A DNA stretch of 64,000 bases from Russula earlei (taxonomy: Eukaryota; Basidiomycota; Agaricomycetes; Russulales; Russulaceae). The position numbers and the translations under genes are program-made. Under the pieces are notes generated by a model. That model was not told the DNA's origin and did no database searches. It saw only the letters and a list, made by a program, of their open reading frames with translations. The stretch is taken from contig JAGFNK010000083.1 in NCBI GenBank assembly GCA_025769875.1, positions 62,001 through 126,000 on the forward strand, read 5' to 3'. Shown piece after piece: positions 1-64,000 of the stretch (position 1 is its first letter; each line of letters opens with the position of its first letter).

Positions 1-335
1 CTCATTGTCCTCACTTTTGATTGTAGGGAATGGGTCATCAACACCAGGAATGGTGTCTTCAACAGGTTGTTGTGGTAGTTTCTCACATGGTTCATTAATT
101 CATGTGGTACCTTTAGTGCGCACTTTGTCGCACTTGGGGTACAAGGTCTCATTGTACAGGGTGGTAGCATTTGTGTAAAGCGTATTATTTGGGAGCCTCA
201 TAAAGAGTGAGGCTTCAATCCCCTCAGTATGACCAAGGTAGATCATAAGCTCGCTTTTAGGTGAAAGCTTATTGACTCGACACTTTTCTGGTATGTGCAC
301 ATATGCACCACAACCAAATACTCTGAGGTGTGAGA
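1..335 (-). pseudogene. pol: Copia Pol fragment after the integrase core (leads into RT)
   Basis: The minus-strand reading just below 335 gives SHLRVFGCGAYVHIPEK and then KLSPKSELMIYLG. This is the well conserved Copia stretch between integrase and reverse transcriptase (HLRVFGC...HIP...KL..K). A TGA codon interrupts at about 98-100, after which the same frame stays open to base 1. It continues the integrase fragment at 11773-12306, from which it was separated by the G1 insertion. No RT motif is reached before the window edge. Confidence 0.85.
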
Positions 336-340
336 TGTCA

Positions 341-832
341 TATCACCGACTGGAGGTGGTGTTGCTGACAAATCATTTCATGCGCAAGTCGTACGCACTG
401 AGTCGAGCGAGATGACAAGTTCTCGCAAGATTCGGGGATCTCAGTGACAACACAGTGAAGGCTAGTGTGTACCACAGAGTGGAAAGACAACGAATAAGTC
501 TTCATGTTTGAAGACTTAGAGAGATGAGAGAGGTTCTAAGACGATTGCTTGATTCCCTGCAAGCCTACAGTCCCAAAGCTGAATCCAGTGATATTTCACA
601 AGAGAACAAGCTTAAGGCTTGTTCTCTTCTACTGACAGGTTTATATAGACAGTATGTCCTATATCAAATAGTAGACATGAGGTAACAACGAGATGATTGA
701 GACTGGAACATGCTGGAAGGTGCTGGTACATGTGAGGCCAAATGAGTCGTGAGAACGTGTGGGAATCGTGAGGCTTGTCTGGGTAGGCTTGTCTGCTTGC
801 CGGTCTGGTCCAAGGGGTTGGTACTCATGACA
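341..832 (-). repeat. G1 3' LTR
   Basis: 492 bp, closely matching 11274-11767. The minus-strand start is TGTCATGAG. Its far end reads TA instead of the CA seen in the other copy, a C-to-T change. The TATA-like tatataaa and the AAGCTTGTTCT self-priming segment (603-613 on the + strand) are preserved. Confidence 0.9.
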
Positions 833-850
833 TCACCCCCTTGTTAATGT
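833..850 (-). other. G1 polypurine tract
   Basis: On the minus strand the bases just before the 3' LTR read AACAAGGGGGTGA and then TGTCATGAG. This is the usual purine run used to prime plus-strand DNA at the 3' LTR border. Confidence 0.75.
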
Positions 851-1072
851 CTAAGCAATGTAGGGGAGGATGGTGGAGTGGCAGCAATGAGTGTGGAAGT
901 GGACCTGATTGTGAGGGACCCAACACATTCTGTCAATTTTGCATCATTGGTGTGGGTTTCTGCAATGGTCAGCTATATGTCCGTGACGATTGCAGAGGAC
1001 ACAGATGGCAATCTTGGGGCATTCAAAGGTGTCATGTCCTCCATCGTGACACCAGGCACATTTGTCAGAGAG

Positions 1073-1357
1073 TCAAGGGGAGAATTGATACCATGGGTCT
1101 AAGAGAGCTTGTTTGGAATCTTGGTGTTCTTGGTCGGAGAGCTGAGGCATGGTTCCGAACAAGACTCGTGGTTCGAGGCGAGCTTTAGCCTTGGCCTTAG
1201 CCAGCTTGATCTCTGAGTCTCTTACTTCCCATATCATATCGTGATACCTTTCTCGAGCGGTGACGAGGCTGTTTGCCATTTGTCGTGTCTTTTTTATGGC
1301 AAACCAATAGCGGTGTACTTCGGCTTCTAGGGACAAATCTTGCTCAAACCTGAGTGC
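1073..1357 (-). pseudogene. G1 third ORF, C-terminal part
   Basis: Excising solo LTR A1 (1358-2186 plus one TSD copy) joins this frame to the one ending at 2192. The joined frame runs from TIDEAL into RFEQDLSLEAEV. The segment is rich in Lys, Ala, Glu and Arg, has heptad-like spacing (EIKLAKAKAKARLE) and probably forms a coiled coil. It stops about 220 bp before the polypurine tract. I do not recognise a catalytic domain. Its position matches the third ORF of D and the Pol tail of C. Confidence 0.6.
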
Positions 1358-2186
1358 TGTTACGAACCAAGGCCAGGCACTGGCTGAATATTGTCCTATT
1401 CCACTCAAGAGAGATCTCTCTCACTTTGCATTACCAACTCCCTTTCGTTTCTTGGGGTATCCCTCCTGCGGTGCAAGATATCACTATTGCAAAGTCACTA
1501 TAACATGACCAGGCACCTATTTTCTAATCGGGTAATCATCGCGTGGCAGCCACATGGTCACCCAGCCACCAGGAACCCGAAACAGTGGCACAAACTCTTA
1601 GAAACTGTTGCATAACTCATCTGATGTCATCAAGGCTCCAATGACATCATGGCTGACTGAGCCACTCCACAGTGACCTCATAGGCTCACTAAGCGCTCCA
1701 CAGTGACATCACAATGATGTCATCGCTCCACAATGATCAGTAATGCACTCAGTAAGCCTGAAACTTGACACAAGCGAGTTTATGCCTCTGTAGTCCTATT
1801 GGATGGTACCAAGGGGTCGAGAATAGTTCCAGTTCTTTGTAATCGACCCTGTACACTGTATATAAGCCCCAATGAAGCATGGCAGTCGTCATACTGTCCA
1901 TTTGTGATACTCTCATCCTCCTGGGTACTCCCCTGCGACCACTCAGTTTAAAGATTCCCCTTGCCTCCAAGGTACTCTTCAACGACTGCCTTGTCTAAAG
2001 CCCCTTTGCTGCACTGGCCTCTAGTCTTCGCCTTTGCCTCTTGCAACACCTACCAGTCCCCATCTGGTACCTCGTTGTCATTTGGCTCGTCCTCCTGTTC
2101 AACGCCGCCCTTGCTGCGTACCATCTGTTCTGACCCTTGCCCACCTGCTCCTGAGTCCTTAGTGATCAGCAGTACGTGTCTTGACA
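1358..2186 (+). repeat. Solo LTR A1 (TSD agtgc)
   Basis: 829 bp, starting tgttacgaacc and ending gtcttgaca. It is flanked by agtgc at 1353-1357 and 2187-2191. It has the same ends as the LTRs of elements A+ and A-. A solo LTR is what remains after recombination between the two LTRs of a full element. It interrupts the G1 third ORF. Confidence 0.95.
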
Positions 2187-2191
2187 AGTGC

Positions 2192-2932
2192 CTCGTCTAT
2201 GGTGTTGGTGTGTCTGAGGCCGTCTTTGAATAGAAAGGTGTCTTTTTGCATGAGGAGGGGGCGATGGTAGGGGTCAGCTCGTGCTCGAATAGGTATGTGG
2301 TCAGTGGGGCATCCAGGACCATAAGTGGCTAGCAGAGAGGGGAAGCCGTGTGTGAGGTCAGGAAGAACAAAGCGAGGGGGGAGTGTGTCGTCTTCGTTGC
2401 CTGGATCTGGGATTAGTAAGTTCAGGCCAAGGTCTCCTTCCTCCCATCCTTCTCCGAGTTCTTCCAGTTCAGAAGGTTGGACATGGTTGGCGGGTGGTTC
2501 GTAGACAGGAGGTGGTGTTCTTTCGAGGTTCTCTGGGGCAAAATTTTCATTAAGCAAGACGATGTTTTCGACCCGTTTGATGGTAGTGGCGGTCATGCGT
2601 GGAGGGATTGGAATAGGGTCAGGTGACGGGGAGCAAACGTGGTAGGAAGGACTACAGGTTCTGATGGGAGAACTGGTCCCTTGCGTGCAGGATCGATTGC
2701 CAAAGGCACATAGTATGGTGGTGAGAGAGTCGTCTTCCCATAATTCACGTGCTTGCACGATCATTGCAGCGTGCTGCACGGCGCGTTGAACAAGTAGTCT
2801 GGTATTGATGGTTGCTGCTGTCGAAGGGGATGGTTCTCTGGACAGCGGTAGATGAATGAGAGTAGGGGAATAAGATGGAGTGGGTACGAGAGTGGCAGAG
2901 GAAGTGGCGGGGGAGTTTTGAGTGGAAGGCAT
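2192..2932 (-). pseudogene. G1 third ORF, N-terminal part, downstream of pol
   Basis: An open frame starting with ATG at 2932, after the chromodomain region and a gap that holds solo LTR F1. The protein begins MPSTQNSPATSS. It has a Ser/Thr/Pro-rich N-terminus, an acidic middle (SELEELGEGWEEGD) and, beyond A1, a coiled-coil-like C-terminus. I see no signal peptide or membrane segment, so it does not look like an envelope protein. Function unknown. The MPSTxxS/MSQSP-type start recurs in the 3' ORFs of C, D and F, so this is a shared feature of these elements. Confidence 0.65.
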
Positions 2933-3026
2933 GTTGTAGTGTCTGAGGGTGGAGCGGTGAGGGATAATTGTTCATGGGTGGTGTCTTTATACTTGAGGTC
3001 GTCCAGCTGAAGTGGAGTAGTATTCT

Positions 3027-3893
3027 TGTCACAGTAACTAGCCGTGTCAGTTCACAAGCATAAAGACAAGTTGTTGATAAAGAAGTATTCAAGAAACGGG
3101 CTGGTTCCCGTGTATAAAGAGTAAGGATCCCTGCAGCGGTCGAAGTGTTTTATGCTAAACAGGTTATGGCCAATAGACCCTTCCTAGTACAACTCGGTCC
3201 ATTGAGAAGCTAGGGTAAGTTGTAATGGAATAGACTAGGGCTGGTTCCACTAGCTATATGCGTTCAAGTCCGTCGGGGACCTTGAACAATGCAGAGAGAG
3301 TAGAGGAAGGTAGGTCTTAAAGGAGGAGAGCTCTTCTCAGGGGAGTGAAGAGAGACTCTTAGGAAAGGAAGGGAAAGGCGAAGAGTAGATGGTGGATGGT
3401 GTGTTGAGAGTTGATGAAATGGAGAGGTAGTTGTGGTTTAAGTTTGTGAGAGTGAAGTGGGTTGCAGGCGAATATGTTTGGACAAGAGTAGGTTGGATTC
3501 TACAAGAGACCAAGCTTAGGGCTTTGGTCACAAAGTACTGAGCTTATATATACAGGAGAAGCGCAGCAATAGCTGCACTTTGACTGTGCTACTAGTATAG
3601 TAGGAGTCATAAGAATGAGGCCACAAATGAGTCAGAACCAAGTAACTGTGCTGCACAGTAGATGTGCAACATTGCACAGTCAAAACTAAGAAGTGAATAT
3701 AAATGGAAAGAGAACCAGACAAAGGGAAAGTAACAGCAATCCAGTGTTACCTGGATGTGTGTGGATCACATGATAGCACAGAAGGGATCACAAGACGTAA
3801 GAGCTCATGAGACCAGTAAGTAAAGGGACGTACAAAAGCAAGCAGTCCATAGCAAAAGGTAAGAAGTAAACATAAAAGGAAAATGGTGTAACA
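3027..3893 (-). repeat. Solo LTR F1 (TSD attct)
   Basis: 867 bp in minus orientation, with ends tgtcacag...ggtgtaaca and flanks attct at 3022-3026 and 3894-3898. It is the same family as the 5' LTR of element F (26377-27642). It cuts the G1 coding region just after the chromodomain. Confidence 0.95.
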
Positions 3894-5115
3894 ATTCTTT
3901 TAGAAGTTCTGGGGCGTTAAGGTCATGGTGGTCGACCCATGAGTCATCTGATGCAGGGTATCCTTTCCAGTGTACAAGGTATTGAAGTTTACGTGTCCAT
4001 CCAAACCTTCTGGTGTCTAGAATTGCCTCAATTTCATATTCTTCCTCATTTTCAACGGTTGGTGGAGGACATGTAAATGGCGTGCTGTATTCTTCCGTCT
4101 CCTTGTAAGGGAGAAGTAGGTTGACATGGAAGACATCGTGTATCTTCATTGATGGTGGGAGTTGTAATTGATACACGACTTTGGAAATTCTTTTTGTGAT
4201 AGGGAACGGGCCGTATCTTTTAGGCATTAACTTGCGTGTTCCTTGTGTTTTGAGGTTCTTTGCTTCTAGCCATACAAGGGTTCCTTCTTCCATTTCCTTG
4301 ATGTTGGGTTTTAGGGGTTGTTGCTTGCATTCTAGAAGTTGTTGAGCATCTTGTCTTGCTTCTTCTAGTTGTTTTAGGTGATTGGTGGATGAGGGCACGT
4401 TGTTGTCTTCTAGACTAATGTTAATTTGGGGTCTGAACCCCATGCGGAGTTCGTGTGGTGATTTTCATGATGTTTCATGTTTCCATGAGTTATGTGCGTA
4501 TTCTGCCAAGGGAAGCATTTTTGCCCAGAAATGAGGATGAGTTGTGGTCCAGGGTCTTGAGTATTGTTCTAGCCATGCGTTCATTCTTTCCGTTTGTCCA
4601 TCAGTTTGGGGGTGGAACACGGTGGACATGTTTTGTTTGATACCTAGATTTTTACATATGGCTTTGGAGAAGTTTGATGTGAATCGGGGGTCTCTGTCGG
4701 AGATGATTCTCTTGGGAATGCCGAACCAGGGCACGAGGTGTTTCAGATACTCATGTGCGACACCTGTTCCATTGATCGTTTTGTTGCATGGAATGAATTT
4801 TGTTGCTTTGGAGCATCCTTGGTCGACAATGGTAAGAACGCTGTCAAATCCTTCTGATTTAGGTAGGTCAGTGATAAGATCCATTGATACGTATTGAAAG
4901 GGGCCCTGTTCAACATGTGTGTCGAGTGGGAAGGCTGTGGCTTTCTTTCTAGGTATGTTGGTTTTAGGTTCTTGACATTTGGCGCAACCCTTGACGTATT
5001 GTTCCATGAATTGTCGTAGTCTGGGTCCTTCGTAGTGTTGTTTGACCAGGTCCCAGGTGTTAGCTATTCCTGTGTGTCCTGCAAAAGGGGTGTTGTGAAA
5101 TTGTCTTAAGATTTC
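3894..5115 (-). pseudogene. pol: G1 integrase with C-terminal chromodomain
   Basis: Reads down from about 5115. The zinc-binding HHCC region has FHNTPFAGHTG and CAKC. The catalytic core shows the D,D,E set in VSMDLITDLP, ISDRDPRF and DGQTERMN. A chromodomain follows, with EEYEIEAILD, LQYLVHWKGY and DSWV, the signature of chromoviruses, which bind modified histone tails to guide insertion. The frame is broken between the core (ends 4465) and the C-terminal part (starts 4443), and by a TGA at the 5116 boundary. The last residues are cut by F1. Confidence 0.88.
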
Positions 5116-5796
5116 TCATCGTTTGTCAGGTTTGTCTGGTAGGTAGGTTTTTCGCGTGAAGATTTCAGGTGGTAATAGTGTGGTTTTTTGTTCTTCTACC
5201 CCCTTGTTAAGGTCTTTGTGATGAGAAAGTGTGTCAGCGATCGTGTGTGTGTGTCCAGGGATGTGTTCCATGGTGATGTTGAAATCTTGCATGTATTGCA
5301 TCCACCTGGCTTGTCGTCCTGTTAATTTTTGTGGTTCTTTGAAGTAAGTCAGATTTTTATGGTCTGTCCTTATTCTGACTGGTTTATCGGCTCCTAAGAA
5401 AAATGCTCGTCCACTTTTTAATCTGAAAATTACTGCCGCTAGCTCTTTATCATGTGCATCATAATTCCTTTCTGTGTCTAATAATGTTCTAGAGTAGTAT
5501 GCAATTGGGTGTAGGCCATCTTTGTATTCTTGGGATATGACTGCTCTGACAGCGAATCCTGACACATCAGTGTCTAGAATAAACTGTTTTGTCCAGTCTG
5601 GGGTGCAAAGTACTGGGTAGGATACACAAGTTTCTTTTAGGATCTGAGAGGCTTGATCTTCCTTTGTCGTCCATTCCCATTGCTTATTTTTCTTTGTTAA
5701 GTTGTTCAATGGTCTGGCGTTTATACAGAAGTTGGGTATAAAATTTTGGTAGAAGTTGCAAAATCCTAAGAAACTTCTGACTTCTTTCAATGTCGA
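5116..5796 (-). pseudogene. pol: G1 RT thumb and RNase H
   Basis: Starts at the F2 insertion point with [20 protein letters not shown], the RT connection motif. RNase H follows: ILDTDVSGFAV carries the first catalytic Asp, then DKELAAVIF, then TDHKNLTYF. The Ser-His close, ADTLSHHKD, differs from the usual ADxLSRRPD. Upstream, the RT palm lies on the other side of solo LTR F2 (8126-8709). Confidence 0.88.
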
Positions 5797-6216
5797 TGTC
5801 ATGGTAACTAGCCATGTCAGTTCTCAAGCGTAAAGGCAAGTTGGTGATAAAGATGTGTTCAAGAAACAGGCTGGTTCCCATGTATAAAGAGTAAGGATCC
5901 CTGCAGTGGTTGACGTGTTTTATGCTAAACAGGTTATGGCCAATAGACCCTTCCTAGTACGACTCGGTCCATTGAGAAGCTAGGGTAAGTTTGTAATGGG
6001 ATAGACTAGGGCTGGTTCCACTAGCTATATGCATTCAAGTCCATCAGAGACCTTGAACAATGCAAAGAGAGTAGAGGAAGGTAGGTCTTGAAGGAGGAGA
6101 GCTCTTCTCAGGGGAGTGAAGAGAGACTCTTAGGAAAGGAAGGGAAAGGCGAAGAGTAGATGGTGGATGGTGTGTTGAGAGTTGATGAAATGGAGAGGTG
6201 GATGTGGTTTGAGGAT

Positions 6217-7044
6217 TGTCAAGACACGTACTGCTGATCACTAAGGACTCAGGAGCAGGTGGGCAAGGGTTGGAACAGACGGTATGTGGCGTAAACGGCG
6301 TTGAACAGGAGGACGAGCCAAATGACTAGAAGATACCAGATGGGGACTGGTACATGTTGCAGGAGGCAGAGGCGAAGAGTAGAGGCCAGTGCAGCAAGGG
6401 GCTTTAAACAAGGCGGTCGTTGAAGAGTACCTTAAGGACAAGGGAGGACTTTAGACTGAGCGGTCGCAGGGGAGTACCCAGGAAGATGAGAGTATCACAA
6501 ATGGACAGTCTGACGACTGCCATGCTTCATTGGGGCTTATATACAGTGTACAGGGTCGATTACAAAGAACTGGGACTATTCTAGACTCTTTGGTATCACC
6601 CAATAGGACTACAGAGCCATAAACTTGCTTGTGTCAAGTTTCAGGCTTACTGAGCGTATTACTGATCATTGTGGAGCGATGACATCATTATGATGTCACT
6701 GTGGAGCGCTTAGTGAGCCTATGAGGTCACTGTGGAGTCACTCAGTCAGCCATGATGTCATTGGAGCCTTGATGACATCAGATGATTTATGCAACAGTTT
6801 CTAAGAGTTTGTGCTGCTGTTTCGGGTCTTTGGTGGCTGGGTGGCCATGTGGCTGCCACGCGATGATTACCCGATTAGGAAACGGGTGCCTGGTCGTGTT
6901 ATAGTGCCTTTGCAATAGCGATATCTTGTACTGCAGGAGGGATAGCCCAGAAAATGGAAGGGAGTCGGTAATGCAAAGTGAGAGAGGTCTCTCTTGAGTG
7001 AAATAGGACAATCTACGGCCAGGATCTGGCCTTGGTTCGTAACA
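6217..7044 (-). repeat. Solo LTR A2 (TSD aggat)
   Basis: 828 bp, minus orientation, from tgtcaagacac to ttcgtaaca. Flanks are aggat at 6212-6216 and 7045-7049. It is nested in F2. Confidence 0.95.
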
Positions 7045-7102
7045 AGGATTAGGAGCGAGAGTGGGTTGCAGGAGAATATGTTTGGACAAGAGTAGGTTGG
7101 AT

Positions 7103-7708
7103 TGTAACGGCGTCGCGGCCGTTAGAGCGTTAGCTCAAGGTTCAGTGGGGGCCAAGTCCCTGTGACTTGGTTCAAGGGTTCAATGGGGGCCGGCTCAAGA
7201 AGGCCGGTTCAGAGGTTTAGCGTCTCAAGGCTTAGTCAAACAATGACTCAGCCCGCAGACAGAGTCGATCTTCTGGTTTCACAGAAGAAGAGAGCGATGA
7301 GAGAGAGGCAGAGGAGGAAGAGGAACACAAGGGTTCCTTGAGGTGTGCTTGGGTCAAGCAGAGTATAGGCCAGCACAAGCAAGTTGTGATTGAGAGAGAG
7401 TACAGGGCAAGGGATGCAACAGGGAATGGGACAAAGCTAAGCTTGGGGCATTCCCCAGCTTCTACAGGTGCTTAAATACTGTATGTGGCGAGGCTGTACA
7501 GTACCATAAGCGGAACAATAGATAAAGGTAGACCAATAGCAAAAGTAACTCGACAATAGGTGAAACACAATAAGTGAAACACAATAGATGAAACACAACA
7601 AGTGAAACAATAGGGGATCACCATCAAGGGATGAAACAGTAACCACGGAGACAAGGATAACAAAGAAGAACAATAATGGACGAACCAAAAAAGTGGTAGA
7701 TTACAACA
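7103..7708 (-). repeat. Solo LTR H, singleton family (TSD tggat)
   Basis: 606 bp bounded by tgtaacgg and attacaaca, with tggat at 7098-7102 and 7709-7713. F2 LTR sequence resumes exactly after it. No second copy occurs in the window, so the internal part of this family is unknown. Orientation is uncertain; a TATA-like tatttaag on the minus strand favours minus. It contains a run of near-repeats of aataggtgaaacaca at 7553-7615. Confidence 0.9.
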
Positions 7709-8125
7709 TGGATTCTACAAGAGACCAAGCTTAGGGCTTTGGTCACAAAGTACTGAGCTTATATATACAGGAGAAGCATAGCAATAGCTGCGCTTTGACT
7801 GTGCTACTAGTATAGTAGGAGTCATAATAAGTAGGAGTCATAGGAATGAGGCCACAAATGAGTCAGAACCAAGTAACTGTGCTGCACAGTAGGTGCGCAG
7901 CATTTGCACAGTCGAAACTAAGAAGTGAATATAAATGGAAAGAGAACCAAACAAAGGGAAAGTAACAGCAATCCAGTGTTACTTGGATGTGTATGGATCA
8001 CATGATAACACAGAAGGGATCACAAGACGTAAGAGATCACAAGACCAGTAAGTAAAGGGACGTACGAAAGCAAGCAGTCCATAGCAAAAGGTGAGAAGTA
8101 AACATAAAAGGAAAATGGTGTAACA

Positions 8126-8709
8126 GTTGATGGGGTTGGCCAGTCTTTAATCCCTTTGACTTTAATGGGGTCCATGGTTATCCTTCCCTCTCCTATAATT
8201 ACTCCGAGGTATTCTACCTTTCTTTTGTGGAATTGACACTTTTCTGGTTTGAGGTAGAGATCATGTTGCTTTAATTTGGATAATATGTGGTTGACTTTAG
8301 ATGTATGTTCTGTTTCATCATTCTTTGTGGCAATGATGATGTCGTCCATGTAGATCTTCAGCCATCCTTGTGTGAGCTCTTCCTGAAAAATGTTGTCCAT
8401 CATAGTTTGAAAGGTAGCTGGGGAGTTCGTCAGTCCGAAGAACATTACCGTAGGTTCAAACAGCCCATCACTGGTCTTGAAAGCTGCTTTCCATTCGTCT
8501 CCTTCCTTGATCTGGATATTGTTGTAACCCCATCTAACATCAAATTTGGTGAAGAGTTCTTTTCCTGCTAAGGCATGGATAAGTGCCGGGATTAAGGGTA
8601 GTGGATATACGTTAGGTATTGTCCATTTGTTTAGATTCCTATAGTCTTGTACTGGTCGAAATTTACCATCTTTCTTCTTTATAAGAAAGAATCCACTGGC
8701 ATATGGCAA
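8126..8709 (-). pseudogene. pol: G1 reverse transcriptase palm and fingers
   Basis: The minus frame runs FFLIKKKDGKFRPVQDYRNL, then TKFDVRWGYNNI, FFGLTNSPATFQ, the catalytic YMDDIIIAT (8341-8352) and LKPEKCQFH. The YxDD box is intact. The fragment is cut at 8126 by F2, and its 5' end is joined out of frame to the protease part near 8700. It makes cDNA from element RNA in the family. Confidence 0.92.
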
Positions 8710-9428
8710 ATTGGACCTTTTATTCGTTTAAGTCGTAAATTTTGTTCAAGGAATTTCCCTTGTTCTTCTTTTTCTTTAGGTGAAAGGGGGTATACTCTGC
8801 AGTTGATTGTTGTTGGGGCGTCTGATTTCAGGTCGATGGCATGATCCCATTTTCTTGGTCCAGGGAACCTTTCTGACTCTTGTTCCATAAACACTTGTCT
8901 GTATTGGTGGTATTGGTGGGGAACTATTTCTTGCCAAGTTTTAGGTTTATCCTGTATTTGTGATTCTGCCAGTTGTTGAGCTATGGTGGTTTTGCATATT
9001 TGAGTTTGTAGCCATAGTTCATTGCCTTCTTCCCAGTCTGTTAGTGCCTTAATCCATGCTGGAGTTTCTTTGTCTCCCATGAGGGTGATCCTTCCCATCA
9101 TGGTTCCCATAGACCAATTTATTCTTGGGTTGGTTGACTCTATGAATGGGTATCCTAAGATGATATCGTCCTGTCCTATGTCTGCGACCAAGAATTGGTG
9201 TGTGTTTTTTTGTCCTAACATTTTCAATTCTAAGTTGACAGCTTGGGTGACTTTTCCTAAACGGTTGAGTGTTCCATCGGCATTTTTGACATTTCTGGTA
9301 GGGATTAATTTTCTAGTTCATAGGTGCAGTTCTTTTGTCAACTTGGGAGATATAAAGCATTCCGTAGCCCCACTGTCTATCAGGGCCTTTCTTTCGGCTT
9401 TGTTCGATCCAATGTAAATAGTAGTCAT
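8679..9428 (-). pseudogene. pol: G1 aspartic protease and linker to RT
   Basis: Starts at ATG 9428. The active site ALIDSGATECF lies at about 9363-9377, followed by the DIILGYPFIE flap-region motif typical of Gypsy proteases. The linker has WDHAIDLKSDAP and the pre-RT motif CRVYPLSPKE. A TGA at 9318-9320 and a frameshift near 8700 break it. The protease would cut the Gag-Pol polyprotein. Confidence 0.88.
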
Positions 9429-9465
9429 CACTGATATTGACTTTCTTTGAGACTTGTACATGGAA

Positions 9466-11199
9466 TCAATATTTAATGCTCAAGCAATCGCCAATATGCT
9501 CAAGCGTCCAAAAAACCTGTTTGTCTTCCTCTTCCTCTCCCATCAACACCTTAATGAAGGCTTCTCTGTCTTCTACTGAGAGCGCCTTTGCCACTTTTGC
9601 GAGCTTGTTGGCTGTATTTTCTTCAATTAACTCCACAACAGAGGACTCGGATGTGGTGGTCGTTACTTCGGCGGTGCGTGCATGAGTTGTCTCGCATTTT
9701 GGTTTCGTTGGACAATCACGGGCTAAATGTCCTCTAAGAGAGCAATCAAAGCATCTCCATTCTTCTCGGTGCTTTTGCTTTTCCACTTTGGTAACCGCTT
9801 TGTGAGCGGTGCCTGCACTGGTGTCCATGGCATTTGGGTCATGTGGTGGGAGGCGTGGGCACGCTGGAGTGGTGTTGTTCGGGTTGTTCCCTCAATTGGC
9901 CCAGATCAAGTTTGCAAGTCATCCCCAGGGTCTATTGTTCTGGAATTGATTGTTATTGCATCCACGATTGCTGGAGTGATCGGATAAAATTGTGCGCTTG
10001 CGCATCCAGACCCAATGATGCTTTTGTGCGGCCGTAATCCAATCTACAAAGGAAGTAGGGTCTTCCAGGTCGAGACACAACTTGACCAAGCTCCGTGGGA
10101 GTCCCCAAGCAAAGAGTTGCATTACTGTTGGTTCATCTACATTGAGTCCTGCACATCTTGCCAGCAGTTGGAATTCTGAGATATAGTCGTCAAGTAAGCC
10201 ATCCTTCATCTTCAATTCCTTAAGTCGGTCTTGGGCCTTCTCGTGTTTCATGTAGTCGGTGAACATGCGGTGGAATTGCTGCCGCAGCGCTTCCCACGCT
10301 GTGAGTCCTAGCAGGATGTTAGTGGGATCATTTTGCACATCTTCAAGCCATTGATCCATGGCCTCAAGCCATCCCTCGACCTTCAGTCCTTTCATCAGGG
10401 AGAGAAAATAAGCGCATTTTTTGATGGGGTCTCTAGCAATCTTGCTGTCATGGTTCATAGACATAAACCTATTGAATGTGACTAAGAATGCATGTGTCTG
10501 TGCACAATCTCCATTGAAGAACTCAGGAGGAATTCCCTCGAGTTTTCCGTTGTCGGGCCCGTGTGTGTTGCAATCGTGGTTGGTTTGTCCAAAGAAGTTG
10601 TTGGGGTCAGGGTCGGGGCTTGGGGGTCATATTCTGCAACCTCCGATCCTGGTGAATGAAGCTCGGGTGGGTGGTTGTGCCATTCCAGATGACATGGGTT
10701 GAGGTTGCTGAGGATCGGGGTCAGTGGTGGCAACGAAAATGTTCGTCGTTGTGGTCGGTTCAAGTTCCATTGGAATGGAAGTAGGTGGGATGGGTCCCAG
10801 TGTCAGGGTGCGGCTTGGGGCTTTGGAACTGGGGAGGGGTTCTCCTGAGGCTGTCAGTGTGGTGATGTTAATGCCTCAAAGAGGACTTTGTTGAAGTCTA
10901 AAGGCCGTGCAAGCAACGCGTGTCGCTTCCCAAGTGTCACTGCACCTTGTGATTTTGAACCAGAGGCCGTACAAGTGACTGAGGGCTACTTTGGCACCCT
11001 TCCAGTTGACATAGTAGCCAGTCCAGGGTACGTTATCCATACATACCATGTAGAACTCGACACCATTGTCGAACATGGTCATGGAAGGAACATTCTTTTC
11101 TTGGTCAGGAAGTAACTCAAAGGGGCATTTAAGGGCAGCCAGTCCTTCAATGGTTGGTGTGGCAAGCCCTTTGGTTTTCCAGTCTCTGGTTGTGGTCAT
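9466..11199 (-). pseudogene. gag: G1 gag with CCHC zinc knuckle
   Basis: The first ATG is at 11199. The N-terminal part has the WTGYYVNWKGAKV segment. The capsid-like middle (about 9919-10520) has EFFNGDCAQTHAFL, AWEALRQQFHRMF and DDYISEFQLLARCAG, typical of retrotransposon Gag. The nucleocapsid knuckle CFDCSLRGHLARDC is at about 9700-9745. In-frame TGA codons occur near 10873 and 10626, and a frameshift separates the capsid from the knuckle. Gag would package the RNA in cytoplasmic particles. Confidence 0.85.
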
Positions 11200-11260
11200 G
11201 TTGGAAGAATTTCAGTATATTGTTTGCGAGTGCATGGTTTGGGGTCGAGGGTTCAGAGGT

Positions 11261-11271
11261 AAGCTTGTTCT
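11261..11271 (-). promoter_or_regulatory. G1 self-priming primer-binding site
   Basis: Two bases inside the 5' LTR, the minus strand reads AGAACAAGCTT. The LTR contains its exact complement AAGCTTGTTCT (11536-11546 on +), 34 nt past the TATA box at 11573-11580. No tRNA 3'-end match (TGG...) is present. This matches Tf1-style self-priming. Confidence 0.8.
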
Positions 11272-11273
11272 AA

Positions 11274-11767
11274 TGTCACTGACTGGAGGCGGTGTCACTG
11301 ACAAATCGTTTCATGCACAAGTCGTACGCACTGAGTCAAGCAAGATGACAAGTTCTTGCAAGATTTGGGGATCTCAGTGACAACACAGCGAAGGCTAGTG
11401 TGTACCACGGAGTGGAAAGACAATGAATAAGTCTTCGCGTTTGAAGACTTAGAGAGATGAGAGAGGTTCTAAGACGATTGCTTGATTCCCTGCAAGCCTA
11501 CAGTCCCGAAGCTGAATCCAGTGATATTTCACAAGAGAACAAGCTTAAGGCTTGTTCTCTTCTACTGACAGGTTTATATAGACAGTATGTCCTATATCAA
11601 ATAGTAGACATGAGGTAACAACGAGATGATTGAGACTGGAACACTGCTGGAAGGTGCTGGTACATGTGAGGCCAAATGAGTTGTGAGAGTGCATGGGAAT
11701 CATGAGGCTTGTCTGGGTAGGCTTGTCCAGGTTGCCAGTCTGGTCCAAGGGGTCGGTACTAATGACA
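11274..11767 (-). repeat. G1 5' LTR
   Basis: 494 bp, with TG...CA ends on the minus strand, TATA at 11573-11580 and the primer segment at 11536-11546. The outer flank is TSD tgtca at 11768-11772. Confidence 0.9.
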
Positions 11768-11772
11768 TGTCA

Positions 11773-12306
11773 GGGACCTCAGTTCTTTAGGACTTTGTAG
11801 GGTGTACGCCATTGAAGGCATCTGGCAGGTGTCCTATTGTAACAGTGTGTCCCATGATTCACTGCAAATTCCCACCAGGAGGGAGGTAGACAAGCTTCAA
11901 GGCGCATTGCCTGAGCTTTGTCCATTACAGTGCACATAAAGCGCTCTGCGTGTCCATTCTGTTGTGGAGTGTATGGGGCACTTTGCAGGATTTTAATTCC
12001 TTCATCCTTTAGGATGTTATCAAAGGCCTTGGACTTGTACTCTCCACCAGCATTGGACATCCACTCTTGGACTCCTGCTTTGTATTGGTTCCTGACCATA
12101 GCAAGGAATTGCTTGACGGCCATTATGGTCGACTTTTTAATTTTTAGGAGTGTGATCCTTGCATAGGAGGAATAATTGTCAATGAAGCTGACAAAATATT
12201 CATACTTATGATACAACTTCACAGGGAAACTCTTAAGGTCCAAGTGAATATGCTCAAATGGTGCAGAAGCACGAGTTTCAGAAGGGGGGTGCACAGATGC
12301 AGGCAT
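11773..12306 (-). pseudogene. pol: Copia integrase core
   Basis: Shows the rve integrase fold: HLDLKSFPVK (first Asp), FIDNYSSYARI, then WMSNAGGEYKS where the family has SDNGGE, and QQNGHAERFM (Glu). The second catalytic Asp is therefore Asn, which alone would abolish strand transfer. It ends in RTPYKVLKN just before the G1 TSD, and the frame is then lost. A frameshift separates it from the upstream protease ORF near 12290. Confidence 0.88.
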
Positions 12307-13291
12307 TTTGCCTTGCAGTGCAGCCAGGACATACCATCTGTTCCTGAGGAATTTTCAGGTCTTCAGGGAGACCCTTGGTATGTGTCTTTGCACGTGTTAT
12401 GACATCCTTAGATGGGTGGCCAAGGCGTTGGTGAATGACATCATAATCTACTGCGTAGATAAGAGAATGCGCTTGCACACTTTCAATCGAGGTGTCTAAC
12501 CAATACATGGTTTGACCTGGGAATAAGGGGTAAGAGGACAGGATTATTTGTCTGTCCTCTCGTAGGGAAATATGTTTATTGTTCCCTAATGCATGCATCC
12601 CTTGTTGTAAAAACTCCCCCATAGATAATATCCAAGTGTTAATTTTCGGAATATAGAGGACAGGAGAAATGCGCGTGACAACTATTTTGGAGTTGACAGT
12701 GTGCCAAAGCAGCACAGTGCCTTTGCCTTCCACATATATTGTGTTATCAGCAGTTTTAACAGGGGATCTTTTGTGCGGCAAAGCCGGCATATACTCTATG
12801 AAATCGTTTATTTTGAAGGTGAAGTGTGCTGATGTGCCGGAGTCTAGGAGCCATAAGGATCCCATTTTACTCAAGTTGTGCTTTCCTCTACATCTTGAAC
12901 AATTTTTGTTACATTCACTTTGAAGGGAAGTAGTCCCTTCACTAATTTGTACATTGTGTGATACAAGCGAACACTTATTAGACATATCTAGCCCGCTTTG
13001 GGGCTGGGGAGATGCTAAAAGGTTCTTTAGCAAGTGAAAGGAGAGAGGGAGGCGCACGCATGCTTCATTATCTTCAGGGTCGCTGCCCCAATCAAGTGGT
13101 TTGTCCGACGGGGTCGGAGCATGCTCAGGGGTGGCAGCACCTTCTGGGATACCATCATATATGTTGAATAAATCTGATGTGTTTGTTTGCGCGAAGTTGC
13201 CATCATCCTGGTCCATAGGCTCAGGGACTGGGCGACGGTAGTTTGACTGCACTTGACGAGGCAGTGGATTGAGTCGAGATCCGCTGCTCAA
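12278..13291 (-). pseudogene. pol: Copia protease and GAG-pre-integrase domain
   Basis: 337-codon open frame. The aspartic protease site is SLWLLDSGTSAHFTF. Downstream, ISPVLYIPKINTWILS is the usual Copia protease C-terminus. The GAG-pre-integrase module shows HQRLGHPSKDVI and VCPGCTARQ, which give the His and Cys ligands of the integrase zinc finger. It overlaps the next frame by about 30 bp. Confidence 0.88.
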
Positions 13292-13733
13292 GGGTCTTGA
13301 CTGTCTGTATAGTGGGAGTTACCCCAAGATCATCAGCAAGATCAAGCGCTTTGTTTAAGGCCTTGTAAGGGCTGTGAGTGCGTTTGCGAGGGTCAGTTGC
13401 AGTTGGGACAGTACATTGTTGGATCCCCGAAGGACCCAGATGGGCAATAGTGGTAATGGTTGGGAGTGGGAGTGCGGCAATGTCTGCAATGTGAGAGTGT
13501 CCAGGACCATGGCTGTGATCGGCCTTCTCCTTGCCTTTCCCTTTTTCTTTGCCGCCATGCTTTCTGCGCTGGCACTTATCCTTATCTTCATCACACTTGG
13601 GCTTATTGCCCTGCTTCTGAGAAGAGAAGGAGGGGTCACCATGCTTGCGCTTGACAGCTGAGAGCTTCTTCGTGCTGTGCTTCTTATTTGTTCCATGATT
13701 CATCTCAGTTTGGTATTGAGAGACAATAGCCTC
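13221..13733 (-). pseudogene. gag: Copia gag C-terminal, basic His/Lys-rich region
   Basis: Continues the gag frame after a TGA at about 13734. It is rich in Lys, Arg and His (KRKHGDPSF, GKEKGKGKEKADHSHGPGHSH). I see no clean CCHC knuckle here; SRCRGKHNLSK in the next ORF may be what is left of one. It overlaps the protease ORF. Confidence 0.7.
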
Positions 13734-14330
13734 TCATACATCCTTTGGACTAAGATCAGTTAGATCATAGTTCTGAGTGACGATGTGGACAGGCATTTCC
13801 CATTTTGGGGGAATGGCTGCAAGCATGATGAGCGCCTGTAAGGCGTCAGGAATAATGAGGGAGGATGCGGTGAGACACTGGAATGCAGCATGTATCCGAT
13901 CCATCTGTGGGCCAGGATGCTGGCTCAGGTTAATGCGAATGGAAATGGCCTCTTTAAAGTCCTTATAGATGCTAGTGGTAGTCGCTGTGCCATAAAGGGT
14001 TTCTAGGTGATTCCAAATTGTTTCAGCATTATCCAAAGACGTAAGATCTTGTTGGATCGCGATGCTCAATCTAAGGACCATATGACTGACTGCCATATCA
14101 TTCCCTTTGTTCCATTCTTTCACAGCTGCCAGAGCGACAGCCTGGGTAGCAATCTCTTTGGGAAGAGGTGCCTGGGGAAGGGAAGGGACGATAGGCAAGT
14201 CAAAAGTACCATTGCAGTAACCCCACAGTCCAATGGACATGAGGTAGGCTTTCATAGCCTTTGACCAAATACCATAGTTAGCGCCATCAAGGATGGGGAC
14301 AACAGGGGCAGAGGGTTGAGATGACGACAT
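13734..14330 (-). pseudogene. gag: Copia gag N-terminal (UBN2-type)
   Basis: Starts MSSSQPSAPVVPILDGANYG. The YGIWSKAMKAYLMS segment matches the N-terminal W-rich motif (NYxxWxxxMxxxL) of Copia Gag. IWNHLETLYG and PPKWEMPV are also Copia-Gag-like. It ends at a TGA after DLSPKDV, the frame staying open beyond, so one mutation splits gag. Confidence 0.88.
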
Positions 14331-14484
14331 AATAGCTGTTAGAATGAGGCTTAGCGGTCGTCAGTAAGAGTATTGTATTCAAACAAGCCAACATAGTCTC
14401 CCAATAGGGTAGACTAGCTCACCGCAGCATGCAGGCTTCAGGGATGCTTCACCATTGTTGCAGCCATTGAAGGCACATGGCTTG
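14331..14484 (-). other. Copia untranslated leader
   Basis: Sequence between the primer-binding site and the gag ATG. No ORF or structural feature stands out. Confidence 0.6.
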
Positions 14485-14498
14485 CAGGGCCCATAACC
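14485..14498 (-). promoter_or_regulatory. Copia primer-binding site for half-tRNA-iMet
   Basis: The minus strand directly after the 5' LTR reads GGTTATGGGCCCTG. This fits the anticodon-arm complement of initiator tRNA-Met, the known primer type of Drosophila copia, where a half tRNA is used. It contrasts with the Gypsy elements in the same window. Confidence 0.75.
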
Positions 14499-14883
14499 TG
14501 TTGTGCAGCATAGAGCACAGCTAACAGGCCAAGCAACCCACCTTAGAGGTTGTGCTAATGCTCAAGTGATATTGGGGTGTAGAGCAATATGTATACTCAT
14601 CTACATGTATGGTATTTATACCTCTATGACCCAGGGCTGTTCCTAAGTCCAAAAGAGGTGACTACAGGTGTCCACTATATCATGCACTCAGTGACGCGTG
14701 ATGTGGAAACGTTCTAGACGCAGCATAAGGCTGCATCTTGTGATAGATAGCATAGTATGCATAACCCTATTGCCATAAGCACATATGCTAAAGTTCTGTC
14801 TAACACATAACATCCATCAGTGGATCTTGAACCTTGTATGAAGGTCTTCACCTTCTTTGATCCATTCGGGTTCTGGTTCAACA
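14499..14883 (-). repeat. Copia 5' LTR
   Basis: 385 bp, TGTTGAACC...GCACAACA on the minus strand, with a TATA-like tataaata. A second copy of the same length is the solo LTR at 26608-26992. The outer side abuts E1 LTR sequence. Confidence 0.92.
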
Positions 14884-15286
14884 TGTAGCACAATTGATTC
14901 TAGGCACAATTGATATACAGCAAGCCCTACTTAGCAACAACCTATCTAGCAGTAAAGGACAATACTAAAGACCTTCTAAGGACCCATTAAGATGACCTTA
15001 AAGTCCTTGTGTTGGATGCTAACAAAGCTACTATAGACCCTAGAACACATTATCAAGATTAACTACAATAACCAAAGAACAAACTATAAGACAACATGAA
15101 GGACCTTTATAATGATATTAGGGTCAACTCTAAGGACCCTAATAGAACCTAATAAGGGGCCTTATTAGAAACACCTCTCCACTGTCAAATCCCCCAAGTC
15201 CCCAAAAGTCCAGCCCTAAACTAACTAACAGTAAATGAATCAGATGCTTTGCTCCTGCACTAAGCAGTGAACATGTGGACAGTAGA
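14884..15286 (+). repeat. E1 LTR, first segment (left end lost to Copia)
   Basis: Matches the E2 LTR (40900-41860) from about its base 140 on, including tctaggcac/tctcggcac, atacagcaagcc and ccagccctaaactaactaac. It is cut on the left by the Copia insertion and on the right by element D, and resumes at 22982. No gene. Confidence 0.85.
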
Positions 15287-15582
15287 TGTCACAGGAGCTT
15301 GTCGTGTTGGACGAATCTAATGCTGACAGCTCAAAGGGAAGCGATACACGCCAGCAAGGCATAGAGCTGGCAGTAAGACGTGGCACCGAAATATTCCCGT
15401 GTTCGTGTATATAACATGTAGCTTGCGTACCATGTAGACCCCAAGTCAAATCTCCTGTCTCTTAGTCTCGTAGCCTCTCAATTGTAGTCTCTTGTCCACT
15501 CACAGGCGTTCGGAACGCTTACTCGTACATCTATTGCTATTCAAGTCTCTCGTTATCGTCGCTACCCCAAGTGACGGTGACA
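15287..15582 (+). repeat. D 5' LTR with promoter
   Basis: 296 bp, tgtcacagg...gacggtgaca. TATA box tatataa is at 15408-15414. The likely transcript start and primer segment, aagtcaaatct, is at 15443-15453. The short length and high identity to the 3' LTR suggest recent insertion. Confidence 0.93.
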
Positions 15583-15584
15583 TT

Positions 15585-15595
15585 AGATTTGACTT
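15585..15595 (+). promoter_or_regulatory. D self-priming primer-binding site
   Basis: agatttgactt starts 2 nt after the 5' LTR. It is the exact complement of aagtcaaatct at 15443-15453, which lies 35 nt past the start of the TATA box. Confidence 0.82.
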
Positions 15596-15628
15596 CCTTT
15601 CTACTCGAATCCAAAGAAACTGGAGCAA

Positions 15629-17521
15629 GTGCTCACAGAAGTCGCGATCGGTGATGACAATCAAAGTGACACAAGCAGTGACAGTAACGTCTCTGTCCCA
15701 CCACCTGCCATCGACGATGCACCGGCAAATCCATACGTGTTTTGGGTCGCAAAAGGCGATAAAGGCTATACATTTGTCGAACACCACATCTATTGCCCTT
15801 CAGGAAGGAAAGTGATTAACAAGAACACTGTACCCATCTACTACCTCGAGAACCATTGTTACGAACTCTCATTTGCCGAAGACCAGCGATTACTCGCAGG
15901 AAAAAGAAGAAAAGACATAGAACGTCTCGAATCAGGACGGACTAAAGAACCTAGCGACACAGAAGAATCAACCGACGACGTCGAAGAAGACGCCACCACT
16001 AACGAACAGATTCACCACGGGCCCATACCACCACTCGACACACCACCACCATACTCGTCGCACGCGCTCCCGCACATCGACCTTACTACGCACACAACCC
16101 TTTCCTTTGCTACATCTTCACCAGGCTTATCCATGGCAGCCGCACCAGTGCAAGTAATTCAAGTCACAGCACCTGCCGCCGCAGCTGCACCACAGCCAGC
16201 GGCCCCACCACTTGCAGACCCGGCACGAATATTACTAGCACTACAAAATGCACTCAGACGAGGAGGTCCAGGAGGACCAGGAGGTCCAGGAGGTCCAGGA
16301 GGTCCAGGAGGCCCTGGAGGACCAGGAGGACCTGGAGGTCCCGGAGGACCACCCGCGCCTATTGCACCAGCACCACAACTGCAAAATGTAGTGCCTATCA
16401 ATCCCGACGTCAAAGTTTCAGGAAATCTCCCTGCAACATTTGACGGAGATCGGAGCCACGCTGAGCGGTTCATAGAAGGAGTAAAAGCCTATTTTCGAAG
16501 CAATATTGGTGTACCTGGTTTCGACTCACCAATACAAAAGGTAGCAATTACCCTCACTTGCATCGAAGGACCTATAGTCGAAGGATGGGTCCGTGACATG
16601 GGAGCTTGGATCGACGGTCTCAACCCCGCCACTGATAACATCCCTGCTGTATGGGATCAATTTGTAGATGAATTCCAAACCCAATTTATGGATACCCAAC
16701 GAGCTCAAAGGGCGCGAGTGACCATAGAAAACCTCAAAATGAAATGGCCCGCCATCGACCAATATGTTTCGGACTTCGAACGATTAGCACGCGAAGCCGG
16801 ATACACCCAAGGAGAAGAGTCCATTACACGTCTCTTCCTCAGAGGCCTAACGCGATCGGTGCTCGGGGACGTACTCATGCACCCAATACCACAAAATTAT
16901 GGAGATATAAAGGAAAAGGCTATCAACGTCACCAAGGCGCAACAACTAAGAAACGCGCTTATGAACAGCGCACAAAATACTAGTCCTACCACACGTGCAC
17001 CAATGGGAAATTGGCGTATGCCGCCCACGTACACTCAACGACAACCATTCTTCACTCAGCGAACTACGAACAATAATGAACAACCCCGGTTCAATTCATC
17101 TAACGCACCACGAACCATGGCGAACCAACCCGTACCAATGGATCTAGACCGCGCACGGATGCCACGACAGTCCAGACCAATGAGAGGGCGAGGATTCGGA
17201 GGACGAGTAGCCCAAATGAATAATACTCGACCACGCATACAACGAAACAATAATTGCTTCGAATGCGGCAAAACCAGCCACTACGCGCGTGATTGTCCCA
17301 AACGCCTCAACTCACAAGCCAACCTCATAGACTGGGAAGCCACGACAGAAGCCATGACGGAAACCACCTACACCGATACCGCTCCATCCAACCCGGTTAG
17401 CGCCGCATGCGCACAACTGAACGCGTTCACTGCAGACCAAAAACGCGAGCTCACAGAAAAATTAGCCTCATCTTCGGATTTTCTCTCAACCAAATCCGTG
17501 CGGCCTGGATTAGGAAAATAG
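15629..17521 (+). CDS. gag: D Gag polyprotein, 630 codons, intact
   Basis: Open from ATG 15629 to TAG. The N-terminal region (NPYVFWVAKGDKGYTFVEHH) resembles the N-terminal Gag module of the sister elements. An acidic, Thr/Pro-rich linker follows. Near residues 210-240 (16259-16350) lies an uninterrupted collagen-like run of Gly-Gly-Pro triplets. The capsid-like part has LPATFDGDRSHAERF, QFVDEFQTQF and YVSDFERLAREAGY. The knuckle CFECGKTSHYARDC is at about 17257-17298. The last 115 bp overlap pol in the -1 frame. I see no canonical slippery heptamer; a GGA AAA TAG context at the stop is the nearest candidate. Confidence 0.93.
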   Translation: MLTEVAIGDDNQSDTSSDSNVSVPPPAIDDAPANPYVFWVAKGDKGYTFVEHHIYCPSGRKVINKNTVPIYYLENHCYELSFAEDQRLLAGKRRKDIERLESGRTKEPSDTEESTDDVEEDATTNEQIHHGPIPPLDTPPPYSSHALPHIDLTTHTTLSFATSSPGLSMAAAPVQVIQVTAPAAAAAPQPAAPPLADPARILLALQNALRRGGPGGPGGPGGPGGPGGPGGPGGPGGPGGPPAPIAPAPQLQNVVPINPDVKVSGNLPATFDGDRSHAERFIEGVKAYFRSNIGVPGFDSPIQKVAITLTCIEGPIVEGWVRDMGAWIDGLNPATDNIPAVWDQFVDEFQTQFMDTQRAQRARVTIENLKMKWPAIDQYVSDFERLAREAGYTQGEESITRLFLRGLTRSVLGDVLMHPIPQNYGDIKEKAINVTKAQQLRNALMNSAQNTSPTTRAPMGNWRMPPTYTQRQPFFTQRTTNNNEQPRFNSSNAPRTMANQPVPMDLDRARMPRQSRPMRGRGFGGRVAQMNNTRPRIQRNNNCFECGKTSHYARDCPKRLNSQANLIDWEATTEAMTETTYTDTAPSNPVSAACAQLNAFTADQKRELTEKLASSSDFLSTKSVRPGLGK

Positions 17522-19620
17522 ATGACAAAGTGTACATGTCAAATAGGAAATCAATGACCATCCGTTTTTACATACACTCTGCCAGCAAGAGGGCCGAAGC
17601 AACTACACTAATCGATTCGGGCGCAACCGAAAATTTCCTCAACCAACAATACGCCCAGGAACTCCAGTTACCAATAAAAAGCATGGAGAAACCTCGCGAA
17701 CTGCTAAACGTAGACGGAACACCAAACAAAATAGGAAAACTTCAATTCTACGTTGATCTACTCGTGCAGACCGGTCGAAATCACACAAAAATGCGATTCT
17801 TCTTAGCCAATTTAGGAGAACATAAAGCCATATTAGGTTACCCATGGTTTGCCGCGGTACAACCAAATATTAACTGGGCTAAGGGCTGGATTGACACATC
17901 ACACCTTCCACTTATCTTCAAAACAGACGACGCGCCAACCTGGCAAAAACCAGTAAAGCTCACGAACCCGCCAACTGAAGAAGAAGATTTGTACATTGGT
18001 TGCATCGTCATCAATACTACGAATGTATCTGAAGCTGTTACTATACCAAAACAATATCAACGCCACTCGAGAGTCTTCAGCGAAGAAGCTGCCCAACGGT
18101 TTCCCGAAACACGAATCTGGGATCACGCCATACAACTCAAACCCGGAGCCCCATCCACATTACCCAGGAAGATATATCCATTAACTCAAAACGAACAAGA
18201 AGAACTACGCAAATTCGTGAAAGAACACCTGGCAAAGGGATATATTCGACCATCAAAATCCCCATACACAGCACCCTTCTTCTTCATCAAGAAGAAAGAC
18301 GGAAAACTTCGACCTGTACAAGACTATCGAAAATTAAACGAATGGACTATATGAAATCAATATCCCTTACCCCTTATTCCCCAACTAATCAATTGTGTTA
18401 GAGGGAGAGAAAAATTCACCAAATTCGATATTCGCTGGGGTTACAACAATGTACGAATCAAAGATGGCGACCAATGGAAGGCAGCCTTCCTTACTAACGA
18501 AGGGTTATTCGAACCAACGGTTATGTTCTTTGGACTCACTAACTCTCCGGCCACGTTTCAAACCATGATGAACGCAATCTTTGAAGAAGAACTCTGCAAA
18601 GGATGGCTCGTAATATACATGGACGATATTCTCATCGCAACCACCAAGGACGATCCAAAGCATGAGGAATATGTACACAAGGTATTGGACAAACTACAAA
18701 AGCATGACTTATACCTCAAACCGGAGAAGTGCCAATTCGAACGAAACACCATCGAATTTTTGGGAGTAATACTACAAGGTAATACCATCCAAATGGACCC
18801 CAAAAAGGTGGCAAGCGTGCGACAATGGCCAACCCTGACTAATCCAACAGAAATACGTGCATTCCTTGGATTCACGGGCTTTTACCGATACTTCATACCC
18901 AACTACTCAAGAATTGCACGACCACTACTCGACCTTACAAAGAAAACAACATCGTGGATTTGGCACAAATCCCAACAAGATGCGTTTGAAACTCTCAAAA
19001 CATTAGTATGTAAAAACCCAGTCCTCACACAACCAAATTACACCAAACCTTTCATATTGGAAACCAATGCGTCGGCGTATGGCGTGGGAGCCATACTCTC
19101 ACAGGAGGGAGAATCAAACTTAAGCCAACGACACAAACCAAAACGACACCCTATTGCTTTCTACTCAGCGACGTTCTCCCCGACAGAGCGCAATTACGAC
19201 ATCTTTGAAAGGGAATTACTAGCCGTCATCAAAGCCCTTAGTCATTGGCGCCCACACTTAGCTGGCACCCAACATCCCATCACGCTACTCACTGATCACG
19301 CCAATCTCACTTATTGGAAAAATCCTCGAAAAGTAAACCGACAAGTAGCACGATGGTTCACAGAGTTACAAGATTACTGGTTAGAAATCAAACACGTCCC
19401 AGGAAAAACCCACTCAGCAGCCGATCTACTGTCTAGACCCCCGATGGAAGACAAAGGACAGAATGATAATGAAGACATAACAATATTACCGCCTAAACTC
19501 TTCATCAATACTCTCCTAATAGGGTCAACTAAAGGACGCCTCGAACAAGCACAAATTCGACACCCAACGCTACTTAAGAACTGGGCACAGACATACGGCA
19601 TCACAAAAACTAATGGACTT
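17407..19620 (+). pseudogene. pol: D Pol part 1: protease, RT, RNase H
   Basis: Protease site TLIDSGATENF (17614-17628) and AILGYPWFAA. RT shows [53 protein letters not shown] (18616-18627) and the connection LGFTGFYRYFIPN. RNase H has ILETNASAYGVGA, where the usual ETDAS catalytic Asp is Asn, plus ERELLAVIKA and TDHANLTYW. One TGA at 18352-18354 sits where an Arg codon is expected (EWTI-stop-NQYPLP). The ORF is cut at 19620 by A3 within TNGL|WQL. Without that TGA and A3 it would be an uninterrupted polyprotein. Confidence 0.93.
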
Positions 19621-20450
19621 TGTTACGAACCAAGGCCAAGTCCTGGCCGAAGATTGTCCTATTTTACTCAAGAAGAACCTCTCTCACTTTGCATTGCCGA
19701 CTCTCTTCCATTTTCTGGGCTATCCCCCCTGCGGTACAAGATATTGCTATTGCAAAGACACTATAACACGACCAGGCACCAGTTTCCTAATCGGGTAATC
19801 ATCGCGTGGCAGCCACATGGCCACCCAGCCACCATGGACCCGAAACAGCAGGCACAAACTCTTAGAAACTGTTGCATAAATCATCTGACGTCATCAAGGC
19901 TCCAATGACATCATGGCTGACTGAGCGACTCCACAGTGACCTCATAGGCTCACTAAGCGCTCCACAGTGACATCATAATGATGTCATCGCTCCACAATGA
20001 TCAGTAATACGCTCAGTAAGCCTGAAAGTTGACACAAGCAAGTTTATGCCTCTGTAGTCCTATTGGATGGTACCAAAGAGTCAAGAATAGTCCCAGTGCT
20101 TTGTAATCGACCCTGTATACTGTATATAAGCCCCAATGAAGCATGGCAGTCGTCAGACTGTCCATTTGTGATACTCTCCTCTTCCTGGGTACTCCCCTGC
20201 GACCGCTCAGTTTAAAGATTCCTCTCGCTTCCAAGGTACTCTTCTACGACCGCCTTGTTTAAAGCCCCCTCGTTGCACTGGCTTCTAACCTTCGCCTCTG
20301 CCTCCAGTTACACGTACCAGTCCCCATCTGGTACATCTTAGTCATTTGGCTCGTCCTCTTGTTCAACGCCGCCTACGCCGCGTACCATCTGTTCCGACCT
20401 TTGCCCACCTGCTCCTGAGTCCACACGGATCAGCAGTACGTGTCTTGACA
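19621..20450 (+). repeat. Solo LTR A3 (TSD gactt)
   Basis: 830 bp, tgttacgaacc...gtcttgaca, with gactt at 19616-19620 and 20451-20455. It is inserted between RNase H and integrase of D. Confidence 0.96.
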
Positions 20451-20455
20451 GACTT

Positions 20456-22180
20456 TGGCAACTGAATGGGAGAACAGTAGTCCCACCAGAACTCTCAATC
20501 AAGCGACGACTACTACAGGAACTCCACGACGCCCTGACTGCAGGACACCCAGGTCGAGATGAAACCATCAAACAAGCAGCGTTATGGTATTGGTGGCCAG
20601 GGATGGCCCAATGGATCAAAGACTATGTAGCAGGGTGTCCGACTTGCCAACAAAATAAAATCCAGACACACCCGCCTCGAGTCCCACTATACCGCATCCC
20701 CACAAAACAAGACTCCCTACCATTCCGACAGGTGGCTTTAGATCTCATCACCCAATTACCCAAAAGCTATGGATACAATGCCATTCTAACAATAGTTGAT
20801 CATGGAGCAACCCGAGCAGCACTGTTCCTTCCCTGCTGGACATCAATAACCGGACCGCAAATAGCTCAGCTATACATGGATCATATTTATCGATGGTTCG
20901 GACTACCAGAAAGACTGATAACTGACAGAGATCCTCGCTTCACGTTGCATTTTGGAAGAGCTCTAGCAGCACGCCTCGGCATCAATCAAAACTTATCCAC
21001 GGCATTCCATCCCAGAACTGATGGATCATCAGAACGAGCAAATCAGTGGATCAAGCAATATCTCCACCTTATCACTTACGATCAAACTGACTGGAGCACC
21101 TGGTTATCTGTCGCATCAGCCGTGTACAATAATAAAACCAATGGAACCATCAAAATGTCACCATCGGAAGCACTACTCGGTTATAGAATCCAACTTCACC
21201 CTCAACTCGGGGTTCCAACTAACAACGAGTTCACCAAGACACGTATGGTAACTTTAAGAAACAAACGGGCTCAAGCAATTGCCGCAATCAACCTCATGGC
21301 ACAGAATCATCCGATACCAACCGATATATACCATGAGGGGCAAGAAGTATGGCTAGAAGCCTCGAACCTATCTCTACCATATCTAACCCCCAAGTTGGCA
21401 CCCAAAAGGCATGGGCCATTCAAGATCCGAGAGAAGATCTCCCCTGTGGCGTATCGATTACAACTGCCTGCAACATGGCATGTCCACGACGTCTTCCACG
21501 CCTCACTACTGACACCATATCGGACCACACCTGCTTATGGTACAACCCTTGCAACGCCGCCGCCTCCCCTTCTCGAAGAAGAGGGACAACTAGAACCCGA
21601 AGTTATCCTGAACCATCGACGAATGGGAAGACGCCAACAACTCCAATACTTAGTAAAGTGGGCCAAACGCCCTATCAGTGATGCTACGTGGATAGAAGCG
21701 ATAAACCCCACCTTAAGACCACTACTACCGAAGTATCACCGATCCCAGAAACCTCGCCTACCCATACGTATAAAAGTACCTACACCACATCCCACAACGA
21801 CACCCTTGAACATCTCCACCACGATATGTCTACCATCAGCATCTCCACTCCAGAGACCCGCGTCTCACCTCTCCCCTCTCCAGTCAACCCCATCTCCCCC
21901 AGGACGCTCCAAACCATCCTGGACATGTACACGGACCTGTCCTCTCCTCAATTACGCCTGTTCATCGATGGTCTCATCGAGACCATACGAATTAGGGAGG
22001 TGGGGCAACAGGCCACGTCAGCGGACGCCCAACGTCAGCACAAACGAGTTCTCGAACTCGAGTCACAAGTCACGCGCCTGTCCCAACAACTATAAGAGCG
22101 GGACCAACCTCCTGTTTATGCCCCAGAAGGTGTCAGATCGAACAATGGCCGCGCCCCCAACCTCCTCATTCCAGTCCTAG
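20456..22180 (+). pseudogene. pol: D Pol part 2: integrase and chromodomain
   Basis: Continues in phase with part 1 once A3 and one TSD are removed. The HHCC finger has ELHDALTAGHPG and CPTCQQNK. The core D,D,E are in ALDLITQLP, ITDRDPRF and DGSSERANQW. The C-terminal domain has VWLEASNLSLPY, and the chromodomain has LEPEVILNHRRMG, LQYLVKWAK and DATWIE. The frame remains open past the chromodomain to 22180, overlapping ORF3 in another frame. I would expect the functional protein to end near the chromodomain. Confidence 0.9.
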
Positions 22181-22719
22181 GGGGGAACGGAACGTGTGCG
22201 GTTGCCCGCTTCGTACGCCGCGACCAAGACCGGCCTACTTGGGCCTTGGGAGTACTGGGGGACCAACCAGACAAGCCGCAGTACACAGCTCGTCTCACCG
22301 CAGCCCCCATCAATGATATCAACCAACCCACCGAGAGCCTTCCCCAGTGGTTCGTTCAGCTCATCGGAGCTGAATCAGCCGAACTACCCTACGTCCTTGA
22401 AGAAGCCGACCGCGACACAGACTGGGGGGTCGTGGCTGACATTTTCAGATACAACTCCCTCGACACCCACCTCAGCGACCTGCTTGTCAAGCAGGACATC
22501 CTTGAAGGGGACATACGGGGCATGCGCGATGACCTGCATCGCTGCAGACGCCGCCTTGAGAGGGCCAACGCGGCGACCCAACTCGCCCACCTCGAGCTCC
22601 ATGAACCACCACAAGACGCACCTGCCCCTATCAGGGCAGGATGGAGACGTTTTGGACGAGGACGTCCAACCTTCGCCGAGGGTGATGTCACAGGAGCTTG
22701 TCGTGTTGGACGAATCTAA
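21826..22719 (+). pseudogene. D third ORF, ends inside the 3' LTR
   Basis: Starts MSTISISTPETRVSPLPSP. It stays in one frame to 22719 except for one TAA at 22093-22095, giving about 297 codons. Two regions look coiled-coil forming: QRQHKRVLELESQVTRLSQQL just before the stop, and RCRRRLERANAATQLAHLEL near the end. The last 11 codons lie in the 3' LTR (from 22686), so the LTR supplies the stop. No known domain. It corresponds in place to the third ORF of G1 and F. Confidence 0.65.
22672..22685 (+). other. D polypurine tract (weak)
   Basis: tcgccgagggtga directly precedes the 3' LTR start tgtcac. It is only partly purine, so the call rests on position. Confidence 0.5.
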
Positions 22720-22981
22720 TGCTGACAGCTCAAAGGGAAGCGATACACGCCAGCAAGGCATAGAGCTGGCAGTAAGACGTGGCACCGAAATATTCCCGTG
22801 TTCGTGTATATAACGTGTAGCTTGCGTACCATGTAGACCCCAAGTCAAATCTCCTGTCTCTTAGTCTTGTAGCCTCTCAATCGTAGTCTCTTGTCCACTC
22901 ACAGGCGTTCGGAACGCTTACTCGTACATCTATCGCTATTCAAGTCTCTCGTTATCGTCGCTACCCCAAGTGACGGTGACA
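22686..22981 (+). repeat. D 3' LTR
   Basis: 296 bp. It differs from the 5' LTR at four positions, all transitions and all at CpG versus TpG/CpA sites. The flank gtaga at 22982-22986 matches 15282-15286. Confidence 0.95.
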
Positions 22982-23413
22982 GTAGAGGCCATTACTCATC
23001 ACTGGGGGCCTCCTTACTCAGCAGCTTATGAAACATGACTGAGCATGCTCACTAAGCATTCCCTGATGCCTTACTCATCACTCATTATGCTTGATAACAA
23101 GGTTATGACTTGTCCCCTATTTAGCAGTTCCCTTGTAGTATATAAGTGCTCAATAGAATAATGAACAGTCCTCAGACTGTCCATTTGATTTGTGGCACTC
23201 TATTACTGAGGGTACTCCTTTGTGACCACCCTATCTAGTACAACCTGGCCCTCTCCTTCTGTGACCATCTCTCACAACCAGTACCAGTTCCTCTCTGGTA
23301 CTTGTTACTCATTTGGACTGTGCTTTTGCCAACTTTGTCCTTGAACTCAGTTGACTCATCTCTGTGCTCTTGTCTCACTCTTGAACTGGATTGTTCAACA
23401 GTGAGTTCTGACA
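22982..23413 (+). repeat. E1 LTR, second segment
   Basis: Resumes E1 after D. It contains gagcatgctcactaagc, TATA-like tatataag, the AGACTGTCCA start segment shared with family A, and the family 3' end ttcaacagtgagttctgaca. What follows (gccagcttctg) has no self-priming site, so this is not an obvious 5' LTR border. Confidence 0.85.
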
Positions 23414-23822
23414 GCCAGCTTCTGCTGTGGTAGTGAAAAGAGTTTTCTCTGGGAGTTGAGACACAATCTCCCTCCATCATTCTAGTTTAAAGGCAGAGAC
23501 CATCAGATCCCTTATGCTGGTCAAAATGAGGTTGCACTTAGAACAAGAACACACAAACTGGGCATCTCACACTTAAAATTGTAACATGTGCCATCTGGGT
23601 GGCCACAAAATCACATGCACACATGTATGTGTCATTGTTTCACATCATCATGCACTTTTGTTGTTTCCACTCTCCCTTTGTCCACCTCGCCACCCTTTGA
23701 TCCTCCCCTTTAAGAGTAAGCAGATCTCTTCCTTTCCTCCCTCTCCTTGCTGCTGGCCATCCCTGTTGTATGTGTGTTTGGGATGTAGCTGATGTATCAC
23801 CCTCAACATCCCTGTCACAACA
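23414..23822. other. Unassigned, non-TE-like stretch
   Basis: About 410 bp matching no other part of the window. It has pyrimidine-rich tracts (ctccctctccttgctgctgg) and short ORFs only. I see no gene or repeat. Confidence 0.5.
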
Positions 23823-23977
23823 GGCAGGAAGGGATAAGTTGACTCTGCTTATAGTCAACTCAATGGACAATAAAAGTAGAATATTTCAAGTGCTGAGTAG
23901 GCTCTGTTGTGGCCACAAATTATATTACATAAGTAATGACTTTAGTTGAGCATGAAAAATGTGACAAAAAAGGTTAA

Positions 23978-24060
23978 ATAAGGACAGTCTACTCATTCTG
24001 GCACAACTTTTAGCCAGGCTAGGGTAATATGTTGTGCTGGAATGAGTAGACTGTCCTTAT
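23978..24060. mobile_element. 83-bp MITE with about 30-bp TIRs (TSD taa)
   Basis: Starts ataaggacagtctactcatt and ends with its inverted copy. The 30-bp arms differ at two bases. It is flanked by taa at 23975-23977 and 24061-24063. It is too small to encode anything and needs a transposase in trans. A 3-bp TAA target points to PIF/Harbinger. Confidence 0.8.
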
Positions 24061-24063
24061 TAA

Positions 24064-24616
24064 GGCCCCTTTTACCAACCAAGAATTCTTGAATCTTGAA
24101 CTTGAACTTGGATTTCGGGATTTTCTGGGAGTGACAGGAGTGACAGGAGTGATGTAAGTGATATGATGTATATAATAAATTAATATGCATTTTTTTTTGT
24201 TGTCATTTGCATACTCACATATTTGGGGTTACACATGATGTGTCAGCGTCAAACTCGGAGTCGAGCAGTCCAACTCGAGCTCAACATCTGGGTGCTTGCA
24301 GCCCCATTTTCACCAGAGCTGCACATACAAAATTTGCACAAAGATGTGCACCCACACATTGGTGACACATATTCTGCCTTATGACATGCTTGCAATACCC
24401 CACTTGGAAGGAGTGGAAGGAAGGGTTAGAAAAAATATTTTACATATCACATGTAAATCCAGCAAATCACACTGGAAAATAACTCATATTTGAAATGGAC
24501 TCATATTAGTTTATTATGTCACTTACATCACACCTGTCATTCCTGTCACTCCCGGAAAATCCTGAAATCCAAGTTCAAGTTCAAGATTCAAGAATTCTTG
24601 GTTGGTAAAAGGGGCC
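24064..24616. mobile_element. Harbinger-like non-autonomous element (TSD taa)
   Basis: 553 bp with perfect ggccccttttaccaacc termini extending into imperfect TIRs of about 110 bp. It is flanked by taa at 24061-24063 and 24617-24619. GG-CC-rich ends and a TAA target are typical of PIF/Harbinger. The middle (about 24180-24500) is AT-rich with no long ORF, so it is non-autonomous. Confidence 0.78.
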
Positions 24617-24771
24617 TAACCCTTTTTTGTCACATTTTTTGTGCTCAACTAAAGTCATTACTTATGTAATATAATTTGTGGCCGCAACAGAGCCTACTCA
24701 ACACTTGAAATATTTTACTTTTATTGTCCACTGAGTTGACTATATGCAGAGTTGACTTATCCCTTCCTGCC

Positions 24772-25028
24772 CATTGTGTGTAGCCTGTGACGGAAATCTT
24801 TAGCATGCCCCTTTGCCATCTAATGCCCTTTTTTGTTGTCAGATGGGACATACCCCTCATTTGTGTGCTGGCAGGAATAAGCCAGCTGAACCAAAAATGC
24901 CATTGTTCAGTCATCATGTGCCCTCCAACAGACCAAAAGAGAGCCTGAGGCACAGTCTTTTGATTGGGTAATATATCACACAAGGGAAGCATTTTCTAGC
25001 AATGACTCTTTTTTATTTGGCTGGGGTG
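24772..25028. other. Unassigned stretch
   Basis: No match to the elements in this window and no supported gene. A minus-strand open frame at 24645-24992 runs into the palindrome arm, so I do not call it. Confidence 0.4.
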
Positions 25029-25430
25029 TCAGTTCACATTCTTCCCAGCTTCCTCAGAAATGACTGCCTTGCGGTTGACAACCCTCATCCACCTTCCCAC
25101 CTGAATGGTTGGTGTGCCACCCAAATGAAAGCTCAAACTTGAGGTATTGAGCTCATCCAGTTGCAGCATCATGGTGCTCATCCTGCACTGAGATTGTGCT
25201 GTGGAACCACTAGTAAGTGAATCAGTCTTGAATTGCAACTGAAAGACAGAAAACTCACCCATAAAGTGACCACAAGTGGAGTGCATTGTGTTGGGATTCA
25301 CTGTTGAACAATCCAGTTCAAGGGCAAGGTAAGAGCTTGGAGATGAGTCAACTGAGTTTGAGGATGAAGTTGGCGAAAAAGCACAGTCCAAACAAGTAAC
25401 AAGTACCAGAGTGGAACTGGTACTGGTCAT
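25029..25430 (-). CDS. Unrecognised 133-codon ORF crossing the E3 LTR border
   Basis: The ATG (25430) lies in the U5 part of the minus-strand E3 LTR. The frame then leaves the LTR at 25289 and runs on in unique DNA to 25029. The LTR-coded part is Ser/Thr-rich (TSTSSTLVLVT). The unique part has balanced composition (FHLGGTPTIQVGRWMRVVNR). I recognise no domain. It could be chance, an internal E-family reading frame, or a host exon now led by an LTR. A cag preceded by a pyrimidine tract near 25245 could be a splice acceptor. Confidence 0.25.
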   Translation of the reverse strand: MTSTSSTLVLVTCLDCAFSPTSSSNSVDSSPSSYLALELDCSTVNPNTMHSTCGHFMGEFSVFQLQFKTDSLTSGSTAQSQCRMSTMMLQLDELNTSSLSFHLGGTPTIQVGRWMRVVNRKAVISEEAGKNVN

Positions 25431-26219
25431 GAGAGGTGGTCATGGAAGGAGAGAGCCAGAGTGTGCTAGATAGGGTGGTCCTAAAGGAGTACCCCCAGTA
25501 GTAGAGTGCCGCAAATTAAATGGACAGTCTGAAGACTGTCCGCTACTTTATTGAGTGCTTATATACTACAAGGGAACTGCTTAATGGGGAACAAGTCATA
25601 ACCTTGTTATCAAGCACACTTGACAGATGAGTAAGAAGTTGGAGTATGCTTACTGAGCATGCTCAGTCATGCTCAGTAAGCTGCTGAGTAAGAAGGCTCA
25701 TATTGATGAGTAAGAGCATGCAAAGCACCTGATTCATTTACTGTTAGTTAGTTTAGGGCCAGTCATCTGAGGACTTGTGGTTTGGTCCAGGGAATAGAGT
25801 TGTCCATAAGGCCCCTTATATAGTTCTATTAGAGTCCTTAGACTCGACCCTAATATCCCTATTAAGGTCCTTAGTATTGCCTTATAGTTCATTCTAAGGT
25901 TATTAGAGTTAGTCTAATAATGTGTTATAGGGCCTATAGTATCTTCATTAGTGCCTCTTGTAGAGCACTTTGGGTCGTCCTAAAGGGTTTTTAGGGAGCC
26001 TATAATACTGTATTATATTGCTAGAAGGGTTGCCACTAAGAAGGGCTTGTTGTATGTCGATTGTGCCAAGAATCAATTGTGTGACAATGCACGTGCAATA
26101 TTGTGGACACCTCTACTCACCCCTTTTGTCCATGTGAACAGGGTGGCATCATAGAGGCTGGGTTTTCTCTAATAAGGAAGGGTCCTTCAGGGGCCCTCTC
26201 TGGGAAATAGTTCATGACA
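25289..26219 (-). repeat. LTR E3 (flanks do not match)
   Basis: 931 bp in minus orientation. The start tgtcatgaac at 26219 and the R/U5 part match E2 (gttgaacaatccagttcaag, agtctgaagactgtcc). The flanks cattg (25284-25288) and tgctg (26220-26224) differ. No primer site or polypurine tract adjoins either side, so it may be a recombinant LTR. Confidence 0.8.
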
Positions 26220-26376
26220 TGCTGGATGATGGACTTGAAGATGTTGGGATACAACATGTTCAACCTCAAGAGCAAGAGAATGGGCTAGGTGAAGGTGAGG
26301 TGGGTGTGAGAAGCAATGTACAGTGTCCAACTGATGTGTGGAAGCAAGGAAGCAACTCAAAAAAAACAAGCATATG

Positions 26377-27642
26377 TGTTACAACATTTTCCCTTTACGT
26401 TTAATTCTTACCTTTTACTATGGACTGTTGCTTCCATACGTCCCTTTACTTACTGGTCTTGTGAACTCTTATGTCTTGTGATCCTTTCTCTGTTATCATG
26501 TGATCCATACATGTCCAGGTAACATTGGATTGCTGTTACTTTCCCTTTGTTTGGTTCTCTTTCCTTTTATATTTGCTTCTTAGTTTTGACTGTGCAATGC
26601 TGTGCACTGTTGAACCGGAACCCAAACAGATCAAAGAAGGCGAAGACCTTCATACAAGGTTCAAGATCCGCTCATAGATGTTACGTGTTAGACAGAACTT
26701 TAGTATATGCGCTTATGGCAATAGGGTTACGCATACTACGCTATCTATCACAAGATGCAGCCTTATGCTGCATCTAGAACATTTCCACATCATGCGTCAC
26801 TCAATGCGCGATATAGTGGACACCTGTAGTCACCTCTTTTGGACTTAGGAACAGCCCTGGGTCATAGAGGTATAAATACCATACTTGTAGACGAGTATAC
26901 ACATTGCTCTACAACCCAATATAACTTGAGCATTAGCACAACCTCTAAGGTGGGTTGCTTGGCCTGTTAGCTGCGCTCTATGCCGTGCAACATGCACCTA
27001 CTGTGCAGCACAGTCATTTGCTTCTGACTCATTTGTGGCCTAATTTCTATGACTCCTACTTATTATGACTCCTACTATACTAGTAGCACAGTCAAAGTGC
27101 AGCTATTGCTGCACTTCTCCTGTATATATAAGCTCAGTACTTTGTGACCAAAGCCCTAAGCTTGGTCTCTTGTAGAATCCAACCTACTCTTGTCCAACAT
27201 TTTCACCTGCAACCCACTCCACTCCTAATCCTCAAACCACATCCACCTCTCCATTTCATCAACTCCTCACACACACACACCATCTACCATCTACTCTCTC
27301 TCCCTATCCCTAAGAGTCTCTCTTCACTCTACTGAGAAGAGCTCTCCTCCTTAAAGACCTACCTTCCTCTCCTCTCTGCATGTTCAAGGTCTATGACAGA
27401 CTTGAATGCATATAGCTAGTGGAGCCGGCCCTAGTCTATCCCATTACAATTTACCCTGGCTTCTCAACAGACCAAGTCATACTAGGAAGGGTCTATTGGC
27501 CATGACCTGTTTAGCATAAAACACTTTGACCGCTGCAGGGATCCTTATCCTTTACAACAGGAACCAGCCCATTCTTCAAACTCACCTTTACTACCAAACT
27601 TGTCTTCAGGCTTGAGAACTGACATGGCTAGTTACCATGACA
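26377..27642 (+). repeat. F 5' LTR carrying a solo Copia LTR
   Basis: tgttacaac...ccatgaca, about 876 bp without the inserted Copia LTR. It matches F1 and F2. TATA tatatata is at 27123-27130 and the primer segment aagcttggtct at 27158-27168. It has a PPT-independent left border with flank atatg; no partner flank is in the window. Confidence 0.9.
26608..26992 (+). repeat. Solo Copia LTR (TSD tgcac)
   Basis: 385 bp, tgttgaacc...gtgcaaca, the same family and length as 14499-14883. It is flanked by tgcac at 26603-26607 and 26993-26997, and inserted in the F 5' LTR. Confidence 0.95.
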
Positions 27643-27644
27643 TC

Positions 27645-27655
27645 AGACCAAGCTT
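27645..27655 (+). promoter_or_regulatory. F self-priming primer-binding site
   Basis: agaccaagctt begins 2 nt after the 5' LTR. It is the exact complement of aagcttggtct at 27158-27168, about 35 nt past the TATA box. Confidence 0.82.
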
Positions 27656-27657
27656 TA

Positions 27658-28486
27658 TGTCAAGACACGTACTGCTGATCACTAAGGACTCAGGAGCAGG
27701 TGGGCAAGGGTCAGAACAGATGGTACACGGCGTAGGCAGCGTTGAACAAGAGGACAAGCCAAATGACTAGAATGTACCAGATGGGGACTGGCACATGTTG
27801 CAGGAGGCAGAGGCAAAGAGCAGAGGCCAGTGCAGCGAAGGGGCTTTAAACAAGGCGGTCGTTGAAGAGTACCTTGGAGGCAGGGGAAGTCTTTAAACTG
27901 AGCGGTCGCAGGGGAGTACCCAGGAAGATGCGAGTATCACAAATGGACAGTCTGACGACTGCCATGCTTCTTTGGGGCTTATATACAGTGCACAGGGTTG
28001 ATTACAAAGAACTGGAACTATTCTAGACCCTCTGGTACCATCCAATAGGACTACAGAGGCATAAACTTGCTTGTGTCAAGTTTCAGGCTTACTGAGCGCA
28101 TTACTGAGCATTGTGGAGCGATGACATCATTATGATGTCACTGTGGAGCGCTTAGTGAGCCTATGAGGTCACTGTGGAGTCGCTCAGTCAGCTATGATGT
28201 CATTGGGGCCTTGATGATGTCAGATGAGTTGTGCAACAGTTTCTAAGAGTTTGTGCCACTGTTTTGGGTTCCTGGTGGCTGGGTGACCATGTGGCTGCCA
28301 CGCGATGATTACCTGATTAGGAAACAGGTGCCTGGTCGTGTTATAGTGTCTTTGCAATAGCAATATCTTGCACCGCAGGAGGGATATCCCAAGAAACGGA
28401 AGGGAGTTGGTAATGCAAAGTGAGAGAAGTCTCTCTTGAGTGGAATAGGACAATATTCGGCCAGTACCTGGCCTTGGTTCGTAACA
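27658..28486 (-). repeat. Solo LTR A4 (TSD cttta)
   Basis: 829 bp, minus orientation, tgtcaagacac...ttcgtaaca, with cttta at 27653-27657 and 28487-28491. It lies in the F leader, right after the primer site. Confidence 0.95.
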
Positions 28487-28511
28487 CTTTATGCTTCACA
28501 ATAGCTTCTAC

Positions 28512-30328
28512 ATCAGAATTACCTGTCATCCCCAAACCTTCTATCAAACCAGCTTCCTCATCTAACCCTCTTGAACACCAAACTGTCACTTGACACAATC
28601 AAGACAACCTACCCAAATGAATCACTGGTAAAGCCTTTTGGCAGGACACCCCACCAGAAGTAGGATACTACCTCCACATCAAAAATCTTTATCACCCTAT
28701 CAAATTTATCAACAGACGTTGGTACAGACTTGATAGATGATATGTTGGAATTCACCTTGAATATGCCACTCACAAAGGCCTTCTCCTTAATAACAAAGAA
28801 TACGGTTTAGGATCTTGGGACAAATCAGATCCCCAGTACCAATGTTTTCAATATCAACCCTCACCCTCTCTAGGAAGACATCATTTATCTTCTGTGGAAG
28901 AATCCAATCAACCTTCCTCTTGACCTTGAACTACACAACCTTCACCCAGGTTATCACCTGTACATCTAGCAGTAGAAGCTGCAATTGCACCTGAACCACC
29001 CATTCTACCACAAAGGATCTTTGGTATCACTTGCATACCCACTCCTAGACCTCCTTCTCCTCCTACCCCACCCAGACCTCCTACTCCTACTCCTCCTCCT
29101 CCACCAAGTCCCCAAACTATGGCTGCCATAGTTCCAATCCCTTCTAATGGAGCAGTCAGGGGAAACCCACCATCTATCTTTGATGGAGACCGCTCCCAAT
29201 CCTCCAAATTCATGAGAGAGTTTGCCATCTTTTGCAATATGAATGATGAGAACTCTCTCTTTAACAATCCCTATAGATGAGTTAATGCTTGTCTATCCTT
29301 TATAAGGGGCCCTAATGTGGACCATTGGGTTGACACTCAACTGGAAACACTCAACAATAGTGTCAACACTGCTGGAGTACTCAGGACCAACAAAGCTCTA
29401 TGGAATGACTTTATAACTGTGTTTAACAATGCCTTTACTGATACTAATAAGAGGCAAAACATGTTCAATAAACTAGCTGTTCTAAGGCAACAAGGACCTG
29501 ACCTTGACTCCTATATCGTCACCTTTACCAACCTTGCCAATGATGCAGGATATGACCTAAATGCAAATGGAACTCTAGACTATTTTGCTAGAGGTCTTAG
29601 TAGGCCATTACTCAATAATGTTCTAACAAGGGAAACCCTACCTACCACATTCATGGAATGGACTGAAGCAGCTAGAAAGGAACACAACAAATATACCATT
29701 AGGCAAAGTTAAATGGGAGATATATGCAATATCGCATGTAATCCCCAACATTTCCTTAACTTCTGCCCTACCAATACCACATTCCACCCTCCTCCTGGAC
29801 CACCTCCTAGGGCCAATCCTACATTTGTACCAAGGAACCCTACAGGTCAATTTATTCCTAGGGGCAACAATCAAGTAGTTCCAATGGACATTGATTGTGC
29901 TAGAGTGGCCACTACTGAGCAAGAGAAGAATCAACACCAAATCAAAGGTCATTGCTTCTTTTGCTCTAAACAAGGACATATTGCTAGTAAATGTCCTAAT
30001 AAGTCGACCACCTTCAAGTTGGTTCCTATAAAAACATGTCTGGTTGAAGTTATAGAATGACATGAATACCAGGAACTGTACTATCCTGAAGAACAGGTCA
30101 ACACTCACGTTCATTCAGCTCAAACTGATGAACAGCCAACCAAATTATCAGGAAAATCCTCCTGATGATCAACCAGCCCAACAACCCACTCAACAGGAGA
30201 CACAAGCTCCTGATGAAGGGCCATCTCCTGAGGAAGTTGTGGCTATAATGTCTGGATATTCTGAAGAACAACGTTGCTCATGGGCTACTGCCATGGTCAA
30301 TAATGGCATGGATTTTCCCCCAGCTTGA
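28512..30328 (+). pseudogene. gag: F gag with CCHC knuckle, several stops
   Basis: An N-terminal YHPIKFINRRWYRLDR-like segment is followed by a Pro-rich hinge (PPSPPTPPRPPTPTPPPPPS). The capsid-like part has PPSIFDGDRSQSSKF, ALWNDFITVFNNAF and YIVTFTNLANDAGY. The knuckle CFFCSKQGHIASKC is at about 29962-30000. The C-terminal tail 30062-30328 (EEVVAIMSGYSEEQ) parallels the end of D Gag. In-frame stops occur at several places (for example about 29278 and 29710), so it is dead. Confidence 0.82.
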
Positions 30329-30760
30329 ACTACCTGGCCTTAGTTCAAGCTGTCTTCCCTAGTGATGTATTTGTAGCAAGACTCAATTCAATCAAAGTTC
30401 CTGTTCAAGTACACACTAGTGGACAAAGAGCTGATCTCATTGCTCTCTTGGACAGTGGAGCAACCAACAACTTCATTCACAAGAATATCATCACTTGCTA
30501 CAGATTCTCAGTTACCACTCTACAAAAGCCAAAAATCATGCACAATTTAGATGGTACTCACAATAAAGCTGGTACTGTCACAGAAGCAGTCAACCTTTAC
30601 ATTTGATTTAAGGGACAAGAACATCAAATGCACTTCTATGTCACTGAAATATCCACCGATGACATGCTTCTTGGCTTCCCATTCCTCTGTGCTACCAACC
30701 CTACTATTGATTGGACTAAAGGAACCCTTGAGGATACTGTTGTAGCCTCTACTTGGGGTG
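30325..30760 (+). pseudogene. pol: F aspartic protease
   Basis: Active site ALLDSGATNNF at 30451-30465, then HNLDGTHNKAGTV and, after a stop near 30604, DDMLLGFPFLCATNPTIDW. The frame is interrupted at STWG by A+ and resumes at 49777. Confidence 0.85.
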
Positions 30761-32129
30761 TGTTATGAACCAAGGCCAGGTACTGGCCGTATATTGTCCT
30801 ATTCTACTCAAGAGAGACCTCTCTCACCTTGCATTACCAACTCCCTTCTGTTTCTTGGGCTATCCCTCCTGTGGTGCAAGATATCGCTATTGCAAAGGCA
30901 CCATAACACGACCAGGCACCCATTTCCTAATCGGGTAATCATCACGTGGCAGCCACATGGTCACCCAGCCACCAAGAACCCGAAACAGCAGCACAAACTC
31001 TTAGAAACTGTTGCATAACTCATCTGACATCATCAAGGCTCCAATGACATCATGGCTGACTGAGCAACTCCACAGTGACCTCATAGGCTTGCTAAGTGCT
31101 CCACAGTGACATCATAATGATGTCATCGCTCCACAAAGATCAGTAATGCGCTCAGTAAGCCTGAAACTTGACACAAGCAAATTTATGCCTCTGTAGTCCT
31201 ATTGGATGGTACCAAAGTGTTAAGATCAGATTGATCTTATTGCTGACTCTTAGTGGAAGAGTTGCTTGATTTAGTTCAAGCACTAAACTTTGATTCCTTT
31301 GATATTATCTCAGGAAGAATAGATGTAAGAGAAGAGAGGGGCCTCTTCCACCTGGAGTTCTCCTATAGACTGAGCAGAGAGTTTTAACAAGATGAATGTT
31401 TCTTGTTATGAAAAGAGTAAGTCGAGCGTAAGGCTCAACTTCACAGTACCACAGACTATTTATATGATATCTCCACAACTACTGATCCGATTCGTACGAA
31501 ACTTGAGGTACACATAGCTGAGAACCAGTAGTATCCACATACGTAGAGCGCAATTTGAGAATGTCAGAAATGACTCACGCGTGAGTCATTCCTTCCTAGT
31601 ATCTGTCATCAATCAGTAAGTAGTGAGTAAGCCATTACCAACCAATCAGTAAGCAGATCAATAAGCGATCACCAATCTAGATGAGTAAACACAAATGAGT
31701 CACCAGAGCATAGGTAAGCAGACGAGAACAAGGAGGCACAAGAATCCTAACACAAAGGGTCTAGAATAGTTCCAGTTCTTTGTAATCGACCCTGTACACT
31801 GTATATAAGCCCCAATGAAGCATGGCAGTCGTCAGACTGTCCATTTGTGATACTCTCATCCTCCTGGGTACTCCCCTGCAACCGCTCAGTTTAAAGATTC
31901 CCCTCGCCTCCAAGGTACTCTTCAACGACTGCCTTGTTTGTAGCCCCTTCGCTGCACTGGCCTCTAGTCTTCGCCTTTGCCTCTTGCAACACCTACCAGT
32001 CCCTATCTGGTACTTCCTCGTCATTTGGCTCATCCTCCTGTTCAACACCGCCCTCGCTGTGTACCATCTGTTCCGACCCTTGCCCACCTGCTCCTGAGTC
32101 CTTAGTGATCAGCAGTACATGTCTTGACA
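30761..32129 (+). repeat. A+ 5' LTR (A5) with nested B1
   Basis: 829 bp once B1 and one TSD are removed. TATA is at 31802-31809 and the primer segment agactgtcca at 31834-31843. Confidence 0.93.
31218..31752 (-). repeat. Solo LTR B1 (TSD caaag)
   Basis: 535 bp, tgttaagatc...cctaaca, with caaag at 31213-31217 and 31753-31757. A TATA-like tataaata on the minus strand suggests minus orientation. It is related to B2. The internal part of family B is not in the window. Confidence 0.93.
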
Positions 32130-32131
32130 TC

Positions 32132-32141
32132 TGGACAGTCT
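32132..32141 (+). promoter_or_regulatory. A self-priming primer-binding site
   Basis: tggacagtct begins 2 nt after the 5' LTR. It is the exact complement of agactgtcca at 31834-31843, 32 nt past the TATA start. The first 92 bp of the A leader (32130-32221) survive here. Confidence 0.78.
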
Positions 32142-32221
32142 CTCATCATCCCTGTATTGACCAGCCAATGCTCAAGTGTCCACTCCTAACTCCCCCACTT
32201 TGGTTAACACCTCCTTGTGCC

Positions 32222-33050
32222 TGTTACGAACCAAGGCCAGGGCCTGGCCATAGATTGTCCTCTTTCACTCAGGAGAGACCTCTCTCACTTTGCATTGCTG
32301 ACTCCCTTCCATTTTCTGGGCTATCCCTCCTGCGGTACAAGATATCGCTATTGCAAAGGCACTATAACACAACCAGGCACCCGTTTCCTATTCGGGTAAT
32401 CATCGCGTGGCAGCCACATGGCCACCCAGCCACCAAGGACCCAAAACAGTGGCACAAACTCTTAGAAACTGTTGCATAAATCATCTGATGTCATCAAGGC
32501 TCCAATGACATCATGGCTGACTGAGCGACTCCACGGTGACCTCATAGGCTCACTAAGCGCTCCACAGTGACATCATATTGATGTCATCGCTCCACAACAA
32601 TCAGTAATGCGCTCAGTAAGCCTGAAACTTGACACAAGCAAGTTTATGCCTCTGTAGTCCTATTGGATGGTACCAAAGAGTCTAGAATAGTCCCAGGTCT
32701 TTGTAATCGACCTTGTACACTGTATATAAGCCCCAATGAAGCATGGCAGTCGTCAGACTGTCCATTTGTGATACTCTCATCTTCCTGGGTACTCCCCTGC
32801 GACCGCTAAGTTTAAAGATTCCCCTCGCTTCCAAGGTACTCTTCAACGACCGCCTTGTCTAAAGCCCCTTCGCTGCACTGTCCTCCAGTCTTCGACTCTG
32901 CCTCTTGCAACACCTACCAGTCCCTATCTGGTACCTCCTCGTCGTTTGGCTCATCCTCCTGTTCAACGCCACCTTCGCCGCGTATCATCTGTTCTGACCT
33001 TTGCCCACCTGCTCCTGAGTCCTTAGTGATCAGCAGTACATGTCTTGACA
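32222..33050 (+). repeat. LTR A6 with mismatched flanks (recombinant)
   Basis: 829-bp A-family LTR. The flanks are gtgcc (32217-32221) and atgtg (33051-33055). It joins the A+ leader on the left to the interior of an inverted C element on the right. Unequal recombination between two A LTRs, deleting what lay between, would give exactly this. Confidence 0.85.
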
Positions 33051-33965
33051 ATGTGTATGCTATGTTCACCTTCGATTTCCAGCTTGTCCACTTGCCACTA
33101 CCTTTCCTAGGGAGTCTGGACTTGTGTGCCCGCTTACCACTGTCTATGCCAATGACAGTAGGGGTCTTTACAGAAGTATGTGTGTGTCCAACCATGCTGC
33201 TCATCGAGGGTCACGTAGTACACCTTCTTCTTGTCATGGAGAGGTCTGTATAGATTCTCTCCCTTGACTACTTCAGCATAGGTTGCTGACCGTATGATGA
33301 CTAGATCCTAGTCCTAAGGCTTCCTGCCTATTTCTGGTTCGCTTTCACAGCGATGTCTGTGATAGAAGCTCCACTAATGTTAAGGCTCCAAAGTGCCTTA
33401 AATAAGATCAATGGTTGTGTCTATGAACGTGTCCTACCAATGCAGATATGCTTGAGTCAAGCAAGCAATACTCGTGGAGGGGAAGGAGTGTTAGATCCTT
33501 CTAGAGTATGACAACAAGATGAGAGGGGCTCTGCAGAAGGGGTAGGAGTCAACTATTTGGGATTGGCAAACTAAGTCCAGCTTAAGGCCCAACTGTTTCT
33601 ACTGGAGGCTTTATATAGCCCTACAGGAATAAGGTTCATGCTACTGTAGTACTGGTTGGTGCTATAGAAGCAAAAGGCGGCTCATAGAAGCGAGGTTGCT
33701 TCTATGTAAACGATCTTGGTGCTGGAAGCATTAAGTGCTTCCCCAATCAAGGAATCGACGTACATGGCGGTACAGGAACATCTGGGACAGAAGCAATGCT
33801 ACTCATTGCTTCTTCAGTACATCCTCTGAAAGATATGATCAATGCGTTCTGAATGTGATGTCAACGAACATGAACAATCAAGATCTGACGCACGCATAAT
33901 GCAAACAGTGCAGTCCATAGTTCAGGTGTTCCGGCATCTTCCGGACCCCAAACCACTCGGTGACA
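33051..33965 (-). repeat. Truncated inverted C element: 5' LTR plus 327 bp of leader/gag
   Basis: 33965-33378 on the minus strand is a C LTR (tgtcaccgagtgg...gccttaaca). 33377-33051 matches the C+ interior from 38614 on, ending after the gag start region. The rest of this C copy is missing. Downstream at 33966 A gag resumes (EPFDGKADNAEAF), so the C copy had inserted in A+ gag. Confidence 0.88.
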
Positions 33966-34729
33966 CAGAACCCTTTGATGGAAAGGCTGATAACGCAGAA
34001 GCCTTTTGGGCAGCTTTGGCCAATTATTACTACATCAATGGCAACTCCTTTACAGATGAAAGCAAGAAAGTCGCCGCTGCACTAACCCACTTTAAAGTAG
34101 GAACACCTGCTGGAGCATGGGCTAGAGAACAAACCACTAAGGCTATGGCTCATACAGTAGCAGACTATGGATCATGGGACGACTTCAAGAAAGCCTTTGC
34201 CGATCACTTCATCCCTGCAGAAGCAGAATTAGCCTCCGCTAACACCATGCACACCTATTATCAAGGGAAACTACCATTTAATGAATGGTATCAGAAATGG
34301 TCACACCACGCATCACGAGCTACCACCGACAAAAGAACAAAGATGTACGCATTTAGGAAGAATATTAACCTGGCCCTACATCAGAAAATATTGGGGATCA
34401 CACCGACACCAACTACACTTACAGCTCTTGTCAAAGCAGCAAGAGAATTTGACAACCTTTTCCACCTATACAACTCCACTGCTTTTCGAGGAGGACGCTC
34501 TGTGCATGCCCAAGGATTAAACACTCAAGGATCAGACAATCCATTTGAAATTAACTTGTACCAAGGAGAACCTAACAAACGACCCTGGGAATCCAGAAGT
34601 GAAAGGAAACCCCTCACAGATGCAGAGAAACAGTTTCGACGCAAGAACAACCTCTGTTATTATTGTGGAAAGAAGAACCATATGGCAAATCAATGTAGAG
34701 CAAAGAAAGCAGCCCAAGGATGCCAATGA
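33966..34729 (+). pseudogene. gag: A+ gag, N-terminus lost
   Basis: Matches the A- Gag from EPFDGKADNAEAF onward: WDDFKKAFADHFIP, TYYQGKLPFNEWYQKWSHHA, and knuckle CYYCGKKNHMANQC near the end. The upstream third of gag was removed with the A6/C rearrangement. An ATG at 33842 within the C LTR fragment is in frame by chance. Confidence 0.87.
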
Positions 34730-34827
34730 CAAGGATCTTGCCCCCAAACAGTCAGAGCTACAACCATCCAAGATGAAAACATTGAACCTACACAAGAAGA
34801 ACCCATTCCTGTTGCATCATTGACAAC

Positions 34828-35313
34828 TTGGAGAGAAACACTTGCGGACTCAATCCTCCACCCAAGATCTGCTCCTATGGATTTTTAATTGGACCCCCTT
34901 CTGCATCAAGAAGGGACGTGGTCCAAATCAGTACGATACAACGAGAAATCAATTACCCCAAGGTTTTTACCAAGAATATTCGCTCCCCATCTATTGCCTT
35001 GAAAGTTACTTTAGTGGGGAAAACAAGTGGCAAAGAAATCGGTGCAAGAGCCCTGCTCGACAGTGGAGCAGAAGGAATGATAATCCACGAATGATTTGCA
35101 CAAAGACACCACCTGCACCTCCGAACTATGACCAGACCATTGACAGCACAAAATGTAGATGGAACACAAAATGCCAATGGACTAATACACTTTAGCACCA
35201 TCCAAAGACTTCGCATTCAAGTGCACACAGGCGCTACTCATGACGAACAAGCAGAATTCCTTGTCACTAACATTGGAGATCACGACATCATCTTAGGAAC
35301 AGATTGGCTATGA
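34828..35313 (+). pseudogene. pol: A+ aspartic protease
   Basis: Active site ALLDSGAEGMIIHE at about 35059-35070, then QNVDGTQNANGLIHFST and DHDIILGTDWL. TGA codons follow HE and TDWL. The A- copy has CGA (Arg) at the first of these and also TGA at the second. Confidence 0.87.
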
Positions 35314-35385
35314 CACCACAACCCAGATATCGATTGGGCAAATGACACAATCACACTGAGGAATTGCCCCCAAACCTGCCTTACC

Positions 35386-36656
35386 ATGCACCCAAGCATA
35401 ACCATTGCATCTGCATCTGGAACACGGAATTACCAAATACAAGCACTTACTTTTCCTGAAGAAGAAGAACCTGAGTTTGCAAATGTTGCTGCACTAATCT
35501 TCCCAGATACTGAAGGACTATTGAACCCATGTGTTGACAAACAAATCTACAATGCATTTAGACTAGTGACAATCAGCATAAGAGCCAAATCAACCACAGC
35601 TACCAAACTAGCCCATGCAGAAACACCCCCCAAGACATTAGACGAACTTATCCCTGCCCAGTTCTTGAAATGGCAAAAGGTTTTTGACAAACAAGCTTCT
35701 CAACGCCTTCCTGCTCACCAACCATGGGACCATGCAATCAATCTAAAACCAGGGATCGCCCGACGCGATTCTGGCATCTACTGACTTACTCCCAAGGAAC
35801 TACAAGCCCTAAAAGAATACTTAGACGAACATTTGAAAAGAGGCACAATCCGACCATCAAAATAGCTATTGCCAGCCCATTCTTCTTTGTAGAAAAGAAA
35901 GGAGGAAATCTACGACCGGTACAAGACTACAGAGCCCTGAATACAGCAACTGTCAAAGACGCATATCCATTACCTTTGATTCCTGAATTAATTGACAAAC
36001 TCCAAGGAGCTCAATACTTCACCAAGTTTGACGTATGATGGGGATACAACAATATCCACCTAAGAGAGGGTGATGAACACCTCGCAGCATTCAAGACACC
36101 ATTAGGACTCTTCAAGCCATTGATAATGACATTTGGTCTCTGCAACGCCCCAGCCACTTTCCAACACTTTATGAACACCATCCTAGCAAAATATGTTGCC
36201 ACTGAACGAGTGGTCATTTACCGAGATGATATACTGATCATGGCGCAAACCTTGAACGAATTAGACAACTGGACACACAAGGTCCTAAAGACACTCCAAG
36301 ACCATGACTTATACTTGAAACCAGAGAAATGCACTTTTCGACAAACCTCTATTAGTTACCTAGGCATCAATATCTCCCAAGGACGAATATTGATGGACCA
36401 AGACAAGTTAATAGGTATTACAATGTGGCCTACTCCAACCAACATTACAGAAGTACAAGCATTTCTAGGATTCTGCAACTTCTATCGACAATTTATCCAC
36501 CAATACTCACGGATAGCGCAACCCTTGTTTAACTTAACAAAGAAAGAAAACCCCTTCAAGTGGGAAGACAATGAAGAACAAGCATTTCAAAAACCAGTCC
36601 AAGCATTCACAACTGCCCCGATCCTCATGTTACCTGATCATACTAAACCCTTTTGA
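35386..36656 (+). pseudogene. pol: A+ protease-RT linker and reverse transcriptase
   Basis: The linker ends in [12 protein letters not shown] has [24 protein letters not shown]-stop-WGYNNI, MTFGLCNAPATFQ and LKPEKCTF, then the connection [13 protein letters not shown]. The catalytic box reads YRDD (36219-36230) instead of a YVDD/YMDD-like motif. TGA codons interrupt at several Arg positions, including about 36036 and 36654. Confidence 0.88.
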
Positions 36657-37222
36657 CTCATCTGCGATGCAAGCAACTTTGCAGTCGGCGCAATCTTGGA
36701 ACAACCTGATGAATTTAATAGATATCACCCAGTAGCCTATTTCTCGAAATCCTTGGACCCCGCACAATGAAATTACATGATCTACGATAAAGAACTCCTT
36801 GCTATTGTCTTATCCCTCTGGCACTTCCGACACTACTTTGAAGGCGCTACACACCCCATTGATCTATGGACAGACCACAATAACTTAACATACTTCATGA
36901 CAAAACAAAAACTCACAAGACGACAAGCCCTGATGGGCACTCCTTCTCAGCAACTTTTGACTTCACTATCACCCATCACCCAGGAATTATGAACAAAGCA
37001 GACAGTCTGTCCAGGCGGCCAGACTTTAAAGAGGGGATACAAAATGAAAACAATGGAAAGGTGCTCCTAGATGACAAATTTTTTAAAATTAGAGCAACAC
37101 GCACCTCTGCTACAGAACCAATCGGCAACCAAGAACTTCGACAACAACTACAATCTAGTAAAGACTATGACCCAGAAGTATCTAACACATTAGCAATCAT
37201 TATAAAGAATGGACCAAGATGA
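36657..37222 (+). pseudogene. pol: A+ RNase H
   Basis: LICDASNFAVGAI, then [12 protein letters not shown] and [10 protein letters not shown] small deletion after RRQA shifts the frame compared with A-. [13 protein letters not shown] then resumes. Dead copy. Confidence 0.85.
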
Positions 37223-37478
37223 TTATCCAAAGGCTTACAGGACTGGAACCTCGAAGATGGACTAATATTATTCAAAGGAAAAGTGTATATCCCAACAATG
37301 ACACCCTAAGAAAGAAAATTCTGAAACTACATCATGACTCCCTCGCCACTGGGCATCCTGGCCAATGGAGAACTTACGAACTAATCAGCCAAAACTATTG
37401 GTGGCCAGGAATGCTAACCTATGTCAAAAGTTACATAGACAGTTGCGCAATTTGCCAAAGTACAAAGAACCGCCCAAA
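37219..37478 (+). pseudogene. pol: A+ integrase zinc-finger part
   Basis: HHCC motif: LHHDSLATGHPG, NYWWPGMLTYV, CAICQSTKNRP. It is cut at 37478 by C+. The continuation at 47629 restores NRPKTETPL, as in A-. Confidence 0.88.
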
Positions 37479-38613
37479 TGTTACTGAGTGGTTTGGGGTC
37501 CGAAGATGCCGGAACACCTGAACTATGGACTGCACCATTTGTATTATGCGTGCGTCAGATCTTGATCGTTTATGTTCCTTGATATCACGTTAGGAGCGCG
37601 TTGATCGTATCTTTCAGAAGATGTACTGAAGAAGCAATGAGTAGCATTGCTTCTGTCCCAGATGTTCCTGTACCACCACGTACGTTGATTCCTTGATTGG
37701 GGAAGCACTTAATGCTTCCAGCACCGAGATCGTTTACATAGAAGCAACCTCGCTTCTATGAGCTGCCTTTTGCTTCTATAGCACCAACCAGTACTACAGT
37801 AGTACGAACCTTATTCCTGTAAGGCTATATAAAGCCTCCAGTAGAAACAGTTGAGCCTTAAGCTCGACTTAGTTTGCCAATCTGTTAAGATCTGACAGAT
37901 CTTAGTACCGACTCTTCTGGTGAAAGAGTTGCTTGATATAGTTCAAGCACTAGACTTCGAACCCTTTGATATTATCTCAGGAAGATTGAATGTAGAAAAG
38001 AGAGGGGCCTCTTTCAGTTAGAGTCTGCACTATAGTTTTGTTTTTAGATCGTGTGACAAGATAGTTATCTTTGCCAAAAGGTGTAAGTCAAGCGTAAGGC
38101 TCGACTTCTTGGTACTACAGACTATTTATACGATATCTCGATAACTACTGATCCGATTCGTATGAAACTCGGGGTGTACATAGCTGAGAACCAGTAGTAT
38201 CCAAATACAGAAAGCGCAATTCAGAATGTCAGAAATGACCCACGCGTGAGTCATTCTTTCCTAGCAATCAGTAAGCAATCAATAAGCAATCAGTAAGCAA
38301 TCAGTAAGCAATCAGTAAGCCATCAGTAAGCCATCACTAAGCCAGATTGATAAGCGGGCACATGAGTAATCACAGATGAGTCAGCAGAAACAGACGACAG
38401 TTCGAGAGTCAAGAGAATCTTAACACAATCCCAAACAGTTGACTCCTACCCCGTCTGCAGAGCCCCTCTCATCTTGTTGTCATACTCTAGAAGGATCTAA
38501 CACTCCTTCCCCTCCACGAGTATTGCTTGCTTGACTCAAGCATATCTGCATTGGTAGGACGCATTTATAGACGCGACCATTGATCTTATTTAAGGCACTT
38601 TGGAGCCTTAACA
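37479..38613 (+). repeat. C 5' LTR with nested B2
   Basis: About 587 bp without B2. TATA tatataaa is at 37826-37833 and the primer segment aagctcgactta at 37860-37871. B2 sits right after the presumed transcript start. Confidence 0.92.
37883..38425 (-). repeat. Solo LTR B2 (TSD caatc)
   Basis: 543 bp, tgttaagatc...atcttaaca, with caatc at 37878-37882 and 38426-38430. It contains a run of caatcagtaag repeats at about 38273-38335. Confidence 0.94.
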
Positions 38614-38625
38614 TAAGTCGAGCTT
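38614..38625 (+). promoter_or_regulatory. C self-priming primer-binding site
   Basis: taagtcgagctt starts at the first base after the 5' LTR. It is the exact 12-nt complement of aagctcgactta (37860-37871), 34 nt past the TATA start. Confidence 0.85.
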
Positions 38626-38898
38626 CTATCACAGACATCGCTGTGAAAGCGAACCAGAAATAGGCAGGAAGCCTAAAGACTAGGATCTAGTCATCATACG
38701 GTCACAACCTACGCTGAAGTAGTCAAGGGAGAGAATCTATACAGACCTCTCCACGACAAGAAGAAGGTGTACTACGTGACTCTCGACGAGCAGCACGGTT
38801 GGACACACGCATACTTCTGTAAAGACCCCTACTGTCATTGGCATAGACAGTGGTAAGAGGGCAGACAAGTCCCGACTCCTTAGGAAAGGCAGTGGCGA

Positions 38899-40791
38899 GT
38901 GGACAAACTGGAAATCGAAGGAGAACATAGCATACGCGTAAAGTTCAACCAGAAATCAAAGCAAGGAACCAAATTTGGTTGGTTCAAAGCTAGAGAGAGG
39001 GACGATCTACCCTCAGGAATCAAAGGAACTGCCATCTGGTGTTGGGCAGACCAGGAAGGGCCTAACAGATACGAGGTCCGATACAAAGGAAGCTACCTTC
39101 CTTGTGAATACATCAACGATCAGTGGTACTTTGTTGATTACCACAAAGGACATCCCTACGCAGGAGAGGACGAAGACATCGACGAATATAAGGTCTTAGG
39201 TTTAGGAACCAAGACAGATCCTTATACTACTCATTGGGAAGCCAGAAGCTCAGTAGTAGACGACCCAGCTCCATTGATACAAAAGTCATCAAGTGGAGAA
39301 ACAGAACAGTCGGACCCTCCGACTACAGATCAGAAAGCAGAAGCACCAGAAGTATTGGAGCTAGCTGAAAGACTAGAGCAGACAGTACACGTCTCGCCCA
39401 TTGAACCAACAATTGTTGAAGAACCAGAAGAATCAGTCGAAATGGCTACCATTGCAGCAACGCAGACAGCCACCATTGCCACCCAGACAGCAGGTGGAAG
39501 AGCAGGGCCCATCATCGTAGTAAACCCTGGAGGAGGACCACCTGGAGCAGGAGGACCACCTGGAGGTGGAGGAGTCCCCTTCGGACCCGGAGGTCCACCA
39601 GTACCAGGAGGAGGCCCACCTGGAGGAGGCCCTCCGGCAGGGGGACCACCAGCAGCACCTCCTGTAGGACCAGGGGCAAATCTGGCACCTCAGCCGGCAC
39701 CAGGCCCCCATGGGGGCAATGGATCTCTCAAAGGAGACCCTCCTGAAGTCTTCAAAGGAGACAGGAAAAAGACGAAGTACTTTGTCCAGGATTTCAATCT
39801 ATGGAATCTGCTCAACAGCGACAACCCGACCATGACTATTCCAATGAAACGAGTAGCCCTAGCTCTCACCTACATCAAAGGAGAGAAAGTGCATGAATGG
39901 GTGGTCAATCAAACGAACCTGGTAGAAGCAAAAAGAAATGGGGACCCGCCGTCTCCCTATGCACCAGTGCAGCTAGATCCAACTGACATGCTCTTTTGGA
40001 CCGAATTTGTGGATGACTTCTTCAGAGAATTCAAAGATACCACAGAGCCTGAAGACACTTTCATGGAGCTACAACAACTGTCCATGTCTAAAGCAGCATC
40101 ACTGGATGACTATACCAGCAAGTTCCTTGTTCTGCTCAGTAAAGCAGGATGGGACCAGAATTCACCAGGAGCAGTAGAAGCCTACAAGGCTGGACTAATC
40201 ACCTGGCTGGTGCGACGAATCTACAATCGACCAGTCAGAGATATACCTGCCATCAATGATCTACGAGCATGGATCAATGCTGCGAGGGAAGAACAGGCCA
40301 GAGACCAGCTCATGAAAGCCAATATTGGATCTGGAGGTGGATCGTTGACCACCAGGGAAAATCGCATGAAATCCCTACAGGTTGGGAAAAGGCGAAACCA
40401 CAGAGATCCGAATGCCATGGAAGTGGACTCAGTATCCACTGATGCAGCAAGGACCAAGCGACGTCCTCCTCTGACAGAGGAAAAGAAGAAACTGCTAGCA
40501 GAAGGGAAATGCTTTATCTGCAAGAAAGCAGGACATATCAGTCGGAACTGTCCTGACAAGGACAGAGTCAAGAAGAAATCAAGTAACCCAAGGGACAAAG
40601 GGAAAGCTCGAGCTCTGGAAACAGAGAAGGAGGACGACTCAGGGGACAGTGGAAATGAAAGCACTGTCTCCGGGCAATCTACATCTCCTCCTCCTACCTA
40701 TAACAAAAGCTCCTCCTCGGCGTCCATAAAGAAGATGTCCACCAAACAGAAGGAGGACTTGTTGGAAGAACTGATGGAACAGGGTTTTTAG
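38899..40791 (+). CDS. gag: C Gag polyprotein, 630 codons, intact
   Basis: Open from ATG 38899 to TAG. The N-terminal module has GTAIWCWADQEGPNRYEVRYKG. A Gly/Pro-rich segment (39520-39710) parallels that of D Gag. The capsid-like region has DPPEVFKGDRKKTKYF, FWTEFVDDFFREF and LDDYTSKFLVLLSKAGW. The knuckle CFICKKAGHISRNC is at about 40510-40551. The tail is Ser-rich and acidic. The stop follows GGGTTTT (40782-40788), which fits a -1 frameshift into pol. Confidence 0.93.
   Translation: MDKLEIEGEHSIRVKFNQKSKQGTKFGWFKARERDDLPSGIKGTAIWCWADQEGPNRYEVRYKGSYLPCEYINDQWYFVDYHKGHPYAGEDEDIDEYKVLGLGTKTDPYTTHWEARSSVVDDPAPLIQKSSSGETEQSDPPTTDQKAEAPEVLELAERLEQTVHVSPIEPTIVEEPEESVEMATIAATQTATIATQTAGGRAGPIIVVNPGGGPPGAGGPPGGGGVPFGPGGPPVPGGGPPGGGPPAGGPPAAPPVGPGANLAPQPAPGPHGGNGSLKGDPPEVFKGDRKKTKYFVQDFNLWNLLNSDNPTMTIPMKRVALALTYIKGEKVHEWVVNQTNLVEAKRNGDPPSPYAPVQLDPTDMLFWTEFVDDFFREFKDTTEPEDTFMELQQLSMSKAASLDDYTSKFLVLLSKAGWDQNSPGAVEAYKAGLITWLVRRIYNRPVRDIPAINDLRAWINAAREEQARDQLMKANIGSGGGSLTTRENRMKSLQVGKRRNHRDPNAMEVDSVSTDAARTKRRPPLTEEKKKLLAEGKCFICKKAGHISRNCPDKDRVKKKSSNPRDKGKARALETEKEDDSGDSGNESTVSGQSTSPPPTYNKSSSSASIKKMSTKQKEDLLEELMEQGF
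40782..40788 (+). promoter_or_regulatory. Candidate -1 ribosomal frameshift site G GGT TTT
   Basis: The last gag codons are CAG GGT TTT TAG. GGGTTTT is in the correct X XXY YYZ phase. Slipping back one base enters the frame LGTPKSTAWLRKN, which leads to the protease. Confidence 0.7.
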
Positions 40792-40899
40792 GAACACCTA
40801 AGTCGACGGCCTGGCTTAGGAAGAATAGTGTGTTGCAAGTGTACATTAGAAAACTGGATGCTATGAATATTCCGTTCACTTTCGTCACTGCACACACAA
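40789..40899 (+). pseudogene. pol: C pol start, before E2
   Basis: The -1 frame after gag reads through NIPFTFVTAHT up to E2 and continues in phase as MAEESALLDSG after it (E2 plus TSD is 966 bp, divisible by 3). This is the lead-in to the protease. Confidence 0.8.
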
Positions 40900-41860
40900 T
40901 GTCATGAACCATTCCCCGGAGAGGGCCCTTGAAGGACCCTTCCTTATAGGAGGAAACCCAGCCTCTATGATGAAACCCTGTTCACACGAGCAAAAGGGGT
41001 GAGTAGAGGTGTCCACAATATCGCGCGCGCATTGTTGCGCGAGCGATTCTCGGCACAATCGACATACAGCAAGCCCCACTTAAAGGCAACCCTTCTAGCA
41101 ACTAAGGACAGTATTAGAGCCTTCCTAAGGACCCTTTGGAACGACCCTAGGAACTCTACAATAGGTACTAACCTAGTATCAAAGGCCCTACAACGCGTTA
41201 TTAGACCAACTCTAATAACTATAGAACGAACTATAAGGCAACACTAAGGACCTTAATAGAAGTATTAGGGTCGACTCTAAGGACCCTAATAGAACTATAT
41301 AAGGGCCTTATAAGATAACACTATTCCATAACCAAACTACAAGTCCTCAAATGACCGGCCCTAAACTAACTAACAGGAAATGAATCAGGTGCTTGCACGT
41401 GTACTAAAGCAGTGAACACGTGGACAATGGAAGATCTTACTCATCAAGAGAAGCTTCTTACTCAGCAGCTTACTGAGCATGACTGAGCATGCTCAGTAAG
41501 CGTCCTCCGACTTCTTACTCATCACTCTATTGTGCTTGATAACAAGGTTATGACTTGTTCCCTATTTAGCAGCTCTCTTGTAGTATATAAGCGCTCAATA
41601 AAGTAGCGGACAGTCCTCAGACTGTCCATTTGTTTACGGCACTCTCTACCCCTGGGATACTCCTTTAAGGACCATCCCCTTGTGACTACCCTGGCCTCTT
41701 CCCTGCGTGATTGCTCGACTCTCACAGTAACAGTTCCTCTCTGGTATCTGTTACTACTCTGGTCTCTACTTCTTGCCCATGCAGTCTTGGACGTCTACCG
41801 ACTCGTCTTCGAGCTTATCCCTCGCTCTTGAACTGGATAGTTCAACAGTGAGTCTTGACA
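40900..41860 (+). repeat. Solo LTR E2 (TSD cacaa)
   Basis: 961 bp, tgtcatgaacc...gtcttgaca, with cacaa at 40895-40899 and 41861-41865. TATA is at 41584 and agactgtcca at 41619-41628. This is the reference copy of family E here. Confidence 0.95.
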
Positions 41861-44271
41861 CACAATGGCTGAGGAATCTGCTCTACTAGACAGTGGAGCA
41901 ACAGAGAACTTCATCGATCACTCAGCTTGGAAAAGACTGAAGATTGGGAAACAAGAACTACATGAACCCATGATAGTACGAAACGTTGACGGAACCCAGA
42001 ATAAGCAAGGGGAACTCACCCATTACTGCTGGCTTCACGTCCGATACAAGGAGAAGGAGAGCTTGCAAAGGTTCTATCTCACAGATTTAGGAACGGATCG
42101 GGTCATCTTGGGATATCCCTTCCTATATGAATTCGACCCCACCATCAACTGGAAGAAAGGACAGCTGATGGAAGGAACGGTACAGATTGAGACTGCTCAA
42201 TACAAGTACCTGGATCTCTATGTCGCAAAACTCCAAAAACGAGCAAGAGATGAAAACCGACAATTGAAGAAAGGGGAAGCCATTTACCTACAAAAGACGA
42301 CTATTGCTCAGAAGTGGGCCCAGCAGTCGATTAAACCACAGGAAGGAGAGGATCCCCTTGCCAATGTTCCAAAGCAATTCCACCGCTTTGCCGATGTCTT
42401 CTCAGAAGAGAAGTCCCAGAGGTTCCCACCACCAAGGGAACCAGACATGCAGATAGAGCTGTTACCTGATGCACCAAAGGAACTAAACTGCAAAGTGTAC
42501 CCCCTTACACGAGATGAGCGAGAATACCTCAAGAAATTCCTAGCTGATGAAGTAGAGAAGCGATACATCACTCCAGGTCCATCCAGCTACACATCTCCGG
42601 TGTTCTTCATTGGCAAGAAGGACAGCAAGGAGAAGAGGATCATTGTAGACTATCGACGACTAAATCAGTGGACTAGACGAGACAATGAACCTTTACCACA
42701 TCTGGAACAAGAGGTGGAAAGACTCCGAGGGAAAAAGGTCTTCTCCAAATTCGACATACGATGGGGATACAATAATGTGCGACTGGCAGAAGGAGATCGC
42801 TGGAAGGCAGCCTTCAAGACGCCATATGGAACCTACCTGCCCAACGTCATGTATTTTGGGCTCAAGAACGCACCAGCCTTCTTTACTAGGCTGATGAGAA
42901 GAGACTTCAGGTGACTGGCTGGACCGATGGGCAGAATACACGGTCAACTATCTGGATGACTTTGGAATTGCCACAGGGGACAGTCCTGAACAATTAGAAA
43001 TCCATGAGCAATGTGTCAACGAACTACTCACGCTGATGCAGAAGAAGTCATACTTCCTGAAACCCCAGAAGTGCCAGTTCATGGTGTGAAAACTAACCAT
43101 GCTAGGATGGGACATAGACGAAGGGCAGATGAAGATTGAGGCCTCCAAAGTCCGAGGAATCACGGACTGGCCTCGGGAAATCAAGGACGTACACGAAGTG
43201 CGCAAAGTCATGGGAGTCCTCAGTTACAATAGGGCTTTCATTCGAGGATTCAGTCAGATTGCTCGACCCATTATTGCCTTGACAAAGAAAGGGGTGCCAT
43301 TTGAATGGACCCAAGAATGCAAAGATGCTTTGGAACGACTTATCCAGATAGTATCTTCTGACCCTGTCCTGCTCCATCCTGATGAGGAGCGACCCTTTGA
43401 ACTGGAAGTAGACGCGTCCAATTATGCCATTGGAGCAGTATTATTCCAGAAGGACGAACAAGGAAAGAGGAGGCCAATAGGCTACTTCTCAGCAGCCTTG
43501 AAACAAGCAGAGAAGAACTATGACATATGGGACAAAGAGTTCTTAGCCATGGTGCGAGCCTTGAAACACTGGCGACACCTACTCATGGGAGCAAAGCATA
43601 AGGTGGTGGTTTATACAGACCATGCGAACCTGTTGCATTACCGACACCCTCAGCGAATAAATGGTCGAGTGGCAAGATACATTACCTTCTTGGCAGACTT
43701 CGACTTAGAATTGAAACATCAGGCAGGGGCAAGGAATAAAGCAGATGCCCTGTCAAGGAGACCTGACCTTGACGATGGACAAGGGGATAAAGAAGAAGTG
43801 GTCGCGCTACCTGACCATCTTTTTATTCGAGTAATGCACACTACTGCATTGGAAGAACGGATAAAGAACCAACAAGGGGAAGAAAGACACCGATTAAAGT
43901 TACTTGATTGGGTACAGAGACACCGACTGGAGAAGCGACACAACTTATGGTGGAAGAATGAAGCCTTGGTGGTTACAGGCGACGAAGGAACCCACAGGAC
44001 CTTACTGGAACAGTATCATGACAGTCCCACAGCAGGACACCCAGGAAAAGCTAAAACATTACTGGGAATGATGCGATACTACTGGTGGCCCACCATAAGA
44101 CGCTTTGTCGATCGATATGTGGAAGGATGCGCAATTTGCCAAAGTAACAAGTCAAACACTCATCCAAATCGACCTCCCTTGTATCCCATTCCACCAGAAG
44201 AAGGGGCTACTCCCTTCTCGACTGTCAGCATGGACTTTGTGGTCAAATTGCCGAAGTCGAAAGGGATATGA
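41861..44271 (+). pseudogene. pol: C Pol: protease, RT, RNase H, integrase finger
   Basis: Protease ALLDSGATENF (41889-41903) and RVILGYPFLYE. RT has YTSPVFFIGKKDSKEKR, SKFDIRWGYNNV, YFGLKNAPAFF, YLDDFGIAT (42949-42960) and LKPQKCQF. The connection is VLSYNRAFIRGF. RNase H has LEVDASNYAIGA, DKEFLAMVRA, TDHANLLHY and ADALSRRPD. The integrase finger has YHDSPTAGHPG and CAICQSNKS. A frameshift near 42905, a TGA at 43087-43089 and a frameshift near 44268 break it. RT and RNase H catalytic residues remain. Confidence 0.92.
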
Positions 44272-46999
44272 CAGTATATTGACTGTCACTGACCACGATT
44301 GTACTAAAGGCGTCATCTTGCTTCCTTGCAAAGAAGAAATGGACGCAGAAGAGCTAGCACAGCTCTACAAGGACAGAATATTCCCATTTGTGGGAGTACC
44401 AAGCAAGATCATATCCGATCGAGATAAACTAATAAGTTCCAAGTTCATTAGGGAACTTTGCGACCAGCTGCATATCAAACAGAATATCAGCACTGCCTAC
44501 CATCCTCAGACAGATGGACAATCAGAAAGAACGAATCAGACGATGGAAACATCGCTAAGAATCTTTTGCAACCACCAACAAGACGATTGGGTGGATTGGC
44601 TGCCTCTGGTGCAATACACGATGAATTCTAACGTTTCAGAGACAACCAGACAATCCCCTTTCTTCTTATGGATGGGTTTTACGCCCAAAGCACACCAGCC
44701 AAATCGGGAAAGCAAGATACCAAGAATAGACAATTGGAAAGTCCGGATCCAGGAAGCGAGATCACAGGCACAAGAAGCGATGAAGATCGCTTCCCTAATG
44801 TGGAAGCGAAGAAGTAGTTTCCAACCTTATCAGAAAGGAGAAAGGGTATGGCTCGACAGCACCAACCTAAAAACGACACATCCTACAGTGAAACTACGCC
44901 CAAAACGATATGGGCCCTTTGAAATCACGGAGGTGATTAGTCCGGTGACATACAGATTGGATCTCCCTAGCCGCTGGAGGATCCATAACGCGTTTCATGC
45001 CTCCTTATTGACACCTTACAAGGAAACCGAGGAGCATGGGGCCAACTACACCAATCCAGAAGCAGAATTGGTGGAAGGAGAAGAGGAATATGAAGTAGCA
45101 ACGATTTTAGGTTCAAGACGAACTGGAAGGAGGAAACAGCTGGAGTATCAAGTCCGGTGGGAAGGGTACTCCGAAGCCCATGACTCTTGGGAGCCAGTAG
45201 AGAACATCAAAGCATCTAGACTAATAGAGGAATATCACAGAAGGAACCCCACGGCCATACGGGTTATAAAAGTCCAGCGAAAGATGCCCTCTACTTCCTC
45301 ATCCCCATATCGTCGCTCACAAATGTCCCAAACTCCCACTAATGAAATCGTTCCCCAGTCCGACCTCTCTGGTGTAGAGGGGCCACTTGAAATCACCACT
45401 CCCGATGCTTCCCTTCTTGCCTTCTTCCAAGGAATGGATGAACATAACACTGGAGAAGGAGAAGCAGATATGCGTCCTCTCGAATTTGGACCCCCTGCTG
45501 ACCAAGTCGACGTTCAGCCTGGGGATTGGGATGTGACGTCCCCCACCAGCACTCTTGCCCAGGATGCCCACCCTGGAGAGCCTTGGGTACGATGGGACGC
45601 TGACAGACACCACACAGGGATTGACATCCCTGATGGCATGACTTGGGGCAACAAACCGGCCAGGTATGTGGCCTATGACGTTGCCTTGGGAGAGCCGAGA
45701 GTGAGGGGGAAGAATGGAGAAGGCCATGCAGACTATGGCGAGATCCTCCAGGCCACCCCTTGCTATAACCTCTATAACTATGGCCAAGACGAACATGACT
45801 TAGACTGCTTCGACACAGAGAGGCAGTTCGAAGGGCGCTGGAGACAGACCCTCTACCTGCTAGGCGACTATGGGCTGCAGGCAGAACTCTACCGCTTGGA
45901 CCATCTCTACACCTTACAAGAGACGCTGGAAGCTAACTATAAGGTGCTTGAGGAAGAGGAGAAGCAGCTGCGCTACAAGCTCAGCAAGTACCTAGCTGAG
46001 AAGCGAGGAGTAGAGAGAGACAGGGCTGAAGCCAAGGAGAGAATGGCGGCAGCCAAAGTACGCTCACGTTGTTGGGAGTTCATTGAAGCAGGCTGTAGCC
46101 AGGGAGAAACCCCTCCAGGTGTCTGGGCTGAAGAACTCCTCACCAACTACCGAGCTGGGCAGCCCACTCCCCCTCTACCCGTCTTCGTCCCTCAGCTGCC
46201 TTTGGCAGACATCGCTCAGGGGTATGCTACCTCTGACCCAGAACCAGTACCAGCCAGCCCCACACCTACGACAGTGCAAGGGTATTCGGAAGAGGAGATG
46301 AACGTCCTCCAAACCATGTCCGGTATGCGCCTTCGAGGAGGGGCAGGATCAGAAGCGTCACCAAACCCTTCCCCCCAGAGCTCTATCTATTACCATTCCT
46401 ATAGCAGCAGTGGGGAAGCGTCTACTGCAACGGCTGACTTCATTCCGGAGCCTCAGCAGCTGAACATGATAGAAGGGAGGAGGAAAAGGAACCGATGCAA
46501 GTATTGTGGCGAGGTAGGACATTTTAACAAGTACTGTCCACTGCCCCACCAGTATTGCCACGACCAACTGGCAGCAGACGCTGCCTCACATTGCCTAGTG
46601 CCTCCCTATCATCGTTCCTATACACCAATCAGATCATGCCCTTTCCACCGAGGATGGGAACAGGCACACCCGAGCAGGAAGAGGAAGTCCGACCAGGAGA
46701 GGGAGGACACTGCTAACCCGCGCATTTTGCAGGTAGCGAAAGGAGAAGGGTCCAGGACCTTTCAAGAACCTTTCACTACGACTCCTCTTCGCTCAGACAC
46801 ACCTCCAGTCCGGAGGTTACCTAGGGACTCTGACAGACTCCCACAGATCATGTCTCCTTCAGCCACTGCTGAGGAGTCAGAGGCGATAGTGGCCTCAGCA
46901 TTGGCTGCCTATGAGGCAGCAGAAGAAGGCCGATACACCTTCACCACATCACCTCCTCCCCTTGATGATGATGGCGTTGACCCCACCACTCGATTTTAG
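44268..46999 (+). CDS. pol: C Pol: integrase core, chromodomain and long tail with second zinc knuckle
   Basis: Read in the frame open since 44105. The integrase core D,D,E: first Asp just upstream in VSMDFVVKLP, then ISDRDKLISS and DGQSERTNQT. The C-terminal domain has RVWLDSTNLKTTHP. The chromodomain (45085-45240) has EEYEVATILGSRRTG, LEYQVRWEGYSEAHDSWEP. The frame then stays open about 580 codons more. The tail contains a MSQTPTNEI start like the third ORFs of sister elements, a coiled coil (about 45910-46065, Glu/Lys/Arg-rich heptads), a CCHC knuckle CKYCGEVGHFNKYC (46496-46537), a basic patch (PSRKRKSDQ) and an Ala/Glu-rich end. No stop separates tail and integrase, so it may be one fused protein. 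Confidence 0.88.
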
Positions 47000-47025
47000 A
47001 ATCGTTGGTGTGTGGGACCACCAAT

Positions 47026-47040
47026 CTGAAGGAGGGGTAA
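47026..47040 (+). other. C polypurine tract
   Basis: tgaaggaggggtaa directly precedes the 3' LTR start tgttaccgag. Confidence 0.85.
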
Positions 47041-47628
47041 TGTTACCGAGTGGTTTGGGGTCCGGAAGATGCCGGAACACCTGAACTATGGACTGCACCG
47101 TTTGCATTATGCGTGCGTCAGATCTTGATCGTTTATGTTCCTTGATATCACATTCGGAGCGCGTTGATCGTATCTTTCAGAAGATGTACTGAAGAAGCAA
47201 TGAGTAGCATTGCTTCTGTCCCAGATGTTCCTGTACCGCCACGTACGTTGATTCCTTGATTGGGGAAGCACTTAATGCTTCCAGCACCGAGATCGTTTAC
47301 ATAGAAGCAACCTCGCTTCTATGAGCTGCCTTTTGCTTCTATAGCACCAACCAGTACTACAGTAGTATGAACCTTATTCCTGTAAGGCTATATAAAGCCT
47401 CCAGTAGAAACAGTTGAGCCTTAAGCTCGACTTAGTTTGCCAATCCCAAACAGTTGACTCCTACCCCGTCTGCAGAGCCCCTCTCATCTTGTTGTCATAC
47501 TCTAGAAGGATCTAACACTCCTTCCCCTCCACGAGTATTGCTTGCTTGACTCAAGCATATCTGCATTGGTAGGACGCGTTTATAGACGCGACCATTGATC
47601 TTATTTAAGGCACTTTGGAGCCTTAACA
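47041..47628 (+). repeat. C 3' LTR
   Basis: 588 bp, tgttaccgag...gccttaaca. The primer segment is at about 47424-47434. The flank ccaaa at 47629-47633 matches the 5' side. Confidence 0.95.
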
Positions 47629-48760
47629 CCAAAGACAGAAACACCCCTCGTACCAATTACACCAGCTGGAGAAGTATGGAAAAGCATTACCATGGACTTT
47701 ATCATGGACCTACCGGTTTCACAAGGCTTTGACAGCCTCCTAGTTGTGGTAGATCGATTCAGCAAAGCAATAATCATTACCCCTTGCCACAAGACAATCA
47801 CAGCACATGAAACAGCGACACTAATCATGAACAATGTCTGGAGAAGAATAGGCCTCCTGACACAAATAATATCAGGCAGAGGCCCTCAGTTTGTGGCAAA
47901 AGTTACTCAAGAACTATGGAAGAAGTTAAATGTCAAAGTATCATTGAGAACAGCATATCACCCACAGACAGATGGAGAAACAGAACGAGTTAACCAAGAA
48001 CTAGAACAATACCTACAAATATTTTGCAACCATCAAGCGGACAATTGGGCAGAACTAATTCCCTTTATGGAGTTTGCACATAATGCCAGACAACACAGTG
48101 CTACAAACAAACCCCCTTTTGAGGTCTGGTATGGCTTTTAACCCAACATTTGCTCTGCCCCTTGCCTTTACATCAAAGTTCCCTTCAAACCAAGAAAGAC
48201 TAACAAGACTAAACCAGCTCAGAGAAGAAGTAGCTGCCTCCCTGAACCAAGCAACTGAGATCATGAAGCAATCAGGACCTCAATCCTCCACATTTCATTT
48301 TAAAGAAGGGGATCAAGTATGGTTAGAAGCCACAAATCTACGAACCACTCACCCAAAAGCAAAACTAGCCCCTCAACGCTATGGACCATTCAAAGTCATC
48401 ACTGCCTATCCAGTAAACATTCTTCTCAAACTACCAAAGTCCTGGAAGATACACCCAGTTTTTCACCACTCCCTGATCAAACCTTATAAAGAAACCATTG
48501 CCCACGGCCCTAACTTCTCAAACCCGCCACCAGTACTAGTCGAAGGAGAAGAACAATACGAAGTAGAACAGATCTTAAACTCTCAACTCTCCCCAAACCA
48601 CAAAGGGATCCAATACCTAGTTAAATGGAAAGGGTACACTGCTGCAGAAAATACTTGGGAACCAGCATCTAACCTATCAAGAGCGCAATTACTTGTCAAA
48701 GACTTCCATCGGAAATATCCGAAGGCACTTAAAATGATTCCCACCAGGAGTAACCCCTAA
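47629..48760 (+). pseudogene. pol: A+ integrase core and chromodomain
   Basis: Continues 37478. The core has ITMDFIMDLP, then ISGRGPQF where A- has ISDRGPQF, so the second catalytic Asp is Gly, and DGETERVNQE. One extra T near 48137 shifts the frame. The C-terminal domain has VWLEATNLRTTHPK, and the chromodomain EEQYEVEQILNSQ, IQYLVKWKGY and ENTWEP, then FHRKYPKAL at the end. Confidence 0.9.
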
Positions 48761-48776
48761 ACTAACAACTCTCATC

Positions 48777-48995
48777 ATGACCTCCGTCGATGACTACCTT
48801 TATCCTTGCCACCAAAGAACCTTTCAGAGAACCCCTGCGATCACATGCACCCAATCGACCACAGATATCCCCAAAGCAATCCATGGAACAAGAAGGAACT
48901 CCCCACAAATGAACAGACTTCGACTTTTCATATGCAAACTACTCCATCTTCCAAAGAAACGAATCCCTACTGTTGCAGGAGCAACAAGTCTATAA
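48777..48995 (+). CDS. A+ small 3' ORF, 72 codons
   Basis: MTSVDDYLYPCHQRTFQRT..., between pol and the polypurine tract. The A- copy retains MTSVDDYLYPCYQQTFQRT in the same place (55028-55243), with an earlier stop. It sits where the other families have a long third ORF, so it may be a short form. No domain recognised; chance conservation cannot be excluded. Confidence 0.45.
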   Translation: MTSVDDYLYPCHQRTFQRTPAITCTQSTTDIPKAIHGTRRNSPQMNRLRLFICKLLHLPKKRIPTVAGATSL

Positions 48996-49007
48996 AGAGG
49001 GGATGAA
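48994..49007 (+). other. A+ polypurine tract
   Basis: aaagaggggatgaa precedes the 3' LTR start tgtaatgaacc. The same tract is present in A- at 54929-54942. Confidence 0.85.
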
Positions 49008-49776
49008 TGTAATGAACCAAGGCCAGGTACTGGCCGTATATTGTCCTATTCTACTCAAGAGAGACCTCTCTCACCTTGCATTGCCAACTCCCTTCCATTT
49101 CTTGGGCTATCCCTCCTGCGGTGCAAGATATCGCGATTGCAAAGGCACCATAACACAACCAGGCACCCATTTCCTAATCAGGTGATCATCGCGTGGCAGC
49201 CACATGGTCACCCAGCCACCAAGAACCTGAAACAGCAGCACAAACTCTTAGAAACTGTTGCATAACTCATCTGCCATCATCAAGGCTCCAATGGCATCAT
49301 GGCTGACTGAGTGACTCCACAGTGACCTCATAGGCTTGCTAAGCGCTCCACAGTGCCATAATAATGATATCATCGCTCCACAATGATCAGTAATGCGCTC
49401 AGTAAGCCTGAAACTTGACACAAGCAAGTTTATGCCTCTGTAGTCCTGTATATAAGCCCCAATGAAGCATGGCAGTCATCAGACTGTCCATTTGTGATAC
49501 TCTCATCCTCCTGGGTACTCCCCCGCGACCGCTCAGTTTAAAGATTCCCCTCACCTCCAAGGTACTCTTCAATGACCGCCTTGTCTAAAGCCCCTTCGTT
49601 GCACTGGCCTCTAGCGTTCGCCTCTGCCTCTTGCAACACCTACCAGTCCCCATCTGGTACCTCCTCGTCGTTTGGCTCATCCTCCTGTTCAATGCCGCCC
49701 TTGCCACGTACCGTCTGTTCTGACCCTTGCCCACCTGCTCCTGAGTCCTTAGTGATCAGCAGTACATGTCTTGACA
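49008..49776 (+). repeat. A+ 3' LTR (A7), promoter-region deletion
   Basis: 769 bp, about 60 bp shorter than other A LTRs. The gap is just upstream of the TATA box (tagtcctg|tatataag). The flank gggtg at 49777-49781 matches the 5' side of A+. Confidence 0.93.
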
Positions 49777-50700
49777 GGGTGCTGATAAATGGATTAAGCA
49801 ACTTCATCTACCCCCACGCATTGATCCTACTCCAATTACAGTGGCAAAGATTAGCACCTCTACCCAATTAGCTGCACAAGCAGCTGATCAAGACAAAAAG
49901 GACTGGAAGGACTTAGTTCCTTCCGACTGTCATTCCTTTGAAAGGCTTTTTTTGGAAGAAGCCTCTCATCACTTTCCTACTTCCAAAACTTGGGATCATG
50001 CCATAGACCTAATCCCTGATGCTCCATCAATGCTCAATTGCAAGATTTACCCTCTTGCACCAGTGGAACAACAGGCCCAAGATGAATTCCTAAAGGAACA
50101 TTTGGAAAAAGGATACATATGTCCTTCAAAGTCATCATATGCCTCTCCTTGCTTCTTTGTAGGCAAGAAAGATGGCAAATGACGCTACATCCAAGATCAT
50201 AGACATCTTAATGCAATTACTGTTGAAAACAAAATCCCCCTTCCTCTCATTCCTGAAATCATCACTTGCTTAGGAAGTAAACAATACTTCACTAAGTTTG
50301 AGGTATGATGGGGTTATAACAACATATGCATTAAAGATGATGATCAATGGAAGGCAGTACTTAAAACAAACAAGGGCTTATTCAAACCTATGGTGATGAC
50401 CTTTGGTCTCACTAATGCCTCTGCCACCTTCCAATTCATGGTCAATGATATCTTTAGAGAGGAACTCAATCACCATGATATGGAGTTCCACATCTATATG
50501 GACAACGGTATTATTGCCACAGAAGCATCTAAAGGATGGGAGTATCACAAGGACCTTGTTACTCACATCTTTAAGAAGCTTCAGGATAATGACCTTTTCC
50601 TTAAACCTGAGAAGTGTCAATTCCACAAGAAGAAATTGACTATCTGGGCATCATTATCGCCAAAGGAATGATCAAGATGGACCCAATTAAAGTCAAGGGA
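49777..50700 (+). pseudogene. pol: F linker and reverse transcriptase
   Basis: Resumes from STWG|ADKWIKQLHLP. The linker has WDHAIDLIPDAP and CKIYPLAPVE. RT has FFVGKKDGK then a TGA, TKFEV-stop-WGYNNI, TFGLTNASATFQ, YMDN in place of YMDD (50495-50506) and LKPEKCQFH. A frameshift lies near 50640. The YMDN change removes a catalytic Asp. Confidence 0.88.
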
Positions 50701-51300
50701 ATTCGTGATTGGAAAGCCCCTACCAACTTACATGAGCCATGCTCTTTCCTTGGATTTGGGAACTACTATCACAACTTCATTCCAAAATATTCAGATATCA
50801 TTCAACCTCTAGTCTGGCTCACAAAGAAGAACAAACCTTGGGTCTGGGATAATTACACAGAATCATCATTCAATATTCTCAAGAATATCCTCACCCACTA
50901 CCCTGTTCTTTGGAACCCAGACTTCAACAAACCTTTCATTGTTGATGCTGATGCCTCTTCTTTTGCTCTGGGAGCCACTATATCTCAGCAATTCGAAGAT
51001 GGTATCCATCCTCTGGTATATATTCAAGTTCACTATTACCAGCAGAAAGGAACTACAATATCCATGATAGAGAACTCCTTGTTATAGTATCTGTCCTTAA
51101 AGAATATCAACACTGGCTACTTGGAGCACATAATGAAGTAACTATTCGCACTGATCATGCCAATCTGGCTTACTTCCACAAACCCCAAGACCTTTCACCA
51201 CATCAAGCAAGGTGGATGGCCCTTCTCCAGGAATACAACTTCAAGTTGATGACTATCCCTGGAAAGTCCAACACTGTTGCCGAGATTCTATCATGATGAC
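50701..51300 (+). pseudogene. pol: F RT connection and RNase H
   Basis: SFLGFGNYYHNFIPKY, then IVDADASSFALGA, frame breaks near 51085, then TDHANLAYFHK and NTVAEILS. Two stops close it near 51295. Confidence 0.85.
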
Positions 51301-52150
51301 CTGATCATGAAGGAGAAAACATCCATAACAAAGCCATCACACTCCTACTTGATCATGTCTTCAACAAGCACTTGCAAAAGGCAAATGTCCCAGAAGCTCA
51401 TGCTCCTATCCTTAACCGTACCTTTGGTGATAACCAGGAAGCTTTTGCATGCAAAGCTTACTCACACAAGTCACTCCCCTTATGCACTTACCTGCCTGAT
51501 GACCCCATTTTACAATGGGAAGTCTTGAAGGAAGTCCATGATTCCCCTGTAGGAGGACACCCTGGCATCACTAACCCTTGGGATCTTATAAGAAGGAAAT
51601 ACAAAGGGCCTAGACTTCACCTCTTCATGGAAGAATACATCAAGGGATGCACTAAGTGTCAAGAATCTAAGGCCATCACCACCCTGAAACATGCACCACT
51701 CCAACCATTTGATACAAATGTGTCAACTGGCCCCTTCCAATATGTTTCAATGGACCTTATCACAGATCTTCAAAAGTCTGGATCATATGATTCCATTCTC
51801 ACTATTGTCGATCAAGGCTGTTCAAAGGCTGCAAAGTTTATCCCCTGCAATAAAACCATAGATGGTCTAGGCATTGCCATCAAGTACCTCACTAATCTAT
51901 TTCCATGGTTCAGAATTCCCAAGAGAATCCTCTCTGACAGGGACCCCCATTTCAAGGGAAACTTCACCAGGGCCATCTGTAAAGCCACAGGAATCAAACA
52001 AAACTTGAGCACTGCCTTTCATCCACACACAGATAGACAAACCAAGTGAATGAACCTCTGGATAGAAACTTATCTAAGGGAATTCATAACTGGACAGCAA
52101 ACGACTGGCACACACTACTCCCTATTGCTGAGTTTGCTCACAATACTTGG
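51301..52150 (+). pseudogene. pol: F integrase
   Basis: The finger part has VHDSPVGGHPG and CTKCQES. The core has VSMDLITDL, LSDRDPHF and HPHTDRQTK-stop, where DGQTER is expected, so the Glu region is lost. It is close in sequence to the G1 integrase, so F and G1 are sister families. Confidence 0.87.
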
Positions 52151-52221
52151 CAACATGAGGGTACCAGGCACACACCACTGAACTTCTCCTTGGTTTCAAT
52201 CCAACTGCCAAATGGACTACA

Positions 52222-52760
52222 ATGAACATATCTGTTTCTGAGGCTGAAACATGTCTCAAAATCATGGAACAGGTACAATCCAGAGCACAGGAGGAACTTC
52301 TGAAATGTATCAAACCATCAGAAGAACCAAGGAAGCTCAAAGAAGGACAACTCATGTGGCTGGATGGATGGAATCTTGTGGTCAAGGCCCCATCAAAGAA
52401 GCTTGCCCCCTGGCATGATGGACCATTTGAGGTGATACAACAAATCACACCAGTGGCGTATCACATCAAATTACCCCCATCAATGAAAATCCACAATGTG
52501 TTTCATGTGGATCTTCTCATGCCATTTACTGAAACAAGGGTGTATGGCAAAGCTTTTACCTGACCACCACCTGACATTGTACAAGGAGAAGAGGAATCCA
52601 AAATTGCTGCCATCATCAGAGACAGGAAGTACCAAGGCAGGACACAATACCTTGTTCATTGGGAAGGATACCTGGTTTCAGAGCACTCATGGGTCAATTC
52701 TGCTGACCTTCATGCTCCAGCTCTACTCAAAGAATACTTGAACTCTAAGACAAATTCCCC
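52222..52760 (+). pseudogene. pol: F integrase C-terminus and chromodomain
   Basis: LMWLDGWNLVVKAP, FHVDLLMPFTET, then a TGA after KAFT, then a chromodomain with IAAIIRDRKYQG, TQYLVHWEGY and EHSWVNSADL. Confidence 0.85.
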
Positions 52761-52984
52761 TATGGGTGGACAAACTCATGTATAAAAACCCTCCTCCAGA
52801 ACTTGAGACTGCAGAACATCTTCTACAGCTCACTCCCATCTCATCCACTCCACTTACCAAACTTCATCCTCATCTTCTTCACCTTCAAACTCTACCTCTT
52901 CTCATCACTGCCAATGTCTCAATCCCCAATTTATATTCCATCCTCACCTGTCCCAACCTATTTGTCCCCTCCCTGTCCACTGTC

Positions 52985-53952
52985 TGTCAAGACTCACTGT
53001 TGAACAATCCAGTTCAAGAGTGAGGGGTAAGCTTGAAGGCGAGTCAATAGACATCTAGGACAGCATGGGCAAGGAAAAGGGTCCAAAGTAGTAACAGGTA
53101 CCAGAGGGGTACCGTCACTGGCAGAGATGAGCAGTTATGCAGAGATGAGGCCAGAATGACACAAGGGGACAGTCCTAACTGGAGTATTCCAGGGTAGAGA
53201 GTGCTGTAAACAAATGGACAGTCTGGAGACTGTCCGGTACTTTATTGAACACTTATATACTACAAGAAAGCTACTAAATAAGGGATGCATTGTAACCTTG
53301 TTATCAATCACAATAGCTGGATGAGTAAGGCACCCAGGGGTGCTTGGTAAGCATGCTCAGTCATCCTTAGTAACCTGCTGAGTAAGGAGGCCTTCAGCAA
53401 TGAGTAATAGTTCTTGGAGTTCATGTGATTGTCATGTGAACTTCAAGGTCCGTTTGCTGCACTTCAGGCTTACTAATACAGTTAGTAAACCTCATCAACT
53501 CTTATCTGGAGACCAGGGCATGTGGGTCTCCTTTTTAGGAGTCTCCAGGTTGAGTTTTCATTTCATGTGTTGAGTGGTTATATGGGTTGAACCACTATAC
53601 TGTAGTAAAGACCAGGTAGCTCAATGGCCATGAGCATCCAGTCTGGTTGGTTAGAGGTCCTGGGTTCAATCCTAGCAGTGGGCAATCTTCTGAGGCAACT
53701 TGGAGCCAAACTTGGCACCATTGTCTTGTAAGTATACAATGCTCATTGTTTAATCCCCTTCCAACAGAAGGTTGTAGCTGACTTCTGTAACAAGGGTTTT
53801 GGGTTCAATCCTGTGCAATGGACTATTATGTGAGATATAACTGGAGTCAATCTTGGCACCATTGTCTTGCTTGTCAATAGTTGTATGTGTTCCTCATTAA
53901 CTCCCTTTGAAGTCCCTTTGATAGAATGGACTCTTTGAGAGCATTCATGACA
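52985..53952 (-). repeat. Solo LTR E4 with a different U3 (TSD ctgtc)
   Basis: 968 bp, tgtcaagactc...ttcatgaca, with ctgtc at 52980-52984 and 53953-53957. The R/U5 part (52985 to about 53415) matches E2 and E3. The rest (about 53415-53940) does not, yet the matching flanks show it is one unit. Confidence 0.88.
53610..53890 (+). repeat. Two tandem tRNA-like SINE modules in E4
   Basis: Module 1 has an A-box-like tagctcaatgg (about 53617) and B-box ggttcaatcc (53663-53672) within a plausible T-arm ctggg-ttcaat-cctag. Module 2 has tagctgac (about 53775) and B-box ggttcaatcc (53802-53811). Both share the tail cttggcaccattgtcttg. This resembles tRNA-derived SINE heads. Confidence 0.55.
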
Positions 53953-54055
53953 CTGTCCCTCATCCCCAGTCGCCACTTGTGCCTCCCCTGTTCTTGCCTA
54001 CCCTTCCCCAACACTTTCCGAAGCCGATGTCAACACCATCACCTCCCCCACTCCC

Positions 54056-54928
54056 TGTCAAGACATGTACTGCTGATCACTAAGGACTCAGGAGCAGGTG
54101 GGCAAGGGTCGGAACAGACGGTACGCGGCGAGGGCGGCGTTGAACAAGAGGATGAGCCAAACGACGAGGAGGTACCAGATGGGGACTGGTAGGTGTTGCA
54201 AGAGGCAGAGGCGAACGCTAGAGGCCAGTGCAACGAAGGGGCTTTAGACAAGGCGGTCATTGAAGAGTACCTTGGAGGTGAGGGGAATCTTTAAACTGAG
54301 CAGTCGCAGGGGAGTACCCAGGAGGATGAGAGTATCACAAATGGACAGTCTGACGACTGTCTGACGACTGTCTGACGACTGTCTGACGACTGTCTGACGA
54401 CTGCCATACTTCATTGGGGCTTATATACAGTGTACAGGGTTGATTACAAAGAACTGGGACTATTCTAGACTCTTTGGTACCATCCAATAGGACTACAGAG
54501 GCATAAACTTGCTTGTGTCAAGTTTCAGGCTTACTGAGCACATTACAGATCATCATGGGGCGATGACATCATTATGATGTCACTGTGGAGCGCTTAGTGA
54601 GCCTATGAGGTCACCGTGGAGTCGCTCAGTCAGCCATGATGTCATTGGAGCCTTGATGATGTCAGATGAGTTATGCAACAGTTTCTAAGAGTTTGTGCCG
54701 CTGTTTCAGGTTCCTGGTGGCTGGGTGACCATGTGGCTGCCACGTGATGATTACCCGATTAGGAAACGGGTGCCTGGTCGTGTTATAGTGCCTTTGCAAT
54801 AGTGATATCTTGCACTGCGGGAGGGATAGCCCAGAAAATGGAAAGGAGTTGGTAATGCAAACAAAGAGAGGTCTCTCTTGAGTGAAATAGGACCATCTAT
54901 GGCCAGGACCTGGCCTTGGTTTGTAACA
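54056..54928 (-). repeat. A- 3' LTR (A8) with expanded 11-bp repeats
   Basis: 873 bp, about 44 bp longer than usual. The excess is extra copies of tctgacgactg at 54346-54404, placed at the presumed transcript start. Confidence 0.93.
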
Positions 54929-55175
54929 TTCATCCCCTCTTTATAGACTTGTTGCTCCTGCAATGGTAGGAACTTGTTTCTTTGGAAAGTGGAGTAGTTT
55001 GCATATGAAAAGTCAAAGTCTGTTTGTTCATGGGGAGTTCTCTCTTGTTCTATGGATTGCTTTGGGGATAGCTGTGGTCATTTGAGTGCATGTGATCGCA
55101 GGGGTTCTCTGAAATGTTTGTTGGTAACAAGGATAAAGGTAGTCATCGACAGAGGTCATGATGAGAGTTGTTGTT

Positions 55176-55673
55176 TTAGGGGTTACTCCTGGTGGGAATC
55201 GTTTTAAGCACTTTCGGATATTTCCAATGGAAGTCTTTGACAAGTGATTGCGCTCTTGATAGGTTAGAGGCTGGTTCCCAAGTATTTTCTGCAGCAGTGT
55301 ACCCTTTCCATTTAACTAGGTATTGAATCCCTTTGTGGTTCGGGGAGAGTCGAGAGTTTAAGATCTGTTCTACTTCGTATTGCTCTTCTCCTTCAATTAG
55401 TATCGGTGGCGGGTTTGAGAAGTTAGGGCTGTGGGCAGCGGTTTCTTTATAAGGTTTGATCAGGGAGTGGTGAAAAACTGGGTGTATCTTCCAAGACTTT
55501 GGTAGTTTGAAGCGAACATTTACTGGATAGGCAGTGGTGACTTTGAATGGTCCGTAGCGTTGAGGGGCTAGTTTTGCTTTTGGGTGAGTGGTTCGTAGAT
55601 TCGTAGCTTCCAGCCATACTTGATCCCCTTCTTTAAAACGAAATGTGGAGGATTGAGGTCCTGATTGCTTCAT
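55176..55673 (-). pseudogene. pol: A- chromodomain region
   Basis: VWLEATNLRTTHPK, HPVFHHSLIKPYKET, EEQYEVEQILNSR, IQYLVKWKGY and ENTWEP. A TGA near 55686 separates it from the core. Confidence 0.9.
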
Positions 55674-55732
55674 GATCTCGGTTGCTCAGTTCAGGGAGGC
55701 AGCTACTTCTTCTCTGAGCTGGTTTAGTCTTG

Positions 55733-56560
55733 TTAGTCTTTCTTGGTTGAAGGGAACTTTGATGTAAAGGCAAGGGGCGGAGCAAATGTTGGGTTAAAGC
55801 CATACCAGACCTCAAAAGGGGGTTTGTTCGTAGCACTGTGTTGTCTGGCATTATGTGCAAATTCCATAAAGGGAATTAGTTCTGCCCAATTGTCTGCTTG
55901 ATGGTTGCAAAATATTTGTAGGTATTGTTCTAGTTCTTGGTTAACTCGTTCTGTTTCTTCGTTTGTCTGTGGGTGATATGCTGTGCTTAATGATACTTTG
56001 ACATTTAACTTCTTCCATAGTTCTTGAGTAACTTTTGCCACAAACTGAGGGCCTCTGTCTGATATTATTTGTGTCAGGAGGCCTATTCTTCTCCAGACAT
56101 TGTTCATGATTAGTGTCGCTGTTTCGTCTGCTGTGATTGTCTTGTGGCAAGGGGTAATGATTATTGCTTTACTGAATCGATCTACCACGACTAGGAGGCT
56201 GTCAAAGCCTTGTGAAATTGGTAGGTCGGTGATAAAGTCCATGGTAATGCTTTTCCATACTTCTCCAGCTGGTGTAATTGGTACGAGGGGTGTTTCTGTC
56301 TTTGGGCGGTTCTTTGTACTTTGGCAAATTGCGCAACCGTCTATGTAACTTTTGACATAGGTTAGCATTCCTGGCCACCAATAGTTTTGGCTGATTAGTT
56401 CGTAAGTTTTCCATTGGCCAGGGTGTCCAGTGGCGAGGGAGTCATGATGTAGTTTCAGAATTTTCTTTCTTAGGGTGTCATTTTTTGGGATATAGACTTT
56501 TCCTTTGAATAATATTAGTCCATCTTCGAGGTTCCAGTCTTGTAAGCCTTTGGATAGTCA
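55733..56560 (-). pseudogene. pol: A- integrase finger and core
   Basis: HDSLATGHPG and CAICQSTKNRP, then ITMDFITDLP, ISDRGPQF and ETERVNQE. All three acidic catalytic residues are present, unlike A+. The PQTNEET segment differs slightly from A+ (PQTDGET). Confidence 0.9.
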
Positions 56561-57310
56561 TCTTGGTCCATTCTTTATAATGATTGCTAATGCATTAGAT
56601 ACTTCTAGGTCGTAGTCTTTACTAGATTGTAGTTGTCGTCGAAGTTCTTGGTCGCCGATTGGTTCTGTAGCAGAGGTGCGTGTTGCTCTAATTTTAAAAA
56701 ATTTGTCATCTAGGAGCACCTTTCCATCATTTTCATTTTGTATCCCCTCTTTAAAGTCTGGCCGCCTGGACAGACCGTCTGCTTTGTTCATAGTTCCTGG
56801 GTGATGGGTGATGGTGAAGTCAAAATTGCTGAGAAGGAGTGCCCATCGGGCTTGTCGTCTCATGAGTTTTTGTTTTGTCATGAAGTATGTCAAGTTATTG
56901 TGGTCTGTCCATAGATCAATGGGGTGTGTAGTGCCTTCAAGGTAGTGTCGGAAGTGCCAGAGGGATAAGACAATAGCAAGGAGTTCTTTATCGTAGATCA
57001 TGTAATTTCATTGTGCGGGGTCCAAGGATTTCGAGAAATAGGCTACTGGGTGATATCTATTAAATTCATCAGGTTGTTCCAAGATTGCGCCAACTGCAAA
57101 GTCACTTGCATCGCAGATGAGTCGAAAGGGTTTAGTATGATCAGGTAACATGAGGATTGGGGCCGTTGTGAATGCTTGGATTAGTTTTTGAAATGCTTGT
57201 TCTTCATCGTCTTCCCACTTGAAGGGGTTTTCTTTCTTTGTTAAGTTAAAAAACAAGGGTCACACTATTTGTGAGTATTGGTGGATAAATCATCGATAGA
57301 AGTTGCAGAA
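56558..57310 (-). pseudogene. pol: A- RNase H and RT connection
   Basis: [34 protein letters not shown] and [17 protein letters not shown] after LDPAQ is shared with A+. At PFRLIC it keeps CGA where A+ has TGA. Confidence 0.88.
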
Positions 57311-57944
57311 TCCTAGAAATGCTTGTACTTCTGTAACATTGGTCGGAGTGGGCCATTTTGTAATGCCTATTATTGCCGTTTTCAGCGCACTTGGCGGAGT
57401 TTGAATTCCACCCAAATCGGCGCAGAAAACCCTCTCAAACGTGCGGGGCGAATATCTCCCTCAAAACACCTTCAATTCACATGAAACTTATTGTCCCTGA
57501 ATCGCCTGAATGAGGGCTAGGCGGCCCCATTGTTTTTATGAGATTTGAGTGAGAATTGGTGGAGCTGGACTCAAGCCACCTCCACATGTGTATTAGATGA
57601 ATTACAACTCAAAATCATGGTCTATGTCTATTATTTTTCCCTCATGTTGTACCTATGGGCTGTCTTGAGGCAGCCCCGTAGTGTTTTTGACTCAAGTGTT
57701 GTGGTGTGCAACATTGTTCTCAGTGTGATCAGAGTGACGGCCAGCCACTCATTGCCCCTCTCACCTCTCCATTCTGACCATCCTTTGCCCTCATTCCCAC
57801 TACACCCGCCGTCTCAGCCGCATCAGTCGCACTGCTCCCTTCCAACTCGCATTTGGCCCTCCACACCCACAGTCACAGCTGCGCCAGTCACACTGCCTGC
57901 GTCGACCTGCCATCTGTCTTCACCACGCGCCGCACTCCTTCAGC

Positions 57945-59188
57945 ATGCCGACTCAGTTAGAATACATCAAGCTCAAGTGGGATCTGGAGGACCTTATCGC
58001 CTCCTTGTCAAGACTCCGCATGTGTGACCGGGAAGACGTAGACGAATACTACCAGAGTTTCAGGGCAATCTGCAGTCCCCTCGTCCATGCAGTGCCGCCT
58101 GTGCTACAAAGATTGCAACAAGTCATTCTGGCTCGGACTCCACCCGGACGACCACTGGATGGTCTCCCAACGTCTCGGCCCCTGGCGCCCGAACAAACCT
58201 GCAGAGGCACTTTGTCGATTTCCGAGAAGTATTCGACACACTAGTCAAGATATTCTCTCAGCATCCCTGTGACATTCAACGGGAATGCCAACTCTGCTCT
58301 GCAGACGAAGACGAAGACGACTACACATACCCTGCGCCCATGCCCGCTCCAGCCTCCATCCCTACATCGTGCACCATCGCCTCCGCCTCGCCTGCCTTGC
58401 CCATCGTCCCTGCGGTTCCCACCTCGTCCGCCGTTCCCGTCACCTCATTCACCGCCGCCATCCTCAACTCACCAGCCATCATTGCCTCGGCTCCACCTGC
58501 CCTTGCTGTCCCAGCATCGCCCGCATTCGCCATCGTCGCCACCTCGTCTGTCCCCGCCACCGTAGCCTCAGCCATGGCATCGCCTATCGCCACTGTCCCC
58601 ATCTTTGCCCAACCAGCTCCCGCGCCCTCAGTGTCGCCTGCTATGGCCACTGTCTCAGCTCCATGCACAACCACCATCTCAACCTCGCCCACCAACGTTT
58701 TAGCGCCGCCCGCCACTTCAGCCCTCGCAGCCTTGTCTGCCACCCCCGCCTTCATCTCATCCGCTCCTGCACCCTCAGTCGTCTCGTCGCCCTCAGTCTC
58801 ATCCGTCGCCTCGTCCGTTGCCACAGTAGCCTCAGTCGTGCCAGCTGCCGACTTCGCATCAGGCTCCGTCTTAGCCTCGCCCATACTCGTCAGTTCAGCC
58901 CAGTCCGTCATAGCACCAGCATCGCGAGCCGCCGCCGTCTCCACATCAGACATGTTTCCCTCTCCCTCATCCCATCGCACAGACCTTGTCCAGAGGAGCA
59001 CACCGCCGTCTGCCAGAGTCGCAGTCATGCTCCTCATCTTCTCCCTCTCCCTCCTCAGTCCGCCTCTCTTACCTGCCCTCAGCCTCAGCCTTCTCAGTCT
59101 CAGCCGCCGCCACCGTGCCCCTAGTTTTTCCAGCCGTCTCCTGTCACCCCAGCTTCAGATCAGTGAACCGCTGCCACCGCACTCTTAG
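57945..59188 (+). pseudogene. Degenerate Gag-like ORF with Ala/Ser/Pro-rich tail
   Basis: Starts MPTQLEYIKLKWDLEDLI with DVDEYYQSFRAIC. The motif FWLGLHPDDHWM then appears in a second frame, and FREVFDTLVKIFS and CDIQRECQLC in a third, so two frameshifts break it. The FWxGLHPDD pattern resembles a Gag-like protein family common in basidiomycete repeats (recalled, not checked). An Asp/Glu stretch (ADEDEDDY) and about 280 residues of Ala, Ser, Pro and Val follow. Confidence 0.5.
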
Positions 59189-59608
59189 CCTTGCCAGCCA
59201 CCTTAGTCTCAGTCAGCCGCCGCCGTAGCCTCAGCCTCAGCCACTGACGTCTTAGCGCCACACACCGCCGCCTCCACCACCAGTCTCACAAGCCACCGCC
59301 GCCACTGCCCTTGTCAGCCACAGCTGCTGTCGCCCCTGCGTTGCCCTCAGTCGTCGCCTCCGCCCCGTCTGCCTCCACTGTCGCACCAGCTCAGTCCGCC
59401 GCCACCTTCTCAGTCTCAGCCTCAGTCTTCTCAGTCTCAGCCGCCGCTTTAGTAGTTTCGCGCGACACCAGCACCGCCACACCGTTGCAACCCCTCGCCA
59501 CCAGCACCACCCCAGAAGATCAAGAAGGCCTTGGCCATGAACTTAGCCACAACACGCCACAACAGGAGCAGAAGCCGCCGCAGGAGAAGCAGTCGCCAAC
59601 GCCAACAG

Positions 59609-60436
59609 TGTTACGAACCAAGGCCAAGTCCTGGCCAAGGATTGTCCTATTTTACTCAAGAAAGACCTCTCTCAATTTGCATTGCCAACTCCCTTCCATT
59701 TTCTGGGCTATCCCTCCTGTGGTACAAGATATTGCTATTGCAAAGGCACTATAACACGACCAGGCACCCGTTTCCTAATCGGGTAATCATCGCGTGGCAG
59801 CCACATGGCCACCCAGCCACCATGGACCCGAGACAGCGGCACAAACTCTTAGAAACTGTTGCATAAATCATCTGACATCATCAAGGCTCCAATGACATCA
59901 TGGCTGACTGAGCGACTCCACAGTGACCTCATAGGCTCACTAAGTGCCCCACAGTGACATCATAATGATGTCATCACTCCACAATGATCAGTAATGCGCT
60001 CAGTAAGCCTGAAACTTGACACAAGCAAGTTTATGCCTCTGTAGTCCTATTGGATGGTACCAAAGAGTCTAGAATAGTCCCAGTGCTTTGTAATCGACCC
60101 TGTACACTGTATATAAGCCCCAATGAAGTATGGCAGTCATCAGACTGTCCATTTGTGATACTCTCATCCTCTGGGTACTCCCCTGTGACCGCTCAGTTTA
60201 AAGACTTCCCTCGCCCCCAAGGTACTCTTCAACGACCGCCTTGTCTAAAGCCCCTTCGTTGCACTGGCCTCCAGTCTTCGCCTCTGCCTCTTACAACACT
60301 TACCAGTCCCCATCTGGTACCTCCTCATCGTTTGGCTCGTCCTCCTGTTCAACGCCGCCTTCGCCGCATATCATCTGTTCCGACCCTTGCCCACCTGCTC
60401 CTGAGTCCTTAGTGATCAGCAGTACGTGTCTTGACA
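59609..60436 (+). repeat. Solo LTR A9 (TSD aacag)
   Basis: 828 bp, tgttacgaacc...gtcttgaca, with aacag at 59604-59608 and 60437-60441. Nested in the TIR element. Confidence 0.96.
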
Positions 60437-60441
60437 AACAG

Positions 60442-60782
60442 CACACCGCATGCCGCCTCCCACATCGCCTCCCCATCCATTCGCGCACTCTCGCCCACGT
60501 CTGCTGCCGACACCTGCAGTGGAGATGACCCTGCCACCGCTGCCACAAGATGACAGATCCCACCCCCGCGCAAGCCGCCCCATGCATCCTCTTTCTTGAG
60601 TCCTCCCCACCTACGTCTCTATCTACAAACTCACGCTCACCAGCCTATGCCTTCGCTCCTCATCCACGCCTGCTGCCACCACCTGCAATGGAGACGACTC
60701 CTGTACATAAAAACACCCTAGCTACTCTGTAGTAGAAAGAGTTCAGAATAGGACCCCTCTTTGCAACCCACTCCTCTCTAAT
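60442..60782. other. TIR element interior, right of A9
   Basis: CT/CG-rich. It contains two related versions of a cctgctgccaccacctgcaa-type segment (about 60510 and 60665). No supported gene. Confidence 0.5.
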
Positions 60783-61181
60783 CAAGAGGCGAGAGGGGTG
60801 ATGAGTGGCTGGCCGCGACTCCAATCACACTGGAAACAATGTTGCACACCACAACACTTGAGTCAAAAACACTACGGGGCTGCCTCAAGACAGCCCATGG
60901 GTACAACATGAGGGAAACATAATAGATATAGACCATGATTTTGAGTTGTAATTCATCTAATACACATGTGGAGGTGGCTTGAGTCCAGCTCCACCAATTC
61001 TCACTCAAATCTCATAAAAACAATGGGGCTGCCTAGCCCTCATTCAGGCGATTCAGGGACAATAAATATCATATGAATTGAAGCTGTTTTGAGGGAGATA
61101 TTCATCCCGCATGTTTGAGGGGGTTTCTGCACCGATTTGGGTGGAATTCAAGCTCCGCCAAGTGCACTGAAAATGACAATA

Positions 61182-61388
61182 ATTCAGGAATCAAAGGTAA
61201 TGGATATGCATCTTTGACAGTTGCTGTATTCAGGGACTCTGTAGTCTTGTACCGGTCGTAGGTTCCCTCCTTTCTTTTCTACAAGAAGAATGGACTGGCA
61301 ATAGCTGCTTTTGATGGTCGGATAGTGCCTCTTTTTCAAATGTTCATCTAAGTATTCTTTTTAGGGCCTGTAGTTCTTTGGGGGTAAG
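61182..61388 (-). pseudogene. pol: A- RT remnant (N-terminal)
   Basis: Covers the RT start (PVQDYR region) to PLPLIPEL only. The part corresponding to A+ 35991-36408, which holds the polymerase active site, is absent. Confidence 0.82.
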
Positions 61389-61652
61389 TCAATAGATACC
61401 AGAATCGCGTCGAGCGACCCCTGGTTTCAGATTGATTGCATGGTCCCATGGTTGGTGAGCAGGAAGGCATTGAGAGGCTTGTTCATCGAAAACCTTTCGC
61501 CATTTCAAGAACTGGACAGGGATAAGTTCATCTAATGTCTTGGGGGGTGCTTCTGCATGGGCTAGTTTCATAGCTGTGGTTGATTTGGCTCTTATGTTGA
61601 TTGTCACTGGTCTAAACACATTGTAGATTTGTTCGTCCACACATGGGTTCAA
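61389..61652 (-). pseudogene. pol: A- protease-RT linker
   Basis: CVDEQIYNVFRPVTI and [10 protein letters not shown]. It ends at TGA after RDSGIY, a stop shared with A+. Confidence 0.82.
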
Positions 61653-61859
61653 TGGTCCTTCAGTATCTGGGAAGATTAGTGCAGCAACATTTGCAAACTC
61701 AGGTTCTTCTTCTTCAGGAAAAGTAAGCGCTTGTATTTGGTAATTCCGCGTTCCAGATGCAGATGCAATGGTTATGCTTGGGTGTGTGGTAAGGCAGGTT
61801 CGGGGGCAATTCCTTAGTGTGATTGTGTCATTTGCCCAATCGATATCTGGGTTGTGGTG

Positions 61860-62345
61860 TCATAGCCAATCTGTTCCTAAGATGATGTCGTGATCTCCAA
61901 TGTTAGTGACAAGGAATTCTGCTTGTTCGTCATGAGTAGTGCCTGTGTGCACTTGAATACGAAGTCTTTGGATGGTGCTAAAGTGTATTAGTCCATTGGC
62001 ATTTTGTGTTCCATCTACATTCTGTGCTGGCAATGGTTTGGTCATAGTTTGGAGGTGCAGGTGGTGTCTTTGTGCGAATCGTTCATGGATTATCATTCCT
62101 TCTGCTCCACTGTCGAGCAGGGCTCTTGCACCGATTTCTTTGCCACTTGTCCTCCCCACTAAAGTAACTTTCAAGGCAATGGAAGGGGAGCGAATATTCT
62201 TGGTAAAAACTTTGGGGTAATTGATTTCTCTTTGTATCGTACTGATTTGGACTGTGTCCCTTCTCGGTGCAGAAGGGGGTCCAATTAAAAATCCATAGGG
62301 GCAGATCTTGGGCGGAGGATCGAGTCCGCAAGTGTTTCTCTCCAA
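61860..62345 (-). pseudogene. pol: A- aspartic protease
   Basis: ALLDSGAEGMIIHERFAQRHH, QNVDGTQNANG and HDIILGTDWL. Open over 161 codons and closed by a TGA after DWL that A+ shares. It keeps Arg CGA at the HER site where A+ has TGA. Confidence 0.88.
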
Positions 62346-63793
62346 GTTGTTAGTGATGCAACAGGAACAGGTTCTTCTTGTGCAGGTTCGATGTTTTCAT
62401 CTTGTATGGTTGTAGCTCTGACTGTTTGGGGGCGAGATCCTTGTTGTTGGCGTCCTTGGGCTGCTTTCTTTGCTCTACATTGATTTGCCATATGGTTCTT
62501 CTTTCCACAATAATAACAGAGGTTATTCTTGTGTCGAAATTCTTTTTCTGCATCTGTGAGGGGTTTCCTTTCACTTCTGGATTCCCAGGGTCATTCGTTA
62601 GGTTCTCCTTGGTACAAGTTAATTTCCAATGGATTGTCTGATCCTTGAGTGTTTAATCCTCGGGCACACACAGAGTGTCCTCCTCGAAAAGCAGTGGAGT
62701 TGTATAGGTGGAAAAGGTTGTCGAATTCTCTTGCTCCTTTGACAAGGGCTGCGAGTGTAGTTGGTGTTGGTGTGATTCCCAATATTTTCTGATGCAAGGC
62801 TGGGTTAATGTTTTTCCTAAATGCATACATCTTTGTTCTTTCGTCAGTGGTAGCTCGTGATGCATGGTGCGACCATTTCTGATACCATTCATTAAATGGT
62901 AGTTTCCCTTGATAATAGGTGTGCATGGTATTAGCAGAGGCCAATTCTGCTTCCGCAGGGATGAAGTGATTGGCAAAGGCTTTCTTGAAGTCGTCCCATG
63001 ACCCATAGTCTGCTACAGTATGAGCCATAGCCTTAGTGGTTTGTTCTCTAGCCCACACGCCAGCGGGTGTTCCTACTTTAAAGTGGGTTAGTGCAGCGGC
63101 GACTTTCTTGCTTTCATCTGTAAAGGAGTTGCCATTGATGTAGTAATAATTGGCCAAAGCTGCCCAAAAGGCTTCTGCGTTATCAGCCTTTCCATCAAAG
63201 GGTTCTGGTGCAGTTCCGACAAGGCGTGGATTGCTTGACATGGTGGGGTTCTGAGTTGTCGCAGCTGTAACTATAAATGGGGCTGCACCTTGTAATTGGA
63301 TTCTAGTGGGTGTGAGCATTCAAGGGACTGCTTGTGGTACATTGCTAATTGTATGAGGGGTAGGTTGCTGGGTATTATGCCAGGTGGAAGGTCCTGGAGT
63401 AGTGCTTCGGGTGCTTTGAGCAGTTCCTAAGATAGCGGTAACTTCTTGAGTTGTTCTGGCTGTAAAATCGACTTCTCGATTGTTATAGTAAACCCAATGT
63501 TTTCTAGAACGGCTCCACTTGACTGGTCTGTCTAGGAAGAGGCCTGTGTAGTTATAGGGATTGAAGTCTTGAATGTTCTCTGCTCCTGGGGCTGCCGCTT
63601 TAAGTTGTTCGGTGGTAACTTCGTCGTTGTCGTCTTTGTATAACCAAGTGTCAGAAAGATTTCCATGGTTGATAATAGGTGTGCCCGCAAATCTTCCTTG
63701 GTAACAGTGATCTTGGGTGTTGTAGCTGAGGTTTTCAAATAGGAGTGGGATTAGATTTTCTTCTTCATCGGTGATGTCCCTCCTAGTGCTCAT
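62285..63793 (-). pseudogene. gag: A- gag, nearly complete
   Basis: ATG at 63793 (MSTRRDITDEEENLIPLLFE). The N-terminal module has HWVYYNNREVDFTARTT. Capsid-like: EPFDGKADNAEAF and KLPFNEWYQKWSHHA. Knuckle: CYYCGKKNHMANQC (about 62480-62520). Two TGA codons interrupt, after NVPQAVP (63320) and after EPNE (62591). The second is CGA in A+. Confidence 0.88.
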
Positions 63794-64000
63794 AGATCTA
63801 GACAGCAGTTATAGTCCAATGGCCGTTGTTCCAAGGATATGCAATGGTGTAGGCTGGTTTCAGTCGAATGGTGTCGGGTCTTCCTTGGTGCTTTCTTAAG
63901 TGGATTCAGGAGTATTCTTCTGTGATGCTACTTTGGGTCAAGACTACTCGGGTTTTCCACAAGTATCCTTCGAATTCTGCTGGTGAGATAGCAAAGTCGT
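63794..64000 (-). other. A- leader, running out of the window
   Basis: Non-coding-looking sequence upstream of the gag ATG. The primer site and 5' LTR should lie to the right of 64000. Confidence 0.6.

Follow-up and report, generated by a model that had tools for sequence, protein, structure and literature searches.

Results

Complementary pairs of seven LTR families

The window, a stretch of 64,000 nucleotides from a Russula earlei contig, carries LTR elements of five families (D, G1, F, A and C) and solo LTRs of two more (E and H; Table 1). The original prediction held that all five Gypsy families present have self-priming sites of the Tf1 type. The five self-complementary pairs are indeed there, those of D, C, F, G1 and A being exact reverse complements when checked directly, but the census of families was too low: the E and H LTRs were left out, and so was at least one repeat, at 7107-7708, outside the classes named. 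The stretch 7097-7581 lies mostly inside an insert (about 7107-7708) of an F-type LTR, and this insert lacks a TATA[AT]A motif; L002 was rejected as an F-type element, its LTR-like part matching 7097-7581 instead, and as an unclassified element it supports none of the claims made here.

The geometry is as predicted. From the first T of the TATA motif to the start of the LTR partner the distance is 35 nt in D and F, 34 nt in G1 and C and 32 nt in A, and the PBS follows the terminal CA of the LTR after 2 nt in D, G1, F and A and directly in C. In all five, the first base of the partner is an A preceded by a pyrimidine; the distance from primer segment to PBS (R-to-PBS) is 142-491 nt across families. 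Chance rarely gives such complementarity: when the LTR stretch was shuffled (single letters) 3000 times and the longest complement starting 0-3 nt past the LTR was scored, the observed length was reached by no shuffle for D (11 nt), the F copy L082 (12 nt) and the C copy L069 (12 nt), by one for G1 (12 nt) and by five for A (10 nt); chance is even rarer than these counts suggest because the shuffles ignore the position of the TATA motif.

Table 1. Coordinates of the LTR family features in the window
Feature	Position	Strand	Remarks
D 5' LTR	15287..15582	+	3' LTR 22686-22981; target duplication GTAGA flanks both sides
D primer segment (presumed RNA 5' end)	15443..15453	+	TATA 35 nt upstream; no hairpin
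D PBS	15585..15595	+	exact complement; 2-nt gap from LTR
G1 5' LTR	11274..11767	-	3' LTR about 341-833, minus strand
G1 primer segment	11536..11546	-	from sequence and genome copies
G1 U3 arm GAGAACAAGC	11550..11559	-	perfect 10-bp stem with primer segment, loop CTTAA
G1 PBS	11261..11271	-	2-nt gap from LTR
F LTR	26377..27642	+	apparently split by insert ~26608-26992; ends approximate
F primer segment	27158..27168	+	from sequence and genome copies
F U3 arm GACCAAAGC	27146..27154	+	pairs with primer segment, one bulged A
F PBS	27645..27655	+	2-nt gap; A LTR inserted directly after, at 27658
A 5' LTR	30761..32129	+	interrupted by E solo LTR, 31218-31752
A primer segment	31834..31843	+	from sequence and genome copies
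A U3 arm TGGCAGTC	31823..31830	+	pairs with primer segment, one bulge
A PBS	32132..32141	+	2-nt gap; starts TGG, no tRNA match found
C 5' LTR	37479..38613	+	interrupted by E solo LTR, 37883-38425; 3' LTR ends at 47628
C primer segment	37860..37871	+	3' LTR copy 47423-47434
C U3 arm AGTTGAGC	37849..37856	+	pairs with GCTCGACT of primer segment; 5-nt loop
C PBS	38614..38625	+	exact complement; gap 0
E solo LTR	37883..38425	-	target duplication CAATC; primer segment 38084-38095, U3 arm 38099-38107
E solo LTR	31218..31752	-	target duplication CAAAG; primer segment 31418-31429, U3 arm 31433-31441
H solo LTR	40899..41860	+	upstream end approximate; primer segment 41619-41628, U3 arm 41608-41615, TATA 41584
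H primer segment, second LTR copy	53215..53224	-	with hairpin
H primer segment, third LTR copy	25521..25530	-	with hairpin

Pairing in genome copies

Among the best-scoring matches of each genome search, to which the copies of all families belong, pairing is the rule. It is complete (11/11) in 16 of 20 D copies with a PBS stretch and in 22 of 23 G1 copies (window copy included in both; L031, the same D copy as L014, is omitted), plus the G1 copy L112. It is present in all six PBS-bearing F copies (16 best matches examined) plus copy L113, in 15 of the 16 best-matching A copies and in 10/10 for C. One far D copy, with both halves altered, pairs at 8 of 11 positions only. The G1/F-type PBS pattern has 384 matches genome-wide vs 3 in the control; L111, a match with an odd PBS, was set aside as a family copy, as no pair was seen and the match is probably due to chance.

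For E and H, the PBS was predicted from the solo LTR and then searched for in the genome. The E prediction gave 26 matches vs 0 in the reversed control, and the H prediction 57 exact matches and 80 at up to 2 mismatches, with none in the control even at 3 mismatches. The match between U3 arm, primer and PBS is a practical signature: with solo LTRs as the starting point, it revealed the PBS of both families. Some copies pair less well or no longer pair, among them 5 of 25 E copies in which a recognisable partner is absent; the E variants fit C-to-T / G-to-A decay at CG.

The changing sequences and constant geometry of the pairs had been put forward as strong evidence for selection on pairing. 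Both halves do change between families, but within families they are constant or decaying, which falls short of proof: both halves are nearly invariant, and compensatory change, sought in copies of all seven families, was not found. Following the known scheme of reverse transcription, self-priming would partly copy the primer into the new PBS; change between families is not proof of selection because such copying can itself preserve complementarity. The primer segment is unusually well conserved in D, where none of 252 windows reaches its level, and in G1, where 13 of 439 do, but it is unremarkable in A, E and C.

Self-priming versus tRNA priming

The C protein has RT, RNase H, integrase zinc-binding, SH3_Tf2-1 and (clearly) Chromo domains over the cut-off, its gag, protease and integrase core being below profile cut-offs; in D, gag, RT, RNase H and SH3_Tf2-1 are over the cut-off and Chromo scores 24.7 bits vs a cut-off of 25.1. 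Chromovirus domains were read in these two families, and G1 and A are placed by DNA likeness to RT-bearing loci. The best reading, to which we give a probability of roughly 0.85, is that these families are primed by their own RNA as in Tf1: a Ty3/gypsy chromovirus would use the leading 10-14 nt of its own RNA as primer for minus-strand cDNA, the RNA 5' end folding back onto the PBS just past the 5' LTR. Geometry, copy number, the E and H predictions that were borne out and the tRNA searches below, which gave no match, together lend good support to the self-priming originally predicted. The phrase "first bases of the RNA" reflects TATA spacing and the pyrimidine|A start. L164 and L165, two RT-bearing loci, had no TATA-linked self-complement in the 3.9 and 3.8 kb scanned upstream of RT; they count neither way because the LTR may lie beyond the scanned stretch.

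That a tRNA primes cDNA and the LTR match is coincidental is very improbable. A PBS-initial TGG is a mark of a tRNA 3' end, and the A and H PBS do start in this way, but those of D, C, F, G1 and E do not; the tRNA 3'-end match at the PBS that would have spoken against self-priming was not found, since in 20 of 63 listed tRNA genes no 3'-end match exceeds 4 nt and none anywhere exceeds 6 nt, shuffled primers giving matches of the same length as real ones, and genome-wide an exact tRNA-like B box with AGACTGT is absent, matches with up to 2 mismatches numbering 150 vs 195 in the reversed control.

A hairpin at the U3/R junction

In six of the seven families (not D), a hairpin is centred on the presumed RNA start: a PBS-like arm at the end of U3 pairs with the primer segment, and the presumed start site sits inside the loop, at the U3/R junction. 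With U3 upstream of that start, genomic RNA can contain the hairpin at the 3' LTR only. The hairpin also recurs in genome copies. The 27-nt junction fold is the most stable of the LTR in G1, A and E (0 of 477, 0 of 779 and 0 of 493 other windows as stable) and is near the top in C, where 17 of 538 windows match its stability, and in F, where 13 of 600 do; the D junction is not special, 140 of 246 other LTR windows folding as well. Among G1, F, C and E, both sides change at four stem pairs, the compared pairs all being standard with the F bulge dropped; these families are not independent because one ancestral junction may be common to them. The computed opening costs (kcal/mol, 3' copy vs 5' end) are 14.7 vs 6.3 in G1, 12.6 vs 0.4 in E, 9.6 vs 4.1 in C, 9.2 vs 4.8 in F and 8.7 vs 2.8 in H. 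Of 50 controls with a shuffled arm, 0-2 reached the same level in these families, whereas A, with 24 of 50 shuffles as high, shows no masking effect beyond control. The U3 arm does not stand out in within-family conservation, and arm conservation was dropped as separate evidence, the non-pairing D stretch ranking level with the G1 arm.

Discussion

The hairpin in six of seven families looks new: in the open-access literature searched for self-priming, no U3/R hairpin is described in titles and abstract beginnings. We tentatively hypothesize that it acts as a guard encoded in U3, keeping the PBS and RNase H away from the spare primer and coevolving three ways with primer and PBS. In Tf1, RNase H cuts the RNA 5' segment after base 11. 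By masking the second primer copy, in 3' R, the 3' hairpin would leave the 5' copy alone to pair with the PBS and would keep RNase H from cutting the RNA at 3' R, which strand transfer needs. What the sequences and computations show is complementarity, geometry, the genome copies, the hairpin sequence, covariation across families and computed accessibility; the RNA start, priming and, with due reserve, masking are what we infer. The hairpin would not be required, since D lacks it yet appears to self-prime.

A rather unlikely alternative is that the U3/R palindrome is a core-promoter element of the DNA (e.g. the site of a dimeric factor) and not an RNA structure. Its location between TATA motif and start would suit such a role, and so would the conservation of the corresponding D stretch without pairing; however, the palindrome varies in sequence among families while pairing is preserved, where the site of a fixed factor should stay the same, and in the sense strand a G-U pair is seen in each of the 10 C copies and in 2 of the 16 A copies. 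It is unlikely that the arm joins the RNA ends, the 5' primer segment pairing with the 3' U3 arm and circularising the RNA for strand transfer: the arm does carry PBS sequence, present only at the RNA 3' end, and Ty3 offers a precedent in the 5'-3' bipartite PBS described for it (PMC4974528), but the nearest partner of the arm is the adjacent 3' R, across a 4-5 nt loop, and this local pairing should be kinetically favoured. Just as unlikely is a functionless by-product of template switching; D manages without the palindrome, but it recurs in the junctions of six families, with the both-side changes noted above. Less probable still is an RNA start upstream of the arm, with the hairpin at the RNA 5' end and one arm pairing with the PBS: the RNA starts given here are presumed ones, but the start would then be at most 21-24 nt past the TATA motif, and PBS complementarity reaches into the loop bases, as expected for an RNA end within the loop.

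The Tf1 'pretzel' consists of two further duplexes beside the PBS. Here, a contiguous-stem scan of D, G1, F, A, C and E for such flanking duplexes gave nothing clearly above shuffles, the best candidate, a 9-bp stem in G1, being matched by 11 of 60. Self-priming is known in the Tf1/sushi chromoviruses (Tf1/Tf2 of S. pombe, Tj1, Tosmo1-3 and Tcry1), as these are described in PMC10085805, PMC4600332 and PMC7175516, and in this respect our result adds families, not a principle. As in the published accounts of that group, the PBS past the 5' LTR can pair exactly with what are presumed to be the first ~11 nt of the RNA, and gag-pol has RT, RNase H, a Tf2-like integrase SH3 and a chromodomain (read in C and D). 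Going by description for Tf1, the U3/R hairpin, which the cited Tf1/sushi passages do not mention, sets the families here apart, as does the R-to-PBS distance of 142-491 nt. The likeness extends, again by description, to Tcn1 of Cryptococcus neoformans, a chromovirus for which self-priming is proposed, Tcn2-5 being said there to prime perhaps in novel ways (PMC7175516). As reported for Ty3 of S. cerevisiae, PBS-related sequence is found also at the RNA 3' end (PMC4974528); Ty3, in contrast, uses the initiator tRNA, whereas here the PBS-like arm adjoins a primer copy. A self-primed RNA carries its primer twice, a problem without counterpart in tRNA-primed elements; the hairpin would solve it if masking holds true, and the two together pose a testable question: how a self-primed element picks the right end of its RNA.

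Results

Each of the five Gypsy LTR families D, G1, F, A and C carries, just after the 5' LTR, a PBS that is the exact reverse complement of an LTR segment (5/5), as the original prediction held; this partner, or primer segment, is the presumed RNA 5' end. The predicted geometry also stands: the partner starts 32-35 nt after the first T of the TATA box, and the PBS lies 2 nt past the LTR end (CA) in every family except C, where it follows directly. In all five sequences the partner begins with an A preceded by a pyrimidine, a context that resembles a Pol II start. When the LTR stretch was shuffled 3000 times (taking copies L082 for F and L069 for C) and the longest complement beginning 0-3 nt past the LTR was scored, the observed length was reached in very few shuffles (table below).

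Pairs and U3/R hairpins by family (junction energies cover only copies with the exact primer segment)
Family	TATA to partner (nt)	PBS offset (nt)	Matching shuffles per 3000	Hairpin, sense strand	Other 27-nt windows as stable	Median junction energy (copies)	Opening cost, 3' copy/5' end (kcal/mol)
D	35	2	0	just 3 pairs	140/246	-1.4 (31/35)	1.8/0.5
G1	34	2	1	GAGAACAAGC-CYTAA-GCTTGTTCTC	0/477 (some flank included)	-14.0 (31/31)	14.7/6.3
F	35	2	0	GACCAaAGC-CCTAA-GCTTGGTC (one bulge)	13/600	-9.1 (17/17)	9.2/4.8
A	32	2	5	TGGCAGTC-GTCA-GACTGtCCA (one bulge)	0/779	-11.7 (16/16)	4.5/2.5
C	34	0	0	AGTTGAGC-CYTAA-GCTCGACT	17/538	-10.3 (10/10)	9.6/4.1
E				AAGTCGAGC-CTTAC-GCTCGACTT	0/493	-13.9 (14/25)	12.6/0.4
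H				TGGACAGTC-YTCA-GACTGTCCA (best copies)		-13.6 (10/14)	8.7/2.8

Pairing extends to copies across the 66.6 Mb genome, counted from best-scoring matches only. It is complete (11/11) in 16 of 20 D copies with the PBS stretch (L031, the same copy as L014, omitted), the others showing 10/11 (two), a PBS deletion (one) and, in the distant L115, 8/11 (partner AAGTCGAATCT, PBS AGATCTAACTT). G1 pairs 11/11 in 22/23 copies, with a partner deletion in one, and F in all six of the 16 fetched copies that have the PBS; L112 (G1) and L113 (F) pair too, as do 15/16 A and 10/10 C copies. The F/G1-type PBS following the LTR end TGACATY has 384 genome matches versus 3 in a reversed control, and 97 of the 100 matches listed are of G1 or F type. 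Separate from these, seven identical short matches (G000, TGACATCCCCAGGAAGCTT) are probably another repeat.

Two further families were predicted from the same geometry. For E, seen in the window as two minus-strand solo LTRs, the TATA-spaced segment predicted the PBS TAAGTYRAGCGT at most 3 nt from the LTR end AACA, and this has 26 genome matches versus 0 in the control. Among the 25 copies read (the remaining match lies at a contig end), pairing is 12/12 in 11, 11/12 in 6 and 10/12 in 3, with no recognisable partner in 5. PBS and primer variants in these copies (L119-L143) are mainly C-to-T or G-to-A at CG and look like decay rather than compensation, which points to methylation decay or to mutation of a RIP-like kind. 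H, found by scanning the window for TATA-spaced hairpins, shares its primer segment with A. The LTR end and PBS predicted for H gave 57 exact matches; tolerating 2 mismatches raised this to 80 and tolerating 3 to 141, while the control stayed at 0 even at 3. These 141 are not all H, since 16 of 20 listed 3-mismatch rows have an A-type LTR end. In 14 fetched H copies pairing is 10/10 in 7, 9/10 in 2 and 8/10 in 2, with no intact partner in 3.

Nested insertions are common in the window, and several other arrangements were noted.

Positions of added families, nested insertions and other repeats in the window
Feature	Position	Observation
E solo LTRs (minus strand)	37883-38425; 31218-31752	within C LTR; within A LTR
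H, TATA-spaced hairpins	41584; 53259; 25565	
H-type LTR	14889-15284; 22987-23418	apparently split by whole D element
A LTR	19621-20450	within D
H LTR	40899-41860	within C
A LTR	27658 (start)	2 bases beyond F PBS (27645-27655)
A LTR + PBS, 92 bases, second complete A LTR	30761-33050	resembles element cut down to first internal bases
602-base insert	7107-7708	within F-type LTR; ~83% similar to a part of L002 (RT of L002 ~73% similar to A pol); a further repeat family
ORF (minus strand)	12278-13291	Pol_BBD, weakly also gag_pre-integrs; taken for a Copia element

A domain search of ten ORFs at curated cut-offs found RT, RNase H, an integrase zinc-binding domain, SH3_Tf2-1 and Chromo in C (gag, protease and integrase core fell below), and gag, RT, RNase H and SH3_Tf2-1 in D, with Chromo slightly under and no integrase core among the domains listed. 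Among 120 listed of 1734 relatives of the C integrase ORF, SH3_Tf2-1 occurs in 120 and Chromo in all but one. D and G1-type pol DNA are ~70-76% alike across aligned stretches, yet the two primers show five differences, with corresponding changes in the PBS.

A tRNA 3' end matching the PBS would argue against self-priming: among 20 of the 63 tRNA genes listed, several of the same kind, no 3' end matched a primer over more than 4 nt, no match anywhere in the gene exceeded 6 nt, and lengths were no better than with shuffled primers. The PBS of A and H starts with TGG; for these families a tRNA-like B box plus AGACTGT has 0 exact genome matches, and 150 with up to 2 mismatches versus 195 in the reversed control.

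Except in D, a PBS-like arm lies at the U3 end, immediately upstream of the primer segment, and the two can form a U3/R hairpin. In G1, E and A no other 27-nt window folds as stably as the junction. With its left 15 nt shuffled, the median energy was reached in 0-1.8% of trials in six families and in 26.6% in D. Scanning the window for a TATA box with an unbroken stem of at least 8 bp gave 9 matches (C, E, G1, H) versus a mean of 1.4 and a maximum of 4 in 20 block shuffles; F and A are absent because of their bulges. Comparing one copy each of G1, F, C and E, with the F bulge removed, all stem pairs compared are standard, pairs 4, 6, 7 and 8 have changed on both sides (pair 6 being A-T, C-G or T-A), and the PBS varies along with them. 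A G-U pair on the sense strand (10/10 C copies, 2/16 A copies) would be tolerable in RNA. As a structure, the hairpin is probably real.

Discussion

These families probably do self-prime, as originally proposed, by a mechanism that is already known. The further claim, that pairing is under selection, holds only in part: both halves do change between families, but copying can also restore complementarity, since under the established scheme of LTR reverse transcription a self-primed element has its primer copied into the new PBS during plus-strand synthesis. Inside families, we found no covariation to decide between selection and copying.

What the hairpin might do is suggested by its position. 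The presumed RNA start would fall within the loop, so that the RNA 5' end would lack the arm and the 3' LTR would keep it. Should the 3' copy of the primer segment settle on the PBS, RNase H cleavage could fall at the very site on the RNA that is required for strand transfer; a guard hairpin, hiding this spare copy, would stop both pairing and cutting. We infer this as a possible role; the modelled opening cost of the 3' copy was reached by only 0-2 of 50 arm shuffles in G1, E, C, F and H. Against it stand D, which has no hairpin, A, whose computed cost, like that of D, does not exceed the control (24 of 50 shuffles as high, and 22 for D), and arm conservation, which is nothing special. Possibly, instead, the arm joins the RNA ends, or the hairpin belongs to the promoter or arose as a by-product.

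That Tf1 primes itself is established, and self-priming is reported throughout the Tf1/sushi group (PMC10085805, PMC4600332 and PMC7175516), the last of these papers also proposing it for Tcn1 of Cryptococcus; PMC2864245, PMC3601003 and PMC5006619 treat it too. The pretzel duplexes that Tf1 has beside the PBS (PMC10085805) did not rise clearly above shuffles in a contiguous-stem scan of D, G1, F, A, C and E. The U3/R hairpin finds no mention in the portions of the self-priming literature searched, and is possibly a new feature of such elements.
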